Made by a program: the position numbers and the translations under genes. Positions 1 to 51,692 of a stretch of DNA of 51,692 nt are shown here, in pieces. The stretch is from the NCBI GenBank assembly GCA_024694675.1, contig JAILJO010000005.1, positions 1 to 51,692 of the forward strand, in the 5' to 3' direction. The notes below the pieces were generated by a model. That model saw nothing but the letters and a program-made list of their open reading frames with translations. It was not told the DNA's origin and did no database searches. Source of the stretch: Bacteroidales bacterium (GTDB taxonomy: Bacteria > Bacteroidota > Bacteroidia > Bacteroidales > UBA932). Positions within the stretch are counted from its first letter, which is position 1, and every line of letters begins with the position of its first letter.

Positions 1-156
1 AAGATGAAACTCAAGATGTCAGTTTACAACACGCTCCAAGTATTGGGAATCTCGCTCACAGATACAACGCCTCTTGAAGACCTCTTCAACAAATCTAACC
101 TCAATATTGACAAAGAACTTGACGGGTTCTATGAACCCACGTTGTTTGATTTTTAA
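1..156 (+). CDS. IS4-family-like transposase, C-terminal fragment (runs off window)
   Basis: An open frame from the first base to the TAA at 154-156 encodes 52 residues ending in a short acidic and hydrophobic tail (GFYEPTLFDF). The stretch QVLGISLTDTTPLEDLF resembles the C-terminus of IS4-type transposases common in Bacteroidota, with the 'lqiLgiSLtDkTpl.dLf' pattern I associate with DUF4372-containing members. The catalytic DDE residues would lie upstream, outside the window, so the enzyme cannot be judged intact. The family assignment rests on this tail alone and is tentative. Confidence 0.5.
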   Translation, partial: KMKLKMSVYNTLQVLGISLTDTTPLEDLFNKSNLNIDKELDGFYEPTLFDF

Positions 157-191
157 CTTTTAACTACGTCCACATCTTTTAGTGGACAGCA
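1..191 (+). mobile_element. Right end of an insertion sequence
   Basis: The transposase tail is followed by about 35 non-coding bases containing a small inverted repeat (GTCCAC at 168-173 and GTGGAC at 182-187). The next coding frame begins at 192, and its frame is closed by a TAG at 180-182 that lies inside this segment. This fits an IS end with its terminal repeat near 165-191, abutting the STAND gene. The exact boundary and any target duplication cannot be set because the other end is outside the window. Confidence 0.45.
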
Positions 192-3100
192 ATGATAGCA
201 TGTGATTATGAAAACGGTTACTTTTATTGGAAATACATTGATAACAAGTCGATTGAAGAGTTTAAAAGCCGGTCTGAAAGAATTCAAGATACAGTTCGAT
301 ACCATTTCAAAGCAGAAGAGACATGTTCGAAAGAGAATGTCAAAGATACAATCACAGTTTGGAAAAGGTTATATAAGGAACGAATGGATGCCATCAAAGA
401 CGAGAAACAGATGGCAGAATCATTTGCTTCAGTCCAGAGGATAGCGTTTAATAGTACTCCATCGGAGTTACATGGTCTGAAAGACTCCCATATACCTAGA
501 CCTGAATCTGAAGCATTATACAACTGGATATTAGAAGATCTGCCCAAAGGAAACAGAAACATATGTCTTCTTGTTGGAGATGCAGGCACTGGAAAGTCTG
601 TGGTTATTAAAGACTTGATTGCCACCCTTGAGAAGAATGGAGTAAATAGCCTTTGCATCAAAGCAGACGCTATTGATGAGACCAACAATCCTATCTCCCT
701 GGAAACGGTTTATGAAACCATCGCTTTTTATGCGTCAAGTCATAAATCTATGGTCTTTGTCATTGATCAAATAGATGCTTTGTCTCAAAGCCTGTCTGCT
801 GATAGAAACCGATTAAACACTTTGATAGATGTGTTAACGGCTATTGGAGACTGGCCTAATGTTAGAGCAGTAGTTTCGTGTAGGAAATATGATTTAGAGT
901 TTGATGCTGTATTAAGTGGTATAAAAGAGAATTCAAACATAGTTGAATTAGGGCTGTTGTCAGAAGATGTCGTGAAGACTGTTTTATTGCGACTGAATCA
1001 GGAACTGGTAAATAAGATAAGCCCCATTACTCTCTCTCTCTTGAGGAACGTTCAGTATCTTAATTCATACTGCTTCTTGTATCAAAGGAATAAAAGCAGC
1101 CTTAATTTCAGCAGTCCTATTGAACTATATGATGCATTATGGGACTCCGGCCTGAACGGGTTGCCTTCAACAATAAATAGAGATGACACCGAACGAGTGT
1201 TATTCAGTATTGCGGAATGTATCAAACAAACAGGGACATTAAAACCGATTTGGCAACCTATTTCATATTTACGCGGGGCTTTTGAGTATCTTGCAAGTAA
1301 TGGCATAATAATCCCAGAAGGGAGAGTTGTTTCTTTTTTCCACCAGACATTTTACGACTATGCCTTGGCAAGGTACTACATTACTCAGAATAAGTCATTC
1401 ATCTCTGATTTGGAAAACGAGTTTCAGGGACTTGAAATACGCTCTACTGTAAAGGCTGTCCTGGAGTATAACAGGGGTCATAACGATTCCGGATATGCTT
1501 TGGAAATACAGAAACTTATGACCTCTGAGAGAATACGTCTCCACATCAAATTGCTGGCGATATCTACTCTTGCAACATCTGATGATCCAAGGCCTTTTGA
1601 GAAGAGATTAGTTAAGCAAGTCTGTTATTCGGATGAAAGAATTCTTAATCATTTTTTCAGAGGAGTCCAGGGCGAAAAATGGTATAGAACTGCTTTTGTC
1701 TTACTGAAAGCATTCTTGCCTGATTCATTAAGAGGTGGCATGCTGCTAATGCCCATGCTGAGCACACTTACCCGTTATTCATTTCAGCATCCAGATGATG
1801 TGTTTTTGTTGATAGATTCAATTAATGATAAAGATACAAAAGCATTTGCGAGGTCATACGTATTGAGGGGGCATAATGATTATCGTAACAATAAGGTAAT
1901 CGAGGCATTCAGGAGTGTCAGTGATTCCAATAGCTATTTTATCGTAAGTTGGATTCAAGATGCATTGCAAAGCAACGAGAAGTTTGGATTGGAAGAGGCA
2001 GGAGAACTGCTTTTAAGATATTTGGAATCAGGTATTCGCACTCACAATCACGACGGTTATGAGTTAGTTGATGTGCTTTTCAAGAATCTCTCTCAAACAC
2101 ATCCTCGACAATGTCTTTTTCTTCTAAACTCCAGTTTGATTCAGTATATAAGTAAAAACTCATCTGAGGGATATCACGGCTTCACGATTGCAAAAAGTAT
2201 TGATGATTACTCTTCCAATGAGTATTTGGAAAAAATCATTAAGTTATATGAACAGTTACTTCTTAAGTACTCTTCGGACCAAGCTTTGATTATTCCTATC
2301 GTAGATGAATTATTATCACTTAATAATGAGACCTCTGTTGCGATGGCTCTGCTAGCAATTGCTGAGCACCCAGAGTTGCATAATAAGAGAGTTGAATCGT
2401 TGTTAGCGAGTTCTTCGATAATAGAAAAGTACCTTCAGGGTTCAGTTGAGTTCTATTTCATGAAAATGCTGAAGTCGTGGTATTCAACACTGAATAGTCT
2501 TCGTGCACATAAGTACCAGAGACTTCTCCTGTCATATGTCTCTTCTTCCGATATGTACGTTGACAGAGACAGACAATACAGTGACCTGCTCTTCCCTAAT
2601 CTTTGGCGTGAAAAATGGGAATTAATATGTAATACATTACCTGATGATGGTTTGCTACCAGAGATGAAGAAATGTATGGGAGAACTTTTTAGACGATTTG
2701 GAAGAAAGATTGTTATAGAAAGAGATAGGCACTCAGTTACGATGGCAGTATATTGTGGCGGAATAACAGATAGCGCTACTTATGCTAAGTTTTCTACTGA
2801 CAATTGGCTTAGTTCTTTTTTGAAACTCGATGAGACAAAACACTGGCATTCCCATGCGCATCCTATTGATTTGAATGTCCATGCTGACGCTTTTAAGAAA
2901 TGTGTCTCCTCAGATCTAGATAAATTCAAAGATTTCGTCTTTGATATCGCAAGAAGGGATGATATTAGGCCATTCTATATAATATCTGGAATAGAAGGAT
3001 TGTTAGATGCTGGCGTGAGCATTGATGAGATGTGGCCTCTTGCCAAAAAGTATATCTCGGTAGAATATGCATCTGAGAATAGTTACTCATTTAAGCAAAT

Positions 3101-4160
3101 AACAGGGCATTATTGCAAGAGTAATAGTCTGTATATTGACGAGATTTTGCCTGTAATCATTGATGTTATTAATATGCCACTTGATGAGCGGCTGTTGACA
3201 AGTAAAGTTAATGAGGACGAAACGAAGTTGGATAATATTGTTAACAATATGATTAACCGGGCCATTAACTCAAAACAGGGACGTGCGATTGAACTTCTTA
3301 TCCAATTGACAGCAATTCCAGAAAGAAGACAACAGGCATATGATACTCTTTTAAACTTGGTTCCTTCTTTAAATGAAAGCTTGAGGACTTTGCCGATGCA
3401 TTATTTATATGTGAAAGAGCATTTTGATGCGAACTTGTATTTCCCGCTTCTAAAGAAAAGTTTAGAGTTTATGGGACCAGAGGCTTTGCCTCTTCGAGCT
3501 GATGCTATTCAATGGTGCTTCTATCATAAACCAGATTTGGTATCCGATTATGTAAACAAAATAGAGAAGGACTGTAGGAGCCATAACATCCTTTCGCTGA
3601 TTTGTTTCTATGGACTAAGTGTTAGCCGTTGCAAGGACGTATGTGAAGAAATGCTAGAACGGATTCTTACGCACAATGACGAGAACGTTATAGCAGAAAT
3701 AATAAAAGCGTCAATGAAGATGTTCAATGATCCTGATTATACCCTGTATTCAAAGAAATTTTTGGAGTGCTATTCATCGGATGGAAGAGAGGCGATTATT
3801 GATGCTTTTTGCCTGCATTGTGATGAACTGCCTGTAGAAGCTTTAACTTTCTATAGAGAATGGGCAAAATCATGGAAGATGATAAAGCACCGTGATATTT
3901 ACTCACAACTAGAATACGTTACAAAGTGTATTTCAAGTTATCCGGTAGAGTGCTATAAGTTCATACCAGAACAGGTTCTCTCTGGTATTGATAATGAACA
4001 GTTTTCAGATGAAGAAGTGGTAAAAGTACTCTTAAAGATATATGGTAGATTAAAAGAGGACGAAGATGAAGAATCGTTGAATGAGATAATTGATATGTTT
4101 GATGAGTATATTTTTAGGGGGAATCGAGTCATTTATTCTGCGTTGGATAAGCTCAATTAG
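192..4160 (+). CDS. Large STAND/NACHT-like NTPase, probable anti-phage sensor, possibly 5'-truncated
   Basis: This 1322-residue protein carries a P-loop NTPase core: Walker A GDAGTGKS at about residues 129-136, Walker B MVFVIDQIDA at about 187-196, and a sensor-like arginine region (AVVSCRKYDLEF) further on. The remaining 900 or so residues are predicted helical and repeat-like, as in STAND proteins whose C-terminus senses a phage or cell signal. No nuclease or TIR effector domain is visible in the chain. The SIR2 gene that follows after two bases (or 14 to its ATG) is the likely effector in trans. Only about 128 residues precede the P-loop, and an in-frame stop sits in the flanking IS end, so the original start may have been lost. 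The Avs-like role is inference from architecture and context. Confidence 0.72.
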   Translation: MIACDYENGYFYWKYIDNKSIEEFKSRSERIQDTVRYHFKAEETCSKENVKDTITVWKRLYKERMDAIKDEKQMAESFASVQRIAFNSTPSELHGLKDSHIPRPESEALYNWILEDLPKGNRNICLLVGDAGTGKSVVIKDLIATLEKNGVNSLCIKADAIDETNNPISLETVYETIAFYASSHKSMVFVIDQIDALSQSLSADRNRLNTLIDVLTAIGDWPNVRAVVSCRKYDLEFDAVLSGIKENSNIVELGLLSEDVVKTVLLRLNQELVNKISPITLSLLRNVQYLNSYCFLYQRNKSSLNFSSPIELYDALWDSGLNGLPSTINRDDTERVLFSIAECIKQTGTLKPIWQPISYLRGAFEYLASNGIIIPEGRVVSFFHQTFYDYALARYYITQNKSFISDLENEFQGLEIRSTVKAVLEYNRGHNDSGYALEIQKLMTSERIRLHIKLLAISTLATSDDPRPFEKRLVKQVCYSDERILNHFFRGVQGEKWYRTAFVLLKAFLPDSLRGGMLLMPMLSTLTRYSFQHPDDVFLLIDSINDKDTKAFARSYVLRGHNDYRNNKVIEAFRSVSDSNSYFIVSWIQDALQSNEKFGLEEAGELLLRYLESGIRTHNHDGYELVDVLFKNLSQTHPRQCLFLLNSSLIQYISKNSSEGYHGFTIAKSIDDYSSNEYLEKIIKLYEQLLLKYSSDQALIIPIVDELLSLNNETSVAMALLAIAEHPELHNKRVESLLASSSIIEKYLQGSVEFYFMKMLKSWYSTLNSLRAHKYQRLLLSYVSSSDMYVDRDRQYSDLLFPNLWREKWELICNTLPDDGLLPEMKKCMGELFRRFGRKIVIERDRHSVTMAVYCGGITDSATYAKFSTDNWLSSFLKLDETKHWHSHAHPIDLNVHADAFKKCVSSDLDKFKDFVFDIARRDDIRPFYIISGIEGLLDAGVSIDEMWPLAKKYISVEYASENSYSFKQITGHYCKSNSLYIDEILPVIIDVINMPLDERLLTSKVNEDETKLDNIVNNMINRAINSKQGRAIELLIQLTAIPERRQQAYDTLLNLVPSLNESLRTLPMHYLYVKEHFDANLYFPLLKKSLEFMGPEALPLRADAIQWCFYHKPDLVSDYVNKIEKDCRSHNILSLICFYGLSVSRCKDVCEEMLERILTHNDENVIAEIIKASMKMFNDPDYTLYSKKFLECYSSDGREAIIDAFCLHCDELPVEALTFYREWAKSWKMIKHRDIYSQLEYVTKCISSYPVECYKFIPEQVLSGIDNEQFSDEEVVKVLLKIYGRLKEDEDEESLNEIIDMFDEYIFRGNRVIYSALDKLN

Positions 4161-4174
4161 TATTGGTATTTGAG

Positions 4175-6025
4175 ATGGAAACATTGAATGATATTTGTTC
4201 TTTGGTCAGGAAAGAAGATGTGACATTGTTTGTCGGATCCGGGTGTTCAATACCGGTCGCTCCGCCAGCGTCCGCTTTGTCAAAGAAGTTTTATGAGGAA
4301 TTGAACGATTCGATGAGGGAAGGGGTCGATGAGAATAATCTCCAAGAAACTTCATCCAGACTGATGCTTCAAGAAGGGGACTCTTTAAAACGTGATGAAA
4401 TAATAAAGATGAGTTTTTCGGGACTTACTCCCCAGGCTTTTCATAATAATATGGCGCTCATCCCTCATATTCATACTATCATAACAACGAATTATGATAC
4501 GCTGATTGAGGATGCTTTTTGTTGCGGTGGCATACAGGTTTTCAGGAAGGATTCTGAATGTTGTTGTTTCCAAGAAAGACAGACGCATCTTTACAAAATA
4601 CATGGTGATGTCAATGAGTTGGGGAGTATTGTTTTGTCTACCGAGGATTATCGTAGAACAATAAAATCGCCGTCGCAGCCAATCCTTTGGAACCATGTTC
4701 TTTCCGAATTTACAAAACATCATGTTGTATTTGTTGGCTATAGTCTATCTGATGGTAATATCCTTAATTTGATAGAGTATGTTAAGGACATGTTTGGCAG
4801 TGAAGCCAAGGGAATGTATATGGTGGCACCTACCATATCTGAAGTTCAGAAGAAAAAGCTTTCTTCTCTTGGGATAAAACCAGTTATATCGGATGCGGAA
4901 AAGTTTTCTGCATCCGTACTTCAAAGTTTGAAAGATCACTATGCCGAGGACTTACATTGCTTGAACTGTTCGGAAGAGACCGCAGCTAAGTTCGCTCTCT
5001 TAAATAATCTGAGCATATCATTGAAAAGAAAGGTATCTGAAGTTAATATCAATGGATATTCGGCTCTTAAAGGCTCTCCCAATGTTCAGTTACACATGAC
5101 AACGAAGCCAATCGAACTCTTTACCAAAGGCTTTTCTGTTTCGGATTTTACTGATGTTGAGTTCGGTTCCGGACCTATGGTAAAGATTCCAAGTGAGGAT
5201 TTACAACACCTTGAGACACGTGTAAACGGTTTAAGGTTTGACTGGGATGAAATGAAACAGGATTTGTATATCGGCCCGGTTGAGAAATCAGTGCAAATGA
5301 GATTGAGTGTCCCAAGCCGTGGCATTCTGGAAGAGTGGACGATGTCAAGTTATGGGGCCAGGGATGGTGTATTGATGAAATGGGAATGTCCTGTATTATC
5401 TTTAAAAGTTGTTATCCGTATAAATGAAAATGGGACGGGGATAACAGGAGATTTCAATATGACAGTAAAGGACCGGTATGAAAATAACGATTTGGCTATC
5501 CGTATCTTTACTGCGATTTGCGCTTATTTGGAGTGTGCCGATGCGGAACTGTCTTTGAATAAAGGAAAACTGCAGAAATATACTCCTACTCATGATAAGA
5601 TTCGAATTGTAAAACTATGGCTGGAGTATGCTTCGATACTGAAATCTATTGAACTTGCATATGGGGAGAAATTCAAGTATTATGAACCATATGACAAAGA
5701 CCGTATGGAAGCTGCTTCTATTGTTCTTGCTTATTTGAGAAAAGAGGTTAGGCTGGTTAATTCGAAACGTATCCTAAGTTTTGACTGTACATATTCTCCA
5801 GATTACGATTATCCCGTTGGGTCTACGTATGCTGTTGTGGGCAAGCGCACTTTAGAAAAAGGCATTGAAGTCGGGGGCATTTGCTTTCCGATCTTCCATG
5901 AAACTATGATGTTTAACGGGCGTATTCTGGAGAATACCAGGCTTGATGAGAAGACAATGCATTTCCGGATGGAGAATAAGGATGGGGTGGAAAGGTATGT
6001 ATATAGTGATGTGGTTGATGAATAA
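4175..6025 (+). CDS. SIR2-domain protein, probable NAD-depleting effector of the STAND pair
   Basis: The N-terminal 270 residues form a SIR2-type Rossmann domain: LFVGSGCSIP near residue 20 (NAD-binding glycine loop), TTNYDTLIEDAF near 103 (the TxN-D motif), YKIHGDVN with the expected catalytic histidine near 142, and VVFVGYSLSD near 185. Bacterial SIR2 proteins in defence operons typically hydrolyse NAD+ to stop growth of infected cells. The remaining 350 residues match nothing I recognise. The ORF track begins at a TTG at 4163; the ATG at 4175 is the more likely start, 14 bases after the STAND stop. The tight coupling suggests co-translation and a two-component system. NADase activity is inferred from the family. 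Confidence 0.75.
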   Translation: METLNDICSLVRKEDVTLFVGSGCSIPVAPPASALSKKFYEELNDSMREGVDENNLQETSSRLMLQEGDSLKRDEIIKMSFSGLTPQAFHNNMALIPHIHTIITTNYDTLIEDAFCCGGIQVFRKDSECCCFQERQTHLYKIHGDVNELGSIVLSTEDYRRTIKSPSQPILWNHVLSEFTKHHVVFVGYSLSDGNILNLIEYVKDMFGSEAKGMYMVAPTISEVQKKKLSSLGIKPVISDAEKFSASVLQSLKDHYAEDLHCLNCSEETAAKFALLNNLSISLKRKVSEVNINGYSALKGSPNVQLHMTTKPIELFTKGFSVSDFTDVEFGSGPMVKIPSEDLQHLETRVNGLRFDWDEMKQDLYIGPVEKSVQMRLSVPSRGILEEWTMSSYGARDGVLMKWECPVLSLKVVIRINENGTGITGDFNMTVKDRYENNDLAIRIFTAICAYLECADAELSLNKGKLQKYTPTHDKIRIVKLWLEYASILKSIELAYGEKFKYYEPYDKDRMEAASIVLAYLRKEVRLVNSKRILSFDCTYSPDYDYPVGSTYAVVGKRTLEKGIEVGGICFPIFHETMMFNGRILENTRLDEKTMHFRMENKDGVERYVYSDVVDE

Positions 6026-6147
6026 TAGGGTTATATAGATACTGGCAGTTTTTTTAGTTACTTGGATGGAGGGTGGAGAAAAAGGATAAAAAGTGAGATA
6101 ATAGACATATTATTTCATTATTTGATTAATGTTTAATTTTTTTTTCA

Positions 6148-6155
6148 TATATTTG
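6148..6155 (+). promoter_or_regulatory. Bacteroidota -7 element for the xre-dnd operon
   Basis: TATATTTG matches the Bacteroidota -7 consensus TAnnTTTG and lies 18 bases before the xre start codon. A TTTG at 6121-6124 could be the -33 box, but its spacing of 23 bases is longer than the usual 19, so only the -7 call is made. Confidence 0.45.
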
Positions 6156-6172
6156 AATTAAGAAAAAAAATT

Positions 6173-6397
6173 ATGGTAAAAGATATCAATCGCATTAAAG
6201 TAGTACTTGTAGAAAAGAAGCGCACAAATAAATGGTTAGCAGAACAGTTGGGCTGTGCGCCTACTACCGTATCAAAGTGGTGCACAAATGCTTGCCAACC
6301 TCCTATGGAAACATATCTGAGAATTGCAAAGTTACTTGATGTGGAAATCGACAAGTTGCTAAACAATGAATATGCCAACGAATTGGTAAATGAATAG
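6173..6397 (+). CDS. Small XRE-family helix-turn-helix regulator of the Dnd operon
   Basis: This 74-residue protein is almost wholly an HTH_3 domain: WLAEQLGCAPTTVSKWCTNACQPPMETYLRIAKLLDVEIDKLL covers the two recognition helices and the C-terminal helices. It is a DNA-binding regulator with no ligand or enzyme domain. Its last 8 bases overlap the start of dndC, so it is first in the operon and probably controls it, perhaps with autoregulation at the AT-rich upstream region. The operator is not identified. Small XRE proteins are common controllers of restriction-modification modules, where delayed nuclease expression protects the host; that role is inferred. Confidence 0.8.
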   Translation: MVKDINRIKVVLVEKKRTNKWLAEQLGCAPTTVSKWCTNACQPPMETYLRIAKLLDVEIDKLLNNEYANELVNE

Positions 6398-7727
6398 ACG
6401 TATAGAGTATATTGTTGATGAGATTTTGGACCAGTATATGTATGCTGATTCAACTGAACGTCCATGGATTATCGGTTTTAGCGGTGGGAAAGATTCTACT
6501 GTACTATTAACTTTAGTATGGCTTGCTCTTCGGAAGATAAAGGAGGGTGTTGTCACTCCCTTTCAACTTAGAAGACCCGTCTACGTTGTTTGCAATGATA
6601 CGATGGTTGAGAATCCCATTATTTCATCTTACGTTGATGAGGTACTTGAACAAATAGAAATAAGAGCTCGTGAGGAGGATATGCCTATATTTGTGCGTAA
6701 AACAGTACCGAAATTAGAGGATTCCTTTTGGGTAAACGTTATCGGCAAGGGCTATCCTGTTCCAAACAATGCATTCCGGTGGTGTACAGAAAAGATGAAG
6801 ATTAAACCTACCGCCAGGTATATTACTGAGCAAGTTGATGAATGTGGTGAGGCAATTATATTGATTGGTACAAGAAAAGCAGAAAGTGCGACAAGGGCGC
6901 GTTCAATCAAAAAACATGAGATTCATGGCCAGCGATTAACTCATCATACTCTACTACATAATACATATGTTTACGCCCCAATAAAAGATCTTTATTTGGA
7001 GGAAGTTTGGTATATTATTAACGCTATCCCTTGTCCTTGGGGATTTGATAATAAGGTTCTGTTTAACATTTATATGGATGCTAGCGCTGATGACTATGAA
7101 TGTCCAACAGTTGTTACCGATAAGAGTCATGGCTCATGTGGTCAAAGTCGCTTTGGTTGTTGGGTATGCACGGTAGTAAAAGATGATAAATCAATGCGCT
7201 CACTCATCAATAATGGTCGAGAGTGGATGCAGCCGTTATACGACTTCCGTATAGAATTAGATTCAGAACGTAATATTATTGAGAATAGAATGCCTTACCG
7301 TCGTGATGGCCGACGTGCTGTTAACGATATGGGACCATATACATTTTCGTATCGTGCAAAGATTCTTCGTCGACTTCTTGAAGTTCAACATATATTACAA
7401 CTTAAAGATCCCAAGATAAAACTCATTTCAGACCAGGAATTGATTGCTATTCAGGTAAACTGGTATCGCGATTTCAATTTTGGTTACAAAGTGTCAGATA
7501 TTTATAATTCAATCTATAACGAGTCTTTCAGAATGGAAGAAAACGAAAAGAATAAGTTAGAAGCGGACTTAATGCGCGAGATCTGTCAGAACAATCCCGA
7601 GGAAGGAGAGTTGATAGAGCAGTTATTGCTTCTTCAAAAAAGTAAGTCTCTTATGCAGCGACGCCGTGGATTAAAGAACGAAATTGAATTACGTTTGAAA
7701 GAGTTTTTAGACAATAAGAAAAAATGA
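6390..7727 (+). CDS. dndC: DNA phosphorothioation protein DndC
   Basis: DndC is the PAPS-reductase-like ATP pyrophosphatase that activates DNA for replacement of a non-bridging phosphate oxygen by sulphur. The PP-loop SGGKDST is at residues 31-37. FRWCTEKMKIKP is the family's conserved central motif, and CPTVVTDKSHGSCGQSRFGCWVC at about 237-261 supplies the cysteines of the Fe-S cluster. At 445 residues it is of usual length. It overlaps xre by 8 bases and dndD by an ATGA. No dndA cysteine desulphurase is present in the window, so sulphur would have to come from a chromosomal IscS/SufS-type enzyme, as is known for other Dnd clusters. Confidence 0.93.
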   Translation: MNRRIEYIVDEILDQYMYADSTERPWIIGFSGGKDSTVLLTLVWLALRKIKEGVVTPFQLRRPVYVVCNDTMVENPIISSYVDEVLEQIEIRAREEDMPIFVRKTVPKLEDSFWVNVIGKGYPVPNNAFRWCTEKMKIKPTARYITEQVDECGEAIILIGTRKAESATRARSIKKHEIHGQRLTHHTLLHNTYVYAPIKDLYLEEVWYIINAIPCPWGFDNKVLFNIYMDASADDYECPTVVTDKSHGSCGQSRFGCWVCTVVKDDKSMRSLINNGREWMQPLYDFRIELDSERNIIENRMPYRRDGRRAVNDMGPYTFSYRAKILRRLLEVQHILQLKDPKIKLISDQELIAIQVNWYRDFNFGYKVSDIYNSIYNESFRMEENEKNKLEADLMREICQNNPEEGELIEQLLLLQKSKSLMQRRRGLKNEIELRLKEFLDNKKK

Positions 7728-9811
7728 TAATAAAGTCGATAGAACTTAACAATTTCCGCATTTACCGGGGAAAGAACAAGATTGATTTAACTCCGAATGG
7801 AGAACATAATATAATCATTGTTAGTGGTAACAATGGTTATGGAAAAACAACGTTTCTCATGTCTCTTGTGTGGTGTTTATATGGGAAAAACATGGACAAG
7901 GTCGATGAACTATATAAAAAAGAGATAGATGAAAAAGGTTCATATAGTAAGTATATTGGGAATAGTTTGAATTTAACCGCGGCTGACAATGGGGAAACAC
8001 GTTTTTCGGTATCCGTTACATTCATCAATGTTGATATTCCTAATACAACCTGTACTGAAGTTACAATTGTTCGCTCCTACGATAGAGCCACAAGTGCTTC
8101 AGATGAGCTTGAAATACTCATAGATGGTAAGGCAAGTGATTTATTTGGAGATAAAGATGAGGAAGAGTTGTTTATTCGTGACTACATTTTGCCGATAGAG
8201 ATTGCAAAGTTTTTCTTTTTTGATGCAGAGAAAATAGTGTCATTTGCACAGGTTAACACGCCCAAACAACGTGCAGAATTGAGTCAAGCATATTCCCAAG
8301 TTTTAGGCATTCAGAAATATGCAGAATTGAAAAGTGAGTTGGAAAAATTACAAGATGACTATCGCAGGGAAGCAGCGCAGCCTCAAGATAAAAAAGAGTT
8401 TAACGAGCTTTTGGCATTGATAGCTAATGCTGAAGATCATATTTCTGATTGTGAAAGACGCATTTCTGAGCACCAAGAAAAGATTTCACTTTTAAAGTAC
8501 GAGTGCGGTGAACTACAAGAAAAGCTCATTCGCGAAGGTGACTTGATGAGTGTTGAGCGTCTTGAGGAGCTTAAGGGGAAAAAAGAAAGGTGTCAATCTG
8601 ATGTCAATGAGGCTCAAGAGGGTCTAAAAGAACTCTATAACTATATACCATTCGCGCTAGCTGGGAGTATCCTCTCAGATATGACCGTGCAAATTAAGGA
8701 AGAAAAGGTTTTCAATCAGAATAAGATTCAATTAGAAGGAATTGAAGAAAAAACCGATGATATTCTTGATGAGCTTGATAAAGCTCGGGATTCTTTTAAT
8801 GGACATATAGATATTAGGATAAGGAATTTTTATGAAAAAGAGATTAAAAGACTAATACTTAAGCATTTTTATAACGAACTTGATTTCGACAAGTATGATT
8901 CATTTAAAACCTTACATGATTTCTCCGATTTACAGTATGATGATTTTCTAGGTCTTTTAGAGAATATTAAATCGAGTAAGACCACATTTGAATCTATTTT
9001 CAACAAGTATTCAAAAGCAAAAGCGGAATTATTCTCAATTGAAAAAACTATTAGAGAGGCGGAAAAGAACGCCGAGAGCGAATACATTCAGTCGCTGCGC
9101 TTAAGAAAACAAAATAAAGAGGCAGAGATTACAAATCTCCAGGAAGAGAACGCACGTTTAAATGTATCTATAGAGCAAAAGAAAGAAGAGATTAAAGCCG
9201 CCAAACAAAAAAAAGCAATACTATCTGAAAGAATTGCTGTCTCGGCAAAAAACAAGGACATGGATGATGAGGCACGAATGCTTATCCTCACAATTCAAAA
9301 GTTTCTTTTACGTTTTAAGGATGAAAAGAAGAAGGCTCTTGAGAATAGACTAAAAGATAAACTAACTAGTTTCTTGCATAAGAAAGATTTGGTTAATAAT
9401 GTTGTAGTAGATATTCAAGGGAATGGTGAAGATGTGGATATTAATTTGTTTGATGCTGGTGGGAAGAAGATAGACAAGGGTATTCTATCAATGGGAGAAC
9501 GCCAGATGTTTGCTTCTGCGTTATTGGGAGCTTTGGTTGAGGAAACCGGTCTTGATTTTCCTGTATTCATTGATAGCCCTATGCAGAAATTTGACATTAA
9601 TCACAGTCAGAACATTCTGGCAAAGTTTTACCCCAATGTATCAAAACAGGTAGTATTATTCCCCCTATTGATGAAAGAGTTGACAGAGGAAGAATATGGA
9701 TTAATTGAGAGATATGTGAACAAGGCATTTCTTATTGAGAACCATAAAACTGGTTCGCAGTTCAAGGAAATTAAACCGCAAGAATTGTTTGACATTTATA
9801 AACAACAATAG
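7724..9811 (+). CDS. dndD: DNA phosphorothioation protein DndD (SMC/Rad50-like ATPase)
   Basis: DndD is an SMC-like ATPase thought to nick or remodel DNA during sulphur insertion. Here the N-terminal Walker A GNNGYGKT is at residues 35-42, with the family-typical MSLVWCLYGK following. The middle (about 190-540) is charged and coiled-coil-rich. Near the C-terminus come the ABC signature LSMGERQ and the Walker B PVFIDSPMQKFD. The 695-residue length suits the family. Its start overlaps the dndC stop (ATGA), and its stop is one base before the dndE-fusion ATG. All ATPase motifs look intact, so the protein should be active. Confidence 0.93.
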   Translation: MIIKSIELNNFRIYRGKNKIDLTPNGEHNIIIVSGNNGYGKTTFLMSLVWCLYGKNMDKVDELYKKEIDEKGSYSKYIGNSLNLTAADNGETRFSVSVTFINVDIPNTTCTEVTIVRSYDRATSASDELEILIDGKASDLFGDKDEEELFIRDYILPIEIAKFFFFDAEKIVSFAQVNTPKQRAELSQAYSQVLGIQKYAELKSELEKLQDDYRREAAQPQDKKEFNELLALIANAEDHISDCERRISEHQEKISLLKYECGELQEKLIREGDLMSVERLEELKGKKERCQSDVNEAQEGLKELYNYIPFALAGSILSDMTVQIKEEKVFNQNKIQLEGIEEKTDDILDELDKARDSFNGHIDIRIRNFYEKEIKRLILKHFYNELDFDKYDSFKTLHDFSDLQYDDFLGLLENIKSSKTTFESIFNKYSKAKAELFSIEKTIREAEKNAESEYIQSLRLRKQNKEAEITNLQEENARLNVSIEQKKEEIKAAKQKKAILSERIAVSAKNKDMDDEARMLILTIQKFLLRFKDEKKKALENRLKDKLTSFLHKKDLVNNVVVDIQGNGEDVDINLFDAGGKKIDKGILSMGERQMFASALLGALVEETGLDFPVFIDSPMQKFDINHSQNILAKFYPNVSKQVVLFPLLMKELTEEEYGLIERYVNKAFLIENHKTGSQFKEIKPQELFDIYKQQ

Positions 9812-9812
9812 C

Positions 9813-11396
9813 ATGCAGATAAACATAAAAACATCCGCAGCGAACCAAACTGTTGTGTCTAGGCTCACACAACGTCTTCCAGGTGGAGTAAAGGAGAATA
9901 TCATTGCTCGCATAGCATTATGTTTTTCTTTGGCATCAGGCAAACGTTTTATGCAAAACGAGTTCAGTATATATGATTCTCAAGGCAAAGAGTATAAGGA
10001 TCATATATTGTTTGATTCTGCCAACCGTGATTATTATATCGCTCTTGTTTGTCAATCTTACGGTATTAACAAGAATAATGAATTAATTCCTAAATATGTT
10101 AAATTGCATATTGATCACGGATTGGAGCAGATTAATTATCTGTTTGAGAAAAGGCCTCAGTATACTTTTTTTGATTTCTTAGTTGAGTATTTAGAAAAGG
10201 GTATCGATTCCATTGAAGATGCCCCTATATCTCTTGATGCTGTTAGGAATAATAATCAGCATATTAGCAAGACCACTTTTACTGGTCCAATAGACATAAG
10301 AATTGGATACAATCCTGAAACTCATGCGCCGATTAATTATTGCTTTAATAATACAAAGACGTACAATAACCAGCATATTGCTGTTGCAGGGAAATCTGGA
10401 TCAGGCAAGTCCCAATTTGCTTTAGAGTTTCTTCGCCAGTTAGTTACAAGAACGCAGGGACAGGTCAATTTCTTGTTTTTAGACTTTAAGGGTATTTCTT
10501 CAGATGATAGAAAGAAAATGGAAGGGTTTTTTAAAGAAACCCATACTACATGCATTAATGCCCCGGATGTCCCATTCCCACTCAACCCACTATCGTTTAT
10601 TGACAATATTAATGACAGGAATAAGCTAGTTGGTATAAACAAGTTTGTTGACATAATAGCTAAGTATTCAAATATTGGGAAAAGGCAACAGCAAACGCTG
10701 AAAGAAGCGGTGCAAGAAGCATTTATTCGAAAAAAAGGTGGAGACTATCCCTCGTTGGAAGAAGTATACGATTTGATTATTGACCGAGTTGGGGATAATC
10801 GTGATACATTAACTGAAATTATGGGCCGCTTAAGTGAATATGAATTATTTGCTTCAAAGATTAGTAATCCAAGCTTGTTCTTAAACAACAATTATTATTT
10901 ATCTTTGTCAGGTGAGTTGGACAGTACAGTACGATTTACATCTGTTTTCCTTATTATTAATTATATTTTTAATGTTTTTTCTAATATGGGAAGCACTGAA
11001 GTAAATGATAATTATAGAGAAATGCGCTATGTTCTAATGATAGATGAAGCTCATGATTTGTTCCGAGAAAAGAAATCACTAGAGATTCTAGAGGTTATTC
11101 TTAGAAAGATTCGTTCATATGGTGTGTCCGTTTTTCTATTGTCACAAGGCATTACCGAATACAATACGGCGAATTTTGATTTCTCACAAGAATGCGAGAC
11201 CTCTTTTCTTTTGCCCATAAACGATATTGCTAACACAAAGGCAATCAATAAGTTCTTGGGGTTGACAATCAAAGATGGTAATACGGCTATTCGAAACATA
11301 GAAAAACTTAAGAATGGACAAGCAATCTCGAATATGAAAGAGTATCCGAAGACGGAAGTGTTTGATGTTGTACAATATTGGAAAGAATCATTATGA
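9813..11396 (+). CDS. DndE domain fused to a HerA/FtsK-type ATPase
   Basis: The first 110 or so residues resemble DndE, normally a separate small DNA-binding protein that recognises nicked DNA: a helical RIALCFSLASG segment and a C-terminal KLHIDHGLEQI that matches the 'lr.HidrGi' ending of DndE. After a linker comes a HerA/FtsK-like motor with Walker A AGKSGSGKS near residues 191-199, Walker B VLMIDEAHDLF near 406-414, and a following arginine-rich RKIRSYGVSVFLLSQG sensor segment. The ORF track starts inside dndD; the ATG at 9813, one base after the dndD stop, is the sensible start and gives 527 residues. The fusion would tether a DNA translocase to the modification complex. The DndE assignment is by pattern; the ATPase is clear. 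Confidence 0.78.
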   Translation: MQINIKTSAANQTVVSRLTQRLPGGVKENIIARIALCFSLASGKRFMQNEFSIYDSQGKEYKDHILFDSANRDYYIALVCQSYGINKNNELIPKYVKLHIDHGLEQINYLFEKRPQYTFFDFLVEYLEKGIDSIEDAPISLDAVRNNNQHISKTTFTGPIDIRIGYNPETHAPINYCFNNTKTYNNQHIAVAGKSGSGKSQFALEFLRQLVTRTQGQVNFLFLDFKGISSDDRKKMEGFFKETHTTCINAPDVPFPLNPLSFIDNINDRNKLVGINKFVDIIAKYSNIGKRQQQTLKEAVQEAFIRKKGGDYPSLEEVYDLIIDRVGDNRDTLTEIMGRLSEYELFASKISNPSLFLNNNYYLSLSGELDSTVRFTSVFLIINYIFNVFSNMGSTEVNDNYREMRYVLMIDEAHDLFREKKSLEILEVILRKIRSYGVSVFLLSQGITEYNTANFDFSQECETSFLLPINDIANTKAINKFLGLTIKDGNTAIRNIEKLKNGQAISNMKEYPKTEVFDVVQYWKESL

Positions 11397-12484
11397 AACA
11401 AGAGATTAAATATGTAGATATTAATAATCTTCAATTAGATTTATATAATCCTCGTCTTCCAAAATCCAAGCAAGGGACGGATGAAGGTGTAGTTATTGAG
11501 TACTTACTCCTTGAAGCAGCCACTTTGGAATTGATGGAATCAATTGGAGAAAACGACTTTTTTGTCGGAGAAATGCTTCTGGTTATTCCCAGTGAAAGGT
11601 CTGGTAGTTTTATAGTGGTTGAGGGTAATAGGCGCCTTACGGCTGTTCTATTACTTAATAAACCCGAATTGGCTAGAGTTAAAAAGGCTTCAATAAAAGA
11701 GATATACGATTCGGCGAAGTATAAGCCTTCTAGTTTACCCTGCCTTATCTTTAATAGTCGAGAAGAAATCCAAAAATACATTGGTTTTGTTCATATTACA
11801 GGGAAAAAATCGTGGCGAATGTTGGAAAAAGCACGCTACTTGTATGACCTGAGTCATTCCGACAAATTTCAAGGACTATCTTTTATTGATGTGTGCAAAG
11901 AAATTGCTAGAGTAATAGGGAGTCGATCTCCCTATGTAAGAAAGATGCTCACAAGTTTCCAGTTATATACCATTATTGAGGACGAAAAGTTCTATCAAAT
12001 AGATGGTTTGTCAGACTCCTCGTTCTTCCTTAATTATTTTTCCGATGGCTTGCAAAAAGAAAACATACGAATGTACATGGGGGTCGAGCTTGATTCTGAT
12101 GATCCATTAAAGAACTTAAACAAAGAGCATCTTAAAGACCTCGTAACATGGTGGTTCAAAAAAAGTGAGGGGGTTTCTCGTGTTATTGGAGATAGCGATG
12201 GAATGAAGAAACTCAATGAGGTACTGGGAAATGAAATAGCATTATTTGCCTTTAAAAGAGGGGCTAGTATTGATATAGCATACGAACTGACTAATGACAT
12301 TGATTTACAGTTTGAGCGTAAGGTAAAAGAATCATTGATGGCGATTGAGCAGGCAGATGGATTGTCTAATAAAGTCAAGACCTTTTATATCGACTTATAT
12401 GATGATTTGAAGAGTTTACGTCAGATAGCAGTAAAGATTAACGATTTCAAGACAAGGAGGGAGCAGGATGGCGACGAGTTTTGA
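11393..12484 (+). CDS. ParB-like (sulfiredoxin-fold) protein of the Dnd operon
   Basis: The 363-residue product begins with a ParB/Srx-like domain: YVDINNLQLDLYNPRLP is the typical entry strand and VVEGNRRLTAVLLL (about residues 75-88) is the ExNRR phosphate- or nucleotide-binding motif. The middle has a ParB-like helical region (SRSPYVRKMLTSFQLYTIIED), and the C-terminus is helical and charged. ParB-fold proteins in defence act as NTP-dependent DNA-binding or nicking factors, and DGQQR-type relatives read phosphorothioation in Ssp systems. Its ATG overlaps the fusion's stop (ATGA). It may sense or regulate modification, or license the neighbouring nuclease; which one is not visible. Confidence 0.65.
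   Translation: MKQEIKYVDINNLQLDLYNPRLPKSKQGTDEGVVIEYLLLEAATLELMESIGENDFFVGEMLLVIPSERSGSFIVVEGNRRLTAVLLLNKPELARVKKASIKEIYDSAKYKPSSLPCLIFNSREEIQKYIGFVHITGKKSWRMLEKARYLYDLSHSDKFQGLSFIDVCKEIARVIGSRSPYVRKMLTSFQLYTIIEDEKFYQIDGLSDSSFFLNYFSDGLQKENIRMYMGVELDSDDPLKNLNKEHLKDLVTWWFKKSEGVSRVIGDSDGMKKLNEVLGNEIALFAFKRGASIDIAYELTNDIDLQFERKVKESLMAIEQADGLSNKVKTFYIDLYDDLKSLRQIAVKINDFKTRREQDGDEF
12454..12470 (+). promoter_or_regulatory. Strong Shine-Dalgarno that fixes the nuclease start
   Basis: ACAAGGAGGGAGCAGGATG places AGGAGG about 6 bases before the ATG at 12468, inside the upstream coding frame. Most starts in this window have no such motif, so it points to independent or boosted initiation of the nuclease. 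Confidence 0.55.
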
Positions 12485-13424
12485 TGAAAAATATTCCCAA
12501 AGCATTGTTAATTTGGCAAATGTCGGCAGACCCGATTATTCTAGAGATGAGACTAACCTATATGCGGACTTTGTGGAACTAATGGTGGTTTTCTCAAAAG
12601 GAGACGGGATTGCATATGGGGATATCCAGGACCGTTTTTTTGGTGAACCAGATGAGAAAAATTCTACTGAAATCAATGATGATAATGAATCTTTGATTGG
12701 CGGTATTATTAACGTCATTAAGGAGCGGCTTTTTTTATTTGGGGGTCTTTATCCGTTTATGGTCTTGCCAGAACAGACCATTATATTAAAAAGTGACTTG
12801 ACGTCGTCTCAAAAGTTATATCTTTTTTTGCTTTTTTCTTCTTCACTTGACATTTTTAGTTCTTTCAACACAGAGTTAACGACTGATTTTGAATTCGTTT
12901 CATATGAGGCAATAAAGACTTTCCTGCCAAATGCGATTGTTAAACATTTTGGAAAACTCTCTGAATACACGGGTTCAGCAATAGAAAAAATTAAGAATCT
13001 GGCTAATGACATAGGGCTACCCTTTGATGACTACGAGATCGGATGCATTGGAGAAAGGAATAATCAGGAACGTGGATTGGATATCGTTTCATGGATACCT
13101 TTTGAAGACAAGTGCCAGAATAAAGTAGTTTTCTTATGTCAATGTGCTTGTGGCAAACAATATGAATCAAAGCAACACGATATACGACGATATCAGAATT
13201 ATTACCGCTTCTACAAAACTAAGCCTCAGCTAACATTATTTGTCCCGTATTCTTTGATTAACCCAAAGGAGAATAAGTTTTATCATTCTGATTATGTAGA
13301 AGGTGATTATCTGATTTTTGAGAGGTTGCGCATTATTAGATTAGCTATCCAAAAGGAAGATTTGCTTTCATTTTTAAAATCTACTTGCCTTCTTGAGAAA
13401 TGTATTCATGATTATTGTGCTTAG
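12468..13424 (+). CDS. Putative PD-(D/E)XK-type nuclease closing the Dnd operon
   Basis: The N-terminal 190 residues are helical and unassigned. Residues 196-300 follow a pattern I recognise from uncharacterised restriction-like proteins: NNQERGLDIVSW, a PF-D turn, then KVVFLCQCACGKQYESK, and later LFVPYSLI plus an ERLRIIRL helix. The aspartate in GLDIV and the Q/K pair in the next strand would be the catalytic set of a PD-(D/E)XK variant. The start overlaps the ParB-like gene by 17 bases and is preceded by AGGAGG, a strong ribosome site. It is last in the operon, where a restriction effector would be expected. Function is inferred; no close homologue is identified by eye. Confidence 0.55.
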   Translation: MATSFDEKYSQSIVNLANVGRPDYSRDETNLYADFVELMVVFSKGDGIAYGDIQDRFFGEPDEKNSTEINDDNESLIGGIINVIKERLFLFGGLYPFMVLPEQTIILKSDLTSSQKLYLFLLFSSSLDIFSSFNTELTTDFEFVSYEAIKTFLPNAIVKHFGKLSEYTGSAIEKIKNLANDIGLPFDDYEIGCIGERNNQERGLDIVSWIPFEDKCQNKVVFLCQCACGKQYESKQHDIRRYQNYYRFYKTKPQLTLFVPYSLINPKENKFYHSDYVEGDYLIFERLRIIRLAIQKEDLLSFLKSTCLLEKCIHDYCA

Positions 13425-13890
13425 AAAGGCGTAGCTAGAAGAGTAGAAGTGCCTATGACTTGTGTGCGAATATGGGTTAAACAGACGCGTGAGATATTCA
13501 TCGATTTCCGATGAGGTATAACAAATCTGAATGTTTTCTTACCTTTGCACTACAAAGAATTATCGCTTGTCAAGGGAATAGTCGCTTCTTTCGAATAAGT
13601 CAGAGAATCACTTATTTAATAATCGAGTTTTTGACAGGGATGACCATCCGCGGTCAGGTATTGACAAATAAACTTACTAAGAATTTATTTGGTTGGCCAT
13701 AAACAATTAAAAATCAATCATCTACTCCTTCTGTTTAAAAACGAGTGGTTTCAAGCTAGAGCAGGGGTTTGTAGCAGTTATTGAGGTTAAAAATCAATAA
13801 TATTTTCAAAGAAATGCAATATAATTGTGGAGAATGCATTATTTTTGTAAGTGATGAATTTTGAATGCCACCGAAAGTGTTATATGGCCT
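13425..13890. other. Gene-free stretch between the Dnd operon and Septu
   Basis: These 466 bases hold no convincing coding frame; the 63-codon ORF at 13511 has no family features. Two promoter-like -7 boxes are seen: TACCTTTG at 13540-13547 and TATTTTTG at 13840-13847. A short hairpin TGACC-ATCCGC-GGTCA lies around 13640. A small RNA or a decayed gene started from the first box is possible but unproven. No CRISPR-like repeats are visible. Confidence 0.5.
13840..13847 (+). promoter_or_regulatory. -7 element for the Septu operon
   Basis: TATTTTTG fits TAnnTTTG and lies 43 bases before the ptuA ATG, giving a 5' leader of about 35-40 bases. No good -33 box is found at the usual distance. Confidence 0.4.
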
Positions 13891-15180
13891 ATGAAACTGA
13901 GAAAGATAAAACTTACAGATTTTCGTTGTTTTAAAGAGTATGAAATAGGACTTAAAAGCGGAGTGAATCTTCTTATAGGTGAGAACGGCTCTGGTAAGAC
14001 TTCAGTAATACGGGGTGTTACACTGGCATTGAACGCTTTTTTCAAAGGCTTCAGTGATGAGAACACTTCTTGCGCAGGTATAGCATCAGAGGATTTCTGC
14101 CATTCTGTAGCAAACGAGTCGAAGAGTTTGACTCGACCTGCTGAAGTGTTGTTTTCCACCATAAGTGGTGACGAGAACGTTTCCATTTTCAGGAAATCGA
14201 AGAAGACATCAACAATATATCAGAATGCCAGAGAGTTTAACTGGAAAAACAAGGATTTGTATAGTAAGGTGGCAAAAGAGGATGGTGATCATCGTCAAAC
14301 ACCTCTGCCGCTGTTTGCATTCTTTGCTACTGATGATATACATCTGAAATATCAGAATGTGGAAGCCAAGTCTTTCAAGGATTACTATCTTGCACCATCT
14401 TTTGGATACTACCTCTGCCTAAGAGGAGGCTTCCTGGCTAAATATTGGGTTAACAGGATGCTGGTTCTGGAAGAAGGCGGCAAGGGTGAAGAAGAATTGG
14501 AGATAGTGAGGAATGCGATCAGGACCGCATTGGGTAATGACGGGTGCGGAATCATCTGTGATGTGACTATCAGGCCCAAACAGGGATATGTTTATTTCAT
14601 CTTTACTGACGGCAGGGAGGTACGATTTGAAGATTTGTCAGATGGTTATATGCGTCTGGTGAACATGGTAATAGATATGGCATTCAGGTGCAGTATCCTA
14701 AATAGGCCTCTTTTCGGTCTACAGGCTTGTTCAAGGACTGAGGGGGTGGCTTGTGTTGACGAGATAGATGACCATCTGCATCCGTCATTGCAGGCAAAGG
14801 TGATAAAGGGGTTGAAACTGGCATTTCCCAGAGTGCAGTTCGTGATCTCCACACACGCACCGATGGTGATGTCAAGCGTGATGACAAACGAGGAGAATGA
14901 GGTGCTACACTTGGAATATCGTGACGGCACATATATGGCAATGCCCATTAACACATACGGTCTGGATGCATCGACAATACTGGAGATGTATATGGGAAAG
15001 AATGCACGAGTGGCAGAAGTGGAGGAACGGCTGAAGGAACTGTTTGACTTGATAGACAGCGATCATTATCCCGAGGCAAAGGCAAAGTTAAAGGAACTGA
15101 CGAACGATTTCGGTGATACTCTTCCTGAAATCATACAGGCTCGTACGATGCTGGACTTTAGAATGGAGAGCGATGATTAA
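13891..15180 (+). CDS. ptuA: Septu PtuA-type AAA/ABC-like ATPase
   Basis: The 429-residue ATPase has the compact AAA15/21 or OLD-like fold: N-terminal IKLTDFRCFKEYEI, Walker A IGENGSGKTS (about 28-37), signature FEDLSDGYMR (about 246), Walker B ACVDEIDDHLHPSLQ (about 287) and the H-loop FVISTHAPMVMSS (about 318). In Septu, PtuA binds ATP and holds the HNH nuclease PtuB until phage infection; the adjacent overlapping ptuB makes this assignment likely. The track begins at TTG 13861; ATG 13891 (MKLRKIKLTDFR) is the family-typical start. No reverse transcriptase is nearby, so this is Septu rather than a retron such as Ec78. Confidence 0.82.
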   Translation: MKLRKIKLTDFRCFKEYEIGLKSGVNLLIGENGSGKTSVIRGVTLALNAFFKGFSDENTSCAGIASEDFCHSVANESKSLTRPAEVLFSTISGDENVSIFRKSKKTSTIYQNAREFNWKNKDLYSKVAKEDGDHRQTPLPLFAFFATDDIHLKYQNVEAKSFKDYYLAPSFGYYLCLRGGFLAKYWVNRMLVLEEGGKGEEELEIVRNAIRTALGNDGCGIICDVTIRPKQGYVYFIFTDGREVRFEDLSDGYMRLVNMVIDMAFRCSILNRPLFGLQACSRTEGVACVDEIDDHLHPSLQAKVIKGLKLAFPRVQFVISTHAPMVMSSVMTNEENEVLHLEYRDGTYMAMPINTYGLDASTILEMYMGKNARVAEVEERLKELFDLIDSDHYPEAKAKLKELTNDFGDTLPEIIQARTMLDFRMESDD

Positions 15181-15823
15181 GATTGACAAGGGTCGTGAGC
15201 CTGCGGAGTGGACGGAGCAGAGGAATACTCCCGGAATTACATACGAGACTGCACGCAAGGATGCCTTGAGGCAGGCACTGCTGGAAGAACAAGGAGGACT
15301 GTGCGGTTACTGTATGCGTCGCGTGTCTTTTGTGCCCGGTGAGGTGACAAATACCCGCATAGAACATCTGAAGCCGCGTACGCTGAGTCTGGCACAAGGG
15401 AAGCCGGAAGAGACGCTGGCCTATAGCAACATGATTCTGTGTTGCAATGGAGATATTGACGGAAGCAAGAATTTCCATTGTGACGTGAGCAAGGATGAGA
15501 CGGAGATTCACTTTAAGCCTTTTAACGCTGCTGCAATAGCTACGATTTCCTATTCATCGGGTGACGGTAGTATCAAATCGTCTAATGCTGTTTATGACAA
15601 GGATCTTAATGAAGTGCTGAACCTGAACCATCCACGGCTGAAAGCAAACAGACGTGCTGTATTAATAGGTTTGGCAACAGAGATGGGAAAGAATACGTGG
15701 AGCAAGTCGGAAATCCAACATAAGTTGACGTATTATAGTAGCAGGACATCTGGCGGCCAATTGCATGTATACTGTGGTGTGGTAATTTGGTATCTTTCGA
15801 AGAAACTAAGGCAGTTTGTCTGA
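15173..15823 (+). CDS. ptuB: Septu PtuB-type HNH endonuclease (TIGR02646-like)
   Basis: This 216-residue protein fits the TIGR02646 family of HNH nucleases paired with PtuA in Septu and retron systems. It shows KGREPAEWTE near the start, GLCGYCMRRV with paired cysteines (about 42-51), IEHLKPRT with the HNH histidine (about 62), AYSNMILCCN with the asparagine and further cysteines (about 83-92), and FHCDVSK. The zinc-binding and ββα-metal residues appear intact. The ATG at 15173 overlaps ptuA by 8 bases; the longer upstream start in the track lies in ptuA. It is the presumed nucleic-acid-cleaving effector. Confidence 0.82.
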   Translation: MIKIDKGREPAEWTEQRNTPGITYETARKDALRQALLEEQGGLCGYCMRRVSFVPGEVTNTRIEHLKPRTLSLAQGKPEETLAYSNMILCCNGDIDGSKNFHCDVSKDETEIHFKPFNAAAIATISYSSGDGSIKSSNAVYDKDLNEVLNLNHPRLKANRRAVLIGLATEMGKNTWSKSEIQHKLTYYSSRTSGGQLHVYCGVVIWYLSKKLRQFV

Positions 15824-16026
15824 AACGGGTGAGATTAACGAATACCAAAACGAAGGTCAATGAGAGCCGTAAGGTGCATAAAATCAAATTCGGCGATAAA
15901 GACGTGTCGCTATTTACTTTCTTCCTCCAGCTTGTGAACTACTTAAAGTTCATTGGTACTGTCCCGGCGATTGATATTAATGCGTATCTGAAGGCAATTC
16001 ATGCAAAGATTGACGAGGAAATATAA
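15787..16026 (+). CDS. Small ORF overlapping the ptuB end; fragment or unknown small protein
   Basis: The 79-codon frame opens at a TTG inside ptuB. From about 15825 on it looks coding, with balanced composition and a helical, hydrophobic segment VSLFTFFLQLVNYLKFIGTVPAIDINAYLKAIHAKI. I do not recognise the family. No ATG and no ribosome site are present, so it may be the surviving 3' end of a gene whose beginning was lost in a rearrangement just after ptuB, or an additional small Septu-linked protein. A frameshifted extension of ptuB is less likely, because ptuB already ends at a family-typical tail. Confidence 0.33.
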   Translation: MVSFEETKAVCLKRVRLTNTKTKVNESRKVHKIKFGDKDVSLFTFFLQLVNYLKFIGTVPAIDINAYLKAIHAKIDEEI

Positions 16027-16074
16027 AAAGTATAGCAAGGGGTATAAATAGAAGGATTAAATACATGTAGATTA

Positions 16075-16100
16075 ACCGATAGTAATCATTAAATATCGGT
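16075..16100 (+). terminator. Weak hairpin after the Septu operon
   Basis: ACCGATA (16075-16081) and TATCGGT (16094-16100) form a 7-base-pair stem with a 12-base loop followed by ATTTGTGTTT. The stem is short and the T-run imperfect, so termination is only plausible. Confidence 0.3.
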
Positions 16101-16200
16101 ATTTGTGTTTATCTATGAAAGTAGAGTTGACTTCAATACGCGTAACGGGCTGCTCGTTTATGTTACAAATGAAAAAAGGATGCAACTTATGAGTCACCTC

Positions 16201-17385
16201 CTATAGCGCTGGTATCAGGTCTACGGCCTTGCGTTTGCTCTCGTCCACGATCTTGGCGTAAACCTGTGTGGTGGTGACCCGCTTGTGGCCGAGGAGTTTG
16301 GAGACGGTGTACAGGTCGGCTCCGTAAGCTAGGTCCAGGGTTGCGAAGGTATGGCGGGCGCAGTGGAAGGTAATGGGTTTGTCAATCCCGGCCCGTTCCA
16401 CCATCTTCCTGAGGTATTTCTGGATCATGCACCGTTTTGGGAGTCTGAAAACGGTATCGGCATCTTTGGATTTGCCTCTTTCCGGCATTACCTTCAGGGC
16501 ATTTTCTGAGAGGGGCAGATATAACTTTTCCTTAGTCTTGATCTGGGTCAGGTCTATCTGCCTGGTCCCATCAGACATGGTTTTTATCTTCCCCCAGGTG
16601 AGGGCTTCGATGTCGCCGAGGCGGAGTCCGCAGAAACAGCTGAAAAGGAATGCTGGCAGGACAGCACGCTCATATTCGTTCTGCGGGACCACCGCGGCAA
16701 GAGCGCGGACTTCCGGCATGGTGAGGTAACAGCGGTTGGACGCCGGTTTGGCAGGCTTGTCCTTGGGCTCCATTTTGGTTACGGGATTGTATTTGATGAT
16801 ATCGTCCCGGACCGCCTTGTTGAGCGCCGCGTTAAAGATACCGAAATAATCGTACTGCGTGTGCGGAGAAAGTGGCTTTGGCGTGAAGTTCTTCTTCTTG
16901 ATGGGCTGGCGGTCTTCCCGCTTGGGCGGCAATGTCTTGGCTCGCTTCAGATAGGACACAAAGCCCATACAGAATTCTTTGTCAATGCTTCCAATCTCCA
17001 CCTGGTCACCGGCGTATTTAATGAAATGGTTGATTCCATTGTCGTATGTCTGGTAGGTGCTGGTCCCCCTTTCTTTCGCCTTCTGAGAAAGAGAGCGCAT
17101 ATAATCCACAAAGTTCATCTGGCTGCGTAGACGGGCGTTGCTGAAACCGAACTCGCCGTTCTGGAGTTCCACAATCTTTTGCGCCTTGTATGCGTTTGCC
17201 GTCCTCAGCGTCTCTGCATTTTTGTCCTTCTCTACACCCGAACGCTCCGGGACGAGGTACAGTTTCAGGAACTCGTACTGGCGCACCCCGCCGGAGTAGT
17301 AATCCAGGTACAGGGACTGGCTTCCGTCCTTCAGTTTCTTTGCCCGCAGGCGTATGGGTTCCTTGTTTTGTTTCAGCTTTCTCAT
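16201..17385 (-). CDS. Tyrosine recombinase (integrase) of the island
   Basis: The 394-residue protein is a Bacteroidota-type site-specific tyrosine recombinase: an arm-binding N-terminus (KEPIRLRAKKLKDGSQSLYLDYY), a SAM-like core-binding domain (about 100-200), and a catalytic domain with arginine in CGLRLGDIEAL, HCARHTFATLDLAYG (H-x-x-R), LLGHKRVTTTQVY (H and nucleophile Y). All catalytic residues are present. The ATG at 17385 fits a promoter 19 bases upstream; the longer track start at 17436 would lie upstream of that promoter. It sits next to the 3' end of tRNA-Pro, the usual target for such enzymes, and is GC-richer than the defence genes it would mobilise. It probably excises and integrates the island. 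Confidence 0.9.
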   Translation of the reverse strand: MRKLKQNKEPIRLRAKKLKDGSQSLYLDYYSGGVRQYEFLKLYLVPERSGVEKDKNAETLRTANAYKAQKIVELQNGEFGFSNARLRSQMNFVDYMRSLSQKAKERGTSTYQTYDNGINHFIKYAGDQVEIGSIDKEFCMGFVSYLKRAKTLPPKREDRQPIKKKNFTPKPLSPHTQYDYFGIFNAALNKAVRDDIIKYNPVTKMEPKDKPAKPASNRCYLTMPEVRALAAVVPQNEYERAVLPAFLFSCFCGLRLGDIEALTWGKIKTMSDGTRQIDLTQIKTKEKLYLPLSENALKVMPERGKSKDADTVFRLPKRCMIQKYLRKMVERAGIDKPITFHCARHTFATLDLAYGADLYTVSKLLGHKRVTTTQVYAKIVDESKRKAVDLIPAL

Positions 17386-17403
17386 AGCATTTCCCTTTGC
17401 CTG

Positions 17404-17437
17404 CAAAGATAGCGAAAATTTGTTACCGAGTAACAAA
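17404..17437 (-). promoter_or_regulatory. Integrase promoter with palindromic operator
   Basis: On the minus strand TATCTTTG (17404-17411) matches the -7 consensus, and TTTG (17434-17437) is a possible -33 box 22 bases away. A perfect palindrome TTTGTTAC-CGA-GTAACAAA (17419-17437) covers the spacer, and a third half-site GTAACAAA lies at 17441-17448. This layout suggests repression of the integrase by a dimeric regulator, whose gene is not identified. Confidence 0.55.
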
Positions 17438-17448
17438 TGGGTAACAAA

Positions 17449-17740
17449 AATGAGGGTATTATTGTGTTATCAATGTCAACGAGGGTCTTTGAGGGCGAAA
17501 AAGAATAATGCGCTACACGCATTTGTAACGGCATTATTATAGCATTTTTGTAACTTTTTCATTTCACCGGGAGACCCCCATAAGCGTGAAATGCTCCCAT
17601 ATTGTTTAGTTTTAGTTTATTTACAAATATAACAAATAATTGCTAATAAATAAACTGAAAAACGATAATTGAATTCCGGAGGCCCAAAGGGCCGACAAGG
17701 GGGAGTTTGAGGGGGCGTAGCCCCTTCAATGGAGTGAAAC
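17449..17740. other. Gene-free stretch between integrase promoter and tRNA-Pro
   Basis: No coding frame is supported here. The left part is AT-rich. The right part carries two tight hairpins, GGCCC-AAA-GGGCC (17681-17693) and GGGGC-GTA-GCCCC (17712-17724), in a G-rich stretch unlike its surroundings. It likely holds the attachment region of the element; no core site can be defined without the other end. Confidence 0.4.
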
Positions 17741-17808
17741 GACTTGAGTCATTCCGACCATAAAAAAAAGCAGCTCGTGCTGCTTTTTGGTCGGGATGAC
17801 TCGACTCG
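17740..17808. repeat. Extended imperfect inverted repeat at the tRNA-Pro 3' end
   Basis: CGACTTGAGTCATTCCGACC (17740-17759) matches the reverse complement of 17789-17808, the last bases of tRNA-Pro, at 17 of 20 positions. The arms flank the tRNA terminator. This could be a degenerate inverted copy of the tRNA 3' end left by integration. Confidence 0.55.
17762..17788 (-). terminator. Rho-independent terminator of tRNA-Pro
   Basis: On the minus strand AAAAAGCAGC-ACGA-GCTGCTTTTTTTT forms a 10-base-pair stem with a T-run, immediately downstream of the tRNA-Pro 3' end. Confidence 0.8.
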
Positions 17809-17863
17809 AACGAGCGACCCCTACGTCCCGAACGTAGTGCGCTACCAACTGCGCTACATCCCG
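17791..17863 (-). tRNA. tRNA-Pro (CGG)
   Basis: The 73-base sequence starts CGGGATG and ends CATCCCG plus A discriminator. It has the D-arm GCGC-AGTTGGTA-GCGC, anticodon stem-loop CTACG-TTCGGGA-CGTAG (anticodon CGG) and T-arm GCTCG-TTCGAGT-CGAGT. CCA is not encoded. Its 3' end faces the integrase, marking the probable integration site of the island. Confidence 0.93.
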
Positions 17864-17908
17864 CTCTTTTTATTGATTTTTTGCTCTTTTTTCGCTTTGG
17901 CTCAGTCA

Positions 17909-17923
17909 CATAGGACCCCTATG
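17909..17923. repeat. Short perfect palindrome upstream of tRNA-Pro
   Basis: CATAGG-ACC-CCTATG is a perfect 6-base inverted repeat 46 bases before the tRNA-Pro 5' end. It might be a regulatory or processing site; nothing else supports it. Confidence 0.25.
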
Positions 17924-17986
17924 CTCCTTCGCCAAATCAAAAAAATATCTAAAAAATCAATTCAAAAAGTATTTTTGAGAATAAAA

Positions 17987-18013
17987 AACAAGCTGCTTTT
18001 AGGCGAGCTTGTT
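17987..18013 (-). terminator. Rho-independent terminator of rpsT
   Basis: On the minus strand AACAAGCT and AGCTTGTT form an 8-base-pair stem followed by TTTTATT. The rpsT stop codon lies in the loop, so the terminator overlaps the coding end. Confidence 0.65.
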
Positions 18014-18253
18014 AATGTAGACTTGGAGACCGCTCTTGAGGTTGGAGGCCTTGTTCTTGTGGATAACTCCAATCTTTGCAAGTTTATCGATCATTGCGTA
18101 AACTTTGGGAGCATTCTCCTGAGCCTGTGCTTTGTCTGTTACATTACGGAGATCGCGGATAGCGTTCCTTGTGGTCTTTGCATAATACTTGTTATGCAGG
18201 CGGTGACGCTCACTCTGACGAGCGGCACGCGCGGCGGATTTTGTGTTTGCCAT
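17999..18253 (-). CDS. rpsT: 30S ribosomal protein S20
   Basis: The 84-residue basic protein [21 protein letters not shown]...[22 protein letters not shown] is a standard bacterial S20, which binds 16S rRNA early in small-subunit assembly. Length and the conserved 'IhkN.AarlKSrL' ending are intact. It lies 25 bases after tRNA-Glu on the same strand without its own TAnnTTTG box, so the two are probably co-transcribed. Its terminator overlaps the stop codon. Confidence 0.97.
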
Positions 18254-18278
18254 TATGTCTATTTTTTTATATTTTTGG

Positions 18279-18350
18279 TAGTGGGTAGGAGAATCGAACT
18301 CCTATTGCGGGAATGAAAATCCCGAGTACTAACCGTTATACGAACCCACC
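18279..18350 (-). tRNA. tRNA-Glu (TTC)
   Basis: The 72-base cloverleaf has acceptor GGTGGGT/ACCCACT, anticodon stem-loop CGGGA-TTTTCAT-TCCCG (anticodon TTC), and T-arm AGGAG-TTCGATT-CTCCT. CCA is not encoded. The first acceptor pair is G-U. Confidence 0.92.
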
Positions 18351-18363
18351 AAAATTGGGACTG

Positions 18364-18394
18364 CAAAGATAGTAATATTTTTTTACCTCACAAA
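18364..18394 (-). promoter_or_regulatory. Consensus promoter of tRNA-Glu/rpsT
   Basis: On the minus strand TTTG (18391-18394), 19 bases, then TATCTTTG (18364-18371) is an exact Bacteroidota -33/-7 promoter, with the tRNA start 13 bases downstream of the -7 box. Confidence 0.8.
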
Positions 18395-18395
18395 A

Positions 18396-19391
18396 TTATT
18401 TTTCATCTTTTTTCCACTCGAAGGAATAGAGGATTGACTCCACCTGACGGAGGTACTGACGCTTGTCGTAACGGGGTGCGTAGACGAAGGATTCCAACAC
18501 TATAATATCCTTTCCGTCAGGGCTGTAGAAGGCATGTGAGACAAACGGACCGCCCATGAAATCCCCATGGACTTCCCAGAATCCGCGTAGCTCCATGAAC
18601 TCACGTCCCTTGTATTTGAGGGACCTGGTGGTGGGCTCCACGGCGGTGGAGGTTGTCATGTATGAGCCTTCGAACATTCCGGGCACGTTGACCTGCATCA
18701 CGGAGTCGCGTTCCGCAACCAGGTTGGCGACGGAGAAGGGCTCTCTCCGCACCGGGAACTTGTATGCCATGACGGCCTGGGTGGTGTACTGCTTTTCATC
18801 GGCAACCCACACGAAGCTGTCTGTCCACTTCTTGAGCTGGTAGCCGGAAGGGAAGTGGAGGATGCCGCCGGTGAGGTCCAGGAGGGGCTCCTGAAGCTTT
18901 TTCTCCTCATAGAGCTTGGAGTTCTCTATGATGCGGTCCCTTTCACTCTGCTCGAAGTACTCTGAGATAATGGCGCTGGCCCCGCGGAAAAGTTCATCGG
19001 CCTCTTCCTCGGTGGCGGCGTTGATCTGGACTAGGGCCTGGGGGCGGGCCCACTGGTTGCTCTTATACACTACGCCGCTAGTGGCGTTCTGGGGATTGAT
19101 GTTAACCAGCAGCAGGTTCCTGTGCATCTTGAACATGCTGTTGAAGCTTCCCGGAGGAACGTTGGAAACGTTGAACAGGGGCTCTCTCTGGGCCAGGTAC
19201 GGGGTATCGTCCGCAAGGACTTCCCTTATGCTTGTTCCAAGATTGCCAACCCACTGCTCGCGTTCAATCACAACCAGCACTTCGCCGGCCTTGCCGCTGA
19301 CGTTGGGGAGAAGATTGCGCCCGTTGTTGCTCTTGCAACCGGCGAGGGCGACCGCCGCGGCCACCAGGGCCATCAGTTTCATGTATTTCAT
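18396..19391 (-). CDS. DUF4837 family lipoprotein
   Basis: The 331-residue product has a lipoprotein signal (LVAAAVALAGC, lipobox cysteine at residue 19) followed by a domain I recognise as DUF4837: GKAGEVLVVIEREQWVG near 35, PPGSFNSMFKMHRNLLLV near 80, and GGPFVSHAFYSPDGKDIIVLESFVYAPRYDKRQYLRQVESILYSFEW at the end. The family's molecular function is unknown. It overlaps rseP by 4 bases, and this neighbourhood with rseP and dxr is typical of Bacteroidota, hinting at a cell-envelope role. Confidence 0.85.
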   Translation of the reverse strand: MKYMKLMALVAAAVALAGCKSNNGRNLLPNVSGKAGEVLVVIEREQWVGNLGTSIREVLADDTPYLAQREPLFNVSNVPPGSFNSMFKMHRNLLLVNINPQNATSGVVYKSNQWARPQALVQINAATEEEADELFRGASAIISEYFEQSERDRIIENSKLYEEKKLQEPLLDLTGGILHFPSGYQLKKWTDSFVWVADEKQYTTQAVMAYKFPVRREPFSVANLVAERDSVMQVNVPGMFEGSYMTTSTAVEPTTRSLKYKGREFMELRGFWEVHGDFMGGPFVSHAFYSPDGKDIIVLESFVYAPRYDKRQYLRQVESILYSFEWKKDEK

Positions 19392-20686
19392 AACAGTCCG
19401 AATAATCTTGCAAAATCGTTTCCAAAAGCGAGGAGCATGAGCCCCAGGAGAAGCACCATCCCAATTGTCTGCATCACAATCATGAACTTGTCCGACGGTT
19501 TCCGCCCTGTAAGAATTTCAAACAGGCAGAACACCATGTGGCCACCGTCCAGGCCGGGGATGGGAAGGAGGTTAAGCACCGCCAGCATGATGGACAGCAT
19601 GGCCAGGATCACGAGGAACTGGTTCCAGTCCCAAACCGACGGGAATATCTGGCCGATAGCTATGAAGCTGCCCACGGATTTGTACGCGCCCGTGGACGGA
19701 GTCGCCACCAGCCTCAGGTCTTTCAGGTAGCCGGTGACGTTTTCCCAGGCCATTGCGGCGCCGGCAGGAATGCACGCAAGTCCTTTATAGGTACGATGCT
19801 CATAGTCTATTCCGGCAAGGTATACGCCCACCATTCCCAGTGAATCCACCTGCAGTGCACATGAAACGCTGTCAGAGCCACGCAGGACCGTCACTGGAAC
19901 GCTTTCCCCGGGGTGGGCCCGCAGCACCTTCTGGACGTCCTGGAGGTACGGCGTCTCAAGCCCATCGGCCATAACTACGCGGTCTCCCTTCCGTAAAAAG
20001 GCGTTGGGGGACTCCGCCATGGTGGTATCTACCACGAAGGGAACGGCCAGGCCGAACATCCCGGCATCTTTGAGGACGCGTCCAATCATGCCCTGGTCGA
20101 TGTAGATGTCCAGGGTGTCCGTACCGCGGAGGACGGTGGCCTTGCGGGTCTGTCGGCGGGCCAGATCGGCCTGGAGGGAGAAGAAGTCACGGGAGGGATG
20201 GCCGTCGAAACCAAGGATGCGGTCCCCGGTGCGGAAGCCCATTTCCTGGGCCAGTTCACTGGCATATACCGGCCTGTCCGAAGGGATGAAATCCTTACCC
20301 CAGATGCCCAGGATGAGGCTGAAGACAAGTATTGCCAGGATGAAGTTGTTGAGGACGCCGCCGTTCATGACAAGGAGCCTTTTCCAGGCCGCCTTTGAAC
20401 GGAATTCCCAAGGCTGGGGGTCATGGGACAGGAAGTCCTTGTCCATGGACTCGTCTATCATTCCGGCTATCTTGCAGTAGCCGCCAAGGGGCAGCCAGCC
20501 TATGCCGTACTCCGTGTCTCCTTTCTTGAAAGAGAAGAGCTTGACTCCGCCTACGTCAAAAAAGAGGAAGAACTTCTCTACCTTTATCCCGAAAATGCGC
20601 GCCCAGAAGAAATGCCCCGCCTCATGTATAATAATAAGGAGGGACAGCGCAAGTATTACCTGTAAAGCCTTAAATAGTACTACCAT
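19388..20686 (-). CDS. rseP: RseP-type intramembrane site-2 zinc protease
   Basis: The 432-residue membrane protein has the M50 active site HEAGH (about residues 21-25), a central PDZ-containing segment (about 130-290, GFRTGDRILGFDG), and the third zinc ligand motif NLLPIPGLDGGHMVF near 375. Four or so hydrophobic segments match a polytopic inner-membrane protease. RseP cleaves membrane-bound anti-sigma factors and remnant signal peptides. It overlaps dxr by 7 bases and DUF4837 by 4, forming one operon. Confidence 0.95.
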   Translation of the reverse strand: MVVLFKALQVILALSLLIIIHEAGHFFWARIFGIKVEKFFLFFDVGGVKLFSFKKGDTEYGIGWLPLGGYCKIAGMIDESMDKDFLSHDPQPWEFRSKAAWKRLLVMNGGVLNNFILAILVFSLILGIWGKDFIPSDRPVYASELAQEMGFRTGDRILGFDGHPSRDFFSLQADLARRQTRKATVLRGTDTLDIYIDQGMIGRVLKDAGMFGLAVPFVVDTTMAESPNAFLRKGDRVVMADGLETPYLQDVQKVLRAHPGESVPVTVLRGSDSVSCALQVDSLGMVGVYLAGIDYEHRTYKGLACIPAGAAMAWENVTGYLKDLRLVATPSTGAYKSVGSFIAIGQIFPSVWDWNQFLVILAMLSIMLAVLNLLPIPGLDGGHMVFCLFEILTGRKPSDKFMIVMQTIGMVLLLGLMLLAFGNDFARLFGLL

Positions 20687-21822
20687 AGTGACTGCGCCAG
20701 GGCAAACGCCTCTGAATTTGTGGAGAAAATGTCTTCCAGGGTAGGATTCTCCACAAATTTCACGCCATCCATTACACGGGAAACGGTTTTTGGAATGTCG
20801 TAGAACGCAATTTGGTCATGAAGGTATGCTGCCACGGCGGCTTCGTTGGCCGCATTCATGGCGCAGGGGATGTTTCCGCCCTTCTCAATGGCCTTGAAAG
20901 CAAGGCCAAGGCAGGGGAATTTTTCAAGGTCCGGCTCTTCGAAAGTGAGGGCGCTGAGCTTGCTGAAATCCAGCCTGGGGCCCTCCAGGGACAGCCTTTC
21001 AGGGTACGCCATGGCAAGCTGGATGGGAATTCTCATGTCCGGCAGCCCAAGCTGGGCTATTACGGCTCCGTCCTCAAACTCCACCATTGAGTGAATGACT
21101 GATTCCGGATGGACCACAACATGGATTGCAGAGGCGTCAACGCCAAACAGCCACTTGGCCTCGATAACCTCGAAGCCCTTGTTCATCATCGTGGCGGAGT
21201 CTATGGTGATCTTTGCCCCCATGCTCCAGTTGGGGTGCTTGAGGGCAAGCTCTTTCCCCGCTCCGGAAATCTTTTCTTTGGGCCATGTGCGGAAAGGCCC
21301 TCCGGATGCGGTGAGATGAATCTTTTTCACCTGATTCCCGCATGCTCCCAGAAGGCACTGGAAAATTGCCGAATGCTCAGAGTCTACGGGATAAATATGC
21401 GCACCGCAGCGTGCGGCGGTTGACATCACTATTGAGCCGGCCGCAACAAGTGTTTCCTTATTGGCAAGGGCAACAGTTTTTCCGGCCTCCAGGGCTGCCA
21501 GGGTGGGCCTGAGGCCGCTGAACCCTACCATTGCGGCAACCACAACATCGACCTCCGCGTCGCGAACCCATTCGCATGCGGCCTCTATTCCAAGGCGGAC
21601 ATCGTACTCCGCGGGAAGGGCGTCACGGACGTCGCGGTAGCGGTCCGGGTTGCAGATAACAACCCTTTTAACCTTGAACTCCAGCGCCTGCTGCACCAGC
21701 AGGGCGGCGTTGCTTCCTGCAGACAGCATGTAAACGCCGAAGCGGTCCGGATGCTGCCTTATCACGTCTAGCGTCTGAGTTCCTATTGACCCCGTAGAGC
21801 CCAGTATGGCAACCTGTTTCAT
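20680..21822 (-). CDS. dxr: 1-deoxy-D-xylulose 5-phosphate reductoisomerase
   Basis: Dxr (IspC) converts DXP to 2-C-methyl-D-erythritol 4-phosphate with NADPH, the second step of the MEP isoprenoid pathway. The 380-residue sequence has the nucleotide loop GSTGSIGTQTLDV at the start, ALANKETLVAAG, the metal site PVDSEHSAIFQCL, the flexible loop TASGGPFRTWP and MNKGFEVIEAKWLF. All are intact and length is normal. It starts one base before the M23 peptidase stop and leads into rseP. Confidence 0.97.
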   Translation of the reverse strand: MKQVAILGSTGSIGTQTLDVIRQHPDRFGVYMLSAGSNAALLVQQALEFKVKRVVICNPDRYRDVRDALPAEYDVRLGIEAACEWVRDAEVDVVVAAMVGFSGLRPTLAALEAGKTVALANKETLVAAGSIVMSTAARCGAHIYPVDSEHSAIFQCLLGACGNQVKKIHLTASGGPFRTWPKEKISGAGKELALKHPNWSMGAKITIDSATMMNKGFEVIEAKWLFGVDASAIHVVVHPESVIHSMVEFEDGAVIAQLGLPDMRIPIQLAMAYPERLSLEGPRLDFSKLSALTFEEPDLEKFPCLGLAFKAIEKGGNIPCAMNAANEAAVAAYLHDQIAFYDIPKTVSRVMDGVKFVENPTLEDIFSTNSEAFALAQSLW

Positions 21823-21823
21823 C

Positions 21824-22672
21824 CTAGAACTTTATATACTGTGCCGGATCCACGGGAGCGCCTGCGTACCACAGTTCGAAGTGCAGGTGGTCTCCCTTGG
21901 TAAGTGATACTGACGATGCCAGCATGCCTATGGCCGTTCCGGCCTTCACCGCGTCCCCGCTCTTGCGGAGCAGCTTCTGGTTATTCTTGTATATGGAAAC
22001 GATGTCTCCGGTATGCTGGATGGCGATGATGTATCCGGAATCGTCCTCCCATCCCGTGAAGATGACGGTGCCGTCAAGCACTGCCGATACGGTTGACCCT
22101 GCCGGCGCCGTAACGTCTATCCAGGGATGGATGGAGGCTTCGTACCCCTTGGAGACAACGCCCTTGATGGGGGTGAAGAAGGAAACCGCCTCAATTGGCA
22201 ACCCCTTTTTCTGGGACGATGCCGATACGCCGAACTGCTCCTGCTCAACAACATCTGCCCTCAGGAGGGAGTCCCTGATTGCCAGAAAGGCGGAGTCCGA
22301 AGCCTGATGACGGGAGGCCCGGCTGCCAAGGATGAGGCTGTCCAGACGGATGGGATCTTCTCCGGAGACCACTCTTCGGAGATTCTCCGCATAAAGCTCC
22401 CACTGGAGGATACGTGTCTGGAGGGAATCTATCCTGAGGGAATTCTGGACGGCCTGCCTGCGGCTTCTGGCGTCCGGATATCCCGGAATGAACGTGCGTA
22501 TAGGTGTGTAAGCTATTATGCAGAAAATAAGCACCAGGATAAGTATGCCCGTGGAAACGGCGGCCCAGATGAACTGGGGCTTGGTGAAGCGGATGCTCCA
22601 CAGCCTCTCATGAGACTGGGCGTCTACCAGCGCCAGGCGGAAATTCCGGGTTTTCTTATCTTTCTTTTCCAT
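21824..22672 (-). CDS. M23-family (LytM-like) peptidase, membrane-anchored
   Basis: The 282-residue protein has a short cytoplasmic N-terminus, one membrane helix (about 31-52), a helical linker and a C-terminal M23 domain (about 165-280). Zinc ligands are seen in IHPWIDVTAPAG (H-x3-D) and GDHLHFELWYAG (HxH). M23 enzymes cut peptidoglycan cross-bridges or activate amidases; membrane-tethered forms with a coiled linker act in division or wall growth. It is first of the minus-strand operon with dxr and rseP and divergent from ruvX. Confidence 0.87.
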   Translation of the reverse strand: MEKKDKKTRNFRLALVDAQSHERLWSIRFTKPQFIWAAVSTGILILVLIFCIIAYTPIRTFIPGYPDARSRRQAVQNSLRIDSLQTRILQWELYAENLRRVVSGEDPIRLDSLILGSRASRHQASDSAFLAIRDSLLRADVVEQEQFGVSASSQKKGLPIEAVSFFTPIKGVVSKGYEASIHPWIDVTAPAGSTVSAVLDGTVIFTGWEDDSGYIIAIQHTGDIVSIYKNNQKLLRKSGDAVKAGTAIGMLASSVSLTKGDHLHFELWYAGAPVDPAQYIKF

Positions 22673-22682
22673 AATAATTTCG

Positions 22683-22690
22683 TAACTTTG
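22683..22690 (+). promoter_or_regulatory. -7 element for ruvX
   Basis: TAACTTTG matches TAnnTTTG only 8 bases before the ruvX ATG, implying a leader of a few bases. No -33 TTTG is seen at the usual distance. Confidence 0.45.
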
Positions 22691-22698
22691 CGGCCTGT

Positions 22699-23121
22699 AT
22701 GGACAGGTTCATAGGCATAGACTACGGAAAGGCAAGGACCGGGATTGCGGTAAGCGACCCTCTTGGCATCTTTGCCCAGGCCCTTGACACTGTTCATTCT
22801 ACAAAGATAATAGAATATCTTCAAAATTACGCTCAAAAAGAGACAATCTGCGGCTTTGTGATAGGATATCCCGTGAATATGGACGGCCGTCCGTCGGAGG
22901 CCCAGGCGCACGTGGACGCCTTCCTGCCGCAGCTCAAGGCCGCTTTTCCCGGCATTCCTGTCACCCTGGAGGACGAGCGCTTCACCTCCGTCCTTGCCCA
23001 CCGGGCAATGATAGACGGCGGTATGAAAGCCAGTCGCCGCAGGGACAAGACTGAAGTGGACCGCATAAGCGCCGCCATCATTCTCCAGAGCTACCTTGAC
23101 CGCACCGCAAACACAAGATAA
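22699..23121 (+). CDS. ruvX: Putative Holliday junction resolvase YqgF/RuvX
   Basis: The 140-residue protein has the RNase H-like YqgF fold: GIDYGKARTGIAVSDPLG (catalytic Asp), GYPVNMDGRPSEAQ, LEDERFTSVLAHR (Glu) and DKTEVDRISAAIILQSYL (Asp). Members are linked to 16S rRNA 5' end processing and proposed junction resolution. All acidic residues are kept. It is followed after one base by def, forming a two-gene unit. Confidence 0.93.
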   Translation: MDRFIGIDYGKARTGIAVSDPLGIFAQALDTVHSTKIIEYLQNYAQKETICGFVIGYPVNMDGRPSEAQAHVDAFLPQLKAAFPGIPVTLEDERFTSVLAHRAMIDGGMKASRRRDKTEVDRISAAIILQSYLDRTANTR

Positions 23122-23122
23122 G

Positions 23123-23677
23123 ATGATAAAGCCCATATACCTTTACGGAGCCGATGTTCTCCGCCGCACCGCAGAACCTGCAGACCTCAAGGACAAAGAG
23201 GGGATTGCAGCCCTGATCGAGGACCTGAAAGACACCCTCAGGGTGGCTGACGGCTGCGGCCTTGCCGCACCCCAGATTGGCGTGAGCAAGCGTGTGGTCA
23301 TTGTGGACGGTGACGTTGTGTCGGACGTTTACGACTACCTGAAAGGCTTCCGCCGCACCCTCATCAACCCGGAAATCCTGGAAGAGAGTGACGAGAAGGT
23401 CACCTATTCGGAGGGCTGCCTTTCCATCCCCGGCATCTACTGCGACATAGTCCGCCCCAAGGTAATCACCGTGAAGTATTTTGACGAGGACCTGAAGGAA
23501 GTGACGGAGACATTCGACAACTTTGCCTCCCGCATGATCCAGCATGAACTCTCCCACCTTGATGGAGACCTCTTCACAGATCACGCCGCTCCCATCCGCC
23601 GCAAGATGATATCGTCAAAACTGCAGGGGATAGTCAAGGGGAAAGTGCATCCGCACTACAATTCCAAGCTTAAATAG
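23123..23677 (+). CDS. def: Peptide deformylase
   Basis: Def removes the formyl group from nascent proteins. The 184-residue enzyme has the three motifs GCGLAAPQIGV, EGCLSIPG and QHELSHLDG (metal ligands Cys, His, His and catalytic Glu), all intact. The track's earlier start lies within ruvX; ATG 23123, one base after the ruvX stop, gives MIKPIYLYGADVLR, the normal N-terminus. Its last 8 bases overlap the convergent phosphatase gene. Confidence 0.96.
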   Translation: MIKPIYLYGADVLRRTAEPADLKDKEGIAALIEDLKDTLRVADGCGLAAPQIGVSKRVVIVDGDVVSDVYDYLKGFRRTLINPEILEESDEKVTYSEGCLSIPGIYCDIVRPKVITVKYFDEDLKEVTETFDNFASRMIQHELSHLDGDLFTDHAAPIRRKMISSKLQGIVKGKVHPHYNSKLK

Positions 23678-24929
23678 CCCAGGTGTCTTTGAGAGCCTGC
23701 CAGTCGTAATAGGGGCCGCCTTCCATGTTCAGGAGGGTGGCTTCTCTTTCGTTAATGAAGAACTTCACCAGGATGTTGCCGGCCTTATTGCGGTAGAAAA
23801 CGGCCTGGAGGTTGGCTGCGAAGGGGGTGTAGAGCCAGCCGGGCCACTCCATGGCCTCTTCCGCGGTAAGGCGTTCCGCAATGCCTTTGACGCCTATGAG
23901 TGCGGCGATGGCAAGGAGGTGATAGTCGTGTCCGAAGCGGAGGTCTGCGACGGTGGGGCCGCCGGCGATGGCTTCATCGGCCTTGGAGATGAAATCGTCC
24001 ATAAACGCCTTCATTTCAGGGACGGCCATGCGGGAGTCTCCGAACTCTACGCTGTTGCACTGGCGGAGATAGAGGTCCAGTGAGTATATCTTGCTGCTGT
24101 ACTCAAGGTCTTCCGGGGCGATGCAGCGGAGGAGGGAATCGTCAAGTTCGAAGGAGCCGCAGATGATGGCAATTTCCATTGCCCTGCGGGTCATTTTGTC
24201 AATTGAACCGACCACTTCATGCGCCTTGTCAATGTCAGTGAAGATGCGGGAGGCGAAGAACATGGTGTCGCGTACATGCGCGTTTCTGTATTCATTGATG
24301 ATTTCGCGGGCTTCATGACGCTTTTCCCTGGTGTCTTCGCTGGAGAGATAATTCATGTACTCTTCTCCGGTGTCCCAGCTGATGTCAAGGTTGCTGTTAT
24401 GGGAAAGCAGTTCGCCGGTGAAGGCGGCCATGCTCACTATGCAGCGGGGAACTACGCTTGATACGGCGCGCACCTTCTTGGCGCCGCTGAAGACACTGTT
24501 GTACTTATTGTACATTCTGTCTGCAATCTGCCTGTGCTCCTTTGCTCCAAGAGGGGTAAGGCGGCCGTCCATGTGGTTGTGAAGGCTTATGACCGTCTTT
24601 ACGGTCTCATAGGCCTTCTCTCCTTCCTCAGTCAGGATGCCTGCCTCGTGCGCCTTCTCGAAGGAGTTGAGAACCTTTCCGTACGACGGACTCTCCCAGT
24701 TGCTCCTTGACCCGTGACGGCCGTAATGGCTTATGTAGAATGGCCTGTACCCTGCCGGAGCATGCGTCTCCGGAGTATGGAAGTATTCGTATGGATTGGT
24801 ATTGACGCCAGTGCGGTTAAGGTTGCTTTCTATGCTGTCCGGAAGAGCTTGAAAGCTGCTGCGGGTTTTGGTCGCACAGCCACAAAACGTCATCGCTGCG
24901 ATGACGGAAAGAATGAGTATTCTTTTCAT
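23670..24929 (-). CDS. Clade-2 histidine phosphatase lipoprotein (acid phosphatase/phytase-like)
   Basis: The 419-residue product has a lipoprotein signal (VIAAMTFCGC, cysteine near 19), the phosphohistidine motif SHYGRHGSR near residue 70, and the second-site LRFGHDYHLL near 328, the HD proton donor of branch-2 histidine acid phosphatases (phytase and MINPP relatives). It would act on phosphate esters such as inositol phosphates or sugar phosphates at the cell surface or in the periplasm. It is transcribed alone; a phosphatase-rich glycan locus begins just beyond it. Confidence 0.83.
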   Translation of the reverse strand: MKRILILSVIAAMTFCGCATKTRSSFQALPDSIESNLNRTGVNTNPYEYFHTPETHAPAGYRPFYISHYGRHGSRSNWESPSYGKVLNSFEKAHEAGILTEEGEKAYETVKTVISLHNHMDGRLTPLGAKEHRQIADRMYNKYNSVFSGAKKVRAVSSVVPRCIVSMAAFTGELLSHNSNLDISWDTGEEYMNYLSSEDTREKRHEAREIINEYRNAHVRDTMFFASRIFTDIDKAHEVVGSIDKMTRRAMEIAIICGSFELDDSLLRCIAPEDLEYSSKIYSLDLYLRQCNSVEFGDSRMAVPEMKAFMDDFISKADEAIAGGPTVADLRFGHDYHLLAIAALIGVKGIAERLTAEEAMEWPGWLYTPFAANLQAVFYRNKAGNILVKFFINEREATLLNMEGGPYYDWQALKDTWAI

Positions 24930-24994
24930 GTTTTAAATTATACTTTACAGTATTGAGTTACACCTACAGGCCGCAAGATAACAAAAAAATTTGT

Positions 24995-25002
24995 TATTTT
25001 TG
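24995..25002 (+). promoter_or_regulatory. -7 element for the plus-strand DUF4832-like gene
   Basis: TATTTTTG lies 22 bases before the ATG at 25025 and fits the -7 consensus. The -33 box is not clear. Confidence 0.45.
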
Positions 25003-25024
25003 CAAAGAAAGCAGCTAAAGTGTT

Positions 25025-26311
25025 ATGAAACGTCCTTTTTTGCGCCTTTTGCCCTTGTTTCTTGCCGCCTGCGCATGCACGAAAACTCCAGAAGAAAAAG
25101 AGTATGCTGAGGACGATTTCATCGATTATATCTCCGTTTCGGTGAATTCTCAGATCACTGAAGTTCAGCCCATGACGGGAATCGTCCTTTGGAGCGATTC
25201 CGGCTCCGTAAAGAAAGACTGGGTCACTATGGAGTATGCCTATATGCTCTACAACGATGTCTGCAAGGCCAAGGACTCCTTTGACTGGACTCCCATGGAA
25301 AATCTCCTTAGCAAGGCTGCCTCACGCGGGCACCAGGTGGTGGTACGCTTCAGGTATTCTTACCCCGGCAAGAGCTGCTCCGTTCCGGATTATATAAAGG
25401 AGCTTGACGACTATGAGGTCCTTTGGGCAAAGGCCGAGGGCAGGAATACTGAGTATCCTGACTGGCGTTGCTCAGAGCTTAAGCGTTTCCACAAGGAGTT
25501 TCACAAGAGATTCGCCGAGAAATATGACAAGGATCCGCGCCTTGCTTTTCTTGAGACAGGCTTTGGTCACTGGGCGGAGTATCATGTATATGACGGCAAG
25601 TTCATAGCGGGCCAGACTTTCCCTCCCAAAGATTTTCAGGCAGAGTTCATGAAGGGAATGGCGGAGTGGTTCAAGGAAACCACCTGGAGTATTTCCATAG
25701 ACGCCGCAGACAACCAGTACGGTCCTTTCCAGAAGTATCCGGAACTGCTTGACCTTACCTTCGGCAACTTTGACGATTCCTTCATGTGCGAGGACCACGA
25801 CAGTTACAACTACGATAGTTGGAAGTTCTTCGGTGAGAATCGTTACAAAAAGGCCCCTCTGGGAGGCGAATTCAGCTATTATTCCGATTATGACCAGAAG
25901 CACTGCCTTGACGCCGGCGGAATGTATGGCCGCAAGTTCGAGGACGAGGTGGCCAAGTTCCACATGACCTTCATTATAGGCAACGATCAGCCCGGCAAAC
26001 AGACCGATGTCCGTATAAAAGAAGCTGCAATGTCGATGGGCTACCGCTTCCGGGTGGACGACTTTCGCGTGAAACCGGGTACCGGCGCTGCCGTAAAGAT
26101 TTCCAACGTGGGTGTTGCTCCAATCTATCGTGATGCATTTGTGGCGGTGGACGGCAAGAGGGGAGAGTACTCCCTCAAGAACCTTATGCCGGGAGAAAGC
26201 AAGTGGATAAAAATAGACTCTCCCAAAATCTCGGAAGAGTCTGAACTTGCAATTGAATGCGATCACCTGGTTCCCGGCCAGGAAATCCAGTTCCAGGCTG
26301 GGGTTATTTAA
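25025..26311 (+). CDS. DUF4832-like secreted lipoprotein (TIM-barrel type)
   Basis: The 428-residue protein has a lipoprotein signal (LPLFLAACAC) and a barrel-like domain sharing landmarks with the two DUF4832 proteins at 33207 and 34877: VVVRFRYSYPG (their CxLRFaY/GYSND), LETGFGHWAEYH (their QAGFIGxWGEWH), GGEFSY (their GGETC), and a C-terminal β-domain with VGVAPIYRDAFVAVDG (their NTGYAAPMNPREA). The similarity is by eye. Such barrels are proposed to be glycosidase-like, but activity is unknown. It faces the locus from the far end and overlaps the esterase gene by 8 bases tail to tail. Confidence 0.65.
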   Translation: MKRPFLRLLPLFLAACACTKTPEEKEYAEDDFIDYISVSVNSQITEVQPMTGIVLWSDSGSVKKDWVTMEYAYMLYNDVCKAKDSFDWTPMENLLSKAASRGHQVVVRFRYSYPGKSCSVPDYIKELDDYEVLWAKAEGRNTEYPDWRCSELKRFHKEFHKRFAEKYDKDPRLAFLETGFGHWAEYHVYDGKFIAGQTFPPKDFQAEFMKGMAEWFKETTWSISIDAADNQYGPFQKYPELLDLTFGNFDDSFMCEDHDSYNYDSWKFFGENRYKKAPLGGEFSYYSDYDQKHCLDAGGMYGRKFEDEVAKFHMTFIIGNDQPGKQTDVRIKEAAMSMGYRFRVDDFRVKPGTGAAVKISNVGVAPIYRDAFVAVDGKRGEYSLKNLMPGESKWIKIDSPKISEESELAIECDHLVPGQEIQFQAGVI

Positions 26312-27665
26312 TCCGGTCTTTAAAATATTTCATGATGGTGTTGAACCAATTGGCCGGATAATCATGCGTCATCTCAGCGTAGAAGTGCATCTCCTTGTCT
26401 GTGCTTAGCAGATTCTTATAAGGAGCGATGTTGGTATGTGGCGGGCATGTCCTGTCCTGGAGGCCGCTTGTGGCATATACGGCACACGAGATTCTTGTAG
26501 CCAGATTCTTTGTATCGAAATATGAGAGGAATGCATACATTTCCTCATCGGTCATCGTTCCCTGCTTTTTCTTGGCCTCATTTCCCGGCCAGTAAGCAAC
26601 CTTGAAATAATCGGGAAAATCTCCAAGGAAGGCCACATTAGGGGAGATTGCTGTGAACGGATAATCACTGAGTGCCGCCGCCGCATAGCAAAGTGCGCCT
26701 CCCTGGCTGGAACCCTCCGCGAAGAGGTTGTTCATGTCGCTGGTAGTGCGGGTGGCCATAAAACGGACTGCCTGAACACAGTCCATGAAGGCTCCGCGAT
26801 AGTAGTAGCCGTCCTTGTCTCCGAAGTTGAACGTGAACCAGTCTCCGTAAATGTTCTCAAAGTCCCTGTCAATGCCGTCAGAGCGTTTTGACGCAGGACG
26901 ATGATTGATATACTGACCTCGGTGAGACAGATAAAATTCAGCAAACTCACCGTATCCGGAAGGACAGTCAAGTTTTCCCGGATTGTTGAGAGTATCGTAG
27001 CCGTAGAAATGAATAAGAACCGGATGCTTCTTGCCGTCCTGCGGTTCCAGATAGTATCCCCGCACAATAACGGGTTCTCCGTCCAATCCGTCCGGGGCAG
27101 ACTGCATCTCCACCAGATACACTTTACATGAGGAATTGCTCTTTTTGGTAACCTCCGTCAATGTTACGGTGGTTTCATCCAAAACAGGAAGCTGACCTTT
27201 GGCAGTATCCCAGAACCGGTCAAAATCCGCCTGCTTGTCCGGGGCGGAAACAATGTCCAGAGGAGATACTCCAAAATAGAAATTCCGAGCCGTCTTCTTG
27301 TTTACTTTGCAGTCAGCATTATAGATGCTGGGATCCAAATCCTGATCCGTGGTGAAAGGAATGTCAATACTGCCGTTGGCCGGTACCTTTACACTTTTCT
27401 CAAGAGTGGCGACAGGAACCTCCATGTCGGTAGCTATCTTGACAATTGCATTTGCATCGATGGATACCTTATTTGGATTCTCAATGTGAATGGTTATGGA
27501 CGGGCGCTTTTCAAATACCCAGTTGTCGGTAACCGGGACCGATAAACTCAATGGTTTCAGGTCTGCCGGATTCTGCTCCTCGTTGTCATCAGGTGTACAA
27601 CCGGCAATCAGTACGCTGCTAATGGCAAGAGTAGCAAGAATGGGATAAAATAGACCTTTTCTCAT
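26304..27665 (-). CDS. Acetyl-xylan-esterase-like (AXE1 family) secreted hydrolase
   Basis: The 453-residue lipoprotein (signal ending LIAGC) has an N-terminal Ig-like β-domain (about 40-140) and a C-terminal alpha/beta hydrolase of the AXE1/cephalosporin-C deacetylase type. The nucleophile elbow is EGSSQGGALCYAAAALS, the acid region is TSGLQDRTCPPHTNIAPY and the histidine is in MTHDYPANWF. It would remove acetyl groups from glycans in the periplasm or on the surface. ATG 27665 (MRKGLFYPILATL) is chosen over the longer track start because it begins the signal peptide. Last gene of the minus-strand locus. Confidence 0.8.
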   Translation of the reverse strand: MRKGLFYPILATLAISSVLIAGCTPDDNEEQNPADLKPLSLSVPVTDNWVFEKRPSITIHIENPNKVSIDANAIVKIATDMEVPVATLEKSVKVPANGSIDIPFTTDQDLDPSIYNADCKVNKKTARNFYFGVSPLDIVSAPDKQADFDRFWDTAKGQLPVLDETTVTLTEVTKKSNSSCKVYLVEMQSAPDGLDGEPVIVRGYYLEPQDGKKHPVLIHFYGYDTLNNPGKLDCPSGYGEFAEFYLSHRGQYINHRPASKRSDGIDRDFENIYGDWFTFNFGDKDGYYYRGAFMDCVQAVRFMATRTTSDMNNLFAEGSSQGGALCYAAAALSDYPFTAISPNVAFLGDFPDYFKVAYWPGNEAKKKQGTMTDEEMYAFLSYFDTKNLATRISCAVYATSGLQDRTCPPHTNIAPYKNLLSTDKEMHFYAEMTHDYPANWFNTIMKYFKDRIK

Positions 27666-27669
27666 GATT

Positions 27670-28542
27670 CTATTCCCTTGAGAAGATAAGCACACAGCTG
27701 ATAGCGGCTACCATACCAACAATCTGCGGGACTGTAGGAACGGCGGCATAAAGGATGAGGGAAATGACGCACATGATTACAGGGGCGCAGGCGTCTGCAA
27801 GGGGAGCGATGACCATGGCCTTTCCATAGCGGTTGGCATACACCAGCGTAAAGGCGCCAATGGCGTTGAGAATCTGTACGCCGAACACTTTCATGGGTTC
27901 ACCCCAGCCGAAGGAGCACAGCGAAGCGTCACCCTTGCCCATGACCAGGGCCACAGGAATAAGGATTACGGCCGATATTGCCATATACACGAACACGCTT
28001 TCAGCATCCGGCGTGGAGTTGTTGGCAAGCTTCATGACGAAAGCCTGGATACCCCAGAATATGAACACTACGGACGCGTACAGAATCCAAATCCAGCTGC
28101 TGGCCGCGCCGCCCTCTGATTTATCAGGCAGGGCAAAGCACACCAGTGCTACAAAGGCAAGGACGATTCCCAGAATGCCCAGCCTGGACACCCTTTCCTT
28201 AAGGAATATTGCCGACAGGAGCACGGTGACGATAGGTGCCACTGAAATCATGGGCATCACCAGATATGCCGGAGCATAGTCCAGGGCAAGGAAAAGCACC
28301 AGCTGTCCGCCAGCACCCAGAAGCCCCACGCCCATGCTAAGGAGCGCCGGCTTCGAGCGTACATCCAGCTTGAATTTGATATTCACAAGTGCCAGCAGGG
28401 CGCAGGGGACCATGCTCAGCGCCCACATCACATACACCAATGTCTTAGGGAGCGTTGTCTGGTCGCTGAAAGCGCCCCAGATGCCCCAGGTTACCATAGT
28501 AATTATGGCATACAGTAACCAATTATGTTTCTTTTCAGTCAT
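27670..28542 (-). CDS. DMT-superfamily (EamA-like) permease
   Basis: The 290-residue protein has about ten hydrophobic segments arranged as two EamA-like halves; the first half ends in APIVTVLLSAIFLKERVSRLGILGIVLAFVALV, a signature DMT/EamA stretch. It is an inner-membrane transporter of unknown substrate. Being inside the glycan locus, it may import a released sugar or export a product. It starts next to the alkaline phosphatase stop and ends 4 bases before the esterase, so it is translationally packed in the operon. Confidence 0.82.
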   Translation of the reverse strand: MTEKKHNWLLYAIITMVTWGIWGAFSDQTTLPKTLVYVMWALSMVPCALLALVNIKFKLDVRSKPALLSMGVGLLGAGGQLVLFLALDYAPAYLVMPMISVAPIVTVLLSAIFLKERVSRLGILGIVLAFVALVCFALPDKSEGGAASSWIWILYASVVFIFWGIQAFVMKLANNSTPDAESVFVYMAISAVILIPVALVMGKGDASLCSFGWGEPMKVFGVQILNAIGAFTLVYANRYGKAMVIAPLADACAPVIMCVISLILYAAVPTVPQIVGMVAAISCVLIFSRE

Positions 28543-28543
28543 A

Positions 28544-29674
28544 TTACTTAACAAAAGATGCAATCAACTGACCCCACTCTGCATTCTCTCTGATTCCAGT
28601 AAACTTGTCACTTCCCGGCCCCCAGGCATACACGGGAACCGCTATGCCGTTATGGGACTCGTTGGCGAAGTGGACGCCAATGCGGCCTTCCTCGAGATTG
28701 CCGTCTTGGAGGGTGAGGGCTCCGGTGTTATGGTCTGCGGTAACAATCACAAGGGTGTGGCCGTCCTTTGCCGCCCATTCAAGGACATCGCCTATAGTGC
28801 GGTCAAAGTCCAGGAGTTCTTCCATGGCCTTTTCAATGTCATTACCGTGCAGCCAGTCATCAATGCATGAGCCTTCAAGCATCATCACAAAACCTTTGTC
28901 TCCGCTTCCCTTGGACAGGAGGTCAAGACCGCGTGCAACGGTGTGGCGGTAAAGGTCTCCGCGTTCCATGGCAACGGGAAGGTTGTCCGGAGCAAGGATT
29001 CCTATTACCGGAAGGTCCGCAGCCATGAGCTCGTCTTCAGTGAGCGCCACGTTGTAGCCGGCAGCGGCCATTTCCTTTATGATATTGCGTCCGTCGGTAC
29101 GTTTGACATCTGTGAACCAGTCCGTACCACCGCCGGAGAGATAGTCAACTCCGCATTCCAGATAGTCTGCAATGAGGTCTTCCTGGTTGTAGCGTTCCTC
29201 GTTGTGGCAGCAGAAGTCGCAGGGCGTGGCATCGGCAAAATGGCAGGTGACGGCAACGCCGGTTTTTTTGCCAAGCTGCTGCGCCTTGACCAGCACAGAA
29301 GGAAGGTCCGTTCCGTCCGGGGTTACGCCGACGTGGCTCTCAGCTGTTTTGACGCCGGCGGCAAGGGCTGTTCCGCCAGCCCCGGAATCCGTGATGAGAT
29401 AGTCAGTGCAGTATGTTCTGGAAAGGCCAACGTAGGGGAAGTTATCGAAGTTAAGCTTTCCTTTGTTCAGGACCCATGCGCAACTCACCTGTTCCAGCCC
29501 CATGCCGTCGCCAATCATGAGGATAACGTTCTTGACCTCGCTGGTGACAGGCGGCATCTGGACATTTACAATGTCGTATGTATATGGCGTCTGGTAGTAC
29601 TGAAGGACAATCTCCTTCTCCTTACAGGCAGTCAATAAGGCAATGGCCGATAAGACGACGATCGATTTTCTCAT
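28544..29674 (-). CDS. Alkaline phosphatase (PhoA superfamily) lipoprotein
   Basis: The 376-residue enzyme has a lipoprotein signal (AIALLTAC) and the PhoA metal and nucleophile motifs: VILMIGDGMGLEQ (Asp metal ligand), TDSGAGGTALAAGVKT (nucleophile Ser), MLEGSCIDDWLHGND and VIVTADHNTGAL (Asp, His). All are intact. It would hydrolyse phosphomonoesters in the periplasm. Its position among tyrosine-phosphatase-like lipoproteins and glycan enzymes suggests dephosphorylation of a glycan or sugar phosphate rather than general phosphate scavenging. Confidence 0.9.
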   Translation of the reverse strand: MRKSIVVLSAIALLTACKEKEIVLQYYQTPYTYDIVNVQMPPVTSEVKNVILMIGDGMGLEQVSCAWVLNKGKLNFDNFPYVGLSRTYCTDYLITDSGAGGTALAAGVKTAESHVGVTPDGTDLPSVLVKAQQLGKKTGVAVTCHFADATPCDFCCHNEERYNQEDLIADYLECGVDYLSGGGTDWFTDVKRTDGRNIIKEMAAAGYNVALTEDELMAADLPVIGILAPDNLPVAMERGDLYRHTVARGLDLLSKGSGDKGFVMMLEGSCIDDWLHGNDIEKAMEELLDFDRTIGDVLEWAAKDGHTLVIVTADHNTGALTLQDGNLEEGRIGVHFANESHNGIAVPVYAWGPGSDKFTGIRENAEWGQLIASFVK

Positions 29675-29680
29675 ATTCGT

Positions 29681-30925
29681 CTAATTGGCTGGGACGTCTT
29701 CCAGCATGGCGGCGCGGAATGTCTCGATGGCACTGTCGTCAATACCTATCTCGTTGAAGTATTTCTGTACGCACGTCTGGAACTCGTCATAGGAGCCGTC
29801 TTCATGCTTACCGTAATTCCAAAGGAACATGGCAGCGCCATCGTAGTCCACACCGAGGAGGCGGGTCATCTGGGTCTTTTCGCCTTCAGATACGCTGTAA
29901 CCAGCAGGCGCGAATTGGGTAATCTCATATTCTTTGGAGATATCGCCTTCATTTACACCCAGGATGCCAAGCAGTAGCAGTGATATCGTCCCGGTACGGT
30001 CACGTCCAAGGGAGCAGTGATAATAGACCGGCTCATCGTTGGCAATGCAGTTGAAGATAAAGGCTATGCACTGGCGGGTCTTTTCCTTGTCATCGCGAAG
30101 CATCTGCGTGTAACCCTCTTCGATGCACGGGGCGAGGAACGTGTATTTGGAATCGGCATTGGGATAACCGTCCATGGCGCTGTGATCCAGATATTCCTGG
30201 CTTCCGCTGGTAGTGTGGCCGCGCAAATCCAGTTGGGCGCGGATCCCTTCTCCAAGAACATCCTTGATTCCGGCAGAAGTAAGGGTGCTCTCCTGTAAAC
30301 GTCCGCCGCGGTATATCTTGCGGTATTTGATCATCTTCTTACCATCCTTTGTCTTCCATCCACCAAGGTCACGAACGTTGCGCACCCTTGCTTTGAAAGT
30401 TAGCTGGTGCAGGTGTCCGTAGGTGGTAAAGTGTCCGCTTTTGACCACGGTTCCGCCATTCTTTACCTGATATGTATAGCTGGCATTTGGACGCAGGTTG
30501 GTAATCTCCCAATAACCATCTTCTGTTGTACCGATGTTCTTGGTATAGCTCCAGTCTCCTTCCGAAAGGGTGCCGGTATAAACATCAGTCTTGTTTCCCT
30601 CGAAACGGATAGTATAAGTGGAAGGGATGTCGGAAACACCGGGAGAAACCTGATCTTTATATATACCGTTATTTCCACGCTTTATTGCCGAATAACTGTA
30701 GTCCCTCTCCGGATAATCCACTGTGGTAATAAACGTTTCGACAAGCTGATTGGTGGCCAGGATGTTGTCTCCGTCCTGAATCTCGGGAGCGAGTTCATCG
30801 GCCGGATCTACCTCTACGGGATTGGTGTTCTGCCCATTGTCGCCATTCTGGTTTTCCGCATTGTTTGGCGTGCAGAGAACCATGACAGGGATCAGCAGGG
30901 AAATGAAAAGTAAACGTGTTTTCAT
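29681..30925 (-). CDS. Tyrosine-phosphatase-like (Y_phosphatase3/DSP) lipoprotein
   Basis: The 414-residue protein has a signal peptide ending at a lipobox-like VMVLC, an N-terminal FN3-like β-domain (TYTIRFEGNK...SYTYQVKNGG, about 60-165) and a C-terminal phosphatase domain: VRNVRDLGGWKTKDGKKMIKYRKIYRGG and the active-site loop HCSLGRDRTGTISLLLLG (Cx5R). Such enzymes can act on sugar or inositol phosphates as well as phosphotyrosine. A close relative is at 48350. Confidence 0.85.
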   Translation of the reverse strand: MKTRLLFISLLIPVMVLCTPNNAENQNGDNGQNTNPVEVDPADELAPEIQDGDNILATNQLVETFITTVDYPERDYSYSAIKRGNNGIYKDQVSPGVSDIPSTYTIRFEGNKTDVYTGTLSEGDWSYTKNIGTTEDGYWEITNLRPNASYTYQVKNGGTVVKSGHFTTYGHLHQLTFKARVRNVRDLGGWKTKDGKKMIKYRKIYRGGRLQESTLTSAGIKDVLGEGIRAQLDLRGHTTSGSQEYLDHSAMDGYPNADSKYTFLAPCIEEGYTQMLRDDKEKTRQCIAFIFNCIANDEPVYYHCSLGRDRTGTISLLLLGILGVNEGDISKEYEITQFAPAGYSVSEGEKTQMTRLLGVDYDGAAMFLWNYGKHEDGSYDEFQTCVQKYFNEIGIDDSAIETFRAAMLEDVPAN

Positions 30926-30942
30926 ATTTTCAAGGTGCTTGA

Positions 30943-32505
30943 TTAATCTGTAATGATGGCATCGTCAAGGCCGGTGAACTGGTACTTGTACAGTCTGGAG
31001 GGGTTAGTATCAGTGTCGCATCCCACCCATATGCAACTATGTTCATGGTCGACATAAATGGACTCAGCATTTTCAACTACCTGAACAGAATAAGTGCACA
31101 GCAGGGTCTCTCCGTCTCCGGTAAGAGCATAAATCTTACGGTAGTTGGAGTCGCTTACCCACAGCCAGTCTGTGAGCGGATCGTAGCACAGGCCTCCTAC
31201 TTCTCCTATTGTGGAGTGCAGCGCATTCAGGGACTTCATTCCGTCAATCACGTTGTACGTCCCATAGTCGGTTTTGTAGGAAGTGGCATCCTTGGCAATA
31301 GTGAACAGGTTGGCTCCGGTCTGTGTGCCGCAGTACAGTTTGCCGTCTTTGTACCAGGTAATGCCTTCCATTCCGGAATTGCTGTACTTTCGGCCTTCTT
31401 CAATCTTGAGGACCGTCTCCATCTTTTTATAGTCGGGAGCTTTGACGCGACCGACTGCACAGGGCTCCTGTGCCACATATATGTCTTTGGTCTCGGGATC
31501 CATAGTGAGACCTTCAGTGTCTCCGCCAATGGACCATTTGTCTATTATGGTACCGTCAAAAGCAATCTTGGCCAGTTCTCCGCCGTCTCCGCAGCCCCAA
31601 AGGAATGTACCATCGGCGCTCATGACAAGTCCGGAAAGTTCGTTCAGTTTTACATCATATACGGTGTACTTCCCGATTACCGGCATTTTGGGCTTGGGAC
31701 CATTGTAAGCAACCAGTTTGCCGGTTATGTCTCCGAGGTCCGTTTTCGTTCCTGATTTTAACTTGGGTTGGCCGGTTACGGTATAAATAGCAGTCCAGTT
31801 ATCGTTCTTGCCAATGTAAATTGAATAGTCGCCCTTGAAATTCACACCGCCGGGGAATACCATGGTTACAGCGCCGTTCTCGATGGGTGCATAGCGGAAA
31901 GGATAACCGTCGTTCGTTGCGGGATAAATATTCGTCTCACGGGTGGAATACTCGATGATAAAAGTCTTTGGATTGATAGCTGGACGATTCACTCCGCCAA
32001 TCGCAATGGTGTCATAATCACCACTTACCTTGAAAGTGAGTATTGCTGAGGCATCGGCAAACGTAAAGGTGTCTCCCTGAAGATATGCGGCTGCAACGGG
32101 AGTAAGGAAATCAGCTATTTCCGTAGTATAATCCATCAGATTATCGTTGTCCCGCTTTGCTGCAGCGGCCGGATAAACGGCATACAGGCCATCCGGGGCG
32201 GCATAATACTCTGTCACCTCGTCCAGATAAACGCTGGCGGTCTTGCCATCGGCGGAAATCTCCGAATCCTTCAAAGTGATGGTCTGTGCCTTTGGCCCAA
32301 AAGAACCATGGACATAAATCTGGTCTCCTGTTTCCCACTTATCTTTGAAAGGAGAAGCCACAAACAAATAGTTGCCTGGTTTAAGCGAAGGTTTGGTGTC
32401 ATCTTCTATCGGCTCTGTCGTATTCTGGGGTGTGCAGGAATAACCGCAGGAAAGGGTGAAAAACGCTGCAACTGCAAAAAAGAAGGGAAGGAAAGAATTT
32501 CTCAT
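30943..32505 (-). CDS. Secreted lipoprotein with SdiA-regulated/phytase-like propeller
   Basis: The 520-residue protein has a signal peptide (FAVAAFFTLSCGYSC), a β-rich N-terminal half (about 40-255) resembling fimbrillin-like surface domains, and a C-terminal repeat region (about 275-515) with LSGLVMSADGTFLWGCGDGGELAKI, DTEGLTMDPETKDIYVAQE and GGLCYDPLTDWLWVSDSNYRKI, a pattern seen in SdiA-regulated and esterase-like phytase propellers. It may bind or hydrolyse a phosphorylated ligand; no catalytic set can be named. It sits in the phosphatase block. Confidence 0.6.
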   Translation of the reverse strand: MRNSFLPFFFAVAAFFTLSCGYSCTPQNTTEPIEDDTKPSLKPGNYLFVASPFKDKWETGDQIYVHGSFGPKAQTITLKDSEISADGKTASVYLDEVTEYYAAPDGLYAVYPAAAAKRDNDNLMDYTTEIADFLTPVAAAYLQGDTFTFADASAILTFKVSGDYDTIAIGGVNRPAINPKTFIIEYSTRETNIYPATNDGYPFRYAPIENGAVTMVFPGGVNFKGDYSIYIGKNDNWTAIYTVTGQPKLKSGTKTDLGDITGKLVAYNGPKPKMPVIGKYTVYDVKLNELSGLVMSADGTFLWGCGDGGELAKIAFDGTIIDKWSIGGDTEGLTMDPETKDIYVAQEPCAVGRVKAPDYKKMETVLKIEEGRKYSNSGMEGITWYKDGKLYCGTQTGANLFTIAKDATSYKTDYGTYNVIDGMKSLNALHSTIGEVGGLCYDPLTDWLWVSDSNYRKIYALTGDGETLLCTYSVQVVENAESIYVDHEHSCIWVGCDTDTNPSRLYKYQFTGLDDAIITD

Positions 32506-32513
32506 ATTCTAGT

Positions 32514-33206
32514 CTAGAGTAAAGTATAGGAGGTCTCCACGGACCCGTCCGCGGCCACTACAAAAAATACAGGGGTAATCTTTGGATCGAATACTGCCGA
32601 TGCCTGAGGATCGGAGATGTATTCCCATCCGGGGACCGTGGGCTCCTGGCCATAGCCGAAGCAAACTGCTATGCGGCGCACATCGGCCCATTCCGGCTGG
32701 GCAGATAGTTTTGTAAGGGCTTCACGGCATGTAGGGCAGCCGGTATCTAGGACCAGTACAAGGGTGCGTTCATGGATAACACATCCTGGTACTGTGGCTT
32801 TTAAGCCCTTTTGGTTGAACTGAATCCATTCCCGCTTGCGCTGGAAAGATTCCAGGGATGATGAAGATATGATGCCGTCAGCAGCCATCCGGTCTACAGC
32901 CTTGGAATACAGGGTGGCGTTTCGGCATGGGGATAGAATATTGTAGAATGCGCCGTCTATCCATTCGGAATAGACATAATAGGCAACCTCGTCATCTTTG
33001 AGGCGGTTGAAAAGGATGTCGATGGCGGCCAGAGCATCGACTTCCGGTGCCCGGACAGCTTTCTCGGCGAATTGTGCCATGCGGTCTTCTGACACCCGGA
33101 TGTCTTTTTCCAGCAGGGGAATGTCGTTCCAAAACGAACGCACAGGGTTCTCATTGCACCCCAACAGGAATGCAAACATGAGAATCACTGTCCCCAGACG
33201 CTTCAT
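32514..33206 (-). CDS. DUF5106-like lipoprotein with thioredoxin-like domain
   Basis: The 230-residue protein has a lipoprotein signal (LMFAFLLGC), a helical N-terminal part resembling DUF5106 (about 25-125), and a thioredoxin-like C-terminus with LVLVLDTGCPTCREALTKL (CxxC) followed by ITPVFFVVAADGSV (cis-proline region). It would be a periplasmic disulphide or redox partner, perhaps for the locus lipoproteins. Its start abuts the stop of the upstream DUF4832 gene. Confidence 0.7.
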   Translation of the reverse strand: MKRLGTVILMFAFLLGCNENPVRSFWNDIPLLEKDIRVSEDRMAQFAEKAVRAPEVDALAAIDILFNRLKDDEVAYYVYSEWIDGAFYNILSPCRNATLYSKAVDRMAADGIISSSSLESFQRKREWIQFNQKGLKATVPGCVIHERTLVLVLDTGCPTCREALTKLSAQPEWADVRRIAVCFGYGQEPTVPGWEYISDPQASAVFDPKITPVFFVVAADGSVETSYTLL

Positions 33207-34877
33207 TTACTTGATTTCGAATAGTTTGTTCAAACCCGTCTCAGAATCGAATACGCCTTCGTTGGCAAGTGCAATACTGTATTCCGGACGCGTGGGGAGC
33301 AGCGGGTCCGAAAGCTGAAGGTAGAGCGCACCTTTGGCCGATGTGGGCGTAAACTTGGTCTTGACCACATGGAACCCGGTGTGCCAGGTGCGGGGATCAG
33401 AACCAAGCATGAATTCCTGTTTTGAACCGTTGGATGCAATCCACACCAGTTTGGCTTCGCGAGGATTCATGGGAGCGGCATATCCGGTATTGTAGAAACG
33501 AAGGGTTACGTCACATGATTTGTCGGCGGCGAAGTCTTCTGAGTAGAAGAGGTCCTGCATTACCAGGCGATATCCCAGGCGGTCTACAATAGTGTCCAGG
33601 CACTTGCCCTTTTGCCATACTTTGATGACACTGGTATTGTAGTCATTGTTAAGATAAGTCCAGTGATAGTCTTCCATATCCTTCTGGGAAGCAGTGCATG
33701 TGCAATAATCAGATACTCCGCATGTTTCTCCGCCCATAAGTGTATAACGGGTATCTCCCTTCCAGAATTCACGGTCATTGGCAACGTTGTCAAAGGTGCC
33801 GGAATCGGTCTCGGATTTTCCGAAGCAGTCATTGTGGCCGCCAATACGGGACTTGATGCTGCCGTCATGAGCTGTAGCGGCAGTCAGGGTATCCTTGACG
33901 GTGAGTTTATACATGCTCATCTTAAACTGGGGAGTGCGTACTTGAATCTGACGGGACTCGGGTATGGCGTCAAGCAGGGCCTCTGCTATTTGCTTGCGGG
34001 TTTGGGTAGAGCTTAAGTTAGTGGAACTGTGCCATTCTCCCCAAGGGCCTATGAAGCCGGCCTGGAGCACAAATATTACATCGGCGTTTTTGATCAGGTA
34101 AGGTTTTAGCTGCTGAATGTGCTGGAGAACGACTTCGGCCTTGGGGTCCATAGGCTGGTCGCTGCTGTCATTCTTATATGCAAAACGTAAAACACATTTG
34201 GCACCTCCCTCGCGCAATGCGTCCATACAACTCTGAAACTTGTCTAGATATGACTGTGAGATTGTACAGTTGTCCGGATCCATGAAATCCTTAAGATAGA
34301 ATCCCGTGTACCAGAGTGTGAAGCCCTGCAGACGTGCTGCCTTAACCTCTGACACGCTTAATGCCGAAGTGTTCGTGAAAAAGTCTGATGCCTGACGGTA
34401 AAATCCTCTTTCCGGATTGGTAATGTGGCTGCTGGCTTCTGTGAAACTAACCTTGACACCTTCCAAATCTTCATGGGGATCGATGGGAACAGTACTGCCG
34501 GACCCCTCTTGAGGGAGGACTGAAAAAGTAACCTGGGTTGAGGCTTCCGAATAGTATTCGTCCTCCTCTTGAGTAAAAGTAAGGGTTACAGGCGTTTCTA
34601 CATCCGGACTACCGGTTGTTACCTTGTATTGCCTCCGGCCGTTGAGGACGATAGATGCCACTGCGGGAGAACTGGATACGAAATTGATGTATCCGTCCGA
34701 TGGGGAACTGGCTTTAAGCGTAAAAGAAGTAAAGGGTTGAACCTTTTCAGAAGGAAGTCCGCTAATGACAAGGGACGGGGACTCAATCTCCGGTTCTTCT
34801 CCTACGGGATTGATTACATAGATGTCGCAGGACAGAAACATGGAGAAGCCTGCAAGGCAAGTAAGTAAGCGTTTCAT
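33207..34877 (-). CDS. DUF4874/DUF4832 protein with N-terminal Ig-like domain
   Basis: The 556-residue lipoprotein-like protein has an Ig-like N-terminus (about 28-130, with VVISGLP...VTLTFTQEEDEYYSEASTQVTFSV), then NPERGFYRQASDFF, the DUF4874 landmark, RFAYKNDSSDQPMDP, VLQAGFIGPWGEWHSSTN and a C-terminal DUF4832 region (GGETCGVSDYC, TGYAAPMNPREAKLVW). The barrel with a Glu in GEWH resembles glycosidases, but no activity is established. Its start shares a base with the stop of the next gene (TAATG), showing coupling with its paralogue. Confidence 0.8.
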   Translation of the reverse strand: MKRLLTCLAGFSMFLSCDIYVINPVGEEPEIESPSLVISGLPSEKVQPFTSFTLKASSPSDGYINFVSSSPAVASIVLNGRRQYKVTTGSPDVETPVTLTFTQEEDEYYSEASTQVTFSVLPQEGSGSTVPIDPHEDLEGVKVSFTEASSHITNPERGFYRQASDFFTNTSALSVSEVKAARLQGFTLWYTGFYLKDFMDPDNCTISQSYLDKFQSCMDALREGGAKCVLRFAYKNDSSDQPMDPKAEVVLQHIQQLKPYLIKNADVIFVLQAGFIGPWGEWHSSTNLSSTQTRKQIAEALLDAIPESRQIQVRTPQFKMSMYKLTVKDTLTAATAHDGSIKSRIGGHNDCFGKSETDSGTFDNVANDREFWKGDTRYTLMGGETCGVSDYCTCTASQKDMEDYHWTYLNNDYNTSVIKVWQKGKCLDTIVDRLGYRLVMQDLFYSEDFAADKSCDVTLRFYNTGYAAPMNPREAKLVWIASNGSKQEFMLGSDPRTWHTGFHVVKTKFTPTSAKGALYLQLSDPLLPTRPEYSIALANEGVFDSETGLNKLFEIK

Positions 34878-36259
34878 TAAAGTTCGAATGTATGCAGTTT
34901 ATTGAATCCGGTCTCTTCATCCCACACCTCTTCATTTGCCAGGCGTATGGAGTATAGAGGATTGGTGCGATAATCAGGGTCGGGAAGGTTTAACCAAAGC
35001 GTGCATGAACCGGATATACCGGACGGGAGTTCTATACTCTGGTCAATAACGGTAGTGTTTCCGCCCATCCAGTATCTGGGGTCTGATTCAAGGGGCCAGG
35101 ACGATAAAACTTCGCCTTGATCGTCAGTAAGGACCAGTTCTGCGTCCCTGGGGTTCATGACAGAGGCAAAACCCGCATTGTTTATGTACAGGACAGCCCG
35201 CATGGAATCGCCGGCGGATGGATTTTGTGTGAAATAGCCTTTTGTCAGGACAAAGCGGTATCCCAGACGGAGCCGGATTTCATTCAGGCATGAATTCTTG
35301 GACCAGTAATTGAGGACATTGGGGTCGAAAGATGAATTCAGGTATGAATAATGCTGGTCTTCCATTGTCTTTATGGCGTTGTCGCACTTACAATAAGTGG
35401 ACATGGCGCATGTCTCACCACCAATAATAACGTACTTGCTTTCCGCGCTCCAATACTCGCGATCTGTCTTGGAACGGAGAGTGCCCTGGTCAGTGGCGTC
35501 GGCAAGGAAGCAGTCGTCATGTCCGGCCAGGCGAGCCTTTGTTGTGGGCGTGTGCGCTTCTGCGCGTGTTATGGTGTCGGCAATTGAATAGCCGTACATA
35601 GTCATTTTTGCTGCCGGAGTACGCAGTTCCAGCTGTCTTGTTGCCGGGAGGGCGTCCAGCAATGCGTCTGTGACGCGTTTTCTGGGGAGATATTCTTCGT
35701 ATGTGGTGGGGCTGGCGGGGAAGGCCGTTGTATAATGCCATTCACCCCAGCATCCTATAAAGCCTGCCTGCATTACGTAAATAACATCAGCGTATTCCTG
35801 CAGGATGGGCTTGAGTTGGGCGATGTGACGGAGAACCTGCTCCTCGTTTGTGTCAAACGGAGCGTCGTTCTCCGGGTGTTTCAAGTCTTTAATATCATTT
35901 GAATATCCGAAGCGAAGGATGCACTTTGCGCCTGTTCCGCGGTATGCCTGAAGACTCTTGCGGATGAGTGCCAGGTAGGCTTCGGAAATGTCAGATTCGA
36001 AGAAGGGTTTGAGCCAGCATTCAAGCATATAAAGGCTTCTGCCCATCTTGCGGTTAGATTTGAGTACGCTGGAAGAGACCGCGGCGCCATCTTCGGACTC
36101 AAAACTGGTGCCGGAATATAGACCTCTCTCTGGATTGGGGAAATTCTCATCCGTAGAAGTATATGTAACCTTTTGCAGGCCGGGATAAGAATCATCATTC
36201 TCTGTACATGCGCAGAGCAGGATGAAAACGAATCCGAACAGTAAACAGTGCCTCTTCAT
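34877..36259 (-). CDS. DUF4874/DUF4832 lipoprotein, paralogue of its neighbour
   Basis: The 460-residue product has a lipoprotein signal (FVFILLCAC), NPERGLYSGTSFES, LRFGYSNDIKD, MQAGFIGCWGEWHYTT and GGETCAMSTYCKCD, and ends with a β-domain including NNAGFASVMNPRDAELVLTDDQG. It lacks the Ig-like domain of the neighbouring copy, so the pair likely arose by duplication. The track start at 36265 is TTG; ATG 36259 is preferred. A strong hairpin separates it from the upstream SusCD part of the operon. Confidence 0.8.
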   Translation of the reverse strand: MKRHCLLFGFVFILLCACTENDDSYPGLQKVTYTSTDENFPNPERGLYSGTSFESEDGAAVSSSVLKSNRKMGRSLYMLECWLKPFFESDISEAYLALIRKSLQAYRGTGAKCILRFGYSNDIKDLKHPENDAPFDTNEEQVLRHIAQLKPILQEYADVIYVMQAGFIGCWGEWHYTTAFPASPTTYEEYLPRKRVTDALLDALPATRQLELRTPAAKMTMYGYSIADTITRAEAHTPTTKARLAGHDDCFLADATDQGTLRSKTDREYWSAESKYVIIGGETCAMSTYCKCDNAIKTMEDQHYSYLNSSFDPNVLNYWSKNSCLNEIRLRLGYRFVLTKGYFTQNPSAGDSMRAVLYINNAGFASVMNPRDAELVLTDDQGEVLSSWPLESDPRYWMGGNTTVIDQSIELPSGISGSCTLWLNLPDPDYRTNPLYSIRLANEEVWDEETGFNKLHTFEL

Positions 36260-36272
36260 ACTCAAATCAAGT

Positions 36273-36307
36273 TAAAAAAGAGCCAGGCCTGGTTAAGGCC
36301 TGACTCT
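36273..36307 (-). terminator. Strong internal hairpin/terminator in the glycan locus
   Basis: On the minus strand AGAGTCAGGCCT-TAACC-AGGCCTGGCTCT pairs at 11 of 12 positions and is followed by TTTTT, a rho-independent terminator just after the CBM-like lipoprotein gene. Partial readthrough would lower expression of the enzymes downstream. Confidence 0.75.
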
Positions 36308-36320
36308 AAAGAAATAAAAA

Positions 36321-37046
36321 TTAGTTGTTGAAATTAACTTTCACCAGAGGAGCGTGGCCGTTGGGGTTCTCTTCAGTAACTTCGCCTGCAGGGAGGGCGC
36401 CGGTGGCATCCCAACCATTGACAGTGCAGAGGATACCCATGTTGAACTCCTTGGCAATCTTGCCGTCAGGATAAAGTTCGCGGGTGATTCTGAATTCCCA
36501 GACTTTCTTGTCGCCCTTACCCTCGATGAAGTTGGTAAGGCCTTCAACCTCTGTCCAGGTCCAGCCGTCAGCATTGACGTCGCCGCCCCAGATGCCAATG
36601 AAAGGATCATAGTCGCAGACCTCGCCACCGTCAATGATGGAGCCTTCGATAAGAACATCGATGCAAGGAGTTTCACCCTGGAGCCACTGGCCGGTGTAAC
36701 CACCGGTTGCGGTGTTGTTGTCACCATCGAGGCAGAAGTCAATGTGAGCCATGGTCACTTCACCGTCATATGCGGAGTAATCCATCTCGATGTAAACATA
36801 CACATAATACTTGTCAGCATAAATCTTTGCAAGTTTCATGTCCGGCTTGGGATGTCCGGCGGGGCATTTAAGCTCCTGAACTTTGGTTGCATCAAGTTTG
36901 GCCCAGTCAGAGAAGTCGCCATCAATCTTGATGGGAGCATTGTACTTTGATTTGCCACCACCATTTCCGGATCCTTCATCATCGGGCTTGTCGCATGCGA
37001 CAAGCATTACGGCTGCCATAGCCACGAGTGCGAATAACTTTTTCAT
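36321..37046 (-). CDS. Surface lipoprotein with CBM9/DOMON-like domain
   Basis: The 241-residue protein has a lipoprotein signal (VAMAAVMLVAC) followed by a glycine/aspartate-rich stretch (DKPDDEGSGNGGGKS) typical of surface-exported Bacteroidota lipoproteins, and a domain opening with IKIDGDFSDWAKLDA, a landmark of family-9 carbohydrate-binding and DOMON-like folds. It follows susD, where SusE/F-type glycan-binding proteins occur. Likely binds the target glycan outside the cell. The track's longer start is rejected because ATG 37046 begins the signal peptide. Confidence 0.75.
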   Translation of the reverse strand: MKKLFALVAMAAVMLVACDKPDDEGSGNGGGKSKYNAPIKIDGDFSDWAKLDATKVQELKCPAGHPKPDMKLAKIYADKYYVYVYIEMDYSAYDGEVTMAHIDFCLDGDNNTATGGYTGQWLQGETPCIDVLIEGSIIDGGEVCDYDPFIGIWGGDVNADGWTWTEVEGLTNFIEGKGDKKVWEFRITRELYPDGKIAKEFNMGILCTVNGWDATGALPAGEVTEENPNGHAPLVKVNFNN

Positions 37047-37107
37047 AGTTTTTAAAGATTTTGTGTTAAAAAAGTGATAAAAAGGTTTTTGAATATAGTC
37101 TGATTTA

Positions 37108-38916
37108 TTATCTTGGATTCTGATTGATTCCGCTGGCGTTGATTTCATCCAGAGGGATCAGAAGGGCAATCCTGGGATCTGTCCACTTGATCTCACCGAA
37201 CTCATGGAAACCCACGAAGCGACGGTCCATATTCTTGCGGTTGCGGAAAACGTCGAAATAGCGCAGGCCCTCGAAGCAGAATTCCATGCGGCGCTCATCC
37301 AGAACCACGTCCAGAATAGTGTTATAACCGCGTGCCTGATAGTTGCCAAGAGTCATTTCTGCATCTCCGGTAAGGCCGGCGCGGTTGCGGATGATATTTA
37401 CATCATCAAGGGCATCCTGGTCTCTTCCGCCAACCTTTGCAAGAGCCTCGGCACGGTTCAGGACCACCTCACCCCAGCGAAGCAGGGCGGGGGAAGTAAG
37501 ATTTGACTTGCCTTCCTGGCCGTTGAATTTGGTATTGTAGTAAATGGGGAAGTTACCACCGTTGGAGCGTACCTTTCCATCAGGACGAACATAGACGCGT
37601 TTCTGCTGGGAAGCACCTTCTCCGTTGGAGATGAAATTGTTGTCATCTACGATATACTGGGTATATCCGTTTACGATGGTAGGAACAGCCTTGTATGTTT
37701 TCTTTGAAGAACCAATCTTGTACTGGAATGAAACAGAACCGTCAGCTGCTGCAGTAAGGCCGTGGACAATTCCACAGGAGCAATAGGTGTTCTTGTCGTC
37801 TGTCTTGATAGGAAAGGTGACCATCAGTTTATCGCCTTCTTCAAGAACAGGTACAAAATAGGCTTTGAAACGCTTGTCCTGGGGGTACCGCTGGAAAAGA
37901 TCAATGAGTTCCTCACTCCAGTAATGTTCTCCCCAACCGGAATCACCGTTAAAACGTTTGAAGTCAGAATCGTCATAATACATGGATCCGATGGCGGACT
38001 GAGGGTGCTCTGACACAAACCAGTCGGTGACGTTTGGCCTGATGCAGAAGATGGTCTCATTGACATCGTAGGTCTTTGTGGGATACTCCTCGTAATCATA
38101 TCCTACGGTTACGGAAGAGGGAGCGTGCGCCATCAGTTCGTCGCAAACCTGAATGCATTTCTGATTCTCTTCCATATAGAGATAAACGCGAGCAAGCAGT
38201 GCCCTGGCGGCATCGGCGGTAGCATAAACGCAGGAATTGCGGTTGACGTTGTCATCCATGTATTTAATGGCATCTTCGAGATCTTCCGTAATGTGCTTGT
38301 AAATGTCACCGATAGAGGCGCGGGTGGTAGGGGCAGAATAGCTGTCCATTCCCCTGTGCTCGGGAACGCCCTCTGCTTCAGGATGGTCTTTCCAATATAC
38401 ATAAGGCATTGCAAACAGAGTGACCATATGGAAATGACCTAACGCACGAAGGAAATAGTTCTCGCCAAGCACGTGGTTGGTTTCCGTGTGCTTTTCAACA
38501 GGATCCGGGACTATGAGGGCGATGTTGGAGTTCGCCGCATAGATAATCTTGTAAGCAAGCCACCAGGTATAGTAGATATTCTCTTCTGTGGGGACTTCCT
38601 TATAATCATAAGGATGGACAAAAGGGTCTGAGGTAACACCGGAGATGGTGACGTTGTCACCGCGGAGCTCTGTAAGCTGATAATAATGGCGCAGATACTG
38701 GTTACGGCCATTGGGATAATCTGAGCTTTCTCCCTTGTATGCCAGAGCGTCCTTAAACAGGGCGTAAATACCATTTGTGGTATACACAGACGCTGAGGGA
38801 TTGTCTGCAAGCTGGGACGACGTCATGGTATCCGAGGAATAGAAATCCATGTTGCAGGAGACCATGAGCAAAACGGCAAAAGCAAATGCAAATATCTTCT
38901 TCATAATACTTCTCAT
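37108..38916 (-). CDS. SusD/RagB-type glycan-binding lipoprotein
   Basis: The 602-residue protein has a lipoprotein signal (AFAVLLMVSC), the SusD-like N-terminus (TTNGIYALFKDALAYKGE), tetratricopeptide-type helices and the C-terminal ILDVVLDERRMEFCFEGLRYFDVFRNRKN, the hallmark of the RagB/SusD family. It caps the SusC channel and binds oligosaccharide at the outer membrane. The ATG directly follows the susC stop; a second in-frame ATG at 38904 is an alternative start. Confidence 0.95.
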   Translation of the reverse strand: MRSIMKKIFAFAFAVLLMVSCNMDFYSSDTMTSSQLADNPSASVYTTNGIYALFKDALAYKGESSDYPNGRNQYLRHYYQLTELRGDNVTISGVTSDPFVHPYDYKEVPTEENIYYTWWLAYKIIYAANSNIALIVPDPVEKHTETNHVLGENYFLRALGHFHMVTLFAMPYVYWKDHPEAEGVPEHRGMDSYSAPTTRASIGDIYKHITEDLEDAIKYMDDNVNRNSCVYATADAARALLARVYLYMEENQKCIQVCDELMAHAPSSVTVGYDYEEYPTKTYDVNETIFCIRPNVTDWFVSEHPQSAIGSMYYDDSDFKRFNGDSGWGEHYWSEELIDLFQRYPQDKRFKAYFVPVLEEGDKLMVTFPIKTDDKNTYCSCGIVHGLTAAADGSVSFQYKIGSSKKTYKAVPTIVNGYTQYIVDDNNFISNGEGASQQKRVYVRPDGKVRSNGGNFPIYYNTKFNGQEGKSNLTSPALLRWGEVVLNRAEALAKVGGRDQDALDDVNIIRNRAGLTGDAEMTLGNYQARGYNTILDVVLDERRMEFCFEGLRYFDVFRNRKNMDRRFVGFHEFGEIKWTDPRIALLIPLDEINASGINQNPR

Positions 38917-41900
38917 TTAGAATTTGAGATCGATACCCAGAACTACAGACATAGGCACCGGATAATTGCTAGAATACAAGCCGGCGTGGTGGTATGTGTC
39001 GGAATCCATACCTACCTCAGGGTCCATGCCGGAGAAGCGGGAGAGGGTGAGAACGTTGTCCGCCGAGATATAAACGCGTGCATCGCTCATGCCATACTTC
39101 TGGAAAAGTTTCGCAGGTAAGTTGTAAGCGAGTGTGACATTTCTCATACGGAAGAAACTGCCATCTTCCAGGTAACGTGAAGAAGCCTTGTTGGAGCCAT
39201 CGTTGCGGGCGAGTTTGGGCTCCGGGTGTGTGGCTTTTGCCCAGGTGCTCTCATCATTCGGATCCCATCTTACCCAGCCAAGTCCATTATTAAGGGACAT
39301 CTGGTTGAGGTTGGTGTAGGTGCCGTCTGCATCCATGGTTTCACGGGTCTTGTTGTAAATCTTGTTACCCACCATGAAACTGCCGGTCATGTTGAGAGTA
39401 AAGCTCTTCCAGTGCATGCCCATGTTGAGACCGCCGCTGAACAGAGGGGAAGCGCTTCCCACAATCTCCCAAGTGGCGTCGGAGTAATTGTTGGTGGAAC
39501 CGGTCTTTTCATAACCGATGACATGTCCGTTCTCGTCCTTGATTTCCTTGGCCACCTCCCAGGTGGGAAGGCCATGGCGGACCTCAACCATCTCATAATC
39601 TTCGTTCTCTTCCAGCACGGGATCTGTAGTGGTGACGCCTTCCCATTTGGGCATGTACCATGAATAGACGTCTTGACCCACGCGTAGAATCTGTGAAACT
39701 TCGCTCTTGCTCATAACCATGTCGTCACCGTTCGGGAGTTCAAGCACGGTATTCTTGTTGAAACCGATGTTGATTCCGAAAGTGATTCCGAAGTCTTTCT
39801 TATTAACGATTGCGCCGTCTGCTGCAAGTTCCACACCCATGTTGCGGACCTTACCGATGTTTTCGAACCTTCCGAAGAAACCTGATGAAGGGGATTTGGG
39901 CGCTTCAAGGAGAATCTTGTCGTTAATGGTATGATAGAGGTCCATAGTGAGATTCCAATTGTTCTCAAGAGTAGCGTCAACACCAAGGCTGGCCATGTAT
40001 GATTCTTCCCAGCCAAGTTCAAAGTTGGCCTGGCGCTGAAGGACCGCGGCACTGTTGCCGTTGTACTTGGCGCTCAGTGAGAAGGTGTCCTGATACTGGA
40101 AAGCAGGAATATTGTCGTTACCGGTCTTACCATATCCGCCGCGGACTTTGAGGAAGGTGACGTTGGGCATTTCCTTCATGAAATCTTCCTTGGAGGCGAT
40201 CCAGGCAGCGGAGAATCCGGGGAACCATCCACCGCGGTTGTTGGGACCGAACTTGTAGCTCTCATCGTAACGGAGGGAAGCGGTGGCCACATATTTGCCG
40301 AGGTAAGAGTACTGAGCCTGGCTTAATACAGCCCAGCTGCGTGTGTTATAGTCAGCACCTGTGACTGTACTGATGTCAACGCAATTGGAGAGTGAACGCT
40401 GGCCTTCCGGGAAGTTGGCGCCTGCAGCACCCATACTGCGAACATAACCTTCACCATATTCCCAGCCTACAATAGCGTTAACGTCGTGGTCTCCAAAGGT
40501 CTTGTAGAACTTGGCAAGGTTTGTGGTGCCCCAGCCGGTATATTCGCTGTTGCTGTTGTCAAGTTCACCCTTCTTCCCTTGTCCATCATACGTGCGGCGA
40601 TCTACCATTGACTCCCAGATTGACCAGGAAGTGTCATAACGATTGATGGAAGTGAGGGTGAACCAGTCGGTAACGTTCCATGCCAGCTGCAGGTCTCCGG
40701 TCAGGCTTTCGCCGTGTCCCTTGGAATAGTTATACTGCTCACTGTGAAGGACATTGGACGGGTTCTGTGTATACCATTTGAGTCCCATGCCCTCAGGGCC
40801 CAGGCCGTTGAGGCCATAGTCGCTACGGGGAGCCTTATCTGTGGTAATGTAGATATACTCATTTGACCAGGACCCGTCTTCGTTAATCTTATAGGGGATA
40901 TCCCAAGGCATTGCGTAATAGGAGTACTCCAACAAACGCCAGGAAGAGGTGCCCTGGTCGTATGACTTGGAATAGTTGACACGCAGGCTCATGGTAAGCC
41001 TGTCAGTGATAGGAGCAGACAGGTTGAGGCGTGCAGAATTACGCTTGTAATTGGTGTTGATGAGAGTACCTTTCTCATTGTAGTGATCCATGCTCACGTA
41101 GTAGTTGACCTTGCCGGCCTTGCCTGATACGGAGGCATAGTAATTCTGGACATTTCCAAGCTTGAAGCAATTGTTCATCCAGTCGAAATAATTATCCAGA
41201 AGGTATTCAGGATACATATCTTCACCAACCACATCGGAGAACATGCCTCTTTCAAACCAGTACATCTCCTTGGTGGTCATTGGATGGAAGTGTCCCGTAA
41301 GGGCCTTCTTAATACCGCCGCTGCCTTTGAATTCAACCGTGGTCTTGTCCTGATTGCCGTTCTTGGTGGTAACGACAATGACACCGCCTGATGCGGCTGC
41401 ACCGTAAAGTGCTGTTGCTGAAGCATCCTTAAGGACGGTGAGGGTTTCGATATCGTTGGGGTTGAAGCTGCCGCCGGCAACACCGTCCACAACGTAAAGA
41501 GGACCGGCGCCTGCGGTGATGGAACCGGTACCGCGGATACGGATATCGGCATTTGCACCAGGCTGGCCGGAGGAGTTCATGACCACGACACCGGCTACTT
41601 TACCCTGAAGCATGTTGCCGACGTCCTGGCTGGCCACGTCACGAAGCTTTTCGCCACTCATGGAGACCACAGAGCTGGAGAGTTCGGCTTTTTTCTGGGT
41701 TGTGTAACCAAGAACGACAACCTCATCCAGAGCCTGGGAGTCGGGGCTAAGGGAAACGTTGATGGTTGTGCGGCCATCAATGGATTCCGTCACGCTGACA
41801 TAACCCAGTGAAGAGAAGGTTAAAGTGGCATTCTTGGGTGCCTGGATAACGTAGTTGCCTTCGTAATCGGTAATGGTACCGCTACCGTCGGGGAGCAAAA

Positions 41901-42036
41901 CGCCCGCGCCGATGAGCGGTTGGCCGTCGGAGGCATCCAGGACCTGGCCAGAGATAGTAATTTTCTGGGCGGATGCAGGAATTGCAATCAAAGTGGCTGC
42001 AAATACTGCAAGCAGGCAGGAATAGATTTTTCTCAT
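38917..42036 (-). CDS. SusC/RagA-type TonB-dependent outer-membrane transporter
   Basis: The 1039-residue protein has a signal peptide (AATLIAIPASAQ), a carboxypeptidase-regulatory-like domain (about 27-100), a TonB box EVVVLGYTTQKK, plug motifs (GKVAGVVVMNSSGQPGANADIRIRGTGSI, LYVVDGV, SATALYGAAASGGVIVVTTKNG) and a β-barrel ending in GIDLKF with terminal Phe. It imports glycan fragments with SusD, powered by TonB. No sigma/anti-sigma genes accompany it, so control likely lies with the DeoR-type regulator. Confidence 0.96.
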   Translation of the reverse strand: MRKIYSCLLAVFAATLIAIPASAQKITISGQVLDASDGQPLIGAGVLLPDGSGTITDYEGNYVIQAPKNATLTFSSLGYVSVTESIDGRTTINVSLSPDSQALDEVVVLGYTTQKKAELSSSVVSMSGEKLRDVASQDVGNMLQGKVAGVVVMNSSGQPGANADIRIRGTGSITAGAGPLYVVDGVAGGSFNPNDIETLTVLKDASATALYGAAASGGVIVVTTKNGNQDKTTVEFKGSGGIKKALTGHFHPMTTKEMYWFERGMFSDVVGEDMYPEYLLDNYFDWMNNCFKLGNVQNYYASVSGKAGKVNYYVSMDHYNEKGTLINTNYKRNSARLNLSAPITDRLTMSLRVNYSKSYDQGTSSWRLLEYSYYAMPWDIPYKINEDGSWSNEYIYITTDKAPRSDYGLNGLGPEGMGLKWYTQNPSNVLHSEQYNYSKGHGESLTGDLQLAWNVTDWFTLTSINRYDTSWSIWESMVDRRTYDGQGKKGELDNSNSEYTGWGTTNLAKFYKTFGDHDVNAIVGWEYGEGYVRSMGAAGANFPEGQRSLSNCVDISTVTGADYNTRSWAVLSQAQYSYLGKYVATASLRYDESYKFGPNNRGGWFPGFSAAWIASKEDFMKEMPNVTFLKVRGGYGKTGNDNIPAFQYQDTFSLSAKYNGNSAAVLQRQANFELGWEESYMASLGVDATLENNWNLTMDLYHTINDKILLEAPKSPSSGFFGRFENIGKVRNMGVELAADGAIVNKKDFGITFGINIGFNKNTVLELPNGDDMVMSKSEVSQILRVGQDVYSWYMPKWEGVTTTDPVLEENEDYEMVEVRHGLPTWEVAKEIKDENGHVIGYEKTGSTNNYSDATWEIVGSASPLFSGGLNMGMHWKSFTLNMTGSFMVGNKIYNKTRETMDADGTYTNLNQMSLNNGLGWVRWDPNDESTWAKATHPEPKLARNDGSNKASSRYLEDGSFFRMRNVTLAYNLPAKLFQKYGMSDARVYISADNVLTLSRFSGMDPEVGMDSDTYHHAGLYSSNYPVPMSVVLGIDLKF

Positions 42037-42042
42037 GGTTAG

Positions 42043-42052
42043 ACCAATTGGT
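42043..42052. repeat. Palindrome just upstream of susC
   Basis: ACCAATTGGT is a perfect 10-base palindrome 7 bases before the susC start codon on the minus strand. It may be a regulatory site or chance. Confidence 0.25.
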
Positions 42053-42097
42053 TATTTATAAAAAGATGCAATAATAATAAGATTCGTTTCAATAAGA

Positions 42098-43324
42098 TTA
42101 TAGCAAATCATTAAGTCCTATGAGGTTGAATGCGCGGAAGTACTTGTCCATATCCCTTTCAATGCGGCCAAGGACAATCTCCTCTGCGTCCACGCCAAGG
42201 CGCTGGAGGTTTGCGTAAAGGGTTCCGCGTGCTGCAAGCGGTTTGGGCTGCTGCCATATGTAGCGGCAGCAGGTGGCTACAATCCAATCCTGACGTTCCG
42301 GGGTGAGCTCATACAGATCCTTGCCCTTTTCGTCCTCGTGGAGCCATTTTTCCCAGCGGTGGCTTTCGTGAACAGCCTCCAGAAGGGTGTCTTTCATATT
42401 TGAAGGAACGGCGATGTGTCCTTCTGCATAGTGCTTCTTTTCAAGCTGCTCCAGCTCACAGAGTGCGCGGTATTCGCCGATTGTGAATTCAGGGCCTACG
42501 TTGGCTGCACCCATGCCGCAGAGAGGATACTCCTCAGGGTTGGCGACATCGTCTGTGTAATGACCTTTAATGTAGCTGCCAAGAGGACGTACCTTGGAGG
42601 TGAGTTTCTTGGCGACGGAACCGTCGAATATCGTAGTATCCAGGTCTGTGCCCACTTTACCCACGATGAAGCAAGGCCAGACATCTTCCAGACCAACACT
42701 CTTCAGTCCTGCTTTCAGGTCACTGATGAAAGTGTCGAATGTGGTTTCGTCTGCAAGGCCGCCGTGGACCTCTTCCGTGCCCACCTCATAGGAGATGGCG
42801 GGAAGGCCGTGGGCTTTTCGGAACTTTTCCGTGTGCTCGATGAGTTCTACGGTGCGTTTTGCTACCAGGTGAATGTCGATGATCTCTCCCTTGGGGACGT
42901 TGATGTCTACGGTGGGGTCGACATGGATAAGGTCATATCCGGCCAGGACTGCGGCCTCGAAGGATTTCTTCACGCCATCCATGGCGTCCTTAACGGACCA
43001 TTTCTCCGTCCTCTGCTTGTCCTTGAGCCAGGGACCGCCGTGGTCTATGGCAATGATGACGGGGCCGGTGAAGTTGACCCTTTCCGTTTCAAAACGGACC
43101 AGGCGGCAGAACTGCTCCTGGGTCATGCCGGTATAACCGCCGTCGCAGTCAACCTGGTTGAGGGTGGCTGCGAAATAGATGGGGGCGTTGTTGCGCTTTG
43201 CTGCGCGAAGGGATGCACGGATGACGGTAGGGGAGTTGGGGCATGCCGCGAAAATGGTGCGGGGAATGCCTGTCTCTTTCTGAAGTTGGTCAATGCGGTG
43301 AAGCAGTTGTTCTGTCTTTGCCAT
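42098..43324 (-). CDS. D-tagatose-bisphosphate aldolase non-catalytic subunit-like (GatZ/KbaZ)
   Basis: The 408-residue cytoplasmic protein fits the GatZ/KbaZ family (PF08013-like): IPRTIFAACPNSPTVIRASLRAAKR, AIDHGGPWLKD, DPTVDINVPKGEIID and YEVGTEEVHGGLAD. In Enterobacteria GatZ/KbaZ supports the class II aldolase GatY/KbaY in splitting tagatose 1,6-bisphosphate. No GatY is found in the window, so the partner must be elsewhere or the protein has another role. It follows agaS after 5 bases. Confidence 0.87.
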   Translation of the reverse strand: MAKTEQLLHRIDQLQKETGIPRTIFAACPNSPTVIRASLRAAKRNNAPIYFAATLNQVDCDGGYTGMTQEQFCRLVRFETERVNFTGPVIIAIDHGGPWLKDKQRTEKWSVKDAMDGVKKSFEAAVLAGYDLIHVDPTVDINVPKGEIIDIHLVAKRTVELIEHTEKFRKAHGLPAISYEVGTEEVHGGLADETTFDTFISDLKAGLKSVGLEDVWPCFIVGKVGTDLDTTIFDGSVAKKLTSKVRPLGSYIKGHYTDDVANPEEYPLCGMGAANVGPEFTIGEYRALCELEQLEKKHYAEGHIAVPSNMKDTLLEAVHESHRWEKWLHEDEKGKDLYELTPERQDWIVATCCRYIWQQPKPLAARGTLYANLQRLGVDAEEIVLGRIERDMDKYFRAFNLIGLNDLL

Positions 43325-43329
43325 AATAA

Positions 43330-44445
43330 TTAATATAAGGTTACGCCCTCTACCACGCGGGAAATGTTTCCGCTCACGGAAGGGCTGTCCGGGCAGAGCC
43401 CGCGTTCAATCGATTTGAAGCATCCCAGCATCTGGCCTACGAATACGTATGAAACGCAGCCGTAGCATACGGGAAGCTCGAGAGGAAGGCCAATCTCTAT
43501 GCAGAGGTTGTAGCAGGAAGGGTCGATGTCCGGCTTGCTGAAGCAGACAATAACTGAAGCCTTCACGTTGTTGTTGGATTTTACCTGCTTGATGAGGTCC
43601 TTCTCATAGCGCTGGACGTCCGGGTTGGGGGAGACCAGATATACCATGAGGGACTGCGGGTTCACCAGGGCTTTGGGGCCGTGGCGGAAACCAAGGAAGG
43701 AATCGTATGCGCACATGACCTCTCCGTCCGTGAGTTCCTGGAGTTTGAGGCGGCATTCCTCAGCAACGCCCTTCATGGGGCCGGAGCCAAGGAATATGGC
43801 GCGCTTGAAATCAAGGTTGGCTATACCCTTGATGGCTTCTTCATACTTATCCATGGCTGCCTTAACCTTTGAGGCAAGGAGTTCGATATGGACCTTCTGA
43901 TCCTCAATCTTGTCTATGTTGGCAATGAGAGAGCATGCCAGAAGCATGGTAGAGTAGCTGCTGGTCATGGCAAGGGAGACGTCGTTGGTCTCCGGAGGAA
44001 GCAGGACCGTAAGTATGTTGGAGGCCTTGGTGAGGGCCATCTCTCCTTCTGCGTTGCAGGTGATGAAAATGTGGGCTATGCTGCCGGCGGTCTTGTTGAC
44101 TGCCTTTACGGCGCCCAGGCTTTCCGGTGAATTGCCGGAACGGCCGAAGGAAACAAGGAGGACCTTGCTGTCCTTGTTGAAATACATGTACGGAGTTGTG
44201 ATGATATCCGTAGTTGCAATGGCTTTGGCACCCCTGAAAGGAGTGTCGTGAAGAGCTGTCTGAAGGGCGTCGCCAATGTATGCCGATGTGCCGGCGCCGG
44301 TGAGAACAATCTCATACCCAAGTGCAAGCCACTTGTCCGTGAAACTCTTAATCTCCTCTTTGCGGGATGCAATAATCTGATACGCTTCAAGCCAGACACG
44401 GGGTTGCTGCTTGATTTCCCTGTAGGTATGTAGGTCTGTTAACAT
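43330..44445 (-). CDS. AgaS-type SIS-domain sugar isomerase/deaminase
   Basis: The 371-residue protein has two SIS domains: YEIVLTGAGTSAYIGDAL and LLVSFGRSGNSPESLGAV in the first, RAIFLGSGPMKGVAEECRLKLQELTDGEVMCAYDSFLGFRHGPKALV in the second. AgaS converts galactosamine 6-phosphate to tagatose 6-phosphate with ammonia release. With the PfkB kinase and GatZ-like subunit, this outlines a galactosamine route. A -7-like TATTTTTG box lies about 25 bases upstream, after the regulator's terminator. Confidence 0.85.
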   Translation of the reverse strand: MLTDLHTYREIKQQPRVWLEAYQIIASRKEEIKSFTDKWLALGYEIVLTGAGTSAYIGDALQTALHDTPFRGAKAIATTDIITTPYMYFNKDSKVLLVSFGRSGNSPESLGAVKAVNKTAGSIAHIFITCNAEGEMALTKASNILTVLLPPETNDVSLAMTSSYSTMLLACSLIANIDKIEDQKVHIELLASKVKAAMDKYEEAIKGIANLDFKRAIFLGSGPMKGVAEECRLKLQELTDGEVMCAYDSFLGFRHGPKALVNPQSLMVYLVSPNPDVQRYEKDLIKQVKSNNNVKASVIVCFSKPDIDPSCYNLCIEIGLPLELPVCYGCVSYVFVGQMLGCFKSIERGLCPDSPSVSGNISRVVEGVTLY

Positions 44446-44470
44446 TTAGTTTTTGTGTTTTAATAACATG

Positions 44471-44478
44471 CAAAAATA
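44471..44478 (-). promoter_or_regulatory. -7 element for agaS
   Basis: On the minus strand TATTTTTG (44471-44478) fits the -7 consensus 25 bases before the agaS start. It lies in the T-run of the preceding terminator; no -33 box is clear. Confidence 0.4.
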
Positions 44479-44515
44479 AAAAAATGGAGCCTAAAATGTT
44501 TCGATTCAGGCTCCA
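44475..44515 (-). terminator. Terminator after the DeoR-type regulator
   Basis: On the minus strand TGGAGCCT and AGGCTCCA pair fully (8 base pairs) around a 15-base loop and are followed by TTTTTTT. It separates the regulator from the agaS transcript. Confidence 0.75.
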
Positions 44516-44625
44516 AATTTATTCCGCCTCTTCCAATTCGCCCTGAAATGCGTTTGTAAATATCTTATTATCAGTTGATTGTTTTAAAAATGAAAACATT
44601 TCAAGGGGTTTCGAATCTGGAAGGG

Positions 44626-45417
44626 TTACGCACCTACCAGTTCCACATTGATTTTCAGGGACTTCAACTGGCTTTTGATGCTTGCAGGAAGGTGGATGTC
44701 CGTGATTACAGTGTTGATTTTGTCTGCCGATGTAATATATGCAAATGCACGCTTGTTAACCTTGGAAGAATCGAACACCGCAATGACCTCGCGGGCTCTG
44801 GAAATCATGACCTGATTGGTGCTGGCTTCCTCCACGCTGGGGGTTGAAAGACCGGCGTCCACGCTGAAGGAATCTACGCCCAGGAAGAGCTTGTCACAGT
44901 AGAACAGCTTGAGGTTTGATTCCGCAAGCGGTCCCACTGTGGAATTGCTTGATTCACGCACAGTTCCGCCAAGGAGAATCACCTTGAATCTCTTGTATTT
45001 CAGGGCCTCCTGCATGGCGTTCACGGAGTTTGTGATAATGGTGAGATCCTGGAATGCGTCAAGGTTACGTGCAACCTCAAGAGCGGTTGTTCCGGAGTCT
45101 ATGAGGATGGTGTCACCCTCGTTGATATGGGCGGCTGCGGCACGGCCTATGGCCTGCTTCTCGCGGGAGTTTACAAGGCTCTTGAAATTGATGTTCCTCT
45201 CTTCGGATTCATCCTTGTTTGCCTTGACGCTCATTATGGCCCCGCCATGTACGCGGACCAGAAGTTTTCTTTCTTTAAGGATCTTCAGGTCTTTTCTGAT
45301 TGTAACTTCCGAAACTCCAAACTGTTTGCTTAGCTGGGAGACGTTGACGGATGAGTCTTCGCGTACTTTCTGAAGAATGGCAGAGCGGCGCCCTTGGGCG
45401 GAATCGTAAATATTCAT
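44626..45417 (-). CDS. DeoR-family transcriptional regulator (AgaR-like)
   Basis: The 263-residue protein has an N-terminal winged helix (VSQLSKQFGVSEVTIRKDLKILKERKLLVRVHGGAI, about 23-60) and a C-terminal sugar-phosphate sensor (IDSGTTALEVARNLDAFQDLTIITNS, VILLGGTVRESSNSTVGP, DKLFLGVDSFSVDAGLSTPSVEEA), both typical of DeoR repressors that respond to phosphorylated sugars. It lies between the divergent agaS/susC arm and the kinase arm, and its promoter holds a palindrome that may be its operator, so it likely represses the whole locus in the absence of substrate. Confidence 0.88.
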   Translation of the reverse strand: MNIYDSAQGRRSAILQKVREDSSVNVSQLSKQFGVSEVTIRKDLKILKERKLLVRVHGGAIMSVKANKDESEERNINFKSLVNSREKQAIGRAAAAHINEGDTILIDSGTTALEVARNLDAFQDLTIITNSVNAMQEALKYKRFKVILLGGTVRESSNSTVGPLAESNLKLFYCDKLFLGVDSFSVDAGLSTPSVEEASTNQVMISRAREVIAVFDSSKVNKRAFAYITSADKINTVITDIHLPASIKSQLKSLKINVELVGA

Positions 45418-45436
45418 GTGGTTTCAGTTTATGTTG

Positions 45437-45467
45437 CAAATATAGAAATAATTTCAAATGAAACAAA
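45437..45467 (-). promoter_or_regulatory. Consensus promoter with palindrome for the DeoR-type gene
   Basis: On the minus strand TTTG (45464-45467), 19 bases, then TATATTTG (45437-45444) is an exact -33/-7 pair. The palindrome TTTCAAATGAAA (45452-45463) lies between them and is a good candidate operator for autoregulation. Confidence 0.7.
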
Positions 45468-45555
45468 ACAAAACGTTTTTTTGTGGTAAAATGGTATATA
45501 TATACTGAGGAATCGAAATATTTTTCACATATTCGCTAAATAAAAACCAATAACC

Positions 45556-46509
45556 ATGAAACAGTATGACATTGCCGCAATAGGCGAACTCAACGTAGAC
45601 ATAATCCTGAACCAGATAGAGTCGGAGCCGGAGATAGGAAAAGAGAAGTTTGCAAAGCAAATGACTGTGACCCTTGGCAGCAGCACTGCCATTTTTGCCG
45701 CGAACGCAGCGGCTCTTGGCAGTAAAGTCTGTTTCGTGGGAATGGTAGGAAAGGACTCTTTCGGGGATCTTGTCCGCACTTCCCTTGAGGCAAAAGGCGT
45801 TGATACGAAATATCTTATCATAGGTGAAACGCCAACGGGTGCCACCATCTGCATGAGCTATGGAGAGGACCGCGCCAACCTTACATACCAGGGCGCTATG
45901 GACGTGATGGGCTTCGACGATATAGATAAAACCGTTTTCGACAACGCCAAACACATTCACCTGTCCTCGCTTTTCATGCAGAGCGGCCTCCTCAGGGACA
46001 TAGACAAGATTCTTGATCTTGCCAAATCGAAAGGCGTAACCGTTTCGCTTGATACCCAGTGGGACCCCATGGAAACATGGAAACTGGACTACAAGCGCGT
46101 CCTTCCCAAGATTACCGTTTTCATGCCCAATGAGAAAGAACTCATGGCCCTCACCCATAAGGACAATCTTGAAAGCGCCATTCAGGAGGTCCTCCCTCAC
46201 CTTGGCAACGCCATGCTGGTAAAATGCGGCTCTGACGGCTCCATCCTGGTGCGTAAAGACGGTTCCAGGGTTGTTCTGCCTGCGTTCTTGAATAAGGATG
46301 TAGTAGACTGCATAGGCGCAGGAGACAGTTTCAACTCCGGTTTCATCAGCGCCTTCGTAAAGGGCCTTTCGCTGGAAGACTGCCAGATAACCGGCAACCT
46401 CACCGGCGCCGTAAATACCACAGCATCCGGCGGCACGGGCGCATTTGTGTCCCTTGAACACGTTAGGGAAATCTGCCGCACAAAATTCGGAAAGGAAATC
46501 AAACTCTAA
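45556..46509 (+). CDS. PfkB-family sugar kinase
   Basis: The 317-residue kinase has the ribokinase-type fold: IGELNVDIILNQI at the start, GSSTAIFAANAAALGSKVCFVGMVGKDSFGD (substrate lid), and VDCIGAGDSFNSGFISAFVKGL with the catalytic DxxGAGDxF near 250. Substrate cannot be told from sequence; in this locus tagatose 6-phosphate or galactosamine/GalNAc are the best guesses. It is the first plus-strand gene, divergent from the regulator, and precedes the glycosidase by 4 bases. Confidence 0.88.
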   Translation: MKQYDIAAIGELNVDIILNQIESEPEIGKEKFAKQMTVTLGSSTAIFAANAAALGSKVCFVGMVGKDSFGDLVRTSLEAKGVDTKYLIIGETPTGATICMSYGEDRANLTYQGAMDVMGFDDIDKTVFDNAKHIHLSSLFMQSGLLRDIDKILDLAKSKGVTVSLDTQWDPMETWKLDYKRVLPKITVFMPNEKELMALTHKDNLESAIQEVLPHLGNAMLVKCGSDGSILVRKDGSRVVLPAFLNKDVVDCIGAGDSFNSGFISAFVKGLSLEDCQITGNLTGAVNTTASGGTGAFVSLEHVREICRTKFGKEIKL

Positions 46510-46513
46510 TAAT

Positions 46514-48334
46514 ATGAAAAGACTCTTCCCAGCAGCCTTATTGCTCCTTGCTGCTATTTCATGCTGCAAGGCCCCTGCCGGAGACCGCCTTCTCCTTGAC
46601 AATAAAGAGGTCAAAGGCATAGAGGTAGTGGAAAACTGCATCGCCCCGGAAGGAATCCCCGGCATGACTGTCCGTGAGATTGCCTTTGTGAACAAATCCG
46701 GCAAAGCAGTCAAGGTCAATGCCGCAGAGTCTTCATTCATAAGCGTAGAAGGTCCGGAAGTCTGGACCTTCCAGCCCAGTTCTACCGCCTGGCGCAAAGA
46801 CTGGGCATTCCCTGTAGAGAAGGGCTTTTACCAGCGCAACTACCTTGGCATGAACGATCCGGATTACGGCGGCGGCATCCCCATGGTAACGCTTTGGACA
46901 AAGGATGCCAATCTTAGCGTCGGCATCGCGGAAGACCGTCTCAAACTGGTTTCCATGCCCGTAAAGCGCAAGGGCAACATCACTACCGCCTGCATTAGGG
47001 AAGATTACGATACTCCCGTGGAACTGCAGCCGGGAGACACTCTCCGCGTATGCCGCCAGTTCATCCTGGAAAGCACCGGAGACTTCTTCAATCCCCTCAG
47101 AACCTTCTCGCAGTATATGGCAGAGACCTTCTGCTGGAAGGCCCCGGTTTCCCCGGAAAGCGCATATGAGAGCGTCTGGTGCGCCTGGGGTTATGAGCGC
47201 CAGTTTACTGTGGACGAGGTGATCGGCACCCTCCCCAAGGTTGTGGAACTGGGATTCAAATGGGTGGACGTGGACGATGGCTACCAGATCTGCGAAGGGG
47301 ACTGGACCGCGAACCCCCGCATAGGCCCGGACGGTATGAGGCGCATGACTGACGCCATCCACGCCGCCGGTATGAAAGTGAAACTCTGGTGGGCGCCCCT
47401 TGCCGCAGATCCGGAGAGTTCCCTTGCAAAAGAGCACCCTGAGATGCTCCTGGTCCAGAAAGACGGTTCCCACGAGGACATCACCTGGTGGGACAGCTGG
47501 TACCTTTCACCTGTGAATCCGTACACCCAGGCATATACGCGGGATTTGGTTGACATGTTCATCAAGGACTGGAACTTCGACGGTTTCAAACTTGACGGAC
47601 AGCACCTTAACCTATGCTCCCCGGATTACAATCCTGCCAGCGGACTGGACAGACCTGAAGAAGCACCTGAACGTATGCCGGAATTCTTCAAGGACCTGTA
47701 CGACAGGGCTCAGGCGGACAAGCCGGGCGCCATCGTCCAGATATGTCCCTGCGGAGATGCTTTCAATTTCTTCAACGTCCCGTACGTGAACCAGGTGGTG
47801 GCATCGGACCCCACTTCCAGCGCCCAGATAAGGATGAAGCGCAGGGCCTTCGCCGCCATGGCTCCGGAACTTGCGTTCTATGCAGACCACGTTGAACTCA
47901 GCGACGGCGGCCTCGACTTTCCTTCGCAGATTGGCGTGGGCGGAATAATCGGCACCAAATTCACCTGGCCGGAGCCTAATCCTCACGCAACGGAGAATGG
48001 CGGAAGCCTGCTCACCCCGGAGAAGGAAGCTCTGCTCCGCAAATGGGTCCCTATCTATAATGAAAAAATGCTCTCCCGCGGAGAGTACCTGAACCTGTAC
48101 GATTATGGCTTTGACAAGCCTGAGGCCCATGTAATCAGCAAGGACGGCGCCATGTATTACGCCTTCTATGCAGAAAAATGGGACGGCGCTCCCATAGAGC
48201 TCCGCGGCCTTGAAGCCCGTGAGTATACGGTCACAGAGTACACTGCAGATGAGCCCCGCTCATATACCATTGACGGTTCCAATCCCGTCATCACCCCTGT
48301 ATTTAAAGGCAATTACCTCATTGAAGTCAAATAA
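46514..48334 (+). CDS. Alpha-galactosidase-type (GH36/GH27-like) lipoprotein
   Basis: The 606-residue enzyme has a lipoprotein signal (LLLLAAISC), an N-terminal β-domain and a (βα)8 barrel with WVDVDDGYQICEGDW, AAGMKVKLWWAPL, WNFDGFKLDGQHLN (nucleophile Asp of the KxD motif) and VVASDPTSSAQIRMKR (acid/base Asp region). This is the clan GH-D layout of alpha-galactosidases and alpha-N-acetylgalactosaminidases. The aga-type genes nearby favour release of GalNAc or galactose in the periplasm or at the surface. Exact family is not certain. ATG 46514 is chosen since it starts the signal peptide. Confidence 0.8.
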   Translation: MKRLFPAALLLLAAISCCKAPAGDRLLLDNKEVKGIEVVENCIAPEGIPGMTVREIAFVNKSGKAVKVNAAESSFISVEGPEVWTFQPSSTAWRKDWAFPVEKGFYQRNYLGMNDPDYGGGIPMVTLWTKDANLSVGIAEDRLKLVSMPVKRKGNITTACIREDYDTPVELQPGDTLRVCRQFILESTGDFFNPLRTFSQYMAETFCWKAPVSPESAYESVWCAWGYERQFTVDEVIGTLPKVVELGFKWVDVDDGYQICEGDWTANPRIGPDGMRRMTDAIHAAGMKVKLWWAPLAADPESSLAKEHPEMLLVQKDGSHEDITWWDSWYLSPVNPYTQAYTRDLVDMFIKDWNFDGFKLDGQHLNLCSPDYNPASGLDRPEEAPERMPEFFKDLYDRAQADKPGAIVQICPCGDAFNFFNVPYVNQVVASDPTSSAQIRMKRRAFAAMAPELAFYADHVELSDGGLDFPSQIGVGGIIGTKFTWPEPNPHATENGGSLLTPEKEALLRKWVPIYNEKMLSRGEYLNLYDYGFDKPEAHVISKDGAMYYAFYAEKWDGAPIELRGLEAREYTVTEYTADEPRSYTIDGSNPVITPVFKGNYLIEVK

Positions 48335-48349
48335 TTTAACACTTATACT

Positions 48350-49879
48350 ATGAATAAACGATTCCTGACATTATTCCTGATTCTTCCCTTACTGGTGTGC
48401 TGCAACGATAAGGACAACAAGAAGCAGGATATTGACCCAATGATCACAATCACCGGTGAAACAGAGTTCTCTATTAAAGCAGAGGGCGGTACCGCTACCT
48501 TCACGGTCACATCAAATGTGGATTGGAACTCTGAGATCGATGTTGACTGGGTAGCATTAAGCCCGGCCAGCGGAGTCGCTTCCGATAAGCCTGTCACTGT
48601 GACCTTGACTTGCTTCCAAACTCCCAAACTGAAAAAAAGGACCACCGATATTGCAATTACCGGCGGCGGTTTACGAAAGTTCATCAGCGTAATTCAGTCG
48701 GGTGATCCCATGGCCGGTGCAGCCGAGGAAATCAAGAGCGGAGCTACGGTCCTGGCCACCAATCCCCTGGTGGAGAAATTCCTTACTGAAGTGACTTACA
48801 AGGATTGGCCGGAAGAGGACAATAGCACAAGGGCGACCAGGATTTTTGACTATTACGGAGGCTTTGACGGCGTGAACCTCACTTGGGACAACTGGGGTAC
48901 GGAATGGCCCGATGGTGACATCCCGTGCCACTACAGCATCCGTTGGAAGCAGGAAGATATTGAATCCGGTGTCATGAATCTCCATCTTGAGGATAAACTT
49001 GGATGGAAGGGTGATCAGGAGATTGAAGCCGGCTCCCTCTATGTAAACATCAAGAATCTGGTTCCGAATGACAACTATACCTACAGGGTAACCGCAAAAA
49101 GTGGTAAAGTCCTGGCTGAGGGTAATTTCAGTACAACCGGCCATCTGCATCAGGTTTATTTCCTTGGAGATCCACAGAAACCCAATGTGAAGGGCGGTGG
49201 CGGACGTAATGCCCGTGACTTTGGCGGCTGGAAGACACTCGACGGAAAGACTATAAAATACCGCAAGGTCTACCGTGGCGGTCGTCTTAACGAAAAATGG
49301 ACCCCGTACCCGCTCAATGCCCAGGGAGAGAAAGAGGTCCTCTTTGAGGGGCTTGGTGCAGAGTTGGATCTTAGAGGAAATGACGACGTGATGTTTGAAC
49401 CTGCCGTTGCCGGACTTGATCACTGCGCTCCCGTTATTGAACAGGGCGGCGTGACCATGCTGAAGAATGATGCCGCCAAGACTAAGCAGTGCTTCGAGTT
49501 TGTGGTGAACAGCGTTCGCAACAACAAGCCCATCTATTTCCACTGCTCTCTGGGCCGTGACCGTACCGGCACTCTGTTCATCTTGCTCATGGGCGTTCTT
49601 GGCGTGAGAGAAGGAGACATTGCCAAGGAGTATGAACTTACGTACTTTGCCCCTGTGGGTTACAGCGTTTCTTCATCTGACAAAAAGTCCAATAAAATCC
49701 CTACTTTCCATAATACGCGCCTGGCTTGGGTTTACAGTGACGTAACTCCTTATTTCTGGGAGTTTGCACAACAAACCACTGGCAAGACGTTTAAAGAGGG
49801 CGTAGAGAAATACCTTCTTGAAGTCGCCGGCGTAAGCCAGCAGGACATCGACGATTTCAGAACGATGATGCTCGAATAA
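48350..49879 (+). CDS. Tyrosine-phosphatase-like lipoprotein with BACON-like domain
   Basis: The 509-residue protein has a lipoprotein signal (LILPLLVCC), an N-terminal BACON-like β-domain (FSIKAEGGTATFTVTSNVDWNSEIDVDWVALSPASG, about 40-120), an FN3-like segment and a phosphatase domain with GGRNARDFGGWKTLDGKTIKYRKVYRGG and HCSLGRDRTGTLFILLMG (Cx5R loop). The phosphatase half closely resembles the protein at 29681, so they are paralogues at opposite ends of the locus. BACON domains are linked to glycan or mucin binding, so the substrate is likely a glycan phosphate. It overlaps the convergent wbqC gene by 23 bases. Confidence 0.85.
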   Translation: MNKRFLTLFLILPLLVCCNDKDNKKQDIDPMITITGETEFSIKAEGGTATFTVTSNVDWNSEIDVDWVALSPASGVASDKPVTVTLTCFQTPKLKKRTTDIAITGGGLRKFISVIQSGDPMAGAAEEIKSGATVLATNPLVEKFLTEVTYKDWPEEDNSTRATRIFDYYGGFDGVNLTWDNWGTEWPDGDIPCHYSIRWKQEDIESGVMNLHLEDKLGWKGDQEIEAGSLYVNIKNLVPNDNYTYRVTAKSGKVLAEGNFSTTGHLHQVYFLGDPQKPNVKGGGGRNARDFGGWKTLDGKTIKYRKVYRGGRLNEKWTPYPLNAQGEKEVLFEGLGAELDLRGNDDVMFEPAVAGLDHCAPVIEQGGVTMLKNDAAKTKQCFEFVVNSVRNNKPIYFHCSLGRDRTGTLFILLMGVLGVREGDIAKEYELTYFAPVGYSVSSSDKKSNKIPTFHNTRLAWVYSDVTPYFWEFAQQTTGKTFKEGVEKYLLEVAGVSQQDIDDFRTMMLE

Positions 49880-50495
49880 AGGAGAGCGCGTCGGGACCTT
49901 CGTTGAAAAGGAGGTCAAGAATGCTCAGGCCGGGGGTGAATCCTCCGGCCTTCTGTTTGAAGACCTGATACCAGGGTTTCAAACCCAGCGGCGGCATGGG
50001 CCGTTTGGGGTGGATGGAGAAACGATAATCGTCCTCCAGTGAGCCAGGGAGGGCGAATTCAGTGGTGGGCTCCAGGGTGCATTGAATCCCGGCCTTTGCC
50101 GCGCACCAGCGCGTGAGGCTGAGATTGAAATCCCACAGCCGCGGCTCCCCACTTTCCAGAAGGGCGAACAGTTCCGACGCGTAGTATTCGAAGAAGGCCG
50201 ATGTTTCGTATGCCGTAGCCAGCGCCCTCTCCGTCCGGACAACCCAGGGGGTGGAGTAGTCCACGAGGACACTGCGGATGGACATATCGTCCCCGTGCAC
50301 AACCGGCACCTGAAGCATCTGGGGGCCGTCCGATGCCAGTATATAGCAGCGGTTCCGGTAGCTCTGTTTCTGGTAGTTCTCGCACGCTTCCAGCTGAACC
50401 ACAGACGGTAAAACCCTGTCCGGTGACAGGGTCATATCGCGTGCCATGAGAGCAAAGTACTCTGCCGGCGGGAAGTATGCGGTAGACAGGATCAT
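49857..50495 (-). CDS. WbqC family protein
   Basis: The 212-residue protein matches the WbqC-like family: AYFPPAEYFALMA, YQKQSYRNRCYILASDGPQMLQVPVVHG, STPWVVRTERALATAYETSAFFEYYASEL. Relatives occur in O-antigen loci and beside lipid A genes in Bacteroidota; biochemical function is not established. It overlaps lpxA by 4 bases, so it is in one operon with lpxC and lpxA. Confidence 0.85.
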   Translation of the reverse strand: MILSTAYFPPAEYFALMARDMTLSPDRVLPSVVQLEACENYQKQSYRNRCYILASDGPQMLQVPVVHGDDMSIRSVLVDYSTPWVVRTERALATAYETSAFFEYYASELFALLESGEPRLWDFNLSLTRWCAAKAGIQCTLEPTTEFALPGSLEDDYRFSIHPKRPMPPLGLKPWYQVFKQKAGGFTPGLSILDLLFNEGPDALSFIRASSF

Positions 50496-51295
50496 CTGTC
50501 CTGGCCGGGACGGGGCTTGGGGATGATTCCGCGCTTGGACGTGCGGATAAAGCGGACGATGTTGTTACGGATCTCGCTCTCCGGGAAGTTGGCTTCAATG
50601 TAGTCCAGGGCCTGGCTGAAGTTCATTCCCTTGAAATAAATCACGTCGTAGATATCCTTGATAAGGTTTACCTGCTCCTCAGTGAAGCCGCGGCGGAGAA
50701 GTCCGGTACGGTTCACGCCCTCGAAACGGAGGGGATCACGGCCGGCCAGAACGTACGGCGGAACATCCTTCAGAATCTTTGAAACCGCCCCCACAAAAGC
50801 GTGGGTGCCAATCCTGGAGAACTGATGTGAGCCGCTCTTTCCGCCCACGACGCCCCAGTCCTCTACGTCCGTCTCACCGGCAAGGCCAACGAAACTGACG
50901 ATTATGCAGTGATTGCCGATGCAGCAGTCATGGGCAATGTGGGCGTAGGACATTATGAGGGTGTCGCTTCCAATCTTTGTAAGTGCCTTGCCGCTGGCCT
51001 TGGTGCCGCGGTTGACCGTGGCGCATTCGCGGATGTTCACGCGGTCTCCAATCTCCACCCAGGAGTCCTCACCTTCGAACTTGAGGTCCTGCGGGATGGC
51101 TCCCACAACTGCTCCGGGGAAGACAGTGCAGTCTTTTCCCATGCGGACATGGCTGTAAACGGTGGCTCCGTTGAGGATTTTGCAGCCGTCGCCTATGATG
51201 ACATTATCGTCTACAAAGGCAAAGGGGCCAATTTCTACATTCTCTCCCAGTTTGGCTCCGGAATTCACACAGGCAAGGGGGTGGATCTTTGTCAT
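50492..51295 (-). CDS. lpxA: UDP-N-acetylglucosamine acyltransferase
   Basis: LpxA transfers an acyl chain from ACP to UDP-GlcNAc, the first step of lipid A synthesis. The 267-residue sequence shows hexapeptide left-handed β-helix repeats (IGPFAFVDDNVIIGDGCKI), the catalytic histidine in YAHIAHDCCIGNHCII, and HQFSRIGTHAFVGAVSKILKDVPPYVLAGRDP, with the C-terminal helical domain EEQVNLIKDIYDVIYF. All is intact. It starts 11 bases after the lpxC stop. Confidence 0.96.
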   Translation of the reverse strand: MTKIHPLACVNSGAKLGENVEIGPFAFVDDNVIIGDGCKILNGATVYSHVRMGKDCTVFPGAVVGAIPQDLKFEGEDSWVEIGDRVNIRECATVNRGTKASGKALTKIGSDTLIMSYAHIAHDCCIGNHCIIVSFVGLAGETDVEDWGVVGGKSGSHQFSRIGTHAFVGAVSKILKDVPPYVLAGRDPLRFEGVNRTGLLRRGFTEEQVNLIKDIYDVIYFKGMNFSQALDYIEANFPESEIRNNIVRFIRTSKRGIIPKPRPGQDR

Positions 51296-51306
51296 ATACT
51301 TATTGT

Positions 51307-51692
51307 TTATAGCAAGGCCCTGAGGGCTTTTGCGGCTTTTGTATTAATGGAGTGGCCGGGTTTGAAGGCCGATACATGTGCGTTCAGGTACCCTCCTGCC
51401 AGGCGAAGGTCTCCTACTAGGTCAAGGAGTTTGTGACGGCCGCACTCGTCCTGGAAGTGAAGGGTGGGATTTCCCATATAGCCATCGTCCGTTACAACAA
51501 GGGCGTTGTCCAGGTCTCCGCCCTTGATGAGGTTGTTCTTGAGCATGAACTCAATCTCCCTGTAAAAGCAGAAGGTGCGGCAGGGGGCAATCTCAGAGGC
51601 ATAATCCGTGGACAGATCCCAGTGGGCGGACTGAACGCCAAGGACGGGGGAATTGAAGTCTACGGTAATGTCTGCCGATGGTTCATCTGCCG
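51307..51692 (-). CDS. lpxC: UDP-3-O-acyl-GlcNAc deacetylase, C-terminal part (runs off window)
   Basis: Open to the right window edge, this frame gives about 128 residues: DFNSPVLGVQSAHWDL, CRTFCFYREIEFMLKNNLIKGGDLDNALVV and FQDECGRHKLLDLVGDLRLAG, the conserved LpxC end with the catalytic HKLLDxxGDL. LpxC catalyses the committed step of lipid A synthesis. The chain stops at NTKAAKALRALL, without the FabZ domain usually fused in Bacteroidota. The track's start at 51546 is an internal Met. Confidence 0.9.
   Translation of the reverse strand, partial: ADEPSADITVDFNSPVLGVQSAHWDLSTDYASEIAPCRTFCFYREIEFMLKNNLIKGGDLDNALVVTDDGYMGNPTLHFQDECGRHKLLDLVGDLRLAGGYLNAHVSAFKPGHSINTKAAKALRALL

What the first reader, a model, noticed from the sequence alone, without database searches (positions are those of the whole stretch)
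11393..13424. ParB-like plus PD-(D/E)XK-type pair as a new phosphorothioation-linked effector
The ParB-like protein has VVEGNRR and the second has GLDIVSW with a Q/K strand, in the position where restriction genes would be expected. They overlap by 17 bases. A sensor/effector split guided by sulphur modification is plausible.
Basis: inference. Interest (0 to 1): 0.7.

Follow-up and report, generated by a model that had tools for sequence, protein, structure and literature searches.

The report
ParB–nuclease restriction pair with swappable marks
Two neighbouring genes encode a ParB-like DNA-binding protein and a DNA-cutting enzyme that elsewhere, above all in bacterial viruses, sit beside DNA-methylating enzymes but here ride with DNA-sulphur genes, which suggests that bacteria can swap the chemical mark that tells one and the same cutter to spare their own DNA.

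Summary
Window 11393-13424 holds a ParB-like gene and a nuclease gene overlapping by 17 bases, the last two genes of an operon dndC-dndD-dndE::HerA-parB-nuclease. The nuclease model (AlphaFold2, pLDDT 89) matches PD-(D/E)XK restriction enzymes (MspJI, AspBHI, FokI) and carries invariant D205, Q225 and K235; the ParB-like model matches KorB/Noc/ParB, nucleotide-binding fold plus HTH. The full operon recurs in two other Bacteroidota genomes, and its 3' end in a third. But the pair is usually found without dnd genes. In 81 of 82 viral contigs both genes are adjacent (the other contig ends after parB); all 79 contigs with enough flank have a DNA methyltransferase close by (78 C5-cytosine type), as do 48 E. 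coli genomes and phage Wphi (orf98-orf96-mth). Other Bacteroidota pairs adjoin C5-cytosine or N6-adenine methyltransferases. The sulphur-linked pairs form one clade (support 1.0). Conversely, the same dndCDE::HerA core carries other cargo elsewhere. Best reading: a portable two-gene restriction module, normally guarded by methylation, coupled here to phosphorothioation. It is not a dedicated sulphur sensor. Mechanism is inferred; nothing is tested at the bench. Pfam, NCBIfam and PADLOC lack the nuclease.

The parts
6390..7727 (+). dndC, PAPS-reductase-like sulphur transferase (445 aa)
   Evidence: TIGR03183 424 bits, over its cut-off 290.4; PADLOC DndC 7e-142
7724..9811 (+). dndD, ABC ATPase (695 aa); no CxC zinc-hook motif, so DndD rather than the CxC/PbeC type although PADLOC's best model is named PbeC
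   Evidence: TIGR03185 270.4 bits, over its cut-off 245.85; PADLOC PbeC 1.2e-212, DndD 9.7e-87; cysteine positions
9813..11396 (+). dndE fused to a HerA/FtsK ATPase (527 aa); DndE at residues 5-108, Walker A GKSGSGKS at residue 193
   Evidence: Pfam DndE 3.3e-17 and AAA_10/FtsK; HerA region matches DndH C-terminus 8e-31; conserved in L010, L011
11393..12484 (+). ParB/KorB-fold protein (363 aa): ParB/Srx NTP-binding domain with EGNRR (residues 77-81), HTH around residues 164-197, helical C-terminus
   Evidence: AF2 model pLDDT 90.8, pTM 0.80; KorB 8qa9 Z 10.8, Noc 7nfu Z 9.8; phrog_3694 1e-78 over residues 1-360
12468..13424 (+). nuclease (318 aa): N-terminal winged-helix-like part (about 28-120) and C-terminal PD-(D/E)XK domain (about 131-300), candidate active site E142/E201, D205, Q225, K235
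   Evidence: AF2 model pLDDT 89.1, pTM 0.91; MspJI Z 7.5, AspBHI and FokI Z 6.3, McrC and Shedu Z 5.6; conservation; phrog_3984 2.1e-28
12468..12484 (+). 17-base overlap of the parB-like and nuclease genes

Best explanation
The pair is a portable two-gene restriction module. The ParB-like protein binds a DNA site through its HTH and, gated by a bound nucleotide, loads on or releases the DNA; it places or licenses the partner PD-(D/E)XK nuclease, which cuts unmarked DNA. A partner enzyme marks the host copy of the site so that it is spared: usually a C5-cytosine methyltransferase (P2-like prophages), sometimes an N6-adenine methyltransferase, and in one Bacteroidota clade, which includes this window, the phosphorothioation core DndC-DndD-DndE::HerA. 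Shown here: the two folds (as predictions), the conserved candidate active sites, the obligate pairing, the partner genes and the single sulphur-linked clade. Inferred: DNA cutting, site recognition by ParB, nucleotide gating, and protection by the mark.
For: ParB and nuclease occur together in 81 of 82 viral loci (the other contig ends after parB) and in all Bacteroidota loci with enough sequence; their distance matrices correlate at r = 0.89. A DNA methyltransferase lies close by, usually directly next to the nuclease, in 79 of 79 viral loci with enough flank: 78 C5-cytosine, 1 N6-adenine. The same triad is annotated in 48 of 5426 E. coli genomes, shown at the P2 portal site in the one read out, and in phage Wphi as orf98-orf96-mth. 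C5-cytosine methyltransferases adjoin the pair in L023, L024, L026 and L167 and D12 adenine methyltransferases in L025, L029, L030 and L165. dndC-dndD-dndE::HerA-parB-nuclease is complete in the window, L010 and L011; L007 keeps its 3' part. Sulphur-linked pairs form one clade, support 1.0. The nuclease fold matches modification-dependent and other restriction enzymes; ParB matches KorB/Noc/ParB over NTP fold plus HTH. The dndE::HerA core carries other cargo elsewhere, so it swaps partners too.
Against: No bench data. Pairs without any adjacent modification gene exist (L008, L009, L166); L008 and L009 lie inside the sulphur clade, their genomes show no dndC (draft genomes, one 78% complete), and both genes are under purifying selection (dN/dS about 0.14 and 0.22). 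An always-active cutter without its mark should be lethal. Known PT systems mark only 10-15% of sites (PMC11662687), so simple blocking of every site cannot be the whole story. The expected Q-x-K lysine is replaced by A or G in most members; K235 on the next helix must stand in, which is unproven. Structural Z-scores for the nuclease (7.5) are middling.
Confidence: 0.6

Rival explanations
1. Sulphur-sensing effector, as the first reader proposed and as in SspE: the ParB protein recognises phosphorothioate, hydrolyses nucleotide and switches the nuclease on, or off as in DndI.
For: SspE and DndI are ParB-superfamily NTPase plus nuclease proteins with shown PT sensing (PMC13251355, PMC11662687). 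The PT-linked pairs form their own clade, so PT sensing could have arisen there. Pairs lacking dndC remain intact, as a PT-activated effector would be harmless without PT.
Against: The same protein families pair with methyltransferases in nearly all other loci. The ParB is of KorB/Noc type with an HTH, not a DUF262 protein: the GmrSD_N match stays below its cut-off. No PT-binding residue could be tested.
Confidence: 0.2
2. ParB replaces DndB as regulator of the sulphur operon, and the nuclease helps DNA access or repair rather than restriction.
For: DndB-family genes occupy the downstream slot after dndE::HerA in L140, L141 and L149; DndB is a ParB-superfamily regulator (PMC10853773).
Against: The pair is self-contained and pairs with single methyltransferases where no dnd operon exists; a regulator of dnd genes cannot explain those loci.
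Confidence: 0.1
3. Abortive-infection device: the nuclease attacks host DNA when the partner modification system is inhibited by a phage.
For: Orphan pairs persist (L008, L009, L166). The window pair sits in a low-GC defence island beside Septu and STAND-SIR2 genes.
Against: Tight coupling to modification genes and a restriction-enzyme fold fit direct restriction better; no toxin-antitoxin layout is seen.
Confidence: 0.1

Closest known systems
DndI and SspE (DUF262-HNH effectors of Dnd/Ssp phosphorothioation systems)
   Same: ParB-superfamily nucleotide-binding domain working with a nuclease beside DNA sulphur modification genes; the E-G-N-R-R motif sits where DndI and SspE have D-G-Q-Q-R (motif comparison, not a structural superposition).
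   Different: Two proteins instead of one; KorB/Noc-type ParB with an HTH instead of DUF262; PD-(D/E)XK instead of HNH; the family mostly partners methyltransferases.
DndFGH
   Same: Restriction part of a dnd locus; DndH carries a HerA ATPase like the one fused to DndE here.
   Different: No DndF, DndG or DndH in the locus; the HerA domain here is fused to the modification protein DndE, a fusion already reported for a subset of Dnd systems (PMC10853773).
ParB-nuclease-Dcm triad of P2-like prophages, e.g. phage Wphi orf98-orf96-mth (phrog_3694 and phrog_3984)
   Same: Same ParB and nuclease families, same order, same tight spacing.
   Different: Mark made by a C5-cytosine methyltransferase instead of DndCDE; annotated only as ParB domain, hypothetical protein and methyltransferase.
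PD-lambda-5 (E. coli defence system)
   Same: PADLOC's PD-Lambda-5_A models match the first 170 residues of the ParB protein (6e-26).
   Different: Only the N-terminal part matches; the nuclease matches no PADLOC model.
GmrSD (type IV, ParB-like GmrS plus HNH GmrD)
   Same: ParB-superfamily NTPase plus nuclease, sometimes as two proteins.
   Different: No HNH domain here; the GmrSD_N match is below its cut-off; GmrSD cuts modified DNA and has no modification partner.

Membership tests
PD-(D/E)XK nuclease superfamily | alpha-beta core with helix, three strands, helix, strand | tested here: met
   AF2 model order H131-152, E157-160, E206-210, E220-226, H232-243, E254-258; best structural matches are mostly PD-(D/E)XK enzymes, MspJI Z 7.5, 152 residues aligned, rmsd 5.3
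PD-(D/E)XK nuclease superfamily | D ... (E/Q)-x-K active site | tested here: inconclusive
   D205 and Q225 invariant in 39 of 39; the K of Q-x-K is A or G there, K235 on the next helix is invariant; L025 and L027 do have QCK. Geometry not measured
ParB/KorB/Noc superfamily | ParB/Srx nucleotide-binding fold plus HTH domain | tested here: met
   KorB 8qa9 Z 10.8 over residues 4-286; Noc 7nfu Z 9.8 over 1-282
ParB/KorB/Noc superfamily | canonical E-N residues of box III needed for CTP hydrolysis in chromosomal ParB | tested here: inconclusive
   H-I-T-G with invariant H134 and G137 stands at the likely place; the profile alignment is gapped there
ParB partition system | adjacent parA | tested here: not met
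   no ParA homologue among the neighbouring genes; the genome's own parAB is on another contig
Dnd phosphorothioation (modification) system | DndC, DndD and DndE in one operon | tested here: met
   TIGR03183 and TIGR03185 over their cut-offs, Pfam DndE over its cut-off
DndFGH restriction | DndF, DndG and DndH genes | tested here: not met
   none among the genes of the locus scanned; the rest of the genome was not searched for them
DndI/SspE | DUF262 and DUF1524-HNH in one polypeptide | tested here: not met
   GmrSD_N 18.5 bits against cut-off 33.2; no HNH match; separate genes
DndI/SspE | phosphorothioate sensing by the ParB-superfamily domain | not testable with these tools
   needs biochemistry
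PD-lambda-5 | full-length PD-Lambda-5_A protein | tested here: not met
   matches residues 1-170 to positions 1-180 of 466 only; the E. coli relative matches residues 9-282 of 373 at most
Restriction-modification system | nuclease gene linked to a DNA modification gene | tested here: met
   three orphan pairs are exceptions
Restriction-modification system | cuts DNA lacking the partner's mark | not testable with these tools
   needs biochemistry

The most novel reading that the evidence does not exclude
A restriction enzyme whose specificity or licensing subunit is a nucleotide-gated ParB-type DNA clamp, and whose self-mark is interchangeable: 5-methylcytosine, N6-methyladenine or backbone phosphorothioate protect against the same kind of cutter.
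Probability: 0.3. Interest if true: 0.8.

Novelty: new variant of a known kind. Interest (0 to 1): 0.55.

Why it matters
Many phosphorothioation loci lack a known restriction partner. This gives one clade a concrete candidate and, through the methyltransferase-linked relatives in E. coli prophages and phage Wphi, a version that can be tested in ordinary laboratory strains. It also proposes a role for two phage protein families of unknown function (phrog_3694, phrog_3984) and suggests that DNA marks and DNA cutters recombine as separate modules, with sulphur used where a methyl group is used elsewhere.

Tried and rejected
Sequence searches of the nuclease in Pfam, PADLOC and NCBIfam gave nothing; profile search of PDB sequences gave only chance matches (colicin immunity protein, E 0.02). 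A single-sequence scan of genome contigs found one relative. Plasmid searches were nearly empty. The idea that PADLOC's PDC-M38A (715 positions) is a ParB-nuclease fusion was not supported: a locus matching only its C-terminal half showed no nuclease match to our profile. A hunt for attachment-site repeats of tRNA-Pro in the window found none as direct repeats. dndE::HerA was not found in viral contigs with single-sequence patterns. No held paper was found that describes the ParB-nuclease-methyltransferase triad as a restriction system; the library is partial, so prior description cannot be excluded. Genome handles from other phyla could not be used as search centres. Only loci of the allowed kinds were used for structure prediction.

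Full report
What is there. DndC and DndD pass the curated NCBIfam cut-offs and DndE passes Pfam's. PADLOC's best model for the ATPase is called PbeC, but the protein has no CxC hook motif, so it is treated as DndD. The fusion of DndE with HerA is not new: Rakesh et al. report HerA domains fused to DndE in a subset of Dnd systems (PMC10853773). The last two genes overlap by 17 bases, exactly as described, and the ParB start codon overlaps the dndE::HerA stop codon by 4.

What the two proteins are. The nuclease matched nothing in Pfam, PADLOC or NCBIfam. An AlphaFold2 model from 39 aligned window and the search for related loci sequences has pLDDT 89.1 and pTM 0.91. Its best structural matches are mostly restriction or related enzymes of PD-(D/E)XK fold: MspJI (Z 7.5, 152 residues, rmsd 5.3), AspBHI and FokI (6.3), EcoT38I (6.2), McrC and Shedu (5.6), Can2 and Card1 (5.2-5.3). 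These Z-scores are middling, but the list is consistent and the order of secondary-structure elements fits. The N-terminal part (about residues 28-120) matches winged-helix domains. D205, Q225 and K235 are invariant in 39 of 39 sequences and position 201 is always D or E. In most members the lysine of the usual Q-x-K motif is replaced by A or G, so K235 on the following helix is the likely substitute; two Bacteroidota members have Q-C-K. The ParB-like model (pLDDT 90.8) matches KorB (Z 10.8), Noc (9.8) and chromosomal ParB over the nucleotide-binding fold and the HTH, with SspE and DndI far lower (Z about 4, first 138 residues only). PHROGs holds both families as unknown function: phrog_3694 for the ParB (1e-78, full length) and phrog_3984 for the nuclease (2.1e-28).

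Where the pair occurs. In 393 genomes of the order, 5 hold the nuclease; in 395 of the phylum, 10. The five-gene operon is complete in L010 and L011, from other families, and L007 shows its last three genes at a contig edge. In the other Bacteroidota the pair sits next to a C5-cytosine methyltransferase (L023, L024, L026, L167) or a D12-class N6-adenine methyltransferase (L025, L029, L030, L165), or next to no modification gene (L008, L009, L166). A scan of viral contigs with the ParB alignment returned 158 relatives, of which 80 loci were kept, plus two loci from the nuclease alignment. In these 82 loci the ParB-like gene is followed at once by the nuclease in 81; the last contig ends after parB. 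A DNA methyltransferase was found in 79; the three without are cut off by the contig end. Many of these contigs are near-identical P2-like prophages, so the number of independent cases is smaller. In E. coli the triad parB - hypothetical protein - cytosine methyltransferase is present in 48 of 5426 complete genomes for one sequence variant and sits beside the P2 portal gene in the one read out; coliphage Wphi carries it as orf98-orf96-mth. No viral locus had a dndC, dndD or dndE::HerA match.

History. In trees of the ParB, the nuclease and both together, the sulphur-linked pairs form one clade with support 0.998-1.0; L008 and L009 lie inside it. L008 has a decayed dndE::HerA remnant downstream, and no dndC was found in either genome (both drafts, L009's 78% complete). 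Between L008 and L009 the pair shows dN/dS of about 0.14 (ParB) and 0.22 (nuclease), computed from dN and dS, so it has been kept under selection. The sulphur core swaps partners too: downstream of dndE::HerA other genomes carry a RhuM-family gene (L138), a GHKL ATPase with a Methyltransf_35 protein (L139), DndB-family genes (L140, L141, L149) or an unknown gene with an N6/N4 methyltransferase (L144, L148).

How it probably works. The common denominator is a DNA-binding ParB-type protein plus a nuclease, next to an enzyme that marks DNA. The simplest model is restriction-modification: ParB supplies site recognition and a nucleotide-gated switch, the nuclease cuts, the partner's mark protects. 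Here the mark would be phosphorothioate. This is inference from anatomy and context. Two points pull against the simplest form: known phosphorothioation marks only 10-15% of its sites (PMC11662687), and orphan pairs survive. Either points to a nuclease that needs a trigger, as SspE does (PMC13251355), or to a mark supplied from elsewhere in the genome.

Judgement. The claim of a new phosphorothioation-linked effector is right for this clade as a genetic linkage, but the family as a whole is not sulphur-specific; its usual partner is a methyltransferase. I call it a new variant of a known kind: a restriction-modification-like system with an unusual ParB/PD-(D/E)XK restriction module whose modification partner is interchangeable. 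No description of the triad as a restriction system was found in the held literature, which is only part of the literature.

Noticed in passing
window 13861-15823: Septu-type pair PtuA (AAA ATPase, PADLOC 9.4e-143) and PtuB (HNH, 2.7e-63) directly downstream of the operon; both stay below NCBIfam's retron-Ec78 cut-offs.
   Followed up: partly
window 192-6025: Two-gene block upstream: a 1322-aa STAND/NACHT-like ATPase and a 620-aa SIR2-domain protein, a likely further defence unit.
   Followed up: no
window 1-17440: Low-GC island: 34-40% GC up to about 14000 and 45-50% up to about 17400, against about 52% beyond, with a tyrosine integrase at 16201-17436 (-) and tRNA-Pro at 17788-17863 (-). The left end lies beyond the contig.
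   Followed up: partly
window about 17745-17815: Near the 3' end of tRNA-Pro the + strand carries GAGTCATTCCGACCA, an imperfect inverted copy of the tRNA end, around a hairpin.
   Followed up: no
L138, L139, L140, L141, L144, L148, L149: The dndE::HerA core carries different downstream genes in different Bacteroidota: RhuM, GHKL ATPase plus Methyltransf_35, DndB-family, unknown plus N6/N4 methyltransferase.
   Followed up: partly
L008:2430-2860: Decayed dndE::HerA remnant (start and end of the gene with stops) downstream, not upstream, of an intact ParB-nuclease pair.
   Followed up: partly
L168:7015-13835: ParB-nuclease pair facing three opposite-strand genes, one resembling a GHKL/MORC-type ATPase by eye; not annotated with profiles.
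   Followed up: no
L028:8040-10822: ParB-nuclease pair with a NotI-family restriction enzyme gene directly upstream (Pfam NotI 1.4e-27).
   Followed up: no
L025:9423-12039: Full-length PD-Lambda-5_A protein (3e-170) with an HNH_2 protein next to it, adjacent to a D12-ParB-nuclease triad.
   Followed up: no

Follow-up and report, generated by a model that had tools for sequence, protein, structure and literature searches.

The DNA analysed here (the window) is a stretch of 51,692 nucleotides from a Bacteroidales bacterium, a rumen-type gut organism. Between 23.7 and 49.9 kb it contains a SusCD locus in which every gene named in a preliminary description of the sequence was found in its place, with the Pfam families borne out and the catalytic motifs of the phosphatases intact; the AgaR, AgaS, AgaZ and PfkB genes and three DUF4832 proteins had been overlooked. 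The locus has the organization of a PUL, in that the gene for a SusC-like TonB-dependent transporter (38917..42036, minus strand; PF00593, PF07715 and PF13715) adjoins that for a SusD-like protein (37108..38916, minus strand; PF07980 and PF14322), in the company of surface glycan-active lipoproteins. A further surface lipoprotein without a Pfam family (36321..37148, minus strand) is a candidate glycan-binding protein, whose real start is probably about 35 codons within the ORF and whose homologues sit 3' of susD in 25 of 41 near loci. Also encoded on the minus strand are a DUF5106 thioredoxin-like lipoprotein (32514..33206; PF17127, 27.1 bits versus a cutoff of 28), which is kept in relatives, an EamA inner-membrane permease that is a candidate sugar importer (27670..28563; PF00892, 87 bits), and an AXE1 (CE7-type) esterase lipoprotein (26304..27695; PF05448, 131.8 bits), the gene for which lies between agaZ and pfkB in Paludibacteraceae loci.

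Beside susC are genes for an AgaZ/GatZ-KbaZ-like protein of the tagatose-6-phosphate or tagatose-1,6-bisphosphate step (42098..43324, minus strand; PF08013, 120 bits), for an AgaS-family SIS enzyme (galactosamine-6-phosphate deaminase/isomerase; 43330..44445, minus strand) that matches AgaS homologues in the PDB over its full length (E 3e-77), and for an AgaR-like regulator of the DeoR family (44626..45417, minus strand), followed on the plus strand by a PfkB-family sugar kinase (45556..46509; PF00294, 170.7 bits). An ORF at 45454-46797 on the minus strand was rejected as a shadow of pfkB and its neighbour GHmel. All three Aga proteins fall under the curated NCBIfam cutoffs, which counts against the reading preferred below: AgaS scores 330.9 bits against 529 (TIGR02815), AgaR 231.9 against 260 (NF040755), and AgaZ 95.9, far under the equivalog cutoff of 568.8 (TIGR02810). 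A class II aldolase adjoins the aga genes in the related loci L083 and L094.

An operator motif derived de novo from 35 loci, a CGAAAC/CGAAAT direct repeat, is present at both of the promoters that flank agaR in tens of loci. The window holds only two predicted AgaR-type operators, one (44597..44616, minus strand; a 22.0-bit match) 5' of agaS-agaZ-susCD and the genes that follow, and the other (45456..45475, plus strand; a 23.8-bit match) 5' of pfkB-GHmel-PTP2; the operons predicted downstream of them contain two Y_phosphatase3 lipoproteins (PTP1 and PTP2) and an alkaline phosphatase. Two features count against the preferred reading: no AgaR-type site serves the gene for a histidine phosphatase, and the long operon contains a terminator-like hairpin of 12 pairs with a T-rich tail (36279..36307, minus strand), which may attenuate transcription into the genes from D4874a to AXE1. 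The same logic of AgaR, AgaS and AgaZ, with operators beside agaR, is found in the aga operons of E. coli and Firmicutes, whereas the present locus has no PTS, adds SusCD uptake and secreted phosphatases, and contains no agaA; agaS without agaA is a sign of GalN-only use in published reconstructions (PMC5583593).

GHmel (46514..48334, plus strand), which is Melibiase-like by Pfam, is a lipoprotein of the GH36 exo-alpha-galactosaminidase (FpGalNase-like) type. It matches PDB entries 9awt/9ay8 with E values of 8e-86 (profile) and 8.5e-58 (single sequence), and its homology to FpGalNase extends over most of its length. Eight of the nine active-site residues defined for FpGalNase (PMC11762096) are kept (W317, D346, D347, W387, K461, D463, C513 and D532); only Y464 is changed, to a glycine that is invariant in 20 of 20 orthologues. 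The enzyme that had been described at this position as of alpha-galactosidase type is by sequence an FpGalNase homologue, with a predicted exo-alpha-galactosaminidase activity. In comparison with the FpGalNase/FpGalNAcDeAc pair of Flavonifractor plautii (PMC11762096), to the first member of which GHmel is homologous, the locus differs in its glycine at Y464, in its gene setting, and in having no recognized FpGalNAcDeAc homologue. A GH109 alpha-N-acetylgalactosaminidase occurs in 23 of 41 near loci, mostly adjoining PTP2 and GHmel, and across 15 genomes half of the GH109 genes (8 of 16; P about 2.6e-9) lie within the locus; the window has none and the one copy in this genome lies elsewhere, which counts against the preferred reading.

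Because the locus combines AgaR, AgaS and AgaZ homologues, a PfkB kinase, two DUF4874-DUF4832 lipoproteins and eight of nine FpGalNase residues with the absence of agaA, the identification of its sugar as alpha-GalN is well supported. Galactosamine or galactose had been put forward: the former stands, on the strength of the aga genes, the FpGalNase-type enzyme and the GH109 genes of relatives, whereas the latter is not supported, the locus having no galactose pathway.

The two DUF4874-DUF4832 proteins, D4874a (34877..36265, minus strand; 193 and 139 bits) and D4874b (33207..34877, minus strand; 159 and 148 bits), are TIM-barrel lipoproteins; for D4874b, the equivalents of E175 and E284 are invariant across 31 sequences. 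An AF2 model of D4874a (pLDDT 92) consists of a TIM barrel and a beta domain, with Foldseek matches to GH5 and beta-amylase, and the protein is predicted to be an endo-acting hydrolase of an alpha-GalNAc/GalN polymer. A third lipoprotein, D4832c (25025..26311, plus strand; PF16116, 28.5 bits versus a cutoff of 29.2), is a probable glycoside hydrolase carrying DUF4832. Such domains lead to Pel, the alpha-1,4-GalNAc/GalN biofilm polymer: streptococcal and clostridial pel operons contain DUF4832 genes (PMC7112168), and SIR_1591 from the pel operon of Streptococcus intermedius, a TIM-barrel and DUF4832 protein with a beta-amylase-like fold, disperses Pel aggregates (PMC12345266). The link to Pel had gone unseen in the preliminary description.

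The window proteins share with SIR_1591 the TIM barrel, the C-terminal DUF4832 and the beta-amylase-like fold, a likeness of architecture and fold, and they have the conserved acidic residues expected of hydrolases of this type; SIR_1591 is likewise extracellular and tied to an alpha-1,4-GalNAc polymer, as proposed for D4874a. SIR_1591 belongs to a Pel producer, however, whereas here three DUF4832 proteins are encoded alongside SusCD and the genes of GalN catabolism by what would be a consumer. A relative of D4832c on Paenarthrobacter pTC2 (26%, E 3e-19 by tblastn) adjoins a PelF-type glycosyltransferase (DUF3492), galE and a GHL15 hydrolase. The plasmid collection yielded only distant DUF4832 proteins, and the neighbourhoods of DUF4832-type genes on Actinomyces, Treponema, Acidisarcina and Spirosoma plasmids were uninformative. 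Counting against the link, DUF4874 occurs also on a Spirosoma plasmid and in a cellulosomal Ruminococcus protein (PMC7480376), and the Pel of S. intermedius consists mainly of GalNAc, while GHmel resembles an exo-enzyme specific for GalN. The literature searched contained no Pel-utilization locus, and nothing on point regarding phosphatases in PULs or phosphomannan PULs. On this evidence, assignment of the target polymer as Pel-like is moderately supported.

Four phosphatases, all of them lipoproteins, accompany these genes. The first is a histidine acid phosphatase of branch 2 (MINPP-like; 23670..24929, minus strand; His_Phos_2, 27 bits), which matches PDB entry 7r5y (E 8e-38) and BtMINPP (E about 1e-31), contains RHGSR, carries HDY near the C-terminal half where L041 and L129 have HAE, and is linked to the locus in the relatives L039, L041, L061 and L129. 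The second is an alkaline phosphatase of a short form of 376 residues (28544..29674, minus strand; PF00245, 220.6 bits) with a TDSGAGG motif. PTP1 (29681..30925, minus strand; PF13350, 107 bits) and PTP2 (48350..49879, plus strand, 15 bp 3' of GHmel; PF13350, 96 bits) both contain HCSLGRDRT, and the Y_phosphatase3 signature HCX5R(S/T) that is present in both is found in 52 of 53 homologues. PTP2 also has a BACON_2 domain (26.6 bits, above cutoff) and an fn3-like region (20 bits, below cutoff), and may be compared, by analogy only, with the glucan phosphatases laforin and SEX4, in which a PTP/DSP-type phosphatase is likewise joined to carbohydrate-associated domains; PTP2 would differ from them as a secreted bacterial lipoprotein of PF13350 with a presumed galactosamine polymer in place of a glucan.

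A propeller lipoprotein, Prop (30943..32505, minus strand), is kept in 22 of 41 near loci. It had been called phytase-like, but its Pfam Phytase score (15.4 bits) lies below the cutoff of 21 and PDB phytases match it only at E about 0.03; its best profile match is E. coli YjiK, and its fold agrees, with a C-terminal YjiK/SdiA-regulated-type beta-propeller (AF2 pLDDT 87.8; TM(target) 0.70 to PDB 3qqz). FpGalNAcDeAc contains a propeller, and a role for Prop as a GalNAc deacetylase of that type was rejected in turn, such enzymes being absent from the sequence searches and from the best 50 fold matches.

The association of phosphatases with the locus exceeds chance and is conserved. Both of the PF13350 copies in this genome lie within it, and in 15 genomes of the family that contain agaZ, where genes were counted if they shared a contig with agaZ and lay no more than 30 kb from it, and with no correction for relatedness, linkage was found for 7 of 19 PF13350 genes (0.5 expected; P about 3.5e-7), 8 of 25 alkaline phosphatases (0.7 expected; P about 1.8e-7) and 4 of 33 His_Phos_2 genes (P about 0.01). 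A PTP is present in 25 of 41 near loci, and purple acid phosphatases, of a different fold, are found in 18 of 26 Paludibacteraceae-type loci, with up to three per locus. Since none of the phosphatase families searched appears in 11 loci of Tidjanibacter, Alistipes and Barnesiella type that have the same GalN core, the phosphatases are accessory rather than essential. The claim of a phosphorylated target is sustained only indirectly, by their conservation, by the placement of three of the four under AgaR-type operators, and by the recurrence of another fold in the same place in distant relatives; because secreted phosphatases are seemingly switched on with the locus, we infer that the polymer carries or binds phosphate.

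The reading that best accommodates these observations, to which we give an even chance, is that of an AgaR-controlled PUL for a Pel-type alpha-GalN polymer, partly de-N-acetylated and either phosphorylated or loaded with phosphate. Such a polymer would come from neighbouring bacteria, probably Gram-positive; DUF4874-DUF4832 lipoproteins at the surface would cut the chain internally, and the two PTP-type, the alkaline and probably the histidine phosphatase would remove phosphate attached or bound to the cationic polymer. Oligomers would be imported via SusCD, the FpGalNase-type GH36 enzyme would free galactosamine from chain ends, EamA would import it, and PfkB, AgaS, AgaZ and an aldolase encoded elsewhere would convert it to triose phosphates and ammonia. 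Computation shows which genes are present, that their active sites and linkage are conserved and that operators are shared; the polymer, its phosphate, the cellular locations and the order of reactions are deduced from these. In addition, the pel operons of streptococci and clostridia encode a CotH-type kinase and a polyphosphate polymerase (PMC12345266, PMC7112168). It is possible, if doubtful, that the present locus is the first to be recognized as dedicated to Pel consumption, and that its conserved and apparently co-regulated phosphatases reflect phosphate on the Pel of gut Gram-positive bacteria, either added by CotH or bound as polyphosphate made by the polymerase, both of which are encoded in the pel operons of those bacteria. 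If the Pel-type reading is right, rumen Bacteroidales would use a dedicated set of enzymes to graze on biofilm matrix made by other bacteria, linking the hitherto separate fields of Pel biofilm chemistry and glycan foraging; unexplained DUF4832 hydrolases would gain a use, the presence of a kinase and a polyphosphate polymerase in Gram-positive pel operons would become directly testable, and new enzymes against GalNAc/GalN biofilms would be provided.

Several other substrates would account for parts of the same gene set. A host target, either mucin or blood-group-A-type O-glycans, with alpha-GalNAc/GalN caps being taken off salivary mucins that enter the rumen and the phosphatases acting on phosphopeptide or present incidentally, would agree with the action of FpGalNase on de-acetylated A antigen (PMC11762096), with GH109 in relatives, and with the mucin PUL BT4240-50 of B. 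thetaiotaomicron (PMC11992087), which shares SusCD, a GalNAc-type sugar and an inner-membrane sugar transporter with the present locus and GH109 with the loci of relatives. It is nonetheless unlikely: the annotated genes include no FpGalNAcDeAc-type deacetylase, sulfatase, sialidase, fucosidase, beta-galactosidase or M60 peptidase, the predicted endo-acting proteins are of the pel-tied type, and BT4240-50 has a phosphotransferase-type GalNAc kinase, GH2 and an M60 peptidase and is described without AgaS, where the present locus has AgaS, AgaZ and PfkB, AgaR control, DUF4874 and phosphatases.

Alternatively, the phosphatases might merely supply phosphate from inositol phosphates and nucleotides and lie in the region as a matter of convenience. 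Feed commonly contains phytate, one of the enzymes is MINPP-like, and this genome has a second PUL (C11) with alkaline phosphatase, MINPP-like and propeller genes; that set, however, again adjoins amino-sugar enzymes (GH18, GH20 and an exo-glucosaminidase-type GH2). With the alkaline phosphatase, PTP1 and PTP2 in operons headed by AgaR-type operators, the linkage to agaZ conserved, no match to the PTP-like cysteine phytase family (PF14566) across the genome, and a propeller that is YjiK-like, scavenging is rather improbable. We consider it quite improbable that the same enzymes serve fungal galactosaminogalactan or another non-Pel alpha-GalN polymer: the enzyme set does specify alpha-GalN and not its producer, and GalNAc-rich Pel aggregates are attacked by PelA and by Sph3, one a bacterial and the other a fungal enzyme (PMC12345266), but DUF4832 is tied by its genomic context to pel genes of bacteria, and the locus has no dedicated alpha-galactosidase besides the galactosaminidase-like GHmel. 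GalNAc is found in some wall polymers, and some Roseburia pel genes are part of larger operons that probably serve capsule or teichoic acid synthesis (PMC7112168), but a teichoic acid or other phosphodiester-linked galactosamine polymer, the target originally suggested, is very improbable, given a locus without a phosphodiesterase, phosphatases that act on monoesters, and DUF4874, GH36 and GH109 glycosidases that need glycosidic alpha-GalN(Ac) links.

The preliminary description of this contig had listed a glycan locus rich in secreted phosphatases, and its gene list was borne out: between 23.7 and 49.9 kb are found a histidine acid phosphatase (23670-24929, minus strand), an alkaline phosphatase (28544-29674, minus), two PF13350 (Y_phosphatase3) lipoproteins (PTP1, 29681-30925, minus; PTP2, 48350-49879, plus), an AXE1 esterase, SusC and SusD, and a Melibiase-related enzyme (GHmel, 46514-48334, plus). 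The locus is a PUL, a known kind of system, in a Bacteroidota genome of 2.1 Mb (157 contigs, of which the window is C15; 86% complete). The catalytic motifs of its phosphatases are intact, and a lipobox, judged by eye, begins nearly all of its secreted proteins. A propeller that had been termed phytase-like failed as such in every test run: its Phytase family score fell below the cutoff, phytases in the PDB were matched only at E ~0.03, and both profile and fold corresponded to the E. coli YjiK propeller.

Omitted from that description were AgaZ-like, AgaS-family and AgaR-like genes upstream of SusC, a PfkB kinase gene divergent from them, two DUF4874-DUF4832 proteins downstream of SusD (D4874a, 34877-36265, and D4874b, 33207-34877, both minus), and a third DUF4832 protein (D4832c, 25025-26311, plus) at the far end of the locus. 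AgaS converts galactosamine-6-phosphate to tagatose-6-phosphate (PMC12118421), and AgaZ itself has been proposed to be a tagatose-6-phosphate kinase (PMC4694137, PMC12118421); two related loci (L083 and L094) harbor a class II aldolase within the same gene cluster. The agaA deacetylase, which in published reconstructions discriminates users of GalNAc from users of galactosamine only (PMC5583593), was not found in the locus. Specificity of the locus for galactosamine is considered quite probable.

The strongest single clue came from GHmel, which had been described as an alpha-galactosidase-type enzyme; the Melibiase relationship stands, but a profile of GHmel and its relatives matched FpGalNase (PDB 9awt, 9ay8; E 8e-86) before classical alpha-galactosidases, and the window protein alone matched it at E 8.5e-58. 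FpGalNase removes the alpha-galactosamine that remains once FpGalNAcDeAc has de-acetylated the A antigen, using an active site of nine residues that include Y464 (PMC11762096). In GHmel these align as W317=W225, D346=D254, D347=D255, W387=W292, K461=K359, D463=D361, C513=C413 and D532=D432, with glycine at the position of Y464. The GHmel positions are identical across all 20 aligned orthologues, and the alignment's two divergent outliers (L140 and the GH31 protein L141) carry other residues where FpGalNase has C513 and D532. Judged from sequence, the sugar released by GHmel would be de-N-acetylated alpha-galactosamine.

That the target is a polymer like Pel, the biofilm polymer of alpha-1,4-linked GalNAc and galactosamine, is put at even odds. 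DUF4832 genes accompany CotH kinase, polyphosphate polymerase and DUF4956 genes in streptococcal and clostridial pel operons (PMC7112168), and SIR_1591, which combines a TIM barrel with DUF4832 and folds much like beta-amylase, was shown in 2025 to disperse Pel aggregates (PMC12345266). D4874a, known here from a model, resembles it: its predicted structure (high confidence, pLDDT 92) consists of a TIM barrel and a beta domain, matched in Foldseek to GH5 and beta-amylase folds, and two glutamates are invariant across 31 relatives. An unguided search with D4832c reached a relative on the Paenarthrobacter plasmid pTC2 that adjoins galE, a GHL15 hydrolase and a DUF3492-domain glycosyltransferase, DUF3492 being the N-terminal part of PelF. 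A replicon of the oral Prevotella sp. oral taxon 299 (L121, 7132-18256) carries a SusC-SusD-DUF4874/DUF4832-unknown-fn3_5 protein-GH31 cluster; its host shares a habitat with Pel-making streptococci. Separate SusCD-lipoprotein-DUF4874 clusters, with no phosphatase recognised, were seen with GH31 and GH109 (L141, G042:C14) and with a D4832c-type protein (L139, G108:C36).

The motif AAaCGAAACAaAACGAAATG was discovered de novo in spacers beside agaR from 35 loci, and its presence in such spacers is expected because it was learned from them; the informative part is that at 9 bits or more only two sites occur in the window, with none further in its 51.7 kb and none in shuffled sequence at 13 bits. 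The site at 45456 precedes pfkB-GHmel-PTP2, and that at 44597 precedes agaS-agaZ-susCD-...-PTP1-AP-EamA-AXE1. Since both sites head operons that hold them, three of the four phosphatases are predicted to belong to a galactosamine regulon; the histidine phosphatase lacks a AAaCGAAACAaAACGAAATG site. A strong terminator-like hairpin (36307-36279) between the SusD-adjacent lipoprotein and D4874a may act as an attenuator, reducing how much transcription reaches the genes beyond it.

A search of 150 family genomes detected AgaZ in 15, and 80 agaZ loci with flanks, drawn from contigs of genomes that are mainly MAGs of rumen and gut Bacteroidales, display well conserved gene order and content. Among 41 near loci, many ended by contig breaks, the available flanks contained GHmel in 33, DUF4874 in 32, PTP in 25, GH109 alpha-N-acetylgalactosaminidase in 23, the propeller in 22, alkaline phosphatase in five and histidine phosphatase in three. 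Within the 15 agaZ-positive genomes, genes sharing a contig with agaZ and lying no more than 30 kb from it were counted from hit tables (pieces of one frame as one gene, kinship ignored): 7 of 19 PF13350 genes (expected 0.5, P ~4e-7), 8 of 25 alkaline phosphatase genes (0.7, P ~2e-7), 4 of 33 His_Phos_2 genes (0.9, P ~0.01) and 8 of 16 GH109 genes (0.4, P ~3e-9), contig breaks pushing the observed counts down. Of Paludibacteraceae-type loci (agaS-agaZ-AXE1-pfkB...), 18 of 26 have one to three purple acid phosphatases, which are of a different fold and mostly lie after pfkB; 0 of 11 Tidjanibacter-, Alistipes- and Barnesiella-type loci have any phosphatase family searched. On these distributions, phosphatases were recruited to agaZ loci at least two times, and recruitment is common yet inessential. 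In L104, L102, L079 and other Paludibacteraceae loci, up to three purple acid phosphatases stand in tandem after pfkB in the galactosamine operon, and some of these enzymes are fusions with right-handed beta-helix domains. Long PF13350 proteins (up to ~1850 aa) occur away from the agaZ locus in two genomes (G114 C38, C56, C58; G092 C23, C27, C36).

A second SusCD locus in the window's genome (contig C11, 1-30000; L142, L143) also carries a MINPP-like enzyme and an alkaline phosphatase, the latter 47% identical to that of the window, as well as a protein joining GH18 to a YjiK-type propeller; a sister genome (L145, G085:C8) has part of this locus too. Because its phosphatases adjoin GH18, GH20, an exo-glucosaminidase-type GH2 and a ROK kinase, the phosphatase set accompanies two kinds of amino-sugar polymer, a pattern consistent with matrix polymers that bear phosphate or with a need shared across the lineage. 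The pairing of the producers' CotH kinase and polyphosphate polymerase with the consumers' phosphatases is suggestive. A substrate that carries or binds phosphate is proposed tentatively, at somewhat less than an even chance. In the most likely order of events, the DUF4874-DUF4832 lipoproteins would open the polymer, the phosphatases would remove phosphate bound to or substituting it, and SusCD would take up the fragments; GHmel would then free galactosamine for import by EamA, and PfkB, AgaS and AgaZ would convert it via tagatose phosphates to trioses, the ammonia representing a gain of nitrogen.

WbqC-like, LpxA and LpxC genes (49857-51690) immediately adjoin the locus, and the PUL therefore lies next to lipid A genes. 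Elsewhere in the window, a defence island (192-17436) comprises a STAND-type NTPase, SIR2, DndC and DndD/PbeC-like genes, a PD-Lambda-5_A-like protein, a PtuA/PtuB (Septu) pair and a tyrosine integrase. Within it, a single frame (9735-11396) fuses a DndE domain to a HerA/DndH-like ATPase, which may represent an unusual arrangement of Dnd genes.
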